Below, one piece after another: positions 1 through 64,000 of a stretch of 64,000 nt of DNA (the stretch's first letter is position 1; each line of letters begins with the position of its first letter). Below the pieces are notes generated by a model. It was not told the DNA's origin, searched no databases, and saw only the letters and a program-made list of their open reading frames with translations. The stretch spans positions 496,001 through 560,000 of the forward strand of contig WIUZ02000016.1 in the NCBI GenBank assembly GCA_015956445.1, read 5' to 3'. A program made the translations under genes and the position numbers. This DNA is from Thelephora terrestris. Taxonomy: Eukaryota; Basidiomycota; Agaricomycetes; Thelephorales; Thelephoraceae.

Positions 1-539
1 GAAGGACCTCGCCGAGCTCTTGCCTCCAGCCCGCAATCGCATCCTTCTCGTTCTTCGCGTTCAAGAACCCTCGGACCACGCTTTTTTTGCCCATCTCTTC
101 GACCTTCTTCTGGATCTCATCGATGGTGCTGCGATCGTGACCTTGGTAAGCGTATTGCTCGGCGTGCGTATTGATAATTCAACACTCACGTTTTCAGTTG
201 TCCGATGGCCTGGAGCGTGGAATCGTCGAGTTCGACTGATTTGTTCGCATTCAACCCACGGTCGAGCGCTTTACACACACGAGCGCAGTACAGCCCAAGA
301 CCGACAAACCCTTGTTTGTTGCTGATCGTGTCCTGAATGAACGTGGATCGGAATTCTTCGTAGAACAACAGAAGGGAACGTACCCTGATCATATTCAAAA
401 GGGCACAAGCGGCACCCAAAGCGATTTGGGCCGGCGCAAAACCGCCAGCGTCCTTCGCAGCGGTCAGAAATTGTATGGCCATATCCAACTTTCGCAGAAC
501 GCCATCGGACCCTTTGGATTGTTGGGATGTTGAAGCCAT
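1..539 (-). CDS. NLR-like gene, 5' part only (cut by left edge)
   Basis: These are the first exons of an NLR-like gene whose body lies left of the window. Exon 1 starts with ATG at 539 and codes 52 residues beginning MASTSQQSKG. It ends at a GTACGT donor; the next exon opens with GACACGATC at about 332, and exon 3 starts at 128 and runs off the edge. The splice sites match those of the complete copies at 7838-10719 and 32719-35534. The coded part is the helical N-terminal domain only, so no NTPase or TPR region can be judged. The sequence from here to about 790 is almost the same as 34985-35768, so the missing body probably resembles NLR-4. Confidence is high for the family and low for whether the gene is functional. 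Confidence 0.8.
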
Positions 540-1380
540 CGACGACGCTGGTAGTGGATGCGAGGAAAGCCTGACACGTAAGCGATAGGGAAGAAGCCGA
601 ACTGCAAACGGACGTGGGCGGTCGTTTTGCACACATTGGCTCAAGCGCTCAAACTCTTTACACAAAGCTTCTGGCGCTATCGATCATTAGGTCCACGCCG
701 GGCAACAGCCTGATCCGTGTTCTGCCGAATCTCTGGCGGATGTCATACGTTCAGCATCCGTCATAACCGGGAATGCGCACTACGTCTGTACACCTCGTCA
801 CTCATTACCTTACCCTCCTCATGGTTTCTTGACCCAAGTCGGATCGATGCCCTTCCGCATAACGGCCAGTCTAGGGAATATCACGGTCGAGATAAATCTG
901 TACGACGGCGTGTGAATTCGTACGTGCTGACCCAGACCTGCAGCCAAGCAGGAAGCGATGAGTCGGTGGATTCGACTGGAAAAGAAACATTTCACAAGTG
1001 CCAGAAAGAACGAACAAGACGGTCGGTCAAATTTAATCCCGCGATGTCGCTCGGCAGGAGGCTGTATCGGTTAGCGTGTGGGGCCTTATAGGGCTGAGGA
1101 GGAAGAAGACGACTGGTGAACGGGATAATCCCTCGGCCAAGCCCCGACACATGTAACACGTGACGTGGAGTGTTTTTACCTCCGGACGAAAGATTGATGT
1201 ACAAAGAAAAAGAGAGAGCATGGATCTACAGACGGAACGTGTGGACGGAGGATACATGACGCATGTCAACAAAGAACAGTCGAGCAGTAACACGGGACAG
1301 TATACAGATATTACAGGGGGTTAGCTGGGATTGTGGAGAACACGCTTGGGTTCAACGCACTAAGATGGAACCAACTTAAG
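540..1380. repeat. Spacer repeat between NLR copies
   Basis: No gene is supported here. The stretch is repeated almost unchanged at 10720-11553 and holds the upstream region of the left-edge NLR and the 3' flank of psi-1. Its left half resembles decayed spacer sequence near 19470-19700, 30420-30620 and 38930-39170. The right end (1140-1320) is the 3' flank typical of the psi-1/psi-2 type. Confidence 0.7.
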
Positions 1381-3911
1381 TTAGCAGGGATCGGAAGATG
1401 CATCGCAGCTAGAAGTCTCACCACCAAAATCCGGCTCGTTCGAGATTGGGCTTTCCGTTGCCTTTTCGATCTGCTGGAGGATCCCTCTGCAGTCCTCTAC
1501 ATCCTTCGCCGCTCCAAGCCTCTCGTAGATCTCGAGCGCGCACAAGACCCCATATCTTTTCTCTTCAAGCCTGTGCTGCCGATACCAAACCCGAGCCTGC
1601 ATCTTCATCGTGCGACCCAGGTTGAGGGCGTTGTCAGCCGCGCACGGTTTGGCTTTTTCGATGCGGGCGTCGACGTCATCGGACTCGTCTTGATCACGAA
1701 ACAGCCAGGCCATGTCGTAATGGATCCAAAACAATTCACCTCGCTAGTTGAAAGGGGTTGCGATCGCTAGGACCGTTTCAAAATGGCGAGTAGCCTTCTC
1801 TTTCTCGCCCTTGGAATGGTAAATCGTGCCAAGGAGGCGATGAAATTGGCAGAGCAGGGATTCTTGGCCTTTCTCGGGGAGGAGTTCAATCTTGTGTGAT
1901 GCAGCGTCTTGCGCGGGGTCGAGTTGATTGTCGTCGAGGAACAACCGAGCGAGGTTATCCAAACAAATCGCTTGTCCCGCCGCATTCTCTAACCGTTGAA
2001 ACGCTCCCAGTGCTTCCTCCGCCTGTGGTATTCCTTCTTTGAAAAGTCTGAGCTTCCAATTTGCACGGGATAGGGCTCTTAACAATACAGCCGCCTGAAA
2101 GGCGTCCCCGCGCTCCCTCTGAATTTCCAGGATGCACCTAAGGACCCGTTTTTCTTCCACGTAATTTCCGACCGATCCAAACAGCCGTGAGAGCCATCTG
2201 GCCTTGGAGGAATGTCCATCAGGAAGAGCTTCGACCTTCAACCTCAGCACCGTTTGCCGTTGTTTCTGCCAATGGAGGTGCTCCATGAAGGGATAACAAC
2301 CGTCCCAGACTTCGCATGTGTCCACATCGATGGTGAGGCCACGGACGTTCGGGCGGAGTTTGCGGAATGTGGGGAAAGCGAACGAAAATTCTATCGTCGC
2401 CGCTAGGCTCTCGTTGTAGTCCACCTGAAGTACCCGAGCGTGGTGTTTGTTCCGCTCCTTCGCCAGTCGATCGAAGCTCCACATGTTGTTGGATGCGGTG
2501 GTGGCGAGTAGTGTTATCGAGAGCGCAAGAAAGCCGAGGCATCGGCCAAGATGGTTGATGATGCCAAACCGCTCGCTATCATCGTAGATGCTGTAGAAGA
2601 TGTCGCGTGCGGCCTCCATGGACAACATGGGTAGTTCCAGCCGCGTGAAGTGTGGGGGAATAGTGGAGATCCGGGAGGTGATGCAAATACAGACGTTGCT
2701 GGTGTTCCTCAGCTCCTCCACCATTGTGTATATTTCCCGGGCGTCGGTTCCCTGGGGGTCCAGAATCGACTCGGCGTTATCGAGGATAATAAACATTTCC
2801 CTGGACGATAGGAATGGTCGGAGAGGGGCCAAGTGCTTGGAATTCTCGATACCGGCACCGATAACGTTTGAAAGCTGGCGAAGGAAATTGGCTTGGGAAG
2901 CTAGGAACTGGTCGCAGCGGATAAAGCGGCGGTTGTCGCCAAACCGTTCTTTTATGCGCTCGTGGTGAAGAACAGCAAGAGCGAGGGAGTTTTCCCAATT
3001 CCGCCAGTGCCACTGAAAGCGATGGGGCTGAGGGTGGCTGCGAGACCAACAATCTTCTCGATGAGTCCATCGCGACCGAAACAGGCTCTCGGCCGAGGGG
3101 GACGCAATTCTCCGGGGGGGAACTATCGGAATTATGAGGCTATGGATCTTATTTCAAGTATTGTCGCTGACCTGGCTTGGATCTAGATGATGGTCAGCAT
3201 TCTTGTGTTGACAAGGAGGAAGTTACGCTTACCGAGCGAGCACCTTCCTGGATCTCCAGTACCTTCGCATAGGTACCCGCAACAATCACATGGGTATTGC
3301 CAGCTCGTTCTGAAAGCACGACGTTAGTGAATGCCAAACAGGACCGACCGAACGTACATTGAACACTGGAAGGACGTCAACGAGCTCTTGCCTCCAGCCC
3401 GCAATCAGATCCTTGTCGCCTTTTGCGTTTAAGAATCCTACGACCCGGTGTTGTTCGCCCTTATCTTCGACGTTCTTCTGGATCTCACCGATAGTTCTTC
3501 GATAGATAAAGGTATCGGTAAGCAGGCTTCTCAGCGTACATATAGATGCTTCAATTCGCGTGGTCAGTTGCTCGATGGCCCTAAGCATGGACCCGTTGAG
3601 TTCTTCTGATTTTCTTTCCGTTTAACCCTCGGTTGAGCGCTTCACAAACACGAGCGCAGAACAGTCAAAGACCGATAAAACCCTGTTTGTTGCTAATGGT
3701 GTCCTGAATAAACGTAAATCGGAAGCTCTTCGTCGAGCAAAAGAGGTGAACATACCCTGATCATATTCAAGAGGGCACAAGCAGAGCCTAAAGCAATTTG
3801 GGCCGGCGCTACACCGCAAGCGTCCTTCGAAGCGGTTAGGAATTGGATGGCCATATCCAACTTTCGCAGAACGCCATCGGGCCCGTTGGTTCGCTGAGAG
3901 GTCGAAGCCAT
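1381..3911 (-). pseudogene. NLR-like pseudogene psi-1 (short type)
   Basis: This is a broken copy of the STAND-TPR family, starting at ATG 3911 (MASTSQRTNG...) and ending at TAA 1381. It has four clear lesions. Exon 2 has an in-frame TGA at 3665-3667, where intact copies have Gly, and one extra base further on. A base is lost at about 2988-2991 directly after the Walker A Lys (GGIGKT), which shifts the frame. A Trp codon is now TAG at 1744-1746. The copy also lacks about 110 residues between the NTPase and the TPRs, where intact copies carry the winged-helix-like region. Walker B (IILDNAE), the LCITSR-like motif and TPR units can still be read in pieces. The exon 2 lesions and the internal deletion are shared with psi-2, so they are older than the duplication. 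A full-length product is not possible. Confidence 0.9.
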
Positions 3912-4059
3912 GGATGACGCTGGTGGTGGATACGAGGAAAGCGTGACGCGTAAGCGATAAGGAAGAGCCCTAACTGCAGACAAACGTGGGCGGTCATTTT
4001 GCAGACATGGCCGTTGGGTGAGGACCGTGTAATCGCTCAAGCGCTCAAATTCCTTTTAC

Positions 4060-4236
4060 AAGGTCCGCTTCCGAGTTCTCTTCACCCCTCACTCATCGGA
4101 CTCAAGCCTTCCAGTGGATCGTCTGTTGAATCCTTGCAGGTGCAAATGCGTTTGGGAATGTCGATGCAATCGTTCGGCTGGCACTTCGGATCAAGGAAGC
4201 CTTGAAACTCTCGCTCGGGTCGCTGCTTCCATTAGT
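4060..4236 (+). pseudogene. Remnant of copper-fist factor fragment, 5' part
   Basis: This short stretch matches the start of the Cys-rich reading frame found whole at 14275-15153 (CRCKS/WECRC region), apart from small changes. It stops at 4236, where a 983-bp element is inserted; about 17 further matching bases follow at 5221-5237. The rest of the gene piece is missing and a palindromic element occupies its place. Confidence 0.75.
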
Positions 4237-5219
4237 CACTGTGGGAAGGAAAGGTACTGATAGTTCATGATTCTGTCAGTACATCCGTGTGTCGTGATCA
4301 GTCTTACTGGTACTGCGAGCAGTATCTCTGATAATACATGTAGGTACTGATTTTAAGACACTTCTATCAGTCGCTTTCGGTGCACTCTAAGTACAAAAAA
4401 AAAGCTAACTTCAGTACGCCAGGGACTCGCAGTCAGACACAAAGTTACTGATCTATCATTGTGGTCGGGCGCACTTTTGGGTGCTTCACAACAGTAATGT
4501 ATGTGCTGATGAACCTCACACAGGCTAATATATATTTGGTCATTCGGCATTGATGAATAATGAGGCAAAATCATTTGTATTGAATATGGGAACCACGAGA
4601 GTGCAAGAAAAATATAACTAAGCGCAGATGGAAGGATGCTCGCCCATAACTCAAACAAATGGGTCCCGAAGTCGAGGAGGTTGGTGCCCATTACTGGGGT
4701 TGCCGAGCGTGGGTAGCTAGTTGGTAGGGGTGCATGAAGGAGTTGTCGATGTTCCTCGTGGTACGGAATGGGGAAGACACTCGCCAGGTGTGCTGATGAT
4801 GAGATAGAATTGACGGGGGAGACGGTACACTTCCGGTTTGTCCTCGTCACGTTGGGTGTTGGCGGCGCAGCTCACGCGAGCGGGCAGACACGCACCTGCA
4901 GATATGGTGAGGGAATGGATGAAAGGGATCCAGAGGGACTCACTTAGACGAGGGCCTACATGAGAGAAGGTGAAGGAAACGGAGGAAAAGGGGGATTTAT
5001 ATGTATACATTTATAGGCGAAGTCATCCAACATGTAGCCGAGACACCAAGTCTACCATAAGTTCCCTTCAGTACCTACAGCGGTAGTACCTGTGGCGCTG
5101 GTAAGTGCTTACTTATTCTTCAGTGAAAATGTGAACTGATTCATCAATAACAAAAATATGAGTTCACACGCAACGTTATTGGTGTGTACTGACAGTCATG
5201 CGCGCGAGTTCCCACAGTG
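4237..5219. mobile_element. CACTG-ended TIR element (CACTA-like, non-autonomous)
   Basis: The element starts CACTGTGGGAA and ends TTCCCACAGTG, a perfect 11-bp terminal inverted repeat. It is flanked by AGT at 4234-4236 and 5220-5222. The paralogous segment at 14397 reads straight through (ATTAGTGTCAAG) and so shows the empty site. TACTGA/TCAGTA motifs recur in the first and last 100-150 bp, like the subterminal repeats of CACTA elements. A 3-bp target duplication with CACTR ends fits the CMC/CACTA superfamily. No transposase is recognisable, so I call it non-autonomous. Superfamily assignment is an inference; the insertion itself is directly visible. Confidence 0.85.
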
Positions 5220-5237
5220 AGTGTCAAGCCCCCTCCT

Positions 5238-6405
5238 TATGGCGGTCGAAGTGCACAAAAAATATTCTCACGCGCGCGATGCAATCACATCGCGCGAAAC
5301 CTGTCACCCCGCACGAAACTCCCCAATCATCTCGCACGAAACTTGTTGCTCACCTCGCACGTGTTGTCCCCCACGTCACACGAACACCCAGACTCCTCCT
5401 GAGGGGAATTCCCGCCTTTTTCCGAATAGATCTGAAGGTAGGCAGTCTGTTCCGTCGGTTAGCACACTATATAGAGGTAGTTTCGGGGCGGTATTCCCAT
5501 TTTTCTGACCTTCGGAACGGCCTCGGGACTTTCCGAAACCCGTGATCCGATCAATTCCTCGGTATTCCGCCCAACATTGGCGTTAGAAAACTCGCCGGGG
5601 CGTCGGACTGCCACTGAGACTCCTTTTATAATATTTTCAAGTATGTATTTACCCCTCTAGGACTCACGACGGCCTTCTTATATTTCTTTTCATCTCATGT
5701 TATTTTTGACATATTTTAGTAGTTTGACTGTTTTATCATGAAATGGTGAAGGAGTGTTCGGTGGGATCGCATCTAGATAGACAGGATAGAATGGTCTCAG
5801 TACATGAGAAATAAAAGCAATGCTAAGGGGTGGAAGTGGACAAACTGCAGTGAGGCTACTATCTACTGAGCGGTAAGCGGAATGTCTCGAAACGGGATGC
5901 GGCCAAGGCCGAAAACGGGCGAACATATAATCGATAATATGTCGAAAATAACATAGGATCAAATTAAACATAGGAACACTAGCAAGTCTTTATTAAAACA
6001 GGAGCCTCAGTGGCAATATCACGCCCGGGCGAGTATTCTAATGTCAATTCGCGGCAATACTAAGCGGAATCTAGCGGAAGACTGAAGAATTGATCGGATC
6101 TCGGTCTCGGAAAGTCCCGAGGCCGTTCCGAAGGTCAGAAAAATGGGAATACCGCCCCGAAACTACCTCTATATAGTGTGCAAACTGACGGAATAGACTG
6201 CCTACCTTCGGGTCTACCAGAAAAAAGGCGGGAATCCCCCTCAGGAGGAGTCTGGGTGTTCGTGCGACGTGGGGGACAACACGTGCGAGGTGAGCAACAA
6301 GATTCGTGCGAGATGATTGGGGAGTTTCGTGCGGGGTGACAGGTTTCGTGCGATGTGGTTGCATCGCGCGCGCGAGAATATTTTTTGTGCACTTCGACCG
6401 CCATA
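5238..6405. mobile_element. Long-TIR palindromic element (about 0.4-kb arms)
   Basis: The left arm starts TATGGCGGTCGAAGTGCAC and the right arm ends with its reverse complement at 6405. The arms pair from 5238 to about 5650 and from about 5985 to 6405, with scattered mismatches that increase inward, around a loop of about 330 bp. The long arms resemble foldback or Mutator-like elements. No transposase and no certain target duplication is visible. Compared with 14413-15157, about 745 bp of the copper-factor fragment is missing exactly where this element sits; flanking matches stop at 5237 and resume at about 6406. Confidence 0.85.
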
Positions 6406-7837
6406 GTTTTTCCCCCCTTCATCTTCGTACTAGTTCTCATCTTCTATTACTCGGGTCTTAGTAGTGACGGTAGTCCTTTCTCAACCCATTCATGTACAAC
6501 CAGGGTGGAATTACAAAATGTAACCTAACTTCGTTTCCGTGGCCGAGCGTTGGAGATGAGCACTCTCGTTCGGGCTGTCTTTTTATGAGGCTTCGGATTC
6601 GGTCCACCCCTAGCCACCCCTAGTTCGTTTACACCTCAGTTTCGGGCGTCTCCGGATTTTGGACGAAGCCGCAGGCTATGTATTCGATCAATCCGCGGCC
6701 CAACAGGAACCTCTCGCGCCAGATATCGAGCAGAATGTCATCGGACCAATCCTCGTACAGGATTTTCTCAACGAGTTCCACCCTGCCTCTATGAATACCA
6801 CCCGCCCACCTTATGTTCCTGCGCGGCAGCAGGTTTCAGGCAGTTACAGGTACATATTTGCTCAGCCCTCGCCCCGTGATCGTGGCTCGCCCAGGCTTGA
6901 CAACTTGACCCTTCGGAAGGCGCTGACGAACGGCCCACTTTCTGTGGAACAAGTGAATTCCTTCTCGGACTCTCTCCGCGTAGATCAGTCCCCGGGACGC
7001 ATCGAACATGCCAAGGGAGATGGCTCACCTCCATACCAGCGCATATCTGTACTCCATCGGCGCAACACCCGCTACCGCGCTGCTTCCTCTCGATTTGCAT
7101 CTTCGGGATGAATTTTCACAATACCGTCAATTCCTCAAAGAGTCTCTTGGAGTTCGTCGCAGATACTCCCCATTACCACATTTATACTCCCTGATTCTCT
7201 CTGAAGAGTTCGTCTTCCGTGGTAGCGGCGGTTCTGTGGCTAGGCGGTGCCATCTGTTGTAGAATCCAAACTTGGGGTGGCCAAATCTGCTACATACCCT
7301 GCCAAGGCGTGGCGAAACAAGGGTCTCGTATAATTTGTAAAGTCCGGCATACGCGCGGACAACGAGTACGTACCTTTTGCAGTCTTCGTTCTTACGCTTT
7401 TCACTGAACCGCCGTCAGACTTCAGTTGAATTAACTAGGTCTAACTCACAATCGCAAGAGAGTAGAATAGAGCTGATAGCGGAATGCCTGCGACGCGTAA
7501 CAAAGGAATTCTACATCTGCAGAGTAAACAAGTAGTATCTGGCAAAAGAAAAAAAAAGAAGGGATGTCAATAAGGCTACCGGCAGAACGTGCGGTCAGAG
7601 GGTACATGATACATATCAACGGCAAACAATGGAGCGATAACTACAGCAATGAGCGGATACAAGTGGCCAGCTGGCACGATATAGAAGGTCGTTGGGGAAA
7701 AAGAGATTGAACAACATCACGCTCAGGGGTGGGACACCCGTTCAGATCCCCAGTCAGAATCATCTTGAAAGTCATCCAATGGGGTGCTGGGCGCTGTCCA
7801 ATACGCTAAGGTGGGATGGAATTAGCAGGGGTAAGGG
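6406..7837. repeat. Spacer repeat, no gene supported
   Basis: The first 190 bp match the 3' flank of the copper-factor fragment at 15158-15370. The middle (6900-7260) is related to 21150-21310 and 31690-31990. The end (7430-7837) is the 3' flank shared by all NLR copies of the long type. Open frames here are short and are not conserved in frame between copies, so I treat the stretch as non-coding. Confidence 0.6.
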
Positions 7838-10719
7838 TTAGAATCCACGAAGCTCACCATCTGAATCTAATCCATCCGAATCTGACTCACTCGGGATAGA
7901 CAAGATTTCCGTCGCTTGTTCAATCATTTGGAGGAGATGTTGGCAGTTCCCCATGTCCTCCACTGCCCCAAGCTTCTCAAAAACCTCGAGTGCGCCCAAC
8001 GCCTCGGACCTCACATCATCCAACCTGTGTTGCAGATACCAGATGCAAGCCTGCATTTCCATCCCGGAACCCATCTTGTATGCATCATGAGCCGCGTGCG
8101 ATTTGGCTTGTTCAATGTGGGCATTTGCATCGCCGAACTCCCCTTCATCGCGAAACATCCTTGCCATATCGTAATGATTCCAAAATAGTACACCTTGCCA
8201 ATTGAAAGGGGATGCGATAGTTATAGCTGTCTTGAAATGGTAAACGGCCTTCTCCTTCTCTCCCTTGCGACAATAAACGTTGCCAAGAAGGCGATGAGAT
8301 TGGCAGAGCTGATATTCTTGGCCTTTCTCAGGGAGAAGCTCGATCTTGCGTGACACGGTGTCTTCTGCGGCATCGAGCCGGCTGTCAAGAAAAAACAACC
8401 AAGCGAGGCTCTGCAAACAATTTAATTGTTCCTCCACGTCCCCGAGCTGTTTAAATATCTCCAATGCTTCCTCCGCCTGTTGTATCCCTTCCTCATACAT
8501 TCCTAGACTCCAATTTGCATACGACAGATTTTGTAGCATTTCAGCAACCCCAAAGTCATTTCCCCGCTCTCGCTCAAGGGTTAAAGCGTGGAGAAGGAGA
8601 CGTTTGTATTCAGCGTCGTTTCCCATTGCTCCAGACAACTGCGCGAGCCTAAACAGGCATTGAGCCTTGGAGGGATGACCATCCGGAAGGCCTTGAATCT
8701 TTATCCCCAACGTGGTTTGCCGTGGTTTATGCCAACGCAGGTGGTGTAGGAAGTTACCGCAAGCATCCCAGACATTGACTGCGTCCGTGTCGATAGACGT
8801 GAAAACGTCGAGCAGGTGCTCAACGTTCACATCCTCGAGCACAATCCACTGTGTTTCTCCAGACAAGGATCGGCTAGGATCAGGATCGACAGACAACCGA
8901 GTGAAGTAATGATCCTTGGTCGTGCAGAGGAGCGGAGATGCATTTGGATCTCGGGGACGGAAGTAGTCCCGAATCGGCGCCAACATCGTGATGAAGCCAC
9001 TGCTTCGGTGCGTCAACGAGAGAGCGCAGAACTTGTCAAAGATGTTCTCTCTGTCGAAGAGGGCGGGGAAAAGCCAGCCGAGATTTTTCTCACCCACACC
9101 CTGTGGGAAGAAAGCGACCACTCCGAGGAGGTTGCGAGCGTTTGGGCCGAGTTTGCGGAATGTGGGGGAAGCGAGCGACAACTCGATCGTTGCTGCTAGG
9201 CTCTCGTTGTGATCCGTACAAAGCACCTGCGCCCGTCGTTCGTCCCACTCCTTGGCCAGTCGATCGTGATTCCAAACATTGTCGGATGCGGTGGTGGCGA
9301 GTAGCGTTATCGAGAGCGCGTGAAAGTCCAGGCGCTGGAGAAGGTTGTCGATTATCACAGACCGCTCGTCGTTACCGTAGATTCCGTAGAAGATTTCGCG
9401 TGCGGCCTCCATTGATAATGTTGGGATTCGTGGGCGTTTGCAGTACCGGGGGACACTTGTCATGCGGGAAGTGATACAGAGGCATAAGGTTTTGAATTGG
9501 CACAGTTCGTCCACCACTGCGTAGATCTCTTTGTGATTTGGTCCTTGGGGATCGAGAATCGACTCGGCGTTGTCGAGGATTATGAGCGTTTCCTTGGAAG
9601 AAAGAAACGGACGCAGGGGTACCAGATCCTCAGGGTTGTCGACCCCCGCACCGATGACCTTGGACAGTCGGGCGAGGAAATGAACACGCGAAGCGAGGAA
9701 CTGCTCGCAGCGAATGAATCGACGATTATCTCCGAATCGTGCCTTGATGCGGTCGTCTTCGAGGACAGTGAGCGCAATCGACGTCTTCCCAATCCCCCCT
9801 GCGCCGATGAGGGCGATGGACTCGAGCTTTTTGGCATGTCCGACAACCTCCTCGATTAACTCACCGCGTCCGAAAAAGGCCTTCGGCGCTGGAGGAGGCA
9901 ACTCTCCTGGAGGGGTGCTATCAAGATATAAGTCTATGGATCTCATTGTATGTATTGTCACTGACCTAGCTTGGACCTACGTGGTGGTTAGTGGTCTTGT
10001 GTAGGCGGGGAGGGGGACTCCGGAAGTTACACATACCGAGTGAGCACCTTCTCGGATCGCCGATACATTCCTGTAGGTACCCGCAGCCATCATATGGCCA
10101 CTGAGCGCCAACTCTGTCTGGAAGCACGCCGTTGGTGGATGCCAAAGTACCGAACTGGTCGAACGTACCTGGAACACTTTAAGGACCTCGTCGAGCTCTT
10201 GCCTCCAGCCCGCAATCGCATCCTTCTCGTTCTTCGCGTTAAAGAACCCTAGGACCGGATTTTGTTTGCCCTTCCCTTCGACCTTCTTCTGGATCTCACC
10301 GATGGTGCTGCGATCGAGACCTTAGTAAGCGTACCGCTCGTCGTGCGTGTTGCTAATTCAAAACTCACGTTGTCAGTTGTTCGATGGCCTTGAGCGTAAA
10401 ACCGTCGGGTTCGACTGATCGGTTCGCGTTCAACGCACGGTCGAGTGCTTCACACACACGAGCGCAGTACAGCCCAAGACCGACAAACCCTTGTTTGTTG
10501 CTGATCGTGTCCTGAGTGAACGTGAATCGGGAGCTGTTCGTCGAGCAACAGAAGGGAACGTACCCTGATCATATTCAAGAGGGCACAAGCAGCACCCAAA
10601 GCGATTTGGGCCGGCGCGAAACCGCCAGCGTCCTTCGCAGCGGTCAGAAGTTGGATGGCCATATCCAACTTTCGCAGGACGTCATCGGACCCTTTGGATT
10701 GTTGGGATGTTGAAGCCAT
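7838..10719 (-). CDS. NLR-1: STAND P-loop NTPase with TPR tail
   Basis: This is an intact five-exon gene (10719-10564, 10511-10369, 10307-10169, 10117-10037, 9976-7838; introns 51-61 bp) giving 885 aa. Residues 1-170 form a predicted all-helical N-terminal domain (start MASTSQQSKG). NLR-type proteins of basidiomycetes often carry a HeLo/MLKL-like bundle here; that identity is inferred. Next come the FFGRGELI entry motif, Walker A GAGGIGKTS, Walker B LIILDNAE, CITSR (sensor-like), and the AxSITLLA segment. A winged-helix-like region (LLGVVAFFPQGVGEKNL) follows, then TPR-like helices from about residue 590 (e.g. ERERGNDFG, EKGQEYQLCQSHRLLG). The tail ends SDSDGELRGF. The expected role is ligand-triggered oligomerisation in self/non-self or antagonist response. 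Sister copies stand on both sides in the same direction. Confidence 0.9.
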
Positions 10720-11553
10720 CGACGATGCTCGTGGTGGATGCGAGGAAAGCGTGACACGTAAGCGATAAGGAAGAAGCCGAACTGCAAACAGACGCGGGCG
10801 GTCGTTTTGCATACATTGGCTCAAGCGCTCAAACTCTTTACACAAAGCTTCCGGCGCTATCGATCACTAGGTCCACGCCGGGCAACAGCCTGATCCGTGT
10901 TCTGCTGAATCTCTGACGGATGTCATAGTTCAGCATCCGTCATAACCGGGAATGCGCACTACGTCTGTACATGTCCTCGTCACTCACTACCTTACCCTCC
11001 TCATGGTTTCTTGACCGAAGTCGGATCGATGCCCTTCCGCATAACGGCCAGTCTAGGGAATATCACGGTCGAGATAGATCTGTACGACGGCGCGTAAATT
11101 CATACGTGCTGACCCAGACCTGTAGCCAAGGAGGAAGCGATGAGTCGGTGTATTCGACTGGAAAAGAAACATTTCACAAGTACCAGAAAGAATGAACAAG
11201 ACGGTCGGTCAGATTTAATCCCGCGATGTCGCTCGGCAGGAGGCTGTATCGGTTAGCGTGTGGGGCCTTATAGGGCTGAGGAGGAAGAAGACGACTGGTG
11301 AACGGGATAATCCCTCGGCCAAGCCCCGACACATGTAACACGTGACGTGGAGTGTTTTTCCCTCCGGACGAAAGATTGATGTAGAAAGAAAAAGAGAGAG
11401 CGTGGATTTACAGACGGAACGTGTGGACGGAGGATACATGACGCATGTCAACAAAGAACAGTCGAGCAATAACACGGGACAGTATACAGATATTACAGGG
11501 GGTTAGCTGGGAACACGCTTGGGTTCAACGCACTAAGGTGGGACCGACTTAAG
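10720..11553. repeat. Spacer repeat, duplicate of 540-1380
   Basis: This spacer contains the NLR-1 upstream region on the left and the 3' flank of psi-2 on the right. It is the second copy of the spacer at 540-1380 and nearly identical to it, including the CGGAACGTGTGGACGGAGG block before the next stop codon. No gene is supported. Confidence 0.7.
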
Positions 11554-14072
11554 TTAGCAGGGATCGGAAGATGCATCGCAGCTAGAAGTCTCACCACCAA
11601 AATCCGTCTCGTTCGAGATTGGGCTTTCCGTTGCCTTTTCAATTTCCTGGAGGATCCCTCTGCAGTCCTCTATATCCTTCGCCGCTCCAAGCCTCTCATA
11701 GATCTCGAGCGCGCACAAGACCCCAGATCTTGCCTCTTCCAGCCTGTGCTGCCGATGCCAAACCCGAGCCTGCATCTCCATCGTGCGACCCAGGTTGTGG
11801 GCGCTATCAGCCGCGTACGGTTTGGCTTTGTCGATGTGGGCGTTCGCATCGTCGAACTCGTCTTGGTCGCGAAACAGCCAGGCCAGGTCGTAATGGATCC
11901 AAAACAGTTCACCTTGCCAGTCGAAAGGGGTTGCGATCGCTAGGGCCATCTCGAAATGGCAAACAGCCTTCTCTTTCTCGCCCTTGGAGCGGTAAATCGT
12001 GCCAAGGAGGCGATGAGATTGGCAGAGCCGGAATTTTTGGCCTTTCACGGGGAGGAGTTCAGTCTTGCGTGATACAGCGTCTTGCGCGGCGTCGAGTTGA
12101 TTGTCGTCGAGGAACAACCGAGCGAGGTTATCCAGGCAAATCGCTTGTCCCGCCGCATTTCTAACCGTTGGAACGCTCCCAATGCTTCCTCCACCTGTGG
12201 AATTCCTTCTTCGAGGAGTCTGAGCTTCCAATTTGCACGGGATAGGGCTCTTAACAATACAGCCGCCTGAAAGGCGTCCCCGCGTTCCCTCTGAATTGTC
12301 AGGATGCACTTAAGGACCCGTTTTTCTTCCACGTGGTTTCCGACCGATCCAAGCCATTTGGCCTTGAAGGAATGTCCATCAGGAAGAGCTTCGACCTTCA
12401 ACCTCAGCACCATTTGCCGCGGTTTCTGCCAATGGAGGTGCTCCATGAAGGGATAACAACCGTCCCAGACTTCGCATGCGTCCACGTCGATGGTGAGTTC
12501 ACGGACGTTCGGGCCGAGTTTGCGGAATGTGGGGGAAGCGAGCGAAAATTCTATCGTCGCCGCTAGGCTCTCGTTGTAGTCCACCTGGAGTACCCGAACG
12601 TGGTGTTTGTCCCACTCCTTCGCCAGTCGGTCGAAGCTCCACAGGTTGTTGGATGCGGTGGTGGCGAGTAGTGTTATCGAGAGCGCAAGAAAGCCGAGGC
12701 ATCGGCCAAGATGGTTGATGCCAGACCGCTCGCTATCATCGTAGATGCTGTAGAAGATGTCGCGTGCGGCCTCCATCGACAACGTGGGGAGTTCCAGCCG
12801 CGTGCAGTGTAAGGGAATAGTGGAGATCCGGGAGGTGATGCAAATACAGATGTTGCTGGTGTTCCTCAGCTCCTTCACCATTGTGTGTAATTCCCGGGCG
12901 TCGGTTCCCTGGGGGTCCAGAATCGACTCGGCGTTGTAGAGGACGATAAACATTTCCCTGGAGCATAGGAATGGTCGGAGAGGGGCCAAGCCCTTGGAGT
13001 GCGCGATACCGGCACCGGTAACGCTTGAAACTTGACGAAGGAAATTGGCTTGGGGAGCTTGGAACTGGTCGCAGCGGGGATGAAGCGGCGGTTGTCGCCA
13101 AACCGTTCTTTTATGCGCTCGTGGTGAAGAACGGCAAGAGCGAGGGACGTTTTCCCAATTCCGCCAGTGCCAATGAGAGCGATGGGGCTGAGGGTGGCTG
13201 CGAGACCAACAATCTTCTCGATGAGCCCATCGCGACCGAAACAGGCTCTCGGCCGAGGGGGACGCAATTCTCCGGGAGGGGAACTATCGAAATCATAAGG
13301 CTATGGATCTAATTTCAAGTATTGTCGCTGACCTGGCTTGGATCTAGATGATGGTCAGCATTCTTGTGTTGACAAGGAGGAAGTTACGCTTACCGAGCGA
13401 GCACCTTCCTGGATCTCCAGTACCTTCGCATAGGTACCCGCAACCATCACATGGGTATTGCCAGCTCGGTCTGAAAGCACGACGTTAGTGAATACCAAAC
13501 AGGACCGACCGAACGTACATTGAACACTGGAAGGACGTCAACGAGCTCTTGCCTCCAGCCCGCAATCAGATCCTTGTCGCCTTTTGCGTTTAAGAATCCT
13601 ACGACCCGGTGTTGTTCGCCCTTATCTTCGACGTTCTTCTGGATCTCACCGATAGTTCTTCGATAGATAAAGGTATCGGTAAGCAGGCTTCTCAGCGTAC
13701 ATATAGACGCTTCAATTCGCGTGGTCAGTTGCTCGATGGCCCTAAGCATGGACCCGTTGAGTTCTTCTGATTTTCTTTCCGTTTAACCCTCGGTTGAGCG
13801 CTTCACAAACACGAGCGCAGAACAGTCAAAGACCGATAAAACCCTGTTTGTTGCTAATGGTGTCCTGAATAAACGTAAATCGGAAGCTCTTCGTCGAGCA
13901 AAAGAGGTGAACATACCCTGATCATATTCAAGAGGGCACAAGCAGAGCCTAAAGCAATTTGGGCCGGCGCTACACCGCAAGCGTCCTTCGAAGCGGTTAG
14001 GAATTGGATGGCCATATCCAACTTTCGCAGAACGCCATCGGGCCCGTTGGTTCGCTGAGAGGTCGAAGCCAT
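11554..14072 (-). pseudogene. NLR-like pseudogene psi-2 (short type)
   Basis: This is the second copy of the short NLR type, from ATG 14072 to its stop at 11554. It shares with psi-1 the TGA in exon 2 (13826-13828), the extra base in exon 2 and the loss of about 110 residues around the winged-helix region. It has its own damage: two extra bases at about 13075-13083, inside the conserved RRFIRC stretch, and one lost base at about 12157-12162 in the TPR part. Unlike psi-1 it keeps an intact Walker A (GGIGKTSLA) and lacks the TAG in the TPRs. Walker B reads VLYNAE instead of ILDNAE, so the acidic Asp is lost. The private lesions show that both copies decayed further after being duplicated as an already dead gene. 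Confidence 0.9.
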
Positions 14073-14274
14073 GGATGACGCTGGTGGTGGATACGAGGAA
14101 AGCGTGACGCGTAAGCGATAAGGAAGAGCCCTAACTGCAGACAAACGTGGGCGGTCGTTTTGCAGACATGGCCGTTGGGTGAAGACCGTGTAATCGCTCA
14201 AGCGCTCAAATTCCTTTTATAAGGTCCGCTTCCGAGTTCTCTTCACCCCTCACTCATCGGACTCAAGCCTTCCA

Positions 14275-15153
14275 GTGGATCGTCTGTTGAATCCTTGCAG
14301 GTGCAAAAGCGTTTGGGAATGTCGATGCAATCGTTCGGCTGGCACTTCGGATCAAGGAAGCCTTGAAACTCTCGCTCGGGTCGCTGCTTCCATTAGTGTC
14401 AAGCCCCCTCCTAACCACCCAGAACCCCCCTCGGTCCGCAAGAGCTGTTGCGCCTCCAAACACCAACCCGATAACGTGAAGGACTCTGGACTTATAAGAG
14501 GACCAGATCTTCCTCGTTTGCTCATTGATCCAGAACACACGTTTTCTTCACGTCGTGATGCCCCACCTCTCACAACCCCAGCGTCCATCCCCTCAATCAA
14601 ATCCGTCATACTGTTGGCGGGTACAGGATGCTCTTGCGGTTTCGAATGCGCTTGTCCGGGCTGTGTAGAACACCGTGTACCTTCCTCATCCACGGAAACA
14701 CAAGAAGGTCCTAACCTCAGATCTCGTTCTGACGACTGCCCTCACTGCGTCGACCGTTTGGGAGGCGTCGCACTGCCCGAGCCGGATTCGCCCTCGCAGC
14801 GACCGTCTATCATCGAAAGCTTCATCAATCGTATGCCGAGTTTGCCTCCACCTCCGAAGAATCGCTCTGCGCATATAGACCCGACCAACGTCACTGTCTT
14901 CCCTGCCGGTCTGTTCTCTGTCGATCTAGGTGGGCCATGCAACGGCGAGCAACAGGAGAAGGCCCGGTCTGCTTGGGGCCTGGTGGACATCCCGAGGCTT
15001 GAATGTTGCGGAGGCGCGTGTGGGTGTCCGGATGGGAGGTGTGGAGGCGGGAGTTCGTGCGCCGGATGTTGCGTGGAAGGAGATGACTCTTCCGATTCCC
15101 CTGGTGGTTCTAACGCGTTAGCTGCTGAACCAATGAGTCGTGCGAATACGTGA
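14275..15153 (+). pseudogene. Copper-fist factor (Cuf1-like) C-terminal fragment, copy b
   Basis: An open frame of 292 codons, rich in Cys. It carries CRCKSVWECRC near the start. At about residue 120 it has CSCGFECACPGCVEH, which fits the C-x-C-x3-C-x-C-x2-C-x2-H copper-sensing motif described for fission yeast Cuf1. A second cluster near the end reads CGGACGCPDGRCGGGSSC. These belong to the C-terminal half of basidiomycete copper-fist activators. The N-terminal copper fist (Cys-rich DNA-binding finger) is absent upstream: the sequence left of about 14230 is the NLR upstream region. So this is a captured gene piece, not a complete regulator. It lies head to head with psi-2, 202 bp apart. The frame is fully open, so expression as a truncated protein cannot be excluded; the true start is uncertain. 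Confidence 0.75.
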
Positions 15154-15157
15154 CCGG

Positions 15158-15894
15158 GTTTTCCCCCCCTTCATTTTCGTGTTTACTAGTTCTCATCTTC
15201 TATTACTCGGGTCTTAGTAGCGACGGTAGTCCTTTCTCAACCCATTCATGTACAACAAGGGTGGAATTTAAAAATGTAACCTATCTTCGTTTACGTGGCC
15301 GAGCGTTAGAGGTGAGCACTCTCGTTAGGGCTGTCTTTTTATGGGGCTTCGGATTCGGTCCACCCCTAGCTCGTTTATACCTCGGTTTCGGGCGTCTCCG
15401 GGTTTTGGACGAGAAGCTATACTTCTGGACAAAGGCCCAGAGTAAAATTCCATCGGCCCCCTCGTTCCCGTTAACGTTGAGAACCGAGAACTCAGAAGTT
15501 CTGTTGCATCGTGGTAAGAAGCTGCGTTCATCCCAAGCCTGAACGTGCGTCCAGCAAATGTTGCCGTGGAGTAGAACCGAGCGGTCCCCCCGCCGTCAGC
15601 CTTCAGTTGAATGAACTAGTTATAGTTTACAATCGCAAGAGAACAGAATAGATTTCATGGGGTTCGGAAACGGCCCGTAATAAACGTATCCTACATCTGA
15701 AGAGTAAACGAGTGCGCGCAAGAAAAAAAGGAGGGATGTCAATAAGCCTACCGGCAGAACGTGCGGTGAGAGGGTACATGATACATATCAACGGCGAACG
15801 ATGGAGCGATAACTACAGCAACGAGCGGACACAAGTGGCCAGCTGGCACGATATAGAACATCGTTGGGAAAAAAGAGGATGGACGATATTGCGC
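15158..15894. repeat. Spacer repeat between copper-factor fragment and NLR-2
   Basis: This stretch is repeated at 6406-6600 (left part) and 26200-26998. It includes the fragment's 3' flank (CTTCTATTACTCGGGTCTT) and the conserved NLR 3' flank (GATGTCAATAAGCCTACCGG, 15737-15756). No gene is supported. Confidence 0.65.
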
Positions 15895-18859
15895 TCAGGG
15901 GTGGGATACCCGTTCAGATTCCCAGTCAGAATCTTGAGAGGGGTGCTGGGTGCTGTCTAACACGCTAAGGTGGGGGGACAGAGTTAGCAGGGGTAAGGGA
16001 TGGAATCCACAAAGCTCACCATCTGAATCTGATTCACTCGAGATCAACTCGCTTTCCATCGCTTCTTCGATCCATTGGAGGAGATGCTGGCAGCGCCCCA
16101 CGGGCCCCACTGCCCCAAGCTTCTCATAGATCTTGATTGCACCCAACGCCTCGGACCTCGCGTCGTCCAGCCTGTATTGCCGATACCAGATCCAAGCCTG
16201 CATTTGCATCCCGAAACCCAGATTGCGTGCATCATGAGCCGCGTGCGATTTGGCTTGTTCAATGTGGGCATTTGCATCGCCGAACTCCCCTTCATCGCGA
16301 AACATCTGTGCCATATCGTAATGATTCCAAAATAGTACACCTTGCCAATTGAAAGGGGATGCGATAGTTACAGCTGTCTTGAAATGGTAAACGGCCTTCT
16401 CCTTCTCTCCCTTGCGACAATAAACGTTGCCAAGAAGGCGATGAGATTGGCAGAGCTGATATTCTTGGCCTTTCTCCGGGAGAAGCTCGATCTTGCGTGA
16501 CACGGTGTCTTCTGCGGCATCGAGCCGGCTATCACAAAAAAACAAGGTAGCGAGGCTCTGCAAACAGTTTGATTGTTCCTGCACGTCCCCGAGCCGTTCG
16601 AACATTTCCAATGCTTCCTTCGCCTGTTGTATTCCTTCCTCATACATTCCTAGACTCTGATTTGCATACGACAGATTTTGTAGCGTTTCGGCAATCCCAA
16701 AGTCATTTCCCCGCACTCGCTCAAGGGTTAGGGCGTGGAGAAGAAGATTTTTGCGTTCAACGTAGTTTCCCATTGCTACGGACAACTGTGAGAGCCTGAG
16801 CAGACATTTAGCCTTGGAGGGATGACCATCGGGAAGGCCTTGAATCTTTGTCCCCAACGTGGTTTGCCGTGGTTTATGCCAACAAAGGTGGTGTAGGAAG
16901 TTACCGCAAGCATCCCAGACGTTGACTGCGCCCGTGTCGATCGACGTAAAAACGTCGAGCAGGTGCTCAACGTTCACATCCTCGAGCACAATCCACTCTG
17001 TTTCTCCGGACCTGGGATGGTCAGGATCAGGATTGACGGACAACCGGGTGAAGTAATGGTCCTTGGTTGCACAGAGGAGCAGAGATGCTTTTGGGTCTCG
17101 GGGACGGAAGTAGTCCCGAAGCGGCGCCAGCATCGTGATGAAGCCACTGCTTCGGTGCGTCAATGAGAGAGCGCAGAACTTGTCGAAGATGTTCGCTCCG
17201 CCGGGGATGGTGGGGAAAAACCAGTTAAGGTTTTTTTCACCCACACCCTGTGGGAAGAAAGCGACCACTCCGAGGAGGTCGCGAGCGTTTGGGCCGAGTT
17301 TGCGGAATGTGGGGGAAGTGAGCGACAACTCGATCGTTGCTGCTAGGCTCTCGTTGTGATCCGTCCGAAGCACCTGCGCGCGTTGCTCGTCCCACTCCTC
17401 GGTCAGTCGATCATGATCCCAACCATTCTCGGATGCGGTGGTGGCGAGTAACGTTACCGAGAGCGCATGAAAGTCCAAGCGCTGGAGAAGATTGTCGATT
17501 ATCTCAGACCGCTCGTCGTTACCGTAGATGCCGTAGAAGATTTCGCGCGCGGCCTCCATTGATAATGTTGGGATCCGTGGGCGTTTGCAGTACCGGGGGA
17601 CACTTGTCATGCGGGAAGTGATACAGAGGCATACAGTTCTGAATTGGCACAGTTCGTCCACCACCGCGTAGATCTCTTTGTGATTTGGTCCTTGGGGATC
17701 GAGAATTGACTCGGCGTTGTCGAGGATTATGAGTGTCTCCTTGGAGGAAAGAAAGGGACGCAGGGGTACCAAATCCTCAGGGGTTTCGACCCCTGCACCG
17801 ATGACCTTGGACAGTCGGGCGAGGAAATGAACACGCGAAGCGAGAAACTGCTCGCAGCGAATGAATCGACGGTTGTCTCCGAATCGTGCCTTGATGCGGT
17901 CGTCGTCGAGGACAGCGAGGGCAATCGACGTCTTCCCAATCCCTCCTGCGCCGATGAGAGCGATGGGTTCGAGCTTTTCGGCATGACCGACAACCTCCTC
18001 GATTAGCTCACCGCGTCCGAAAAAGGCCTTCGGCGCTGGAGGAGGCAACTCTCCGGGAGGGGTGCTACCAAGATATGAGACCACGGATATCATTGTATGT
18101 GTTGTCACTGACCTAGCTTGAATCTACGAGATGGTTAGTGTTCCTGTGTAGGCGGGGAGGGAGAGGAAGTTACTCTTACCGATTGAGCACCTTCCTGGAT
18201 CGCCAATACGTTCTTATAGGTACCCGCAACCATCACATGGGTATCGATCGCCAACTCGGTCTAAAAGCGAAACTATGAGTGATCGTCTAACGGGGCAAGC
18301 TGGACGCACGTTGAAGATAAGGAGAATCCTGTCCAGGTCCCTCTCCCAAGCGGCGATCTTCTCTTTATCGTTCTTCGCGTGGAAGAGAGGTGAGGCTGGG
18401 CCTTGTTTACCCTGCTTGACGATTGCCTTTTGGATCGTTGACACAGCCCTGCGATTGGTATCTCAGGAACTGGGTCGTTCGATGTACTCATTGCTGGTTC
18501 AACTCACGTTGTCAGCGTCTCGATCGCCCCAAGGAGGTATCCGCTGAGATCCTCCGCTCGTTTCCCGTTCAACCCCCGGTCGAGAGCTCGGCATACATTG
18601 GCGCAGGATAGCCCGAGCTTGACGTACTCTTGGTCATTGGCCGCCGAGTCCTAAATAGATATGAACAAGAAGGTCGTCATCGCAAAGCGGGGGAGGTTAC
18701 CCTAATCGTGTCCAAAAGAACGCCGGCTGAACCAAAAATGGTCTTGGCTGGTCTGATGCCCGAGTTCTGCTCAGCGAGATTCAGAGCTCCGATGGATGCG
18801 GTCAGCGAGGAAAGTGTTCCATCGCGCCCTTCTGTCAGATGTGAGGAATTCACGGCCAT
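15895..18859 (-). CDS. NLR-2: STAND P-loop NTPase with TPR tail
   Basis: An intact five-exon gene: 18859-18701, 18650-18508, 18448-18310, 18260-18180, 18123-15895 (introns 49-59 bp), giving 916 aa. The N-terminal domain is of the second type, beginning MAVNSSHLTEGRDGTL, and is only weakly similar to the MASTSQ type. Exon 4 and the body are very close to NLR-1. The body shows FFGRGELI, Walker A GAGGIGKTS, Walker B LIILDNAE, CITSR, the winged-helix-like LLGVVAFFPQ segment and TPR units (EKGQEYQLCQ, RKGEKEKAVYHF). The C-terminus extends 30 or so residues beyond NLR-1 (FHPLPLL...). Inferred role: intracellular sensor or executioner of the fungal NLR class. The N-terminal domain probably decides the output, and its fold is not proven here. 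Confidence 0.9.
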
Positions 18860-21775
18860 TGTCGGAAGTAATACAGCACAAAGGCAGGGAGGAAAACCCC
18901 GAACGCTAGAGATGGGCGGTCAATATTTTTCCACGGCGTGTCTCATACAAGCATAAGTCGCCGTATGATACTTAGCCGTGTGATGAAGACATCGGCGGCG
19001 GATTTCGCCGATCACCCCAAATTCTTCGTTTTGTACCAGAACGCGCTGGGTTCCTCTCTTTTCCCGGATCACCTCACCTGAATCGCTGGTCCTCGAACGC
19101 TCAGATCTACTGTGTCTTCTGTGGCTCCCTACCTTTGACCCTAGGTAGGCTGTCAGCTTGACTCGTGTTCTGCTCAGCCTCTGACGGATGACCCACCTTC
19201 CTTCTTGCATCTATCGCCGTCTCAACTGGGAACGAGTGCTGAGTCCATAGGCTCCGTCATGGTCCCTCGTCGCATTCCTCCCCTCGAGTCGCTATCTTTG
19301 TTTACACATCCACGGGCTTGTACTTCGTCGGCTGGATCAAGACAAGTCCCAACTCCACCGCTTCCGCCGGTCTAGAAAGTACTCCATCCTCCCGCAACAC
19401 CGACCGACCGGTAACTTAAGATGATCTCCAGAGACCCCCTCATCTTCCCTGCTCGACGTTCACCTCATCCCCTCCCCAATGAAACCGAATCGACGCCTTT
19501 CCGCGTGACGGCTAGTCAAGGGAAGTTCACGATCGGAAGTGAGATAGTTCCGCAAACGCGTAGATCCATTCGTACTGATCTGTGCCTGTAGCCAAGAAGA
19601 CGACAGTTGGGAGTTGGTGCATTTGACCGGAATGGAGCTGTCTACAAGCGCAGGGAAAAATGAACAAGAGGGTCCGTTGGATTTATGTCCTCTCTGTCGC
19701 CCATCTCAAAGAGTCACGGCATCGGGCTTACAGAACGTCGCAACGCCTTAGACGATCCGTAGACCACCCACGATGGCTTAAAAATAGTGGGCTCTGCAGT
19801 TTTGCCTAATCGCACCCAAAATCAACCGTACCGAAAATCATGCCCATCATTCTTGTTCCGTTGCTCGGCCTTCGTCCTAGTCCCTGGTTAACACAGAACC
19901 TCTCAAGACCACGTTCGACGCCTTTCAACTCACAAGTGCTCCACGCATCTCTCCTTCCCGTTTGAGCTCCCGGTCGACACCGGTACAGTGAGGGAGAAAA
20001 TCGGGGAAGGATTCGTTGAAGAATCCAAGTAGTGGCGTCGACCCGTGTATTCTCCATTAGCCGTTTCTGTCGGACAGGATGTCGGGTCGATGAGTGTGCG
20101 ATGTCTCATGAGGCTGGAATCTGCTGGAATTATTCTTCTGGAACCGTACCCGGTTCCACGTTGTGGCCACAGCCACGAACTATCTCAGAATCCACCTTGG
20201 CTTAGCGGGTTCAACGTCTGTCGGCACAAAGTTGTTGTTCGTCAATTAGATGATACACAGAGTCAAATTCAAGGAAGATTGCGACGCGCGTGCCTTCCAC
20301 GCTTGCGTTGTGGCTGAGAAACCGGAACCAACTTCCAGACCTTTGTCTGGTGGGTTGCAACAGTGCCCCTCGTATACCGCCCAACATAGTTCCAAGGCTC
20401 CGCCTCCATTCCCCTTGCCCGTCCTTCTCCCACAAATCATTAACGGTGTAGGTGGCTTCCCACCAGTACTTATCCTTGGGTAGGTGGGTCAGCTCGAATT
20501 CACCGAACTAACAAGAAGAGTTATCCACGTACCATATCTTTGAAGATGTCCGTAAACGAAACGTCAATAACATGCTCTTCAGGAGAGGTGTTCAAGAGAG
20601 CGACCGCGAAGGAGCTGGGGAAGATGACCATGAGGCAACGGCCGAGCACCTGTCATGATTTCCCTTGCCTGTTTACCAGTTCACTTCTCCACAACTGTAA
20701 GTCACCGCCCTCGGGCCTATATACACGCTCAAGGTGACGCCAAAATTCCATGCGACAGGATTTGCGGCGTCAACGAGAGGGATAGCCACACCGCCAGCAG
20801 GTCCGTATCGATGTCCGTCGGACGCTCGGCCCGGCTGCGCGAGGGCTCGCCTGATCACCTACCCATGAGCTGCACTGAGCAGCGGACAATTTCACGCGAG
20901 CAACTTCTGGAGATGTTAAACACAGGTTTACACGAGCCTAAACCCCCCAGTGAGACGTAACGACTCCTGTTTCGGTGGACGCTAACAAACTCACCCTAGA
21001 TTTCTCCACGGCACTAAGCTTTGGCAGTTACAAGTATCCACATCACTTCAGCATGTTTGCCTCACCGTCACCTTGCGAGTGGGGTTCGCCCAAGCTTGAC
21101 CCCCGGGGGTGCTAAAAATGACCCACCTACTGAGGGACAAGTAATGACGGCACACTTCCTTCTCGACCACTCTCTTCGCGTAGGCCGTCCCCGGGGATGC
21201 ATCGAACATGCTAAGGGCGATAGCTTTGGGACCTCGCGAGCATTTTGCACAGCGCCGTCAATCCCTTCCGAGACTCTCGGAGCCCGTCGCAATTGCATTG
21301 TCGTTCCATGACTCGGAACTAAATCACTTGGGTGGCCAAATCTGCTGCGTGCCCCGCCCAAGCGCGGCGCAATGAGGGCCCCGTATGGTCTATAAGGTCT
21401 TGCATACGCACGGATAACGAGTACGTACCTTTTGCAGTCTTCGTTCTTACACTTTTCACTAGATCGCCGTCAGCCTTCAGTTGAATCAAACAATCGCAAG
21501 AGAATAGAATAGAGTTGATAGCGGAACGAACGGGACGCGTAACAAAGATATTCTACATCTGCAGAGTAAACGAGTATCCAAAAGAGAAAAAAGAAGGGAT
21601 GTCAATAAGCCTACTGGCAGAACGTGCGTTCAGAGGGTACATGGTACATATCAACGGCGAACAGTAGAGCGATAACGCATACACAGCGATGAATGAATCC
21701 AATAGGACGTCCTTGAGAAAACAAGAGAAGGAACGATATTGCTTTCAGGGGTGGGAAACCCGTTCAGATCCCCGG
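18860..21775. repeat. 2.9-kb spacer with decayed repeats
   Basis: No intact gene is seen. From the left it holds the NLR-2 upstream region, a repeat related to 30180-30700 and 38880-39240 (19230-19750), a decayed coding relic (19740-20700, listed separately) and spacer related to 31690-32300 (21000-21480). It ends with the conserved NLR 3' flank before psi-3. Confidence 0.6.
19740..20700 (-). pseudogene. Decayed multi-copy gene of unknown family, copy 1
   Basis: This is one of at least three related stretches (also 30700-31670 and 39250-40200; partial at 37500-37880). Minus-strand pieces that read as protein in several copies include EATYTV, EKDGQGEW, SLGTM and GGIRG. In this copy the frames are interrupted and shift between pieces, and no complete gene can be assembled. 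I do not recognise the family. Confidence 0.45.
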
Positions 21776-24724
21776 TCAAAATCTTGAAAGTCTTCCAATG
21801 GGGTGCTGGGTGCTGTGCAATACGCTAAGGTGGGATGGAATTAGCAGGGGTAAGGGATGGAATCCACAGGGCTCACCATCTGAATCTAATCCATCCGAAT
21901 CTGACTCACTCGGGATAGACAAGATTTCCGTCGCTTGTTCAATAATTTGGAGGAGACGTTGGCAGTCTCCCACGTCCTCCACTACCCCAAGCCTCTCATA
22001 TATCTCTAGTGCGTATAACGCCTCGGACCTCGCGTCGCCCAGCCTGTGTTGCAGATACCAGATCCAAGCCTGCGTTTTCATCCCCTGACCCAGCCCGTAT
22101 GCATCGTAAGCCGTGTGCGATTTGGCTTGTTTGATGTGGGTGTTTGCTTCGCCGAACTCCCCTTCATCATGAAACATCCATGCCATCTCGTAGTGTATCG
22201 AAAATAGGTCACCTTTCCAATTGGAAGGGGGTGCGATCGTCAGGGCTGTCTTGAAATGGTCAACGGCCTTCTCCTTCTCTCCCTTGCGACGATATATACA
22301 ACCAAGGAGGTAATGAGATTCGCAGAGGTGAGATTCTTGGCCTTTCTCCGGGAGAACCTCGATCATGCGTGACACGGTGTCTTCTGCAGCATCGAGCCAG
22401 CTGTCATAAAGAAACGAGCGAGCGAGGCTCTCCAAACAAGTTAATTGGTCCCCCATGCGCCCGAGCCACTCAAACATTTCCAATGCTTCCTTCGCCTGTT
22501 GTCTTCCTTCCTTATACATTCTTAGACTCTGATTTGCATACGACAGACATAGTAGCGTTTCAGCAACCCCGAAGTCATTTCCCCGCTCTCGCTCAAGTTT
22601 TAAGACGCGAATAAGGAAACATTTGTATTCAGCGTAGTTTCCCATTCTTCCGGACAGCAGTGCGAGCATGAGCAGGCATTTAGCCTTGGAGGGATGACCG
22701 TCCGGAAGGCCTTGAATCTTTGTCCCCAACGTGGTTTGCTGTGGTTTATGCCAAAGAAGGTGTTGTAGGAAGTTAACGCAAGTATCCCAGACATTTACCG
22801 CGCCCGTGTCAATGGACGTGAAAATGTCCAGCAGGTGCTCGACATTCACATCCTCTTGCACAATCCAGTTTGTTTCTCCGGACCTGGAATGGTCAGGATC
22901 AGGATCAACGGACAACCGGGTGAAGTAATGGTCCTTGGTTGCACAGATAAACAGAGATGCTTGTGAGTCTCGGGGACGGAAGTAGTCCCGAATCGGCGCC
23001 AGCATCGTGATGAAGCCACTGCTTCAGTGCGTCAACGAGAGAGCGCAGAACTTGTCAAAGATGTTCGCTCTGTCAGAGATGGTGGGGAAAAGCCAGTCGA
23101 GGTTTTTCTCACCCACACCCTGTGGGAAGAAAGCGACCACTCCGAGGAGGTTGCGAGCGTTTGGGCCGAGTTTGCGGAATGTGGGGGAAGCGAGCGACAA
23201 CTCGATCGTTGCTGCCAGGCTCTCGTTGTGATCCGTCCGAAGCACCTGTGCACGTTGTTCGTCCCACTCCTTGGCCAGTCGATCGTGATCCCAAACATTG
23301 TCGGATGCGGCGGTGGCGAGCAGCGTTATCGAGAGAGCATGAAAGTCCAGACACTGGAGAAGGTTGTCGATTATCTCAGACCGCTCGTCGCTACCATAGA
23401 TGCCGTAGAAGATTTCGCGCGCGGCCTCCGTTGATAATGTTGGGATTCGTGGCAGTGCCGGGGGACCATTGTGATGCGGGAAGTGATACAGAGGCACACA
23501 GTCTTGAACTGACATAGTTCGTTCACTACTGCGTATATCTCTTCATGATTTGTTGCCTGGGGATCGAGTATAGACTCGGCGTTGTCGAGAACTATGATCA
23601 TCTCCTTGGAGGAAAGAAAGGGACGCAGGGGTGTCAGATCCTCAGGGTTTTCGACCCCCGCACCGATGACCTTGGACAGTCGAGCGAGGAAATGAACACA
23701 CGAAGCGAGGAACTGCTCGCAGCGAATGAATCGACGGTTATCTCTGAATCGTGCCTTGATGCGGTCGTCGTCGAGGATAGTGAGGGCAATCGACGACTTC
23801 CCAATCCCCCCTGCACCGATGAGAGCGATGGACTCGAGCTTTTCGGAATGGCCGACAACCTCCTTGATTAGCGCACCGCGTCCGAAAAAGGCCTTCGGCG
23901 CTGGAGGAGGGAACTCTCCGGGAGGGGTGCTATCAAGATATGGGGCCATGCATATCATTGTATTTGTTGTCGCTGACCTAGCTTGGACCTACGTGGTGGT
24001 TAGTGGTCTTGTGTAGGCGGGGAGGGGGAGGAAGTTACACTTACCGAGTGAGCACCTTCCTGGATCGCCAATACATTTTTATAGGTACCCGCAACCATCA
24101 CATGGGTATCGATCGCCAACTCGGTCTAAAAGCGAAACTATGAGTGATTGTCGAACGGGGCAAGCTGAACGCACATTGAAGATAAGGAGAATCCTGTCCA
24201 GGTCCCTCTCCCAAGCGGCGATCTTCTCTTTATCGTGCTTCGCGTGGAAGGGAGGTGAGGCTGGGCCTTGTTTACCTTGCTTGATGATTGCCTTCTGGAT
24301 CGTTGCCACAGTCCTGCGATTGGTATCTCAGGAACTGGGTCGCTCGACGTACTCGTTGCTGGTTCGACTCACGTTGTCAGCGTCTCGATCGCCCCAAGCA
24401 GGTATCCGCTGAGGTCCTCCGTTCGTCTCCCGTTCAACCCCCGGTCGAGAGCTCGACATACATTGGTGCAGGATAGCCCGAGCTTGACGTACTCTTGGTC
24501 ATTGGCCGCCGAGTCCTAAATAGATATGAACAAGAAGGTCATCATCGCAGAGCGGGGGAGGTTACCCTAATTGTGTCCAAAAGAACGCCGGCTGAACCAA
24601 AAACGGTCTTGGCTGGTCTGATGCCCGAGTTCTGCTCAGCGAGATTCAGAGCTCCGATGGATGCGGTCAACGAGGAAAGAGCCCTATCGCGCCCTTCCGT
24701 CAGATGTGAGGAATTTGTGGCCAT
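21776..24724 (-). pseudogene. NLR-like pseudogene psi-3 (long type, recently broken)
   Basis: Starts at ATG 24724 with the second N-terminal type (MATNSSHLTEGRD) and ends at 21776. The body is close to NLR-1/2/3, with Walker [10 protein letters not shown], Walker B IIVLDNAE and full TPRs. Two lesions break it. Seven bases are missing at about 23450-23460, after the PRHC position that precedes IPTLS in other copies, which shifts the frame. A CGA Arg codon in the THRSSGF motif became TGA at 23024-23026. All else is readable, so inactivation looks recent. The tail ends HPIGRLSRF as in NLR-3, so psi-3 and NLR-3 are probably closest relatives. Confidence 0.88.
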
Positions 24725-25267
24725 TGTCGAAACGCGTGGCAGCTACGAGGAAGTAGTACGGCACAAGGTCGGTGAGGGAAAACCCGAACGCTGGAGATGG
24801 GCGCCGGGGGGGCGTGTCCCATACAAGCATAGGGTTGGGCGAAGACCGTGTGATCGCTCAAGCGCTCAAATTCCTTGTGGCAGTTGGCAATCATTGCTTC
24901 TTCGCTTGATCCGTGTTCTGCTGAACCTCCGACGGATGTCCCACCTCCCTTCCTGCATCTGTCGCCGCCTTGTCTGGGAACGAGTACTAAGTCTGGAGGC
25001 CTCGTCCCTCGTTGCGTAACCTAAAGTTGCTGAGGAAGAGTCGAGGGGTGCATTCGAAATGTCTGTAACGAACTCGACGCGGAGGATCGCAGCAGGCAGA
25101 ACCTTGCTTTACTTTCTGGCTCTGGCTCCAAGCGTACGTTGTTTCTTGTCTGCTGCGAGCTCCTACGATGACCGCTGCCCGTCAAATAGTCCGACGGATC
25201 GCACCAGCGCTGCCGAGGGAGATCAAGGACGTTTTTACGATTGAAAGATCCGACCATATTCCTGACC
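24725..25267. other. Upstream region between psi-3 and copper-factor fragment
   Basis: The left 300 bp match the NLR upstream region (compare 29940-30200). The stretch 25021-25260 is not seen elsewhere in the window. It could encode a short plus-strand piece (from ATG 25166, MTAARQIVRRIAP...) ending at TAA 25257-25259, but I cannot assign it to a gene. Confidence 0.4.
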
Positions 25268-26200
25268 CCCGGTTATAAGGTCCGCTTCCGAGTTCTCTTC
25301 ATCACTCACTCATCGGACTCAAGCCTTCCAGTGGATCGTCTGTTGAATCCTTGCAGGTGCAAAAGCGTTTGGGAATGTCGATGCAATCGTTCGGCTGGCA
25401 CTTCGGATCAAGGAAGCCTTGAAACTCTCGCTCGGGTCGCTGCTTCCATTAGTATCAACCCCCCTCCTGACTCCCCAGAACCCCCCTCAGTCCGCAAGAG
25501 CTGTTGTGCCTCCAAACATCCACCTAATACCACGAAGGACACCGGACGTATAAGAGGACCAGATCTCCCTCGTTTGCTCCTTGATCCAGAACACACGTTT
25601 TCTTCACGTCGTGATGCCCCACCTCTCACAACCCCAACGTCCATCCCCTCAATCAAATCCGTCGTACTGTTGGCAGGTACAGGATGCTCTTGCGGTTTCG
25701 AATGCGCTTGCCCGGGCTGTGTAGAACACCGTGTACCTTCCTCGTCCACGGAAACACAAGAAAGTCCTAACCTCAGATCTTGTTCTGACGACTGCCCTCA
25801 CTGCGTCGACCGTTTGGGAGGTGTCGCATTGCCCGAGCCGGATTCGCTCTCGCAGCGACCGTCTATCATCGAAAGCTTCCTCAATCGTATGCCGAGTCTG
25901 CCTCAGAAGAATCGTTCTGCGCATATAGACCCGACCAACGTCACTGTCTTCCCTGCCGGTCTGTTCTCTGTCGATCTAGGTGGGCCAGGTAACGGCGAGC
26001 AACAGGAGAAAGCCCGGTCTGCTTGGGGCCTGGTGGACATCCCGAGGCTTGAATATTGCGGAGGCGCGTGTGGGTGTCCGGATGGGAGGTGTGGATGCGG
26101 GAATTCTTGCGCCGGATGTTGCGTGGAAGGAGATGACCCTTCCGATCCCCCTGGTGGTTCTAATGTGTTAGCTGAACCAATGAGTCGTGCGAATACGTGA
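25268..26200 (+). pseudogene. Copper-fist factor (Cuf1-like) C-terminal fragment, copy c
   Basis: Third copy of the Cys-rich fragment, open from an ATG at 25241 (frame of 319 codons); homology to copy b begins at about 25268. It keeps CRCKSVWECRC, the full copper-sensing pattern CSCGFECACPGCVEH and the final cluster CGGACGCPDGRCGCGNSC. Compared with copy b it has small in-frame differences (for example loss of a run of Pro codons before KNRSAH). The frame has stayed open while diverging, which may hint at selection. No copper-fist DNA-binding module precedes it. It is divergent from psi-3, about 0.5 kb away. It could be a captured gene piece or a small expressed Cys-rich protein; I favour the former. 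Confidence 0.72.
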
Positions 26201-26998
26201 CCGGTTTTTTTCCCCCTTCATCTTCGTGTCTACTAGTTTTTGGGTTCTCATCTTCTATTACTCGGGTCTTAGTAGCGACGGTAGTCCTTTCTCAACCCAT
26301 TCATGTACAACAAGGGTGGAATTTAAAAATGTAACCTATCTTCGCTTCCGTGGCCGAGCGTTGGGAGGTGAGAACTCTCGTTAGGGCTGTCTTTTTATTG
26401 GGCTTCGGATTCGGTCCACCCCTAGCTCGTTTATACCTCAGTTTCGGGCGTCTTCGGGTTTTGGGCGAAAAGCTATACTTCAGGACAAAGGCCCAGAGTA
26501 AAATTCGATCGGTCGACCCTCGTTCCCGTTAACGTTGAGAACCGAATACTCAGAAGTTCTGTTGCATCGTGGTAAGAAGCTGTGTTCATCCCAGGCCTGA
26601 ACGTGCGTCCAGCAAATGGTGGTAAATGTTCCCGTGGAGTAGAACAGAGCGGACCCCCCGCCGTCAGCCTTCCGTTGAATGAACTGGGTATAGTTTACAA
26701 TCGCAAGAGAACAGAATAGATCTCATAGCGGAATGTCCACGACGCGTAACAAAGGTATCCTAGTAGTACATCTGCAGAGTAAACGAGTATCCAAAAGAAA
26801 AAAGGAGGGATGTCAATAAGCCTACCGGCAGAGCGTGTGGTGAGAGGGTACATGATACATATCAACGGCGAATGATGGAGCGATAACTACAGCAATGAGC
26901 GGATACAAGTGGCCAGCTGGCACGATATAGAAGGTCGTTGGGAAAAAATAGGATGAACGAATGGCGCTCAGGGGTGAGACACCCGTTCAGATCCCCGG
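26201..26998. repeat. Spacer repeat between copper-factor fragment and NLR-3
   Basis: Closely related to 15158-15894 throughout, with the same order of the fragment 3' flank and the NLR 3' flank. No gene is supported. Confidence 0.65.
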
Positions 26999-29938
26999 TC
27001 AAAATCTTGAAAGTCTTCCAATGGGGTGCTGGGTGCTGTCCAATACGCTAAGGTGGGATGGGATTAGCAGGGGTAAGGGATGGAATCCACAAAGCTCACC
27101 ATCTGAATCTGATCCACTCGAGATAGACCAGCTTTCCATCGCTCGTTCAATCGTTTGGAAGAGTCTTTGGCAGTCCCCCACGTCCTTCGCTGCCCCAAGC
27201 CTCTCATAGATCTCCAGTGCGCGCAACGCTTCGGACCTCGCATCGTCCAGCCTGTGTTGCCGATACCAGATCTGAGCCTGCGTTTCCATCCCGCGACCCA
27301 GGTTGTATGCATTGTCAGCCGTGAGCGATTTGGCTTGTTTGATGTGGGCGTTTGCGTCGTCGAACTCCCCTTCATCGCAAAACATCGCTGCCATGTTGTC
27401 ATGAATCCAAAATAGTTCACCTTGCCAATTGAAAGGGGATGCGATCGTTAGGGCTGTCTTCAAATGGTAGATGGCCTTTACCCTCTCTCCCTTGCGACGA
27501 TATATCTGTCCAAGAAGGTGATGAGATTGGCAGAGCTGAATTTCTTGGCCTTTCTCCGGGAGAAGCTCGATCTTGCGTGACACGGTGTCTTCTGCGGCAT
27601 CGAGCCGGCTTTCAAGAAAAAACAAGTCCGCGAGGCTCTGCAAACAATTTGATTGTTCCTCCACGTCCCCGAGCTGTCCAAATATCTCCAATGCTTCCTT
27701 CGCCTGTTTTATTCCTTCCTTATACATTCCTAGACTCTGATTTGCATACGACAGACATTGTAGCGTTTCAGCAACCCCAAAGTCATTTCCCCGCTCTCGC
27801 TCAAGTGTTAAGGCACGAATAAGGAGACATTTGTGTTCAGCGTAGTTTCCCATTGCTCCGGACAACTGTGCGAGCTCGAGCAGGCATTTAGCCTTGGAGA
27901 GATGACCATCGGGAAGACCCTTGATCTTTGTCCCCAACATGGTTTGCCGTGGTTTATGCCAACAAAGATGGTGTAGGAAGTTACCGCAAGCATCCCAGAC
28001 ATTGACTACGCCCGTGTCAATAGACGTGAAAATGTCAAGCAGGTGCTCAACATTCACATCCTCTAGCACAATCCACTGCGTTTCTCCAGACAAGGATCGG
28101 CTAGGATCAGGATTGATGGACAACCGGGTGAAGTAATGGTCCTTGGTCGCACAGAGGAGCGGAGATGCTTTTGGGTCTCGGGGACGGAAGTAGTCCCGGA
28201 TCGGCGCCAGCATCGTGATGAAGCCACTGCTTCGGTGCGTCAACGAGAGAGCACAGAACTTGTCAAAGATGTTCGCTCTGCTGGGGGTGGTGGGGAAAAG
28301 CCATTCCAAGTTTTTCTCACCCACACCCTGTGGGAAGAAAGCGACCACTCCGAGAAGGTCATGGGCGTCAGGGCCAAGTTTTCGGAACGTGGGAGAGGTG
28401 AGTGATAACTCGATCGTTGCTGCTAGGCTCTCGTTGTGATCCGTCCGAAGCACCTGCGCCCGTTGTTCGTCCCACTCCTTGGCCAGTCGATCGTGATCCC
28501 AAACATTGTCGGATGCGGCGGTGGCGAGCAGCGTTATCGAGAGAGCATGAAAGTCCAGACGCTGGAGAAGGTTGTCGATTATCACAGACCGCTCGTCGTT
28601 ACCGTAGATTCCGTAGAAGATTTCGCGCGCGGCCTCCATTGATAATGTTGGGATTCGTGGGCGTTTGCAGTACCGGGGGACACTTGTCATGCGGGAAGTG
28701 ATACAGAGGCATAAGGTTTTGAATTGGCACAGTTCGTCCACCACTGCGTAAATCTCTTTGTGATTTGGTCCTTGGGGATCGAGAATCGACTCGGCGTTGT
28801 CGAGGATTATGAGCGTTTCCTTGGAAGAAAGAAACGGACGCAGGGGTACCAGATCCTCAGGGTTGTCGACCCCCGCGCCGATGACCTTGGACAGTCGAGC
28901 GAGGAAATGAGCACGCGAAGCGAGGAACTGCTCGCAGCGAATGAATCGACGGTTATCACCGAATCGTGCCTTGATGCGGTCGTCTTCGAGGATAGTGAGG
29001 GCAATCGACGTCTTCCCAATCCCCCCTGCGCCGATGAGAGCGATGGACTCGAGCTTTTCGGCATGGCCGACAACCTCCTCGATTAGCGCACCGCGTCCGA
29101 AAAAGGCCTTCGGCGCTGGAGGAGGCAACTCTCCGGGAGGGGTGCTATCAAGATATGAGACCATGAATATCGTTGTATTTGTTATCGCTGACCTGGCTTG
29201 GACCTACGTGGTGGTTAATGGTTTTGTGTAAGCGGGGAGGGGGAGGAAGTTACACTTACCGAGTGAGCACCTTCCTGGATCGCCAATACGTTCTTATAGG
29301 TACCCGCAACCATCACATGGGTATCGATCGCCAACTCGGTCTAAAAGCGAAACTATGAGTGATTGTCGAACGGGGCAAGCTGAACGCACGTTGAAGATAA
29401 GGAGAATCCTGTCCAGGTCCCTCTCCCAAGCGGCGATCTTCTCTTTATCGTGCTTCGCGTGGAAGGGATGTGAGGCTGAGCCTTGTTTACCCTGCTTGAT
29501 GATTGCCTTCTGGATCGTTGCCACAGTCCTGCGATTGGGATTTCAGGAACCGGGTCGCTAGACGTACTCGTGGCTGGTTCAACTTACGTTGTCAGTGTTT
29601 CGACCGCCCCAAGCAAGTATTCGCTGAGGTCCTCCGTTCGTCTCCCATTCAACCCCCGGTCGAGAGCTCGACATACATTGGCGCAGGAAAGCCCAAGCTT
29701 GACGTACTCTTGATCATTGGCCGCAGAGTCCTAGAAAATATGAACAAGAAGGTTATCATCGCAGAGCGGGGGAGGTTACCCTAATCGTGTCCAAAAGAAC
29801 GCCGGCTGAGCCAAAAACGGTCTTGGCTGGTCTGATGCCCGAGTCCTGCTCAGCGAGATTCAGAGCTCCGATGGATGCGGTCAGCGAGGAAAGAGCCCTA
29901 TCGCGCCCTTCCGTCAGATGTGAGGAATTTGTGGCCAT
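26999..29938 (-). CDS. NLR-3: STAND P-loop NTPase with TPR tail
   Basis: An intact five-exon gene: 29938-29780, 29730-29588, 29528-29390, 29340-29260, 29203-26999 (introns 49-59 bp), giving 908 aa. The N-terminal domain is of the MATNSSHLTEGRD type, shared with NLR-2 and psi-3. The body has FFGRGALI, Walker A GAGGIGKTS, Walker B LIILDNAE, CITSR, the winged-helix-like LLGVVAFFPQGVGEKNL segment and six or more TPR-like helical pairs. The tail ends HPIGRLSRF. The first 150 residues of the NTPase are almost the same as in NLR-1, although the N-terminal exons differ. Function is inferred from the family: nucleotide-dependent assembly after ligand recognition by the TPR tail. Confidence 0.9.
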
Positions 29939-32718
29939 TGTCGAAACGCGTGGCAGCCGCGAGGAAGTTGTACGGCGCAAAGTCGGTGAGGGAAAACCCG
30001 AACGCTGGAGATGCGCGCCGGGAGGGCGTCACGGTGTCCCATGCGAGCATAGGATTGGGTGAAAGCGGTGTGATCGCTCGAGCGCCCAAATTCACCGCAG
30101 CAGACCGTCAGCCTCATCCGTGCTCTGCTGAACCTTCGACGGATGTCCCACCTTCCTTCCTGCATCTGTTGCCGTCTCAACTGGGAACGAGTGCTGGGTC
30201 CATAGGCTCTGTCACGGTCCCTCGTCGCGTCTATCTCCGTTTACACATCCACCGGCTTCTGTTTCGTCGGCTGGATCAAGACAAGTCCCAATTTCACCGC
30301 TTCCGCCGGTCTAGGAAGTACCACATCTCAGCACACCGCCTGACTGGTACAAGGAGCTCCAGAGACCCCCTCATTTTCCCTGCTCGACGTTCAACTCATC
30401 CCCTCCCAACCAAAGCGAATCGACGCCTTTCCGCGTGACGGCTAGTCAGTTGAGGGTCACGGTCTGGAAGTGAGCTAGTTCCGACGACGCGTAAATTCAT
30501 TCGTACTGATCTGTACCCGTAGCCAAGAAGACGAGAGTGAGGGGTTGGTGAATTCGACCGGAATAGAGCTATCTACAAGCGCAGGGAATAATGAACAAGA
30601 GATTCCGTTGGATTTATGTCCTCTCTGCCGCCCATCTCAAAGATTTATGGCATCGGGCCTACAGAACCTCGCAACGCCCTAGAAGATCCGTAGACCACCG
30701 TACGATGGCTCAAAGATAATGGGCACTGCAGTGGTTCCTAACCGTACCCAAAAATCACCCCATTATTCTTGTTCCGTTGCTCGGCCTTCGTCCTGGCCCC
30801 TGGTTAACACGGAACCTCTCGAGACTACGTTCGACGCCCTTCAAGTCACAAGTGCTCCACGCATCTCTCCTTCCCCTCCCGGAGTCGGGGTCAGGGGAAA
30901 AGCCAGCTTCGCCGTATTCCACTCCTTCCCGTTCAAACTCCCAGTCGACACCGATACAGTGAGAGGAGAAATTCGGGGAAGAATTCGTTGAGGAATCCCA
31001 GTAGTGGCGTCGACCCGTGTATTCTCCATAGCTGTTTCTGTCGGACAGGACGTCGGGACGATGAGTGTGCGATGTCTCATGAGGCTGGAACCATTCTTCT
31101 GGAACGGTACCCGCTTTCACGTTGCGGCCACAGCCACGAACTATCTGAGAATCCACCGTGGCTTTGCAGGTTCAACGTCTGTCGTCATATTGTTGTTCGT
31201 CGATTCGATGATACAGAGTCAGGTTCAATGAAGATTGCGACGCGTGCCTTCCACACTTGTGAAGTTGTGGCTGAGAATTGAACCGGAACGAACTTCCAGA
31301 CCTTTGTCTGGTGGGTTGCAACAGTGACCCCTCGTATACCGCCCGACATAGTTCCAAGACTCCGCCCCCATCCCCCTTCCCCGTTCTTCTCACATAAATC
31401 ATAAACGGTGTAGGTGGCTTCACACCAATACTTGTCCTTTGGTGGGTGGATCACCTTGAATTCGCCGAACCAACAAGAAGAGTTATCTGCGTACCATATC
31501 TCTGAAGACGTCCGGGAAAGAAACGTCTATGACATGTTCTTCGGGAGAGGTGTTCATGAGAGCGACCGCGAAGGAGCTGGGGAAGATGACCATGAGGCAA
31601 CGGCCCAGCACTCGTTAGGACTTCCCTTGCCTGTTTACCAGTTCACTCCTCCACAACTGTAAGTCACCGCCTTCACCGGGGACCAGCGTCTTCATGCGAC
31701 GCCGACTCGCGACTCGGGAACGCATGTAGCATGCTAAGGACGATAGTTCTGTGCTCCTTCGCAACAATCGCAATCGTGCTGCTTCCCCTTGGCTTGAGAC
31801 TCAGCGAGCGTCTTTCCACAACGCCGTCAATTTTTTCCAGGACTCTGGGAGTTCGGAGCGGATGCTCCCCGTTACCACGCTTAAATCCCTCCCAAGACTT
31901 TGAATCTCTCATAAGAGTTGGAATCCATGGTAGCGTTGGTTCTGTGACTAGAGGATGTCATCTGCTGAGGCATTCAGGCGCAAATATGTGATCCGCTTAC
32001 TTGCCCTCGACTCGAGCAACTGACGGTAAATAATTTCGGATCAACTCTGCACATTATCGTCGAATTTTGCGGTCTGTTTGACCGTGAGATTCACCACGAA
32101 GAGTGGACAAATTTCATTGTCGATCCATGACATAGCTTGGGTGGCCAAATCTGCTGCGTGCCCCGCCCAAGCGCGGCGTAATGAGGGTCCCGTATAATTT
32201 GTAAAGTCCTGCATGCCCGCGGATAACGGGTGTGTATCTTTTGCAGTCTTCGTTCTCACGCTTTTCACTAGACCGCCGTCAGCCTTCAGTTGAAATGAAC
32301 TAGGTCTAGCTTGGGGTTGCAAGAGAGTAGAATAGAGTTGATAGCGGAACGTCTGCGACGCGTAACAAAGGTATTCTACATCTAAAGAGTAAACGAGTAT
32401 GCAAAAGAAAAAAACGAGGGATGTCAATAAGCCTACCGGCAGAACGTGTGGTGGGAGGTTACATGATACATATCAACGGCGAACAATTGAGCGATAACAC
32501 AGAACAACATACAGATACAGCGGGCCAGTTGGCACGTCTTTGGGGAAGAGAAAACGACCAATGTTGCGTTCAGAGGGAACTCCGTTCAGATCTTTAATCA
32601 GGATCTTGAGAGTTTCCCATTGGGGTGCTGGATGCCGTACTATATGCTAAGGTGGGACAGAGTCAACAGGGGTACCGGTAAGGGATGGAATCGTGGCCAG
32701 GAAGCTCACCATCTGAAT
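29939..32718. repeat. 2.8-kb spacer with decayed repeats
   Basis: Same layout as 18860-21775: NLR upstream region, a repeat at 30180-30700, a decayed coding relic at 30700-31670, spacer repeat at 31690-32300, and the NLR 3' flank. No intact gene. Confidence 0.6.
30700..31670 (-). pseudogene. Decayed multi-copy gene of unknown family, copy 2
   Basis: Relative of 19740-20700 and 39250-40200. One minus-strand frame reads through the conserved part here: IHPPKDKYW, EATYTVYD and SLGTMSGGIRGVTVATHQ. The following part (near 30755-31156) has a different open frame. Splicing could join them, but no complete product was found. Family not recognised. Confidence 0.45.
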
Positions 32719-35534
32719 TCAAATAGAGCAGCTTTCCATCGCTTGTTCAATCATTTGGAGGAGACGTTGGCAGTTCCCCATGCCCTCCACTGCCTCAAGC
32801 TTCTCAAAAATCTGGAGTGCCCCCAACGCCTCCGACCTCGCATCGTCCAGCCTGTGTTGCCGATACCAGATGTCAGCCTGTATTCCCATGCCGCAACCCA
32901 GGTCGTATGCATCGTGAGCCGCGTGCAATTTGGCTTGTTCGATGTGGGCGTTTGCGTCGTTGAACTCCCCTTCATCACAGAACATCTCTGCCATGGTGTA
33001 ATGAATCCAAGATACTTCCCCTGGCCAATTGAAAGGGGATGCGATCGTTAGGGCTGTCTTGAAATGGTAGACGGCCTTCTCCTTCTCTCCCTTGTGATGA
33101 TATATGTTGCCAAGAAGGCGATGAGATTGGCAGAGGTGAAACTCTTGGCCTTTATCCGGGAGAAGCTCGATCTTGCGTGACAGGGTGTCTTCTGCGGCAT
33201 CGAGCAGGCTATCACGAAAAAACAAGTCGGCGAGGCTCTGCAAACAATTTAATTGTTCCTCCACGTCCCCGAGCCGTTTGAATATCTCCAATGCTTCCTT
33301 CGCCTGTTGTATCCCTTCCTTATACATTCCTAGACCCTTATTTGCATACGACAGATATTGAAGTGTTTCAGCAACCCCAAAGTCATTTCCCCGCTCTCGC
33401 TCAAGGGCTAGGGCGTGGAGAAGAAGACGTTTGCATTGAGCGTTGTTTCCAATTCCTCCGGACAACTGTGCGAGCCTGAGCAGGCATTTAGCCTTGGAGG
33501 GATGACTATCTGGAAGGTCTTGAATCTTTGTCCCCAACGTGGTTTGCCGTGGTTTATGCCAATAAAGGTGGTGTAGGAAGCCACCGCAAGCATCCCAGAC
33601 ATTGACTGCGTCCGTGTCGATCGACGTGAAAACGTCGAGCAGGTGCTCAACGTTCACATCCTCGAGCACAATCCACTGTGTTTCTCCGAAGGATTGGCTA
33701 GGTTCAGGATTGACAGACAACCGAGCGAAGTAATGATCCTTGGTCGTGCAGAGGAGCGGAGATGCATTTGGATCTCGGGGACGGAAGTAGTCCCGAAGCG
33801 GCGCCAACATTGTGATGAATCCATTGCTTCGGTGCGTCAATGAGAGAGCGCAGAACTTGTCAAAGATGTTCGCTCTGCTGAAGATGGTGGGGAAAAACCA
33901 GTCGAGGTTTTTTTCACCCACACCCTGTGGAAAGAAAGCGACCACTCCGAGGAGGTCATGGGCGTCAGGGCCAAGTTTTCGGAACGTTGGAGAGGTGAGT
34001 GATAACTCGATTGTTGCTGCCAGGCTCTCGTCGTGATCCGTCCGAAGCACCTGCGCCCGTCGTTCATCCCACTCCTTTGCCAGTCGATCGTGATCCCAAA
34101 CATTGTCGGATGCGGTGGTGGCGAGTAGCGTTATCGAGAGCGCATGAAAGTCCAAGCGCTGGAGAAGGTTGTCGATTATCTCAGACTGCTCGCCGTTACC
34201 GTAGATACCGTAGAAGATTTCGCGCGCGGCCTCCATTGATAGCGTTGGGATTCGTGGGCGTTTGCAGTACCGGGGAACAGTTGTCATGCGGGAAGTGATA
34301 CAGAGGCATACGGTTTTGAACTGGCACAGTTGGTCCACCACCGCGTAAATCTCTTTGTGGTTTGGTCCTTGGGGATCGAGAATTGACTCGGCGTTGTCGA
34401 GGATTATGAGTGTCTCCTTGGACGAAAGAAAGGGACGCAGGGGTACCAAATCCTCAGGGTTGTCGACCCCCGCACCGATGACCTTGGACAGTCGGGCGAG
34501 GAAATGAACACGCGAAGCGAGGAACTGTTCGCAGCGAATGAATCGACGATTATCTCCGAATCGTGCCTTGATGCGGTCGTCTTCGAGGACAGTGAGCGCA
34601 ATCGACGTCTTCCCAATCCCCCCTGCGCCGATGAGAGCGATGGACTCGAGCTTTTCGACATGACCGACAACCTCCTCAATCAGCTCATCGCGTCCGAAAA
34701 AGGCCTTCGGCGCCGGAGGAGGCAACTCTCCGAGAGGGGTGCTATCAAGATATAAGACTATGGATCTCGTTGTATTTATTGTCACTGACCTAGCTTGGAC
34801 CTACGTGGTGGTTAGTGGTCTTGTGTAGGCGGGGAGGGGAGGAAGTTACACTTACCGAGTGAGCACCTTCTTGGATCGCCAATACATTCTTATAGGTACC
34901 CGCAACCATCACATGGGTATTTACCGCCAACTCGGTCTGGCAGCACGCTGTTAGTGGATGCCAAACGGAACTGGCCGAACGTACCTGGAACACTTGAAGG
35001 ACCTCGCCGAGCTCTTGCCTCCAGCCCGCAATCGCATCCTTCTCGTTCTTCGCGTTCAAGAGCCCTCGGACCACGCTTTTTTTGCCCATCTCTTCGACCT
35101 TCTTCTGGATCTCATCGATGGTGCTGCGATCGTGACCTTGGTAAGCGTATTGCTCGGCGTGCGTATTGATAATTCAACACTCACGTTTTCAGTTGTCCGA
35201 TGGCCTGGAGCGTGGAATCGTCGAGTTCGACTGATTTGTTCGCATTCAACCCACGGTCGAGCGCTTTACACACACGAGCGCAGTACAGCCCAAGACCGAC
35301 AAACCCTTGTTTGTTGCTGATCGTGTCCTGAATGAACGTGGATCGGAATTCTTCGTAGAACAACAGAAGGGAACGTACCCTGATCATATTCAAAAGGGCA
35401 CAAGCGGCACCCAAAGCGATTTGGGCCGGCGCGAAACCGCCAGCGTCCTTCGCAGCGGTCAGAAATTGGATGGCCATATCCAACTTTCGCAGAACGCCAT
35501 CGGACCCTTTGGATTGTTGGGATGTTGAAGCCAT
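32719..35534 (-). CDS. NLR-4: STAND P-loop NTPase with TPR tail
   Basis: An intact five-exon gene: 35534-35379, 35327-35185, 35123-34985, 34936-34856, 34800-32719 (introns 48-61 bp), giving 866 aa. The N-terminal domain is of the MASTSQQSKG type, almost the same as in the left-edge copy. The body has FFGRDELI, Walker A GAGGIGKTS, Walker B LIILDNAE, CITSR, LLGVVAFFPQGVGEKNL, then the TPR tail (ERERGNDFG, KGEKEKAVYHF). It ends early at AMESCSI, without the acidic SESDSD tail of the other copies. It is the rightmost intact member of the array; right of it only relics remain. Role as for the other copies; its ligand is unknown. Confidence 0.9.
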
Positions 35535-35769
35535 CGACGACGCTCGTGGTGGATGCAAGGAAAGCGTGACACGTAAGCGATAAGGAAGAAGCCGAACTGC
35601 AAACAGACGTGGGCGGTCGTTTTGCAAAAGCTTCCGGCGCTATCGATCACTAGGTCCACGCCGGGCAACAGCCTGATCCGTGTTCTGCTGAACCTCTGAC
35701 GGATGTCATACGTTCAGCATCCGTCATAACCGGGAATGCGCACTACGTCTGTACACCTCTTCACTCATT

Positions 35770-36237
35770 AGGGGTGTTCAAAATTGCAGCGGCTGCAGCA
35801 GTTGCATCTGCTGCAGCCGCTGACTAAGCAATCAAGTTTCCTTATTTGGTTCTCCATCTCGCTCGCTCCTCCGCATAACCTTTTGTTAGTCCCGTTAATC
35901 CGTTATACAAATTTGTATGTTCTTGTGTTATGAGAAACCAGTCTCTGACGGACTCCTTACAAATTGTTTGTGGCTCCTCTAAGAGAGAAACCAACATCTT
36001 GACAGCAATGTTGTCATCACCGGCCCAAGTATGTGTTGGCAGCACTTCCTGACCCTGCTTGAAACCATGAGTACTAGGGGCAATTTGTATGAGTAGTATG
36101 GGTTTATAAAAGTTTAGGAGCGGACCGAGGGAATGAAAGCGACTCAGGTTACCGTGCTCCGGCAATGGCTGTCCAATTATGGGAATTTGATTGCTTAGTC
36201 AGCAGCTGCTGCAGCCGCTGCAATTTTGAACACCCCT
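35770..36237. mobile_element. 468-bp TIR element with GC-rich CTGCAG ends
   Basis: Begins AGGGGTGTTCAAAATTGCAG and ends with the reverse complement CTGCAATTTTGAACACCCCT. The pairing continues to about 50 bp (GACTAAGCAATCAA), with an indel of about 15 bp inside a CTGCAGCAG-rich block. The start sequence resembles hAT-type ends, but the 8-bp flanks do not match, and only a TA could be a target duplication. A minus-strand frame of 107 codons inside (35842-36165) is unrecognised. The sequence to its left matches the NLR upstream region up to base 35769. I call it a MITE-like element. Confidence 0.75.
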
Positions 36238-39200
36238 AATCATTTCTGCGAGAGTATCTCAGGCTTTGTGCCAGCAAACAGATGGTTCGGGATCATCCCC
36301 ATGAACCCATCATTATATTGTGTAGAAATATAAAAGCCCCGTCAATATACGCCTAGAGGCATTGAAAACTCTGTTGAACAAAGCAGTGAGTGAGGTCACT
36401 CTGCCGCTCGCCGGCCCTATGCCTTATACATAGCATAGGCTAGATAGCCTGAGGCTCACGCTGCATCGGAATTCAGCCCCATCCACGCGCTCGTTCTCCC
36501 AAGGCTAGGGTTTTCCGCCACCATCGGTAACCGGAAAATGAGAATTTGCACCCTCATCCAGTCGCTCTCTCCGTTTACGCATACACAAGCCATCCTCAAT
36601 TTTCACCGACCTAGAAAACACCAACCAGCCCACAAACCACCTGGCCAATCTCCAGCGAAGTTCGGATCTCCCCCTCGTTTTCGTTTCTTTTCACTGGATT
36701 GGATACCGCATATTCGCAGAGGCGCGGTGTCATGTCTGCAGAGCGTCGCTAATCCAGAAACCCTCTTACGGGTTCCCGATCCCAGGAGATTCAGTTGTTG
36801 CTGACGCGAGTAACGACTCGGAAACGGGGTCCAAATGGCTTGAGCTCAACCTTGGCCCCTTCCTCAATCCTCGTCTCGGACCCTGGGGATACCGAACGCA
36901 ACACTTCTCAAGACTATGTTCGACGCCTTCGAACTACCACCCAGGGAATAAGAAGCGGGGGGCTCAGACCGAACGGTGTAACTTCATGGAAAAAGTGTGT
37001 GTAGGGGTCTGCGGAGAATCAAGGTGCATTCCCGCTTTGACTTGTGTCACTATCAGACACTACTGGTGACCGTTAGGGTAGACTTCCGCCTGGATTACTG
37101 AGGTAATGACGAAAGGTATGGATTATACATCTGCCCTGGTGATGCAAGACGTCCGGAATCAGGATCGAATGTGGAAACTTGGAGCTTGAAGATGTTGCCA
37201 TGACCGGATCCCAGATATTGGATATCGCGAGCCGCAAAACCCACCAAGCGCAGCCTTGGTTCTTGGATACGGTATGGCCCAAGATAAAGTGTGAAATTCA
37301 TCGGTAGCGCGCGTACAGTGAGGGCCACCGAGCGAGAGGCATCGTTGTAGTGTGGGTGCGCAAGACACCACATACGGGTTTCTCCCCCAAAAGGCCCTCG
37401 TAATGAAATTACCACAAGGGTGTCAATAAATACAAAGGAAGAAAAAACGGGGAGCCGGCGGTGACGATCAAACAAAGGATCCCGAGGATTTGACGCGCAT
37501 CTCTCAGAGGTTATCTGGGAATCCACTGTGGCTTAGCAGGTTCAACGTCTGATTGTTGTTCATCAATTAGATGATACACAGAATCAAGAGTCAAGGAAAA
37601 ATGCGACGTGCGTGCCCTCCGCGCTTGCGTTGTGGCTGAGCGAAACCGGAACTAACTTCCAGACCTTCGTCTGGTGAGCTGCAACAGTCACCCCTCGTAT
37701 ACCACCCGACATAGTTCTAAGACTCCGCCCCCATTCCCCTTCCCCGTCCTTCTCCCACAAATCACAAATGGTCTGGTGGCTTCCCACCGCTTCCAGATTG
37801 AATCTGCACCGGCAATCAGCACGACATCCTTAGATGAGTCCAAAATGGCCCTTTGAAACGTACGGTGGAGAATATGGCACACGCTTCAACTCTTCGTCGA
37901 GGGCAAAAACGGGCTGCGAAAGCGACAGGTCACTTCCGGAATAGTCGTCTGTGTTCATTTGGGCGATTGAGAGCGTGAACGGCACAGTTTGTGGTGGCGG
38001 CCGGATGGTGGGGACAACCAAACTTTGGGACACGTGTCACGAAATGGCAACCCAGCCAAGACCATACGACTTCCCTGCCGAGCCCAGCGAAGTCGCAAGG
38101 TTTAACGTGGGACATTCGAGATATGATTGGGATACCCGTGCCGACCCTTGCCAACCCTGCAGTTTTTTCTCGAGGATTCGCTGATGGGCACAGCCCCCTC
38201 TCGCGAAAAAATCCGCCCCACAGCCGGAAAGTACTGCTCGCTCTCAAAACAGAGTTTGCTAGTGCTTGAGACGTCGTTGACCAGAATCTTCTCAGGGCTT
38301 GAGGCGTGCGGATCGACGTGAGATCCCTATCGTATTCCCCTTCGAGGGAGGCATCGGCACTGGGTCTGAGTGAGACCCGTGACGGGGCACTACGAGCCTA
38401 GAGGCCGAGGACTATCGGGCTCGGATGTTATGAAGGAACTTGGGAAAAATTCGAGTGTACGGGAGGCATTAATGGTGATCCTGTGTTGGATGGCCATATC
38501 AAACTTTGGGAGAAAGCCATCGGGCCCTTTGATTCGCTGAGAGGTTGAAGCCATCGACGACGATGGTGGTGGATACGAGAAAGCGTGACACGTAAGCGAT
38601 AAGGAAGAGCCCTAACTGCAGACAGACGTGGGCGGTCGTTTTGCAGACATGGTCATTGGGTGAAGACCGTGTGATCGCTTATATAAGCGCTCGAAAACTG
38701 GATGATTTATTCCAATTTCCAGCATCGGTGCTCTCCTGCGAGGGCCTGACTCGATCGATTTCACACGTGACTTGAGGGTTGCCGGTCCCCACCTTTTGCC
38801 GTCAGCTTGATCCGTCTTCTGCTGAACCTCCGACGGATGTCCCACATTCCCTCTTGCATCTGTCGCCGTCTTGACTGGGAACGAGTACTGACTCCATAGG
38901 CTCCCAGAGGCCCCTCCCCCATTTTCCCTGCTCGACGTTCATTTCATCCCCTCCCAATAAAACCGAATCTACGCTTCCGCGCGACGGTCATATAAGGAAA
39001 GATCACCGTCGGGAAGTGAGGTATTTCCGACGACGCGTGAATCCATCCGTGCTGATCTGTGCATGTAGCCAAGAAGACGATAGTTGGAAGCGGGCGTATT
39101 CGACCGGAGTAGAGCTATCTTCAAGCGCAGGAGTGAACAAACAAGAGGTTCTGTTGGATTTAGATCCTCCCTGTCACCCGTCTCAAAGAGTTACGGTATC

Positions 39201-39249
39201 GGGCCTACAGAACGTCACAACGCCCTAGACGATCCGTAGACCACCATAC
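36238..39249. other. Decayed stretch, right flank of the NLR array
   Basis: No intact gene. Parts are related to the array spacers (36530-36660, and 38880-39240 which resembles 19400-19740). The stretch 37500-37880 is a partial copy of the unknown multi-copy gene (DLWEKDGEGEWGRSL and GGIRGVTVAAHQTKVWKL on the minus strand), and its likely 5' part reads from 38033 (MSQSLVVPTIRPPPQ). The minus-strand frame 37095-37526 is open but unrecognised. Confidence 0.45.
38485..38552 (-). pseudogene. Relic of NLR exon 1
   Basis: The minus strand from ATG 38552 reads MASTSQRIKGPDGFL, clearly the first exon of the MASTSQ type, but it loses similarity after about 23 codons. The upstream side (38553-38690) keeps the conserved NLR upstream sequence (GCGTGACACGTAAGCGATAA). 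This is the trace of a lost array member. Confidence 0.7.
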
Positions 39250-40200
39250 GATGGCTTGAAAATAGTGGGCACTGCAATGTTTTGTAACCGTACCCAAAAT
39301 CACCCCATCATTTTTGTTTCGTTGCTCGGCCTTCGTCCTAGCCCCCGTTGACACAGAACCTCTCAAGACCACGTCCGACGCCTTTCAACTCACAAGTGCT
39401 CCACACATATCTCCTCCCCCGCTCGGAGTCGGGATCAGGGGAAACGCCAGCTTTGCCGTATTTCCGCTCCTTTCCGTTTCAGCTCCCGGTCGACACCGAT
39501 ACAGTGAGGGGAGAAAATGGAAGAGTTCGTTGAGGAATCCAAGTAGTGGCGTCGACCCGTGTATTCTCCATTGGCCGTTTCTGTTGGACAGGACGTCGGG
39601 TCGATGAGTGTGCGATGTCTCATGAGGCTGGAACCATTCTTCTGGAACCGTACCCGCTTTCACGTTGCGGCCACAGCCACGAACTATCTGAGAATCCACC
39701 GTGGCTTAGCAGGTTCAACGTCTGTCGTCATATTGTTGTTCGTCAATTCGATGATACAGAGTCAAATTCAAGGAAGATTGCGACGCGTGACTTCCACGCT
39801 TGCGTTGTGGCTGAGAAACCGGGACCAACTTCTAGACCTTCGTTTGGTGAGTTGCAACAGTGACCCCTCGTATACCGCCCGACATAGTTCCAAAGACCCG
39901 CCCCCATACCCCTTGCCCGTCCTTCTCCCACAAACCATAAACTGTGTAGGTGGCTTCCCACCAATACTTGTCCTTGGGTGGGTGGATCAGATCGAATTCA
40001 CCAAACCAGCAAAAAGAGTTATCTACGTACCATATCTCTGAAGACGTTCGTAAACGAAACGTCTATAACGTGTTCTTCGGGAGAGGTGTTCATGAGAGCG
40101 ACCGCGAAGGAGCTGGGCAAGATGACCATGAGGCAACGGCCCAGCACCTGTCAGGATTTCCCTTGCCTGTTTACCAGTTCACTCGCCCACAGCTGTAAGT
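39250..40200 (-). pseudogene. Decayed multi-copy gene of unknown family, copy 3
   Basis: Third long copy. Minus-strand pieces include WFGEFDLIHPPKDKYWWEA and the upstream piece MNTSPEEHVIDVSF. A TAG interrupts the frame after the HQTKV motif. Not recognised; see the related copies at 19740 and 30700. Confidence 0.45.
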
Positions 40201-41536
40201 CACCGCCTTCAGGGACTAGCATCTTACACAGCCGTATCCCCGGCTGTCCATTCAGATCTTGATTTATCGAGATGATCGCTGTATTCGTGATAACGGTCCA
40301 AGTTTCGTTCGACTGGAGGGTAGAGCAGAAATGAATACTATCGAACGTTTACTTCGCGTCCCACAAGACACAGTCCATGCTGAGCAGATCGTCACCCAAT
40401 ATCAACGGGCTCGGCCCTTCAGCAGAGCCCAAATCCAAAAGTGTGTCACTAAAGCCTTTATAAGAGCGGTCCATAATGTAAATCCAAAGACATAAAGCTT
40501 ACCTTATTCATCAAACGACATTCCACCGTTCCTGCCCGATTGTCAGAGGCATTGTTTGAGTAGGGAGGAGAGAAGTGATCTCTAGTCACACCCGATCTGA
40601 ACTGTGGACTCCAGCATGAGATCGTGTACTAAGACGAGGCATCCTGAGAAGAGGCTCACGCATATCAAGATCGTTCCACTGTCCAGGGCCCGCCTTCTGT
40701 CCTAGGGGAGCAGCGAAATCAATTATGCAAGCCATAGAGTAGACTAAAGGTGATAGGAAAATCGATTGTCGTCAGCCCGAGAAGGTCGGAGATAAACACC
40801 ATCACGATCTCGCGAGATCCAGGGAGCTTGCTGGTGCACGAACACCTGTTCGCCGAAACCATTGAACCGCCACAGTAACGTTCGGTCAGCAAATTTCCAC
40901 CTGACCGTGTCCGGAAAAGAACACTCGTTGAATAGAAGCAACCTGAGGGATTTTTTTGGTAGCCAATCGGCTCACGATGACATGGTGTCTCCACGAACTT
41001 CTCTGAACCATGAGCGGTCCGTGAGGCCGTTTCGGTGACCAGGTAGTCCAGGCCCGAAACACGAGTCACACTAGCTCCGAGTGGTGGACCGTGGACCACG
41101 GAACGGAGTCTGGGAAAGTAGTGGCGATCCCACGAGTAAAAGAGCCATGCACGCGACATAGCTCGGCTGCTTGACTAATTGAAATGGGTGGCTTGTCACC
41201 GCAGGGGGATGTGAGACGGCTTGCATCGTTGCAAATAAAACCCCAATACACCGTCCGAAAAAAAGCGTGCCGCGAAGTGCATTGACCCCGAGACGAATGA
41301 CAACACCGTATGAGCTCTGCAGAGCGCACAGAACACCTGGACATCGTCTGGTTCGTTGCGTTCGTCCCCTCTGGCGTTGTTTGGTCATGTTTGGAGAATG
41401 AATGTTGAGTTCCTTTGTTCAACGATCATGGCGATCGATCCCGTGATGAAATCCAACGCGTCTCACGGTCGAACCCTTCCACCCTCTCCGCCACCGTCTG
41501 GCCCGAATCTGTCTAATTCCCTCAAATTACTCATCC
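40201..41536. other. Unassigned stretch left of FunK1
   Basis: No supported gene. The minus-strand frames at 40719-41159 and 41066-41422 are open and share no recognisable motif. The last part should contain the promoter of the kinase gene that starts at 41537. Confidence 0.35.
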
Positions 41537-44286
41537 ATGGCTCTTGTCGACTTCCATGGACTCGTCTCCCTATATAAGCTGGCTCGAAGCAACGTGGGGA
41601 GCACCACAAACCCCTCACGTCCCCCTCCGATGCCTGCCCCCAAACCCATACGACCACCCTCCCCCTCAGTCGAGGGCCCTCAACTTCGCCCTACAAAGTC
41701 TCAATTCGATACCCCGAAACGCCAACCCGACTTTGTCATTCACTCTGCGCCGAACATTACGCCGATCGCAAAGGGGACCTCTATCCGACAGAAGCAGGAT
41801 GTCGACACCGATGATGGTGGAAAATACAACAGCGACGACTACAAGCAATTTATTATTCAGGATTTTGAACGTCATCGTGTTTTCGTGGGCATGGATGATT
41901 TCATGAAGCAGGTCCTGCACGTCCCCGACGATTGGAAGACCCAATGGGCAGAGGCGATCAAGGAAGTCAAATTCAACAAGGATTTTAAGGAATACCTTCT
42001 GTCTTACTCCGAGAAGTGCGAAACCGACGGTATCAGGGAGGATGCGTTATACGGACCCATGGTGAAGATGATCAACTCCCTTCTCGAAGTCACCTGCAAG
42101 TCCACAGTGGACGCCGTCAAGCCAAAGACCCCCCAACGGTTCATCAGGAACGACCCCCAAAAGCTTTATCATGGGGTACTTGACAAAGCCAATCTCTCGC
42201 CGGATATCATCGCTCTCCACGAGGACCGCTACAACAAGCTCAAATCGGAGGAGAGGGAGAATGGGCAGCTCGACACGTCGTTTATCACCTGGGCACATCC
42301 TCTGCAGGTTCTAGAAGTTAAGCACTTTGACACTGCCCTGGTGGATGGAACGTACATGCCGCGGTTACGGATGAAAGGTACGCTCGCAGCTTTCTTCTCC
42401 CGACGGGCTTCTAATGACAAGGAGACAGAAGGATGTGACCCAATGTCGAACCATGCCGAACCTCCGAAGATCTCGCGGCACCAGAAAAAGAAGGGTGCAC
42501 CCAAAGAGTCTGCCTCCGCTCCACCGCAACCTGTCAGTCAAGCGGTGAAGCGGCCTGCCGGTGAGTCGTCCGAGACGAGCCGCAAGGCGCAGAAGAAGTC
42601 TCAAAAATCGACCCCTGGTGGCGCGAGTGCAGCGACCGAAGGAAAGAGCCATCAAGTTCTGTCCGGCCGAATCGTACCAGATCCTCGGACGGGAGAGACA
42701 GACCGTCAAAAGCAGGTGTACGTTCAAATCGGAAAATACCTCTTGGAACAGTTCTCCATCCCCGCCTTCCGCTCCCACGCAACTATCGGCCTGATCGACC
42801 GTGATCGCATCCAGCTGTATCACGCCAACCACTCCGTCATTCTCGTTTCATCCGCAATCAACTTTACGTTGGATGACGAAGGAGGTGGGTTGGACAAACT
42901 GATCGCGATCATGATTGCCTTCACCCGTCTCTCGCTATGCGACAACGGTATCCTCCACAACCTCACCGGCAGAAAACTCTTCCAGGACAACCAGCAGCTG
43001 GTTACGTCCAATGAGAAGTCCAAGGTTTTGAGCGTCCAGAAGGGAAAGAAGCTGGAACTCGAAAAAGATGGGGAGTCTCTGACGCTTACCTATGGCGATG
43101 TTATTTCTCACGAGCCTTCGCTGGTTGGCCGAGCGACGGCGGTGCTACACGCGACGTCTCCGAAGTGGCAGGGCAAGGACCTGGTTGTGAAGATCAGCTG
43201 GCCTGGCGCTGTCAGGACCTCGGAAAGCGAATTCCTCAAGAAGGCGATAGAAGAAGCAAAACGGACCCCCGACCAATGGGCTGTCAACCACCTTCCTGGC
43301 CTCCTGTTTGACTTCGATGTTGATTTCGACAAGGATTCGACGCACGGGAAAGTCGCCAGTATGCTCGAGGGCGCCGAGTTCGTGGAGAAAGAGAAAGAAT
43401 ACAAGTACGAACGGCGCGTCCTGCGGATCCTCGTCCAAGAACGCCTATATGCTCTCAAGACGTTGACGGACGTGAAGGAAATCGCTCAGGTCCTGCTAGA
43501 TATTGCATGCAGTGCGTACTTTCATTCATCTTCTCGTTGTCACACGCTCACGTTGAATTAGTCCACTGGTGGCTGCGTGAGAAAGTCGGGATTCTGCACC
43601 GCGACCTCAGCCTCAACAACATCATGTATCGGAGGATCAATGGAAAAGTCTATGGAGTTCTAACCGACTTTGATCTTTCATCATGGACGGCTTCTTTAAC
43701 CGGCGACTACAAAAGCACTTCGCAACAGAGAACCGGGACCCCTCCCTACATGGCGTACGAATTGCTCAAGGGAACCGAGAACCTCCACCTTTACAGGCAT
43801 GATGTTGAATCCCTTTTCTACATCATGTTGATACTGGCCTCCCACCACGAGATTTACATTCCTCAGGACACGAAGAAGGAGGCAGGAGGGGTGCGAATGC
43901 GACCGTATGCCGAAGGGCTGCCTTACGAACAGTGGTTCGATCAGCCTTTGTACAAAACTCTTGCCTCACAAAAGAGTGACTTTTTGAGGGGGCGCGAGGA
44001 ATTGGATCTGACTCCGAGCTTCGAAGACTTCCGGGATTGGATAAAGTCCATTCATCGGTCTTTTCGACGAGGCGTGCTTGCCCACGATATCCACAAGTCT
44101 AAATTGGAGGATTTTGAGGAATCGGGTGACAGCGGGGTTGCTCCAACATTCGACAGCGAGACGTTGGGAGGACATGTGTGTTATTCTATGCTGATCAACT
44201 CGGCTCGTAATCTCAGGGGAAAGCTTGAAGGTCTCATTGTTCGCTACGATACGACTCCTGCTGGCGTAGATGCAGCCGACGCTTGA
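41537..44286 (+). CDS. FunK1-type fungal protein kinase
   Basis: Two exons (41537-43511, 43562-44286; 50-bp intron with GTGCGT donor and TTAG acceptor) give 899 aa. The split kinase domain is of the basidiomycete FunK1 family. The N-lobe holds VVKISWPG, with the likely ATP-binding Lys. After splicing, the catalytic loop reads CIHWWLREKVGILHRDLSLNN, the metal-binding motif is TDFD in place of DFG, and RTGTPPYMAYELL replaces the APE region. A basic, Pro/Ser-rich insertion (about residues 290-390, HQKKKG, RRASN) lies between the N-terminal module and the kinase, as often seen in this family. Substrates are unknown. These kinases are strongly expanded in mushrooms. The start is the first ATG of the open frame; an upstream 5' exon cannot be excluded. 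Confidence 0.88.
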
Positions 44287-45328
44287 GTTCCTCCTTACTT
44301 GATGCTTGTAAAGTTCCAAAGATGTATTTTAGATTTGTTCACGTAGCACGGGCGTTCATAATGAGACTGCTTACGACGTTTTCCACTGGACGCAAGTATA
44401 AACCAGGGGGTTACGAATCCCAACTGCGTCGGCGGTTTCTGCCCGTACCCATCAAACGATTTTTCACGCCCGACTTTCTGTTCCTATGGGTCGTTGAACC
44501 CTTGCAAAGCCTTCGCATGTGCTCTCCTCCTGTTCCGCCCTGACCACCCTCTATTATGCTGGCTTCTCACGTACACGCCGCATGTTCGATACCCGCAACC
44601 CGCCTATTCAATGCACCAGTCACTAGGCTAGGTGGCTTTCATGCAGGGCGTCCGTAATCAGTGTACGCCCCCTTCCTGAGATCGAGTTGGGGCTCCGATG
44701 GAGAATCAAGTTGGCCTTTCTGAGGGCGCCCAGTGTCGAACGGCGATCGATTCAATGGGTGTTCGAGATCTAGAACGTGCTCGCAGTTGCTTAAACTCAT
44801 GTGATTAGCCGGTGCCAAGGATGTGGATGTGGACCTCTTTTTGCTACTTGCAAGTAGACTGGAGGGAATGCGATCCCATGGCTTGAAAGACAGAGCGGCC
44901 CACTTCCATCGATGAGAGTATACAATGGTGGCAAACCGAGTTGCGTGGGGAAGTCGGAAGCCGCTGCCGAGGGCCCAGGCGGGCGATCTGGCCGTGAATT
45001 GTCAGGCGCATGACGCCAGTGTTCGTGTGGCATGATACAGATTCCCGACAACGAAAGGTCGCTCTTATCATCTCACCACCGGTAGCTTGATCCAAATCGA
45101 TTGGGTATGCCATCTCCCCTTGCAAATTAAATACTTGAACCCGACTGCTGACTACATATTTATATGCCATTTCTGAAAGTCGGCGCGTCCCAGGCCGCTA
45201 GGAGGGACAGTAAACGTACTTGACAGAATGGAGAAGTGGGTGAAGAGGGCAAGAACAAACAAAACGTGCGTAATGAGAGGATGACGTCCTCTTAGACCGC
45301 CGTTATGAGTTCACTTTCTGATACTGAT
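44287..45328. repeat. Left copy of DUF6533-unit flank
   Basis: Part of this stretch (44680-45300) is related to 47780-48560, so the duplicated unit includes this flank as well as the membrane protein gene. A minus-strand frame at 44844-45170 and its counterpart at 48059-48565 share short pieces (IDLD after a Gly-Glu) but I cannot name a gene. Confidence 0.45.
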
Positions 45329-47133
45329 TCACGCAGTTGCGAGAGGGGTGTCTCCTTCAGCGGGTAGAACGGTGTCTTCATCAGACCTGGAGACGAAGCG
45401 CATGTTGTACGGGCGTTTCACTGTGTGAACCCCGGGGTGCGAGGTATGGGTGACGCTCGTAAGCGACCATTCGCTTGCCTGTGAGTTGTCCACCGCTTTC
45501 TTCAAAGAAAGCATTAGACGGCCTATCATTATAGGTAGATACCTATGGGAAGGGCAGTTTCGTGAGCGCCACCAAAGGGCAACCACCGAAAGCATTAACA
45601 CGTACACGATGTTCCCGCTATGTATCAGCGCACGTAAGGGCAGGGGTGAGACCCTAATCACACATAGGTGTCGAGATGGGTGCTTACATAGCCGGCAAGA
45701 GTTGTAGGTTCAACTTGAAGGTTTTTCAGCATAGTTCGTACAACCTAGAATAGGTGTACTCACCCTCGCCAATAACAGTGTCATTTCGAGCACAAGGTGA
45801 GACGTGAAGATAATCAAGAAGTACACAGTTGAGTCTCGAACAATAGTTCGAAGGATGTGCGGCATCTTGAAGCCTCCGTTTGTGGACCCGACTGCGAGGG
45901 CAACGATAACAAGGAATGCCAGAAAGTCTATCAGTAGTAGTGCGTTAGCGGTCGGTGACAGAAACTTGGGAAAAATCGGACCGTATGCAAGCGACATCGC
46001 TGTGTAGGCCATTTCCACCTTCCGATGCCTGGTGAAGATACACAACTGATATGCCATAAGGTGGATAGGAGGGAGTTGTTGCGCTTGGAAAACGAACATC
46101 AGTAATCGCTGTCGAGATGTTCGCAGAGGGTCATACCTGGAGCGTTCGCTGCTAGATTCGTCCAGTATATACCCAACGCAAGCTGAGAGGCCGTTATGCA
46201 CGCGAAGAAGCCTGTAACGATCACGCTCTTCATCGTGATAGCGTATAACCTATTGCACCGCGAAGGTGCAGGCGAACACCACAGTGAGGGCCAGGGCATA
46301 GGGAGGTGGTCCGGTTTCGTACCTCAAGTTCAGGACGATCTGAGCGATAAGTGTGCACCAAACAAAGAAAAGGATCTCGATGAATGCAGACTTGTTGCAC
46401 CTATAAGCATGAAGTAAATTTGGCGCATCACGGACGCCGTGTAGGCTGGCGTAAACATTTATTGAAGATTTGTTTTGCATTCAGACGCACATCTACGGCG
46501 GGGAAGACAACCCGTCAGATCCATTTACCAGTGGAAAACCCAAAGGCCAAGCCCTCACCTCATGGGTATAATTCCACGAAAAGTTCGCTGTAATAGAACA
46601 CCTTGAGCCTGAGCATGTGCATCGTTGACGTTGCCTGAAGCACGTACACACAGTAGCCCATATTGCGTAAGCAATCGGTGTATACCTGTTCTATGTGAGG
46701 GATGAGTTCAGAGATCGAGGAGGCTCGAGGGGGATCCACGATGCGCACCAGGAAGAATATTGCGGAGGCTTTACTTGGATCAACGAAGTGAACGGAGGTT
46801 CTTAACCTGAATAGCTTACCCCATGACTTTTCCCCTTTCCACGCATATCGCACCTGGAAGAAGTCGACAAAGGAAATTTAAGCGGAAAGTGCCAAACACA
46901 CGTACTTCGTCCCTCAGAGTTAGAAAGTAGTCGTAGAATAGGAGGGTTGCAAGAGCCACCCAGTAGTACTGTGTGCTCTATCAAGTATGAGACACTAACA
47001 AACACACGACCTAGGCTTACCTTGATAGAGGTACTAACAACAATGGGGTCAGGATGAACGCTGCCGCGAGGGGAAGGCAAAGGACGCACATGTCTTGTCC
47101 ACCCTGGACAAGCTCGTCTAGTGCTGAGGACAT
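45329..47133 (-). CDS. DUF6533-domain multipass membrane protein, copy 1
   Basis: A multi-exon minus-strand gene from ATG 47133. The first exon (MSSALDELVQGGQD) joins by GTGCGT/TTAG to a 13-nt exon and then to YYWVALATLLFYDYFLTLRDE, followed by VRYAWKGEKSW. This is the DUF6533 signature (YD..LTL..E followed by W). Later exons code hydrophobic helices such as SFAVEILFFVWCTL-like and VIVTGFFACITASQLALGI segments, and KVEMAYTAMSLAY|DFLAFLVIVALAV after removal of a small intron. The last helix is DSTVYFLIIFTSHLVLEM, and the gene ends TPLATA at 45329. About seven membrane spans are expected. Function is unknown. I checked only some of the introns by eye, so the middle exons are approximate. Confidence 0.7.
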
Positions 47134-48616
47134 AAGGGTATTGGGCAACTAGAGGGGGCGGACACGGGCAAAGTTGGAACATGATCATGAGTAGAATTGA
47201 CGTCTTATATACTACAAACGTACGTGTAGTATCTGGAGATTCTCAACTGAGGGTCTCATATCTGATTGCAGGGTCGAAGCTGTGGAAAAATCCGCCAGCT
47301 GATGATCAGTATACACCAAGAACCGACGCCTTGATCGCATCTAAGTATTTGTTTCACCCATGTTTTGCCTTCTATCGACATACATAAATGATGCTGTGCT
47401 GGTGAAAGATCATCACAACTCACATCGGCCAGAGTTAAATAACTGTGTTGTGTGCATCCGTTTCGACGGACTTCCCTCCTTGTCGAGTCGACCACACACG
47501 TTCCGAGTGCCTAGGGCCCTTCCCATCAACCCGCTCCTCCACCATCCGAGGGCTGTTGCATGTGAATGCTGTCGCCCTCGGCTACGGATGAGTACCCTGG
47601 CCTCCCACTGCTATCGCCCATTTCGGATACTTTGAGAACGCAGTCCCGTGCGCGCGTTCCTCGCCGATTCATGTTTCTGGTTAAAGCGGTGATTGGGAAC
47701 TGTCAGCCCTTGCAATGTGTTTTTTGTTTCTCCCGGCGGGCTTGGTCTCGGTTCAAGTTGGACAAGGATATACCCCTGCGCAGATGACCGATGATCAGTA
47801 AGCCATCTAGTCGACTTCTATCGTGCACATCCGTGTCGTCCTTCTTGAGGTCAGGTATGGGCGCCCTTTTGAGAAACGATTTCGTGGTGTGCCGAGTGGT
47901 TGTTCCAAAGAGGACCCGAGGTCTAGAACGTGCTGACAGTCGCTTACGCTCATGCGGTGCACCAATTCATAGATGTGGATGTGAACCCCTTTTTCTCGCC
48001 CGCAGGCAGACCAGAAGAGACGCGATCCCGGGATTTTTGAGATACCCCATCAACGAGACTATAAGGCGACGACAGCCCAAGTGGTCGGGTGGGACTCCTG
48101 GGAGTCAAGAATTAAGGGCGTCGGAAACTGCCGAGTCGGAGTTGCCAACTGCCTGAGCGAGGGTCGCGTGAGTGAATAAGTAGGAAGGCACACAACGCCA
48201 GCGATTATGTATGGTCGGATACCAGCAAGTACGCCGACAACAGAAGGTCTCTGGCACGGTGGCACCGTGACCCCACTGCCGTTAACTTGTCCTAGCACGA
48301 GATGATCCAAATCGATGTAGTGTTCGCCTTTCTGAGTGTGCATTGTCAAACGGGATCCGCTCGAACGAGGACTCGAGATCCAGACGCGCTGTTGTCTACG
48401 CCACTCGACGATTACGGTTCCAAACAGATTTATCACGTTGGTGATGTGCTGGACGTGGAAAACGGCATTATGTAAATAAGGACGAACTAGAGATATAAAA
48501 CACAACTGTAACATGCGCAAAAAAAGAGCGCCGTGCCCGCTCTGAAATTGAGGGCTAGATTCCAACCTGCTCCTAAGCCCCCACTATCGGTTTACTTCTC
48601 GATACCGGCACACTCA
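47134..48616. repeat. Spacer and flank of second DUF6533 unit
   Basis: No gene is supported. The right half (47780-48560) is the second copy of the flank at 44680-45300. The left part should contain the promoter of DUF6533 copy 1. Confidence 0.45.
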
Positions 48617-50350
48617 TTACAGATGGGATAACTGCAGAGCGAAGCCTTCTTCAATGGGAAAAGCGGTGTCCTCATCGGACATCAGAGCGAAATCCACGTT
48701 GCACGAGTGTTTCGATGCGTAGATGACGCTCGTAAGCGACCACCCCCAGCATCCGGGGGATTTGCCGTTTTCCGCAAGGAAAGCATCAGACGGTTCATCA
48801 TTAAAGGGAGGTACCTATGCGAAGGATTTTGTGAGCGCCGCAGCGGGGAATCCACCAGATGCGATCGACACGCACACGACATTCCCGCTGAGTATCAGCG
48901 CACAAGTGAAAACGATGAGCGCCTGGTTACTGATAAGTACCGGAATTGATACTTACATAGCTGGCAAGAGTTGTAGGCTTGGCTATGAAAATTTTCAACG
49001 ACGCTCACATCACCTGGAATGGGAATACTCACCCTTGCCAATAGCAGCATCAGCTCAAGTACAAAGTGAGACGTAAAGATGACCAAGAAATATACAGTCG
49101 AGTCTTGCACAATCGCACGAAGGAGGTGTGGCATATTGAAGTCTCTTCCTGCAGACCGGACTGCAAGAACAGCAATAACAACGAATGCCAGAACATCTGT
49201 CGGTACGTGAGCGAGCGAACACAGAACTCTTTGGGAGAAAGCAGACCATAGATGAGCGACATTGCTGTGTAGGCTATTTCTACCTTCGGATGCCTGGTAA
49301 AGAGACATAATCGATATTCCGGAAGGTTGATGGGCGGGAATCGTTGCGCTTCATTTCCAATAGCCGAAAGGGAGCATCAGCGGTCACCATCGAAGTATTC
49401 GTAGAGCATCATACGTAGAGCGCTCGCTGCCAAGTTTGTCAAGTATACACCCAACGCCAGTTGAGCGACTGTTATGCACACGAAGGGATCGGTGATGATC
49501 AAGCTTTTCATTGCGACAGCATATAATCTATGGGTTCCCAAAGGCCCAGTGAGGGTCGAGTGATATGGGAGGTGGAATTAATTCATACCTCACGTTCAAG
49601 ATGACCTGCGCCATCAGCGTGCACCAAACGAAGAAAAGGATCTCGATGAAGGAAGTCTTGGTACATCTGTCAGCACAGAATAAATTCAACGATGGGGACC
49701 GCATTACTGATTTAGCGATAAGACCCACCTCTATGACGGGAACGACAAACTGTCAGATACATTTGCCACTAGAAAAACCACTCGCCTCATATGAATACGT
49801 AAAATTTGCTGCGGTCGAGCGCCTTGAGCCTTGAACATGACTTTAATGTTGGCTGGAGCACGCACACACGGCGAACCATATCATGTTCGCTAACGGTAGA
49901 TACCTATTCTGTGTGAGGGGTGAGTCCCGAGGATTGAGAGGCCACCAGGGAGATCCGCATTACGCACCAGGAAGAATATTGGGAATGCTTCACCACGCTC
50001 AACGGAATGAATGGAGGGTCGGTAACCTTGATAACGTACCCCATGACCTTTTCCCTTTCCACGCATATTGAAGCTGGGCAAAGTCAGCGTAGAAACTCGT
50101 TAAGCAGGAACCACACGTGCTTCGTCCTCTAGGGTGAGAAAGTAGTCATAGAACAGGATGGTCGTAAGCGCCACCCAGTAGTACTGCAGATTCGATTAAG
50201 TCCGAGACGCTGATAGAAAAGTGACCTGAGGTTACCATGATAGAAGTGCTGACAGCAGTGTAGTTAGGAAGAACGCAGCTGCGATAGGAAGGCAAAGGAG
50301 ACGTACATGTCTTGTCCAACCTGGACGATTTCATGTAATTCTGAGGACAT
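48617..50350 (-). CDS. DUF6533-domain multipass membrane protein, copy 2
   Basis: Tandem relative of the gene at 45329-47133, in the same direction. It starts at ATG 50350 (MSSELHEIVQVGQD), with the same first two introns, and reads YYWVALTTILFYDYFLTLEDE. Later segments include SFIEILFFVWCTLMAQVIL, KVEIAYTAMSLIY spliced to DVLAFVVIAVLAV, and DSTVYFLVIFTSHFVLEL. It ends with an acidic tail (MSDEDTAFPIEEG) and TAA at 48617. The exon pattern is kept in both copies while the sequence has drifted, so both are likely real genes. Exact middle exon borders were not all verified. Function unknown. Confidence 0.68.
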
Positions 50351-50946
50351 CGGGGTTCAGGGTAACCGGGGGTTGACTCACACGGGCCAGAAGCACCGAT
50401 AGATGGACGTCTTATATACTGCCGGTGTACGATGCAGTGTTGGGCCTGGAGATCGTCATCATCTGTAGAGCCCCTGGAGAGGGTCAACGTCCGGACAGAG
50501 TCCCTAAAATAAAGGACTAGGAACTGATTGCAGGGTCTCATTCTATTGTTGAGCACCCTCAAAAAGACCGTAATAGCGCAGCGAGACGCTCTTTGTGAAC
50601 AGCTGATTGACAATGATCGATGATCGGCACCCGGTCTTCGTTTTCAGGTGTGGGAATCCGTCGGTGTGCCTTCTTTGTTGTAGAGACGTAGCCATCTCAA
50701 GATAAGGCAGTTGATTTCACCCCCCTCTCATCGATTTCTGAGTGAGAAAGCTGAGTACACCCGAATCAATCCCCAAGCCGTTGAGGGGATGATTCGATTC
50801 TGATCGCACAAGGGAAGACGGCAAGTCGATTCGGTGTGGAACCGTATGGAACCAAAAACACAGGTAGAGTACCTGGTACCATAGAGAAAGATGCTATGAC
50901 GAGGAAAGATCACAACTTACGTATATACAGCGCTGGGTGACATACA
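50351..50946. other. Intergenic region DUF6533 copy 2 / wc-2
   Basis: Nothing recognisable. It should hold the upstream region of DUF6533 copy 2 and the 3' UTR of wc-2. Confidence 0.4.
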
Positions 50947-52166
50947 TCAAACAACTGTGCTGGCTCCACCACCTTCACCCGTATCGTCGAACCTCCTTGC
51001 TTGTTTGGCCCAACGTAAGCCACAGGCGTTGCAAAGTGTCTTTGGCCCAAGAGGCCCCTACATGAAACCCCGTCAGACAATCGCGTAAACAATTGAAGCA
51101 GGGACGGACCTTTCTCCATTCGGGTGAGTCTGTTCTCCCACACGTCACACAAACCCGTTGAGAGGTCGGTGGAATTTGTTTCTTGGTCTGGGTTCACAGT
51201 TTCAGGTGAAGGTGGACCGTCGGGATATCGAATGCGGCATACCTTTTTCTTGGCAGGTTCCTCCTGGTCGCCCTCCTGCAAACCTGCAGCATCGAGGCTT
51301 CGCGTGACGGGATTTGTGATTGTTTGCATTGCCGATTCCGAGTGATCCGAAACCGTCGATGGCGCGGGATCGATGGGCAGCTGTGATGACGTAGTGGATG
51401 ACGGATGGGCTCCGAAAGTGGAAGGCAGGCTGGCGGAGGTCGATGTGGGCACCGTCAAGCTTGGGAGGGTCTGCATGAACGGTGCTTTCTGGGCCCTCAG
51501 TTCGCGTACGCGATGTTGCAACCGCTCGTTTTCCATCTTCAACTCGAGGAACGTGTTCAACCTAGATGAAAATGGCGCGTGTGAGGGCAAAGTAATGTGG
51601 TGGAACGAGGGACCTACATCGCCGTGTTCCTGCTTGGGTACGTCTTTGCAGTAGCAAAGAAACACTTGCAAGTGCCTTCGCCTTCTACAAAGTGGGGATA
51701 CCCGATGATTTCGAACAACACTTCCGTTGCCCTTGACGCCGCTTCAGGGGTGCTGGTAGAGGATGCTGGCGGCGGAACCTCTGGTTTCGTATGCATTCTG
51801 ACGTAGGACTGCATATCAGAGTTGTCTCTGATGGATTGCTCAAAAACTGTCTTGAAATTCTCGCGATCATCGACTGAGCGGACAAACCAATGTGAGTGGA
51901 TATGTCGATGAGGCCCTGCACACCGGTAGAATCTACGCACCATTGACCAAGTCAAGAAACCCAGTATCAATGAGGTCCTCATCTCTCCATCCAAGGAGTT
52001 CCTTGACGGCTGCGCTACAATAAAGGATTTGACATTGGGTGGAGAGAATGAGAATGATCGCTTCAGTGAGTTCGGTGATAAGGAGGTCAGCCCAACGCTT
52101 CCTCTTAGTGAACTCGAAGGTGGATAATGAAGAGGAGGGCGGGTAGAGTTGCGGCGACGACTGCAT
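50947..52166 (-). CDS. wc-2: White collar-2-like blue-light GATA factor
   Basis: Five exons (52166-51941, 51873-51618, 51561-51243, 51187-51110, 51057-50947; introns 52-67 bp) give 329 aa in one open frame. The PAS domain is at about residues 35-150 ([30 protein letters not shown] spliced to VDDREN, then [17 protein letters not shown]). A coiled coil follows ([21 protein letters not shown]). The GATA finger lies near the C-terminus and is split by an intron: [14 protein letters not shown] joined to [18 protein letters not shown]. The four Cys of the C-x2-C-x18-C-x2-C finger are present. WC-2 pairs with the flavin photoreceptor WC-1 to switch on light-induced genes. Length and domain order match basidiomycete WC-2. 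Confidence 0.93.
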
Positions 52167-52440
52167 GAAGATTGTGGATGGGGAGAAGGATCTAAGTTCG
52201 CCTTCTATCTCTTGTTATACACAAATGCTAAACGTAAACATGTTTGACGAGTTGATTTCCCACGCCTGCTCATTCTCGCAAAGTTCAACCTGCGCATCAT
52301 GTTCAATCGGCCGGGAGCTACACAGTATGTATGTACAGAGGATGGTAACGAAAATTATTACCGGAAAAGAGACCTATCGTTGTGAAGTAGGATAAATCTC
52401 GAAGAGAGGATATTATGAGCGGAAGTGGAGGGGTGGCATC

Positions 52441-54073
52441 TCACTCCGATGCGGATTCAGATGGGGTGGCGGGACTTGATGAGCTTACAAACCACAAGTC
52501 ATCCAATATATCCGACACTTCTGGCCGGCGCGATGATTCTAGCACGAGGATCCTTTGAAGCAAGGTAATCAATCCAGGTGTGTCGCCGATCTCTGAGGCC
52601 GACTGAATCCTCTGTGCGAGGGATACGTCGCGATCGCTTGGGGAATACGACTCTCCTGTGAATTCAATGAGAAGATAGCGAATTCCTAGGGTGTGAAATT
52701 CCATACCAAGAATGTCTATCCACTCCTGGGGGAGAGGTCCAAGGAGGGTCGTGAGTTCACGCAGGACCCTCGCTTCGTCACTGTGATATGCACCGCCGAC
52801 CAGGGAGTATGATGTGGCCAGTTCGTAAATCTGCCCATAATGTCAGACCGACGATCTCCTGTTCACTTTATGGGCCGCACCAAACATCCAATCGACCAGA
52901 CGTCTATCCGCGTGTCGTATTTGATCTTGGGAAGCATCGAGAGATGATTAACGAGAGCCTCCGGTGGCCGAACTTGTAACGGAGAGTGTAAGTCTCGAGG
53001 CTCTTCGGCAGTGAAGAATGCTGTGGGAACTCAATTATCAGTGATTCATTTCAGACCATCGTCACGAACCTTCCCCAAAGTCGATGATCTTTACGTGAAT
53101 GTCGTCTTGCTTCACACAGTCCACCAGATTTCCAGGGATCACCAGGTATTTGGGAAGGGAATTTGACTGATGCTGCTGGTTTCGAGCGAACACGGGCACG
53201 CATTGTGGAACTTCGAGGGTCATCATCGCCCTCTCCTCATCCGCTCCGTCGAGAGTAGGGATCTCGAGCGCGATGTTGCACTTGTGCAGGTCTTGATTAT
53301 CACCTTGAGTCCTCGTAATCAGCCGACAAGATAACTCACTGACCTGCGTGAACCACTCCACAATGATGGAGAAAAGAGATCCCGAGCGCGACTTGGTGCA
53401 TGAGAGATTTAATCGACTGCTGGATGACGGTAGGATTATCGTTGAACACGGCCTCGAGCTGAGGTCCGACGACTTGCGAAACCAGCACGTCATGTTCCCC
53501 ATTCACGCCTTGGACTCTGAAATGATCCAAGAGTGCGAGAACGCGTCCAGATCCGGGGTGTGTCACCGATTGGGACACAAGGTGACGATGGATCTTTATC
53601 TCCCCGTTCTTGCCGGTAAGTTCTGCGACGGCAAACTTGAGGGCGACATACCTACTAAGAAAGGGCTGTTAGTGATTCTGTGACAAAAGATGGTCGGAAG
53701 ATAATCAATTCCAGCTCGTGGCCACAACGACTTACGTCTGAGGAGTCGACTGGAGGTCGCGTGCAAGCCAGACGGTGGAATAGGTACCAAATCCGAGCTT
53801 GTGGATCACCCTGTACCTCTGGTGGTAGACGTCACCAAGGTGTACAGGGTGGTATCCTCCTGGTCGATAACGGTCTGGGCTTTCCACTTCTGGGCCAGCG
53901 AAATAAAAGTCGAGCGGTGAGAGAGGTTCCATCGAGACTCTGGGACGGTACGCGTGAGGGTGAAAAGCGAGAGGTACGTTTCCGAAAGCGAAGCCGAATT
54001 GTTGAACGAGTCCGACGACACCGTAGGCAACGTTGGACGTTGTTGACTCGCACCTGTTGACTCCCAGGCTCAA
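52441..54073 (-). CDS. SRPK-like serine/threonine protein kinase
   Basis: A multi-exon minus-strand gene. The first exon carries YRPGGYHPVHLGDVYHQRY and the glycine loop KLGFGTYSTVW, the typical opening of SR-protein kinases. After a 5' intron come VALKF (ATP-binding Lys) and KIHRHLVSQS. The catalytic loop is restored by splicing to VVHADLHKCNI, then KIIDFGE. Further exons read LQVRPPEALV and DVWSIGCLIYELAT, which are SRPK hallmarks. A subdomain X-XI region ends in a Ser/Pro tail (SSSSPATPSESASE) with the stop at 52441. The acidic spacer of classical SRPKs is short here. Likely role: phosphorylation of Ser/Arg-rich or related substrates. Start is either 54073 or the downstream Met before EPLSPLDF. 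Confidence 0.85.
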
Positions 54074-54659
54074 GGATGAGAAAGTGAAGATATCTCCACT
54101 TTATACGGTCGCTCTCGCAGTGATCCATAGCGTAGAGCGGGAGCATCGGAACGACATAGCCTATCATTTAGCGCTTTGCAGGCGGTTCGCCCGTGTTCAC
54201 GATCGTTCAAACGTTCATCAGCTGCTTAATGGCCTTGGTTCTTCCTCATGTAGCCCTGCCGTCAATCACCCTTTCGCGTTAGTGAGGGTGACCCAAAGGA
54301 TGTCGCTCAACTGCCATTGCGGGAACAAGTGGAGCTGCACCAAAAGGGCAGCGAAGATCACACACTTGCACCACTGCCAATCAGGCACTGTCATGTTTAA
54401 TGATTGTCACCCGGTGTTTCAATATTCCAATTATTACCGCCATGTCAAACCGCAGATGTTTTCTATCTGCACTCGCGCCGAGAACCAGTGGTCCAGAGGC
54501 TCGACGCTGGTGCTGTCATCTTGGAATGTATGCGTGCTCGACGGTTTTCCAAGTACTTAAACAAGGTGAGCAAGCCCCAGTTTATCCCGTATCCTGCCCC
54601 TTCCTCTACCCCAAGCCCAAGCCGCCAACTTCCTCGCTTCCAGAAGCACCCTAGATCCT

Positions 54660-55196
54660 ATGGCTGGCACAATCGCTTCGACCCGGACATGCGGTTGGGT
54701 TGACCTTCCGAAATGTGGAAAGCGTTGCTGGTTCGCCCACCTTCCCGAACCCGAGTCCCTCCGAAATTACGTCGCTATCATGGACGACTTTGGGGTTGAC
54801 CTCGAAATGCGGGGTCACAAGTTCCAGCACATTATGTTATGGTAAGTTTACGCGGTGTTTCATCTCAATCAGCCTCGCCCCTCTGTGCTCAATACCCCGT
54901 GTTCCGTACCTCGCAGGGAGCTCGGCCACAAAACCACAAAGCGCCCGACTACTTTCACGCCTGTGGATACTGCATACCACATCACGGCGCTGGCGTCGCC
55001 AGACATGACGGGCGGACGCTTCCGGGCATTCGCCGTCCACATTTACGTTAGAGGAGACATCCCGAGAGCCAAGTACACCTCTTTTTCATCAACCTACGCC
55101 CTTCTCAGGCGCGGTAATCGAGAGAAAAAGGTAGTGGATGCATCCAAACCTCTAGCGGTGGTCCCACCCTGCCGGGTCCCACCCCGGATCTGTTAA
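54660..55196 (+). CDS. Hypothetical protein, two exons
   Basis: Exons 54660-54841 and 54917-55196 (75-bp intron, GTAAGT...TCGCAG) join in frame to 153 aa, MAGTIASTRTCGWVDL... to ...CRVPPRIC. The part after the junction (YHITALASPDMTGG, RAFAVHIYVRGD) looks like a compact soluble domain. No signal peptide, membrane span or known motif is visible. Further 5' exons in 54400-54640 are possible. Family not recognised; confidence rests only on the clean splice sites and the open frame. Confidence 0.45.
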
Positions 55197-55748
55197 CTCT
55201 AACTCTCTTCCTTTCTCGGTAAGCCTCGTCACCTGTTCTCATTTCCTTGCTGCAAGACGTTTTAACCACATCGATAGTCTTATGAGCGCCCCCCCTTTAC
55301 ATACGCATCATGTACACTTATTGTCACCTTCATATCTATCCCGCTTTGTGGTTCGGGCTCGTGATTCCACCCTATGATCATCTTTAATATCTTAGTCTTC
55401 TGAGTTATCGTTCCATCTACCCTGGGCCCCTGTGCGCGTCTGTAAACTGTATTGTTATTTCCTATTCCTTTCCGGTGCTGACATCTTCGCCGGAATACAT
55501 TGGATTTTCCCTTTCTCAAAATAGCTGCGTCTGGTCTGCATGATAAGTTCTTCGGTTTCGCAAGAATATAGCGAGACAAGATGTCGAACGAGACGCAAAC
55601 GCCTGATCCAGCAGGCGCGGTTGCCATAATCACTAGTAAGTGGGGAACGAACGTATGGGTCTAGGATACAAGACAAGTAACTAGAATGCATATACTACAT
55701 CGTGTATGCCGCGCGACCTTAGTACCAAGGCGATCATCGATCAATCGA
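55197..55748. other. Intergenic region
   Basis: No gene is supported. It should contain the 3' ends of two converging genes (54660 plus strand and NSE1 minus strand). The minus-strand frame 55280-55633 has no recognisable motif. Confidence 0.4.
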
Positions 55749-57108
55749 TCATCGCCGACTCTTTCGTTTTGGTCTCGAACTCTCCTCCTCCTCGCCCCCG
55801 CCCCCGTCTTCATCCTTCAGGGCCTTGTTCCTCCCTGAGCTCCTTCTCTTTGGAGCGGGCTCCTCTTCCTCCGTATCTACTTCCATGCTCTCCTCTCGCG
55901 CTTTCCCTTTCCCTTTAGCTTTGGCACTTGCCTTCCCTTTCCCTGTCGCTTTCCCCTTGCCCTTCTTCTGCGATTGCGGGGGCTGGGTGCTTCCCCCTGC
56001 TTCGGCGTCTTCGTCTTCGTGATACACTACCTCATCTTCGTCCTCATCTTCGTCCTCGTCGTCGTCCGCCCTTCTCCTCGCCTTCGCATGTTTGTCCTGA
56101 CCCTCCACAAACGCCCCTTCGCCAATCTTCTTGAGTTTTCCCTCGGAGTCACCGCCCCAAGACGCCTCGCACACGGGGCACATTTGCCTGGTTCGCTTGT
56201 ACGCCGCGTAGCAATGGCTGTGAAGGATTCCCTCACAGTTGCGGGTATGACACCTGATACCGCGAAATACCATCTCGTGACATACTGTGCAATGAAGGAC
56301 ATCGTTTGGGAAGGTGTTGGCGATGTACGTTTGAAGCTCCACGATAGAGCGTGTCGTAAGGGAGAACCTTCCTTTCCTGTACATGGGGACCGATTACTTA
56401 GTCCCTAGCTAGAGCCATCATGGTGAATACAACACTGACTTGCTCTTGTGTAACCACCCTCGGGCAACAAAAGTGTCCAATATACGTTCTGCGTGAGTTT
56501 TTGTGAAAGTGGCCTTGAGGGTTTGACTTTCGCGAAGGGCTGCCAGCGACGAAAGACAATAAGACGAATTAGGTGCTGTAATGATCATCTCTACCTGAGA
56601 CCACCAGAGACAGCGTTAGAGGGAGGTCCAGGAGGTGGGTAGCGACGGAGACGAACGAGAAGTTTGAAATATGCCAACTCTGCTGGCGAATAATCCGAGG
56701 CCACTTGCGCAATCTCATCGCCTTTTCGATTCGCCTACGCGGCGAACACATCAGCTCCTGTCACGAGAGAGCAACGGATGGCCGTGCGAACGAACTAATA
56801 CGTAGACTTGGCTCCCCGTGAGTCCGTCCACAAATGGTACAATCTCGAGATCGAGTTTGTCCAAGGACGCATTGAGGTTGATCACGAATGTATTAAGCGA
56901 GTCGTCGTTATCCGGGATGTGGATATCCAAGTCCTCTTTTGCAGCTGTACGAGGTTAGATCATACCTACGGTAAATAGGGTGTGAGGACGGACCTTTGAC
57001 AGCCTCTACACACTTCTTCAGAAGAATCCTAGCGAGAGGTTTTGTTACGACCCTTCTGGATACAAGGGCCTGAAGGAAAAGCCGTTGGACATCGTCTTCA
57101 GACACCAT
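55749..57108 (-). CDS. NSE1: NSE1, SMC5-SMC6 complex RING-like subunit
   Basis: A multi-exon minus-strand gene from ATG 57108 (MVSEDDVQRLFLQAL). The winged-helix part runs through EDLDIHIPDNDDSLNTF, LEIVPFVDGLTGSQVYVLV, ASDYSPAELAYFK and DTFVARGWL. The last exon (stop at 55749) has the NSE1 RING-like finger CTVCHEMVFRGIRC...CEG...HSHCYAAYKR...CPVC. It is followed by an unusually long acidic and Lys-rich tail (runs of Asp-Glu, then repeated GKGKA), about 130 residues. NSE1 works with NSE3 and NSE4 in the SMC5/6 complex in DNA repair. The tail could be a nuclear localisation or chromatin-contact region; that is an inference. Middle exon borders are approximate. Confidence 0.88.
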
Positions 57109-57352
57109 GATGGCAGTGATTAACGAGAAAATACATAACCACGCGCCGTGACTTCATGGGAGCAGGTCGCGTCGCGTCGATCGCGTGACTCAAGCCTAAA
57201 TGGCTCAAAACGGAGGACGGGGGCGACCTTCTTTGTAGTTTTCGTTATCAAAGCAGAACCTAATTGCGATTTTATGCGGACGGAAAGGGAGAGGGGAAAA
57301 AATACAAGGATAGAGTCCTAGCAACGACTAAAAACGGATAATCGTGTGTTCC

Positions 57353-58212
57353 CTAGGGTTTCGGCACCCGTAACGTTTTGCTGACCATCGCCGCTGCCCA
57401 AGCCGCAAAAATCAAACTAACAACATGCATATCTCCGTCTCCACCTGTCTTTCCCAGGAGCGTGATTTGACCCAACGGAATGCCTTCGGTATCGATCGTC
57501 CACCCCTTCCACTGCCAGTAGGACAGCATACAGACGAGGAAGAGGGAAGACGGGATTGGAAGTCCCTCGAAGTAGCTTGACTTTCCCGAACCGTCTTTTG
57601 GAATTAAAGCGACTGTGGCGTTGAATCTGGCGAGTCGTGCGAGACCGCAGCAGATGAAACCCGTCAGAACGACGGTGTCCAACCACGTTCGCAGCCCAAT
57701 CACAAAGGCCAACAAGCCAGGAGCTACACCGAAGGATATCTAAAAGCCAAGTTGGTGAGTGGAAGAAGAGATCACGAGGGCAATTATGCGCACCAGGTCA
57801 GCAAGACTATCCAGCTCCTGACCCAACATACTGCTCGCCTTCCTCCACCGTGCAATCTTTCCGTCGAATAAATCAAACATGCATCCTGCAAGTGGGAGCC
57901 ACAGGGCGGTCCATAGATAGTTCGGGTCTTTTGTCACGAGATACCTGGCCGAAGAGAAGATGGAGAATGCACCGCAGACGCCATTCATGATCGTTACGAG
58001 GTCTGCAAGATGAAAATTCCTGTCCACAACCAACCCTCGTTAGCAAATACCGCAGGACTCCTCATATGGCGAGGGCCTCGTGAGCTATTTTCGACGCACC
58101 TGACGAGGGAAAAGTGGCCATGGGTGTCGTTGTACTGCCGTAGGGCGTGTCCTTTCGCCTCACCCTCCACAGGTTCTGTACCCAGATTCGATTTTTTCCC
58201 TTGTCGAGTCAT
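57353..58212 (-). CDS. CHO1: Phosphatidylserine synthase
   Basis: Three exons (58212-58100, 58019-57794, 57739-57353; introns 80 and 54 bp) give 241 aa. The CDP-alcohol phosphotransferase signature D-G-x2-A-R-x8-G-x3-D-x3-D is complete (DGKIARWRKASSMLGQELD then SLAD). After splicing it continues LISFGVAPG, the PssA/CHO1 pattern. Several hydrophobic spans follow (VVLTGFICCGLARLARF, SLFLVCMLSYW). The enzyme makes phosphatidylserine from CDP-diacylglycerol and serine in the endoplasmic reticulum. An upstream in-frame ATG at 58266 would add 18 residues; I prefer MTRQGKK because the extra part looks unconserved. Confidence 0.92.
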
Positions 58213-58320
58213 TCCGTGTATGTTTTTGAAAATTGCGCAAGATGGAGGTCGTAGATAGAGGAACAATATAATGGGAGTGGCCGATCACACTACCTCATGG
58301 ACAAGTCGACTAACCCCCTG

Positions 58321-60181
58321 CTAACCCTCGGCCATTACCACATCCTCGCCACTCTCCCCCTTCACCCGAGCCTTTTCAAGCTCCCGACTCTTCGCGGCGT
58401 ATAGGTTTGGATGAGTAACGCTCTCTCCGTCTAGCCCCGCCCCCTTCTTTACCCCATGTGAGATCTCCCAGACCCGTGTGCACGCAACATGATAGTGTTG
58501 CCCCTTAACGAGATGCGATATTTCCCCCATGTCTTGTGACCCCACGTTGTACATCGACATCAGCGCCGTTTGTAAATTTTCTGGCGCAAACGTCACAAAC
58601 GGACACCCGTGACACTCCATATCCTTTTGCCCTCGTTCCATGATGACCTGCATGCAGCTGCAAGATCATGAGCCGTTTTCAGCTGGAAAGATTCCCATCA
58701 GAAAACGCAACCACAACTCACGTCTTGGCCGGGTAGTTGGCTCGCTTCCCTTCGAGGCCAAACGAGTGCCGTATATTGTACTTGTATTCTTTGTTGAATT
58801 TGTCGTCTGTGATCTTGCTGAAAGACTTGCGCCAAAATATGAGAGCCTCCTCGATAGGCAAACCAAGCACCTGAGCGGCTCACCCCGTCAGCCCTAGTCT
58901 ATACCTGGCTCATCCGCTACCTACCTTGAGAAAGAGGCCATACTCTAACCGGCTGAAGTGCGGGAGGTGTTTCCGTTTGCGCAATTCTTCGTGTTGGTAC
59001 CGCATGCACAGTGGGAAGTGCTTGCGTGCCATCTCGTCAATCATATCTGCCGTCAACCCACCAGCGGTGGACGCGGCAGAGGAACCCCAATCGAAGTTGG
59101 CCCCAGATAAAAAGCCTTGGGAGAGGTTATTCAGCAGTGGGACGATCCGCGCGTCTTCGTCCAGACGTGGTAAGGCTTTCGCAGTAGCCTGTAAGCGAAT
59201 TTTTAAAACTGCCCTGATGATTGGGGAGGCGTCGAACCTCTAGCGCACGTTCCAACGTTTTTTGGAACTCATTGAAGACCAGGGCCGATTCTTCCGCAAC
59301 TGGCATATATGCCCAGCCTCCTTTTAGAACCACTCTCCGCTTTTCCACCAAGTCAGGAATACGCGTCCATCTAGCCTAGATATCTGTCGATCAGTTATAA
59401 GGGGCGCGAGTGCGTCAGGGAGCCGGTGTGCCTTTAAAAACACGTTGGAATCAGCGCTTTTCTCAAGCGTGTTGAGTTTATCCCTTAATGAGGTCCCCTC
59501 TTCTTCTGTCATCTGTGTGTATTGCATTAGTGGTCCGCCCTCTGGGGACAGGCCTAGGCGGACCTCGGACCAATCAAACATCATAGATTTCAGGAATTCT
59601 CGTCGCTCCAGCGCGTCGTCGTTGCCGTACCGCACACGGAACAGCGCGGTTTCTGCCTTTACGAAACGCCTTCTGAGCTCCTCCCTGTAAGAGTACAAAG
59701 TCCGGCAAACATTCAGTGTTCCTATCGCTCAGAAATCGGAGGCGAAGGGAACATGCGCTTACGACCGACAAAACGCCAACCTCAAGACAAAATGCCCAAT
59801 GTGGTCCTTCCGCCTCTGCTCGCCCAAATCGGCGGATTTAGCGGTGTTGCTATCAAGCGGGACGTACTTCGTGTATTGTTCCACAACAATTTTCTTCAGT
59901 TCTTCTGGAGGGCGGTTGCGGGCCCACGAGGATTCGATTTCTCCAAGCACTCGTAATCGGTCGATAGCAAACAGCTCAAACTCTTCGATCGTCACGTCGC
60001 CCAAGGGCGGTTTATCATAACTGTGGGTGGTAGATGGTGGAATGATTAGCCGGGGTAGTTGAGAATATTGAGGGGCTGCTCACAAGTTAAGTCGATGTGG
60101 ATACTTGAGCGTGGAGTATCTCGAGACCTCGCCTGTGCTCGATCCACCGTCGTCCCTGGTATTGCTACTGCTCTTGAACAT
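58321..60181 (-). CDS. PRI2: DNA primase large subunit
   Basis: A multi-exon minus-strand gene from ATG 60181 ([13 protein letters not shown]). The first exon joins YPHRLN to [19 protein letters not shown], the usual PriL opening. It continues [19 protein letters not shown] after a short intron, then a helical core. The C-terminal iron-sulfur domain shows NYPAKTCMQ, ECHGCPF and [13 protein letters not shown], whose Cys residues bind the 4Fe-4S cluster, and then ESVTHPNLY. It ends EDVVMAEG at 58321. PRI2 partners with PRI1 and polymerase alpha to make RNA-DNA primers. Exons between about 58700 and 59330 were not all resolved by eye. Confidence 0.88.
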
Positions 60182-61754
60182 CAGTGAGGTGGATGAAACG
60201 CGTTGCGTCACGCGTCTGTCACGGCGCACGCGTTGTTCACCCTGCGACCATCATCGACGCTAATGCCCTCGCTGTTCGGACAGCTCCTTAGTGCCTTCCG
60301 CGTTATCGATGTATTCCACACGTTCCAAAACACTGGGCGAAGCCAACCAAGAGACCCACGTCGGGTTGATAAGGGTCCCGGAAAACCGATAGATGGGGTC
60401 AAATAAGACGTGATGCTGATGTCACTCGACGTATTCGCGAGCATGCTCCTCAAAACCCAGGAGACGTCTTCTCCTGGGCTCTGCTCCGGGGGGATCTAAC
60501 TTACGTTGACCCAACGTACTTCAATGGGTTCCACAAAGGCTCTAATTAGTCCCTCCATGTTTGTTACCACTGGTTCGAGGTCGCACCCCGCTCTACTTGA
60601 TCAAATCTTGAACAGCTACATGTGTGGTCCAGGTGAACAGATATAAGATTCACTCGGGTCACGCTCAGAGATCGCGCCTCGCAAGATGTCATTCAACGAG
60701 TCCATCCCCACTGGTGCGACGGAGGCCTTTTATCCTCTATCACCCCATTGTCACTCCACGATGACAAGGGCGATTGGTTAAGACCCAATCGAATCGCCGC
60801 CTTGGATGTCGTAGAACTAATCGCCCAGACTTGTCTCCCACGATTGTGGTTATTCACTCTCCAAGCCATATCTGTCATGCCGTCGTGGGACTAACTAATT
60901 ACCCTGGCACTTGACCTCGATGAATCCTCTCCAACTTATCTCAAACTCTGATCTTCGAGCACTTTCACTGCCTGCTTACCCAGTTCCCGGAGATCAGGCG
61001 GTAGTTTAGTACCCCAGTCCACTTGCGGCACTTGTCAAACCTCCGCTCGGCAGACCGGCTCTTTCGCGTGGTTGGACCTGGGTTGGACTAACTATCGGAC
61101 CGACTTGGTGTCCCTATATCCCAGGGGTCTAGAAAAAATTTATGCTATGGTTCCATCGCATTCATTCTAGAGCGCGCGTGTATTTTTGACATAAGCCTCT
61201 CCACAAACCTCCCAGGGCCCACTGGTCTCGATGACACATATAAACGTTGGACCGCTCCAGTGTGGCGTTGTCCCGAAGGTTTTCTTCAGCGGAGCCGGAC
61301 TACGTGCAAAAACGAAACCCCGGCAGGCTTCGATTCCCGCGCCTAGAACTAGCTGCCTTCAAGTTGAACGTTCACAATCACGACTGGGGACCCTTATTGA
61401 CATACCTCCGACGGCCAGGACAGTTCACTCAGGATTGGAGGACCTACTCACACGGTGGGTTTGGTTGGGGGGCCCAGCCGCGATGTCTGAATCTCTTTCT
61501 TCATACTGGGGCGGGTTCGAGGCTTCAGCTTCGATGTCCTCGAGGAGGCGCCTACCTAGCTCAAGCACTTCGGATGATCAGAAGCTTCGAGTACTCAATT
61601 GAACGGTCTCAACGATGCCCGCTCTTCTTGGAGTTTCGGGGGGCGCTCGCAACACGTAACAGAGTCCACTTTATCAAGCCGCATTCTAGACGTACAGTGT
61701 GATCTAAAGATTTCAAGGTGAAAGCTACAGAGACAAAACAAAAGAAAGCAACAT
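60182..61754. other. Decayed stretch between PRI2 and Zn2Cys6 gene
   Basis: No intact gene. Plus-strand pieces at 60655-60890 (VTLRDRASQDVIQ...RIAALDVVELIAQTC) and about 61330-61700 (LNVHNHDWGPLLTYL) have the flavour of F-box/leucine-rich proteins of mushrooms, but stops and shifts separate them. I regard this as a relic with low certainty. The left end contains the PRI2 promoter. Confidence 0.35.
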
Positions 61755-63265
61755 TCACGGCATGGAGTGGAGCTTCTCTCCCTCTGGGAGGCGGTGTTGC
61801 AACTCGACCAACCTCTTTGCAGCCTCTCCCTCCTCGAATAACTGCTCAAGGAACCCGTCCGAGAATGACTTGTCCTGAGAATCCGTGCTCGACGCAGCAT
61901 CACCAGCATCCTGACGTCCATGATGAGAAAGAAGGTAAAGATCTACAAGCTCCTCCATGCGCGATAAGTGATCTTCCGTGTCCCCGGTAGCAGAAATTTT
62001 GTGGGAATCAAACGGCGTCGCATGAGAAACAGGAACCTGTGAGGATGGGATGCTGGGACCGAGAGCCTGCTCCGTATTGGACCTGTCGATTGAGGTTGTC
62101 AACTCAGCCGGGGTGATGGGCAAAGATCCTGTCTCTGATGATTGGGAAGTTGAACGAGACCCCAGAGTGGAGGCAAACGGAGTAGTAACAAGGGATGATG
62201 ACACAGTGCTGGGGGGAGGGAACTGTGTGTCCAAGGGGAGAACTGTGATATGAGCAGCGTGCGGTTTAGTTTCGTCGTCGAGGCATTTTTGCAGGGCGAT
62301 ATCCAAGGCGTTTCGCTCCTCCCCCAAGTCTGAGCCCTGGAATTCAGGCATTTCAGTGGCCGCAAGGGCACTTGAAAACGACCATGAGCCAGGACAGCAG
62401 GTGACGGGATTCAGAAAACATACCCTCCGTTTACAAAACTCGGCTCCAATCCGTCCACAACCACATCCGACTCTGAGTGCGACTCTACCCCAGCGACCTC
62501 GATAGGTGCCTCCGGTTTATTCGTTCTGCGGGGCAGAGTGCTAAACTTTGGAGTAACCGGAAGCATTGTAATCTGACGCTTTGCCGCAGCGGTTTGGTGC
62601 GGGGGTTTGGTCAATTCTACCACAAGTGGGACGCCCGTCGAGGATTCAACGGTTGGGCGTTGCTCAAAAGATGACTGGGGAGGATACTCGGAAACAGCAC
62701 GGAGCAAGGATGTTTCAGGATGATATCGTACAGCCCATGTTTCGTCAAGTTCCAGTAGAGGGTTTCCTGAGGCACAAGTTGCCGATAAAGATTCCACAGG
62801 TGGACCAGATCCCCCCTCTCTGATGCGGTTCCCGTCAAGTCTCCTCCCCTGAGGTCTGCGACGGCCGGTGGGGGCACCCTCTAGGTACAAACAAAGCATT
62901 CCGTTCTTGTGGCATCGGGTACACGACGGAAGGTCCCTCGAGCATCGGCTCCCTTTTTCGGCAACACAGTTTTCGCAACGACTAGGAGATTTCGCCGCAC
63001 ACAAAAGCTCATCGGAAGAGACACGGTGAGAGTCTCGATGGGTAGTAGGAGATGCGCCAGAGCTAGCTTTCCTTGGCCGCAAGTTGTAGGGACCGGTCGC
63101 CCGGGAAGGCCTTTCACGTTTGATCCTAAGAGCCCCTATCGCCACGTCTGAGGCAGAGAGCGAAGGCAAGGGAGCAAGGAGAAGTATTTCCATCTGGTCA
63201 ATCGCCGCGACCAGCCAATCCTGTACCCGTCCTGGGCAAGACAAAGGGAGACGCTTGGCATCCAT
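61755..63265 (-). CDS. Zn2Cys6-type transcription factor
   Basis: Two exons (63265-62424, 62370-61755; 53-bp intron, GTATGT...TCAAG) give 485 aa. Near residue 95 is a binuclear zinc cluster, CENCVAEKGSRC followed by SRDLPSCTRCHKNGMLC (C-x2-C-x7-C-x6-C-x2-C-x6-C). It is close to the standard spacing, with one extra residue in the first loop. A basic stretch follows (GRRRPQGRRLDG). The rest is low in complexity, rich in Ser/Thr/Pro, and no fungal-specific middle homology domain is visible. The second exon ends LPEGEKLHSMP. It is likely a nuclear DNA-binding regulator; its targets are unknown. Confidence 0.82.
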
Positions 63266-63900
63266 CAGATATACAAAGCTGAGCGTGGAAGGAGAGAGAA
63301 AGGGGATGAAATCGGATCAATCGGTAAGCAAAGCTTTATCGCGCTTATAAGTACCGATCGAGTTTCCAATCATCCCCGTCTGCAAGCTTCGAACAAGTTG
63401 CAGGTACGTCGAGGGAGCAGGAAACCAAAGAGGATTGCGAAACACCATCAAAAGAACGTAAGCTTATTTCCCAGCCCTGGTTTCCAAAGCCACATGAAGG
63501 TTTGATCCGCCCCGAAGTCCACTTCTAGTCAAAAACACGCTCAACCAAATGTCCTTCAGGAGGGAGGAAACATTTGATTACAGATGACAAAGACGTGCGT
63601 TTGTGCAATCCAGAACGGTAGAATGAATGGGTATAAACGCGTGAAGAACTGGATCAACATTAAGAGGGCTAGTACCGCGGACCAGGTTAACACGATGAAC
63701 TAAGTAAGGATGTAGAGAAAGCGAGACCAAACAGAAAAGCAAAAGGCGGAACCGAGATCCGGGTCGTAACGTAGATGAGACGAAGTGAGAACATGAACTG
63801 CTATGCTAGCGTTCCCATGACATGATTCATGAGGTGATGAGAAAGGAGGAAACACCTGGGAAACTATTCGTAACGAGTCATCGCCATCGCATCCGGCCAC
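63266..63900. other. Intergenic region
   Basis: It holds the upstream region of the Zn2Cys6 gene and, at its right end, the 3' UTR of the gene that ends at 63901. Nothing else is recognised. Confidence 0.4.
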
Positions 63901-64000
63901 TCAGGCAGCGGCGACCACGGGAGCGGGAGTAGCGTCAATGACCTTGGGGGGCTCGTTGGTCTCCTCGGTTTCTTTCTGAACAACCTCGGCGTTTGCAGGA
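63901..64000 (-). CDS. 3' end of a gene leaving the right edge
   Basis: The minus strand is open from the window edge to TGA at 63901-63903 and reads NAEVVQKETEETNEPP and then KVIDATPAPVVAAA. The Glu/Thr- and Ala/Pro-rich composition and codon use look like a real C-terminus. The protein cannot be named from 32 residues. Confidence 0.55.
   Translation of the reverse strand, partial: PANAEVVQKETEETNEPPKVIDATPAPVVAAA

Follow-up and report, generated by a model that had tools for sequence, protein, structure and literature searches.

The question raised by this locus of Thelephora terrestris is whether the N-terminal exons and the NTPase/TPR bodies of its tandemly arrayed receptor genes share one history or were combined by recombination. 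An initial annotation had proposed an exchange of the output domain by recombination or gene conversion, and this proposal is supported here by a breakpoint at the intron 3 acceptor and by conflict between trees. The DNA analysed is a 64-kb stretch, called the window below, which corresponds to contig WIUZ02000016.1, positions 496,001-560,000 (labelled C8:496001-560000).

Organization of the receptor array

The STAND-TPR receptor genes, which are NLR-like, form a tandem array on the minus strand. It begins beyond the left end of the window and extends to 35.6 kb, with the genes in the order Nm2 and Nm1 (both left of the window), N0, psi-1, NLR-1, psi-2, NLR-2, psi-3, NLR-3 and NLR-4 (Table 1; N1-N4 and P1-P3 are short names for NLR-1 to NLR-4 and psi-1 to psi-3). 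Two more A-type members, L037 (C8 596 kb) and L038 (C8 477 kb), have the opposite orientation. Every array gene consists of four short exons at the 5' end followed by a long exon 5, with introns of about 50-60 bp between them. In NLR-1 to NLR-4 the spliced models use canonical splice sites and stay open for 885, 916, 908 and 866 aa, and psi-1, psi-2 and psi-3 are broken genes. The initial annotation had placed psi-1 within 7838-35534, and its position was found to be outside that interval, at the left of the window. The idea that one set of 5' exons is spliced onto several bodies was rejected, as every array gene examined carries a 5' set of its own some 0.73 kb ahead of exon 5.

Larger duplications are also present: the N0-psi-1 segment matches the N1-psi-2 segment over 7.0 kb at 91%, and 14217-18918 matches 25273-30017 over 4.8 kb at 90%. 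Duplicated Cys-rich ORFs, which by eye we take to be copper-fist-like, lie on the plus strand at 14194-15153 in the gap between psi-2 and NLR-2 and at 25190-26200 in the gap between psi-3 and NLR-3. To the right of the array, a kinase gene on the plus strand (41450-44286) matches Pfam Pkinase_fungal and is presumably of the FunK1 type.

Table 1. Receptor genes and exchange-related features in the window (window coordinates).
Feature	Position	Strand	Basis or remark
NLR-4 (N4), whole unit	35534-32719	minus	
NLR-4, exons 1-5	35534-35379, 35327-35185, 35123-34985, 34936-34856, 34800-32719	minus	canonical splice sites
NLR-4, S-class cassette: ~0.1 kb upstream and exons 1-3	34985..35626	minus	exon models, identity, tree; left edge measured in psi-3 and Nm1 and projected onto NLR-4
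NLR-4, exons 4 and 5: linker, STAND NTPase, TPR	32719..34936	minus	gene model; Pfam nSTAND1, TPR
Breakpoint interval, intron 3 position 45 to exon 4 position 3, over the intron 3 acceptor	34934..34940 (projected on NLR-4)	minus	max-chi2
NLR-3, whole unit	29938-26999	minus	
NLR-3, N-class cassette, exons 1-3 (29938-29780, 29730-29588, 29528-29390)	29390..29938	minus	identity, tree, gene model
NLR-3, exon 4 (29340-29260) and exon 5 (29203-26999)	26999..29340	minus	gene model
psi-3 (P3), whole unit	24724-21914	minus	
psi-3, N-class cassette, exons 1-3	24175..24724	minus	flank comparison, gene model
psi-3, exon 4 and disrupted exon 5 (reading frame breaks off at about 23.4 kb)	21914..24125	minus	
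NLR-2, whole unit	18859-15895	minus	
NLR-2, N-class cassette, exons 1-3	18310..18859	minus	identity, gene model
NLR-2, exons 4 and 5	15895..18260	minus	gene model
psi-2 (P2), whole unit	14072-11623	minus	
psi-2, degenerate S-class exons 1-3; stop in exon 2, GC donor	13519..14072	minus	
psi-2, exon 4 and broken B-type body	11623..13470	minus	
NLR-1 (N1), whole unit	10719-7838	minus	
NLR-1, S-class cassette, exons 1-3	10169..10719	minus	identity, gene model
NLR-1, exon 4 (diverged) and exon 5	7838..10117	minus	identity, gene model
psi-1 (P1), whole unit	3911-1450	minus	
psi-1, degenerate S-class exons 1-3	3358..3911	minus	identity, gene model
psi-1, exon 4 and broken B-type body	1450..3309	minus	
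N0, S-class exons 1-2 and most of exon 3; body left of window	1..539	minus	
Relic gene start: N2/N3-type flank (40225-38798), then S-type promoter and exon 1 start (38695-38486)	38486..40225	minus	

Two classes of N-terminal exons on one kind of body

Two deeply separated classes, S (MASTSQ type) and N (NSSHLTEG type), can be distinguished among the array genes by their exons 1-3. Comparisons were made between N0, N4, N1 and Nm1 (S4) and N2, N3, P3, Nm2, L037 and L038 (N6). As had been noted from the sequence, NLR-1 and NLR-4 belong to class S and NLR-2, NLR-3 and psi-3 to class N, by identity and by tree. DNA identity between S4 and N6 was 51-56% in exon 1, 61-65% in exon 2 and 54-57% in exon 3 (the exon 2 and exon 3 blocks were one base shorter than the final models), and identity inside either class was 87-100%. 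Introns 1-3 were 52-71% identical between S4 and N6 and 82-100% identical within a class. The first 600 bp of exon 5 were 86.7-95.7% identical between S4 and N6 and had no class split.

Synonymous divergence followed the same pattern. Across exons 1-3 of the ten genes, mean dS between S and N was 1.20 (0.93-1.51, 24 pairs), compared with within-class means of 0.07 for S (six pairs) and 0.16 for N (15 pairs). In exon 5 of the seven open-frame genes, a count from which the broken copies P1, P2, P3 and Nm1 and also L038 are excluded, the S-N means were 0.19-0.22 in three blocks (12 pairs in each) and the within-class means were 0.17-0.21.

The large exons had been described as nearly the same, which was generous wording: the bodies of NLR-1, NLR-2 and NLR-3 are indeed 84-87% identical to that of NLR-4 at the protein level, but psi-3 reaches only 76-79%, in two pieces. 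The description of psi-1 and psi-2 as genes with an S-type N-terminus and a clearly different body agrees with the present data, since their exons 1-3 have 76-89% DNA identity to the S class and their bodies are 66-69% identical to the other array bodies in the NTPase part. These exons 1-3 represent an older version of the S class.

The use of MASTSQ alone as a class marker was rejected. Six N-superclade genes (L007, L009, L041, L044, L048 and L057) likewise begin with MASTS, so the motif does not define a class genome-wide. A pattern search of the genome for the S start gave no match with a pattern that was too strict. The S and N forms are versions of one kind of domain and not different kinds of output domain.

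Conflict between N-terminal and body trees

Congruence and breakpoints were assessed with AU tests and a max-chi2 permutation test, in place of GARD and RDP. The trees were built from the best-scoring part of the family, namely the best 30 of 80 listed body matches and, for N-terminal loci, the best 30 of 150 listed N-terminal matches. Among the 56 loci or units examined, three duplicates (L004, L029 and L023) were excluded, and L026 and L059, being the same gene, were combined under L059. This gave a tree set of 52 bodies, 45 of them with exons 1-3 and the other seven belonging to a class termed G. The matches L022, on a long contig (C12), and L023, on a very short one (C42, 23 kb), had equal scores and near-identical positions; the pair is possibly a leftover haplotype in the assembly.

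In the tree of exons 1-3 (45 genes), the six S genes (S6) grouped together (100/99) inside a deep clade with L054, L055, L003, L022, L024, L030 and L008 (100/98), which lie on other contigs. The N6 genes also grouped together (100/98), with L045, L046, L043 and L042 as their nearest relatives. The body tree (34 rows) required three changes of the S label and three of the N label. AU tests on 27 shared genes rejected congruence in both directions, and the congruent trees that would have argued against separate histories were not found. On the body alignment, a clade of S6 (dlnL 181.6, p 1.4e-8), of S4 (dlnL 22.6, p 0.023) and of N6 (dlnL 54.6, p 0.001) was rejected in each case, and on the N-terminal alignment a clade of the array-A bodies was rejected (dlnL 129.3, p 4e-42). 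That S4 alone is rejected on the protein body at p 0.023 only is a point against the explanation preferred below.

DNA trees of the ten array genes separated S from N at 100/100 in exons 1-3. S4 was rejected in the NTPase block (p 0.008) and in the TPR block (p 0.009), and the TPR block also rejected N1 with Nm1 (p 0.002); a grouping of N0 with N4 was not rejected in the TPR block (p 0.155). The psi-1 and psi-2 bodies formed a clade with L043, L045 and L046, which have N-superclade N-termini, and with five G genes. This makes psi-1 and psi-2 look chimeric themselves. Placing psi-1 and psi-2 with L043/L045/L046 on the N-terminal alignment was rejected by the AU test (dlnL 138.0, p 7e-42).

Breakpoints and edges of the cassette

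Breakpoints were mapped by the max-chi2 permutation test with 5000 permutations per run. When N3, N2, P3, Nm2 and L037 were compared with NLR-4 and L038, the switch in all five of these N-type hybrids was found between intron 3 position 45 and exon 4 position 3, within 6 bp of the intron 3 acceptor. The initial annotation had located the switch between exons 3 and 4, and both the drop in identity at the intron 3/exon 4 border and the max-chi2 position at the acceptor bear this out. Chance is excluded, since the max-chi2 values of the five hybrids were 182-200 and none of 5000 permutations was as high for any of them; the same zero count was obtained in all 15 runs. In NLR-1 and Nm1, compared with NLR-4 and Nm2, the switch comes later, at the beginning of exon 5 and within intron 4. 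Their exon 4 is diverged (79-83% DNA identity to the five hybrids), and the common body resumes only at these later points.

The upstream edge was mapped by max-chi2 in psi-3 and Nm1 to about 0.1 kb upstream of the ATG, which in NLR-4 coordinates is 88-93 bp upstream, where NLR-4 has gaps. Nm1 (S) and psi-3 (N) are 87-92% identical over about 500 bp of 5' flank, 52-71% identical in the cassette and 73-96% identical in windows of the body, and a tract with homologous sequence on both sides was seen in this pair only. The psi-3 flank is common to the S genes Nm1, psi-1 and psi-2; psi-2 and psi-3 are 84-99% identical upstream (with a 396-base gap), after which identity drops to 50-68%. The reverse arrangement was found in the relic gene start to the right of NLR-4, whose flank is 87% identical to that of N3 over 1.3 kb and whose exon 1 breaks off after 23 codons; no further exons of this relic were matched. 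All four combinations of flank and cassette are therefore present: S flank with S cassette (Nm1, P1, P2), S flank with N cassette (P3), N flank with N cassette (N2, N3) and N flank with S cassette (the relic). The two flank types diverge beyond about 0.3 kb upstream, and nearer sequence is partly common to all genes.

Predicted domains of the cassette and the body

Exon 5 encodes an nSTAND1-type NTPase followed by TPRs. The Pfam nSTAND1 match had 30.9 bits against a cut-off of 27.1, whereas NACHT (16.2) and NB-ARC (18.1) were each below their own cut-offs, so the NTPase is by Pfam of the nSTAND type rather than NACHT or NB-ARC. The TPR matches were TPR_12 (39.5 bits, cut-off 30.1) and TPR_2 (31.2, cut-off 27).

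For the N-terminal part, the spliced N0 sequence matched Pfam MLKL_N with an E value of 6.8e-6 and 26.1 bits, just under the cut-off of 27, and the spliced N3 N-terminus had no MLKL_N match in the Pfam search. At E <= 0.1, 8 of 16 N-termini matched MLKL_N. When a 16-row N-terminal profile was compared with PDB, seven of the ten sequences with E <= 10 were MLKL entries, including all of the best six (E 0.023-0.22, profile positions 88-172). Exons 1-4 thus seem to bear a weak resemblance to the MLKL four-helix domain. We take the exon 3/4 border to align to the last helix of the MLKL bundle, and for this reason exons 1-3 would hold most of the bundle and exon 4 its end and the linker. Because of this weak similarity, and of the literature on MLKL-like domains in basidiomycete NLRs (PMC9815663, in the parts available), the N-terminal part probably has a cell-killing role.

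Exon 4, homogenization and the sensor end

Exon 4 of the five hybrids is as in N0 and N4 (88-92%). L038, which has N-type exons 1-3, carries a different exon 4 with 67-75% protein identity to L042, L045, L046 and L021. The array exon 4 is 50-67% identical to that of L018, L048 and L056 from the N-superclade and of L054 from the S-superclade.

Some copies are nearly uniform at the front and less so behind. Between N0 and N4, identity is 98.7-100% throughout exons 1-4 and the introns there; along exon 5 it starts at 98.8% for the first 600 bp, declines to 95% over the following 600 bp and ends at 84-88% for the final 880 bp. For psi-1 and psi-2 the value is 100% in exons 1-3, and their bodies match at 90-95%. 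The mean dN/dS of exon 5 (21 pairs) was 0.40 in the first 80 codon columns, 0.12-0.23 in columns 40-320 and 0.58-0.74 from column 440 on, in the TPR region. This last value, together with a TPR-block tree that has no starred branch and is almost a star, suggests diversification and perhaps shuffling of the sensor end.

N-terminal variation outside the array

Recognisable exons of this N-terminus were found in 23 of the 30 fetched bodies. The remaining seven (L039, L047 and L049-L053) make up class G and have a different 5' module in common, with several short exons, a Gly/Ser-rich start and, by eye, a probable coiled coil; its Pfam matches were weak and all below cut-off. Class G is a truly different, unrelated N-terminus on bodies of the same family. 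It occupies three places on the body tree (three changes), and a single origin was rejected on the NTPase tree (p 0.002), also when the array and L008 were removed (p 0.006).

The evidence for S/N exchange outside the array is weak. On the 52-row NTPase tree, the S-superclade label needs seven changes, at least five of them forced by starred branches. In the test outside the array, which leaves out L008 (a long branch) and the 12 array members, unity of the S-superclade on the NTPase was not rejected (p-AU 0.104). The correlation between N-terminal and NTPase distances over all 45 genes was 0.42, below the half-half controls of 0.66 and 0.77. Outside the array the same-gene correlation was 0.55, compared with 0.48 for the NTPase control and 0.73 for the N-terminal control, and the family-wide distance correlation thus gives no extra support for exchange there.

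Origin of the mosaic genes

The mosaic structure of the array was observed directly, as were its breakpoints, the phylogenetic conflict and the four flank and cassette combinations. The explanation that we favour, and consider likely, is that a cassette of about 0.7 kb with the promoter and exons 1-3 was swapped among the array genes through homologous recombination, with ectopic gene conversion as the most likely route. The cassette, which exists in two deeply diverged versions, would consist of about 0.1 kb of promoter and exons 1-3, with most of the MLKL-like domain. The similar flanks and the conserved first codons of exon 4 would have served as starting points of the exchange, and its outcome would be receptors of one NTPase and TPR family that differ in the version of their front domain. 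Since both edges are visible in one pair, Nm1 and psi-3, we prefer gene conversion to simple crossing-over, though this choice is inferred. The breakpoint common to the five hybrids makes it possible that one or a few old events were spread by duplication, and the hybrids may thus be copies of such events and not the product of continuing exchange. In the first event, either the front part of the gene or its back part may have moved.

A rather unlikely alternative is that the bodies moved and not the fronts. In this case S and N would be two old lineages of array genes, and concerted evolution would have replaced and homogenized exons 4-5 of the S genes with A-type bodies, with the 5' exons untouched. 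This predicts the same tree conflict as transfer of the cassette, and it fits the likeness of exon 5 over the whole array and the near-star shape of the TPR-block tree; psi-1 and psi-2, with S exons and a different body, could be remnants of unconverted S genes. However, the sequences that flank the cassette on either side are similar in Nm1 and psi-3, and the two genes differ sharply within it. The relic and psi-3 show 5' flanks that are decoupled from the cassette, so the exchange has a left edge too, and the apparent chimerism of psi-1 and psi-2, given the company of their bodies, also speaks against their being plain remnants.

Two other explanations were considered. Rapid divergence of the N-termini under diversifying selection, with a conserved body and no recombination, could mimic two classes, but the mean dS of 1.20 in exons 1-3 against about 0.2 in exon 5 means that selection on the protein cannot explain the divergence. 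Introns 1-3 are split in the same manner, and each class has nearer N-terminal relatives elsewhere in the genome than the other class; selection alone was therefore rejected on dS and introns and has next to no chance of being correct. Chimeric joins among near-identical copies are a very improbable cause. The near identity of N0 and N4 over exons 1-4 could have confused an assembler, but the same junction recurs in five hybrids with 2.5-11% divergence from one another in exons 1-3, and this recurrence in differing copies led to the rejection of an assembly artefact as a likely cause. Moreover, one of the hybrids (L037) lies about 65 kb away in inverted orientation, the 35-49% divergence of S from N in exons 1-3 makes a chimera there unlikely, and in four genes the splice sites are canonical and the frame is open for 866-916 aa.

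Exchange of the cassette may carry a selective advantage. A speculative extension, which we hold to be doubtful, is that the array works as a mix-and-match system in which diversifying TPR sensors are time and again re-equipped with one of several non-interchangeable executioner cassettes (S, N and, outside the array, the coiled-coil G), each with its own promoter start; S would assemble only with S and N only with N, and balancing selection would keep both versions of the cassette in the species. If this is true, the exchange would keep the signalling groups of the receptors insulated.

Comparison with known systems

N-terminal swapping in fungal NLRs is already known. In the parts available of Dyrka et al. 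2014 (PMC4986451), NODs that are 80-99% similar are joined to distinct N-terminal domains, with several pairs per genome, and such pairs are read as recent swaps within birth-and-death evolution. The array described here is similar in that it has similar bodies with different N-termini. It differs from those cases, which involve different domain types at the protein level, in that the exchange concerns two versions of one domain inside a single tandem array and has its breakpoints at an intron acceptor and ahead of the ATG.

The MLKL/HeLo/Goodbye-type superfamily was reported to be the most frequent in basidiomycete NLRs (PMC9815663, 2022, as far as available). Like those BaMLKL NLRs, the array genes would have an N-terminal domain of the four-helix type, here by weak sequence likeness, but the MLKL_N score of N0 is just under the curated cut-off (26.1 vs 27 bits). 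The words swap, shuffling and intron are absent from the main text of that paper. A review (PMC10197012, 2023) describes inter-genic recombination as frequent and, together with expansions, as a driver of birth-and-death of fungal NLR repertoires. Its accessible part stresses recombination of C-terminal repeats and contains no mapped N-terminal exchange, whereas the exchange in this array is N-terminal and mapped. Gene conversion in NLR clusters was named as a possibility in the accessible part of a 2025 study of Sordariales (PMC12258605). A mapped, exon-bounded exchange of an effector cassette in a fungal NLR array was not found among the titles and opening lines of abstracts searched, though this does not prove its absence.

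Outside the fungi, gene conversion gives parts of the zebrafish NLR-B30.2 receptor genes different histories (PMC4852459, 2016, as far as available), and variants of the N-terminal peptide repeat are not bound to one group. In the zebrafish genes described in that portion the NACHT groups remain distinct and the C-terminal B30.2 domain is exchanged from group to group, whereas in the Thelephora array the N-terminal cassette differs and the body is common.

Compared with the swapping that was inferred from protein domain comparisons in the available part of PMC4986451, what is new here is the anatomy at the DNA level. The visible edges and the reciprocal combinations in one array therefore make both mechanism and consequence directly testable, the former as the gene conversion tract and the role of introns and flanks, and the latter as whether a change of the front domain alters the assembly partners.
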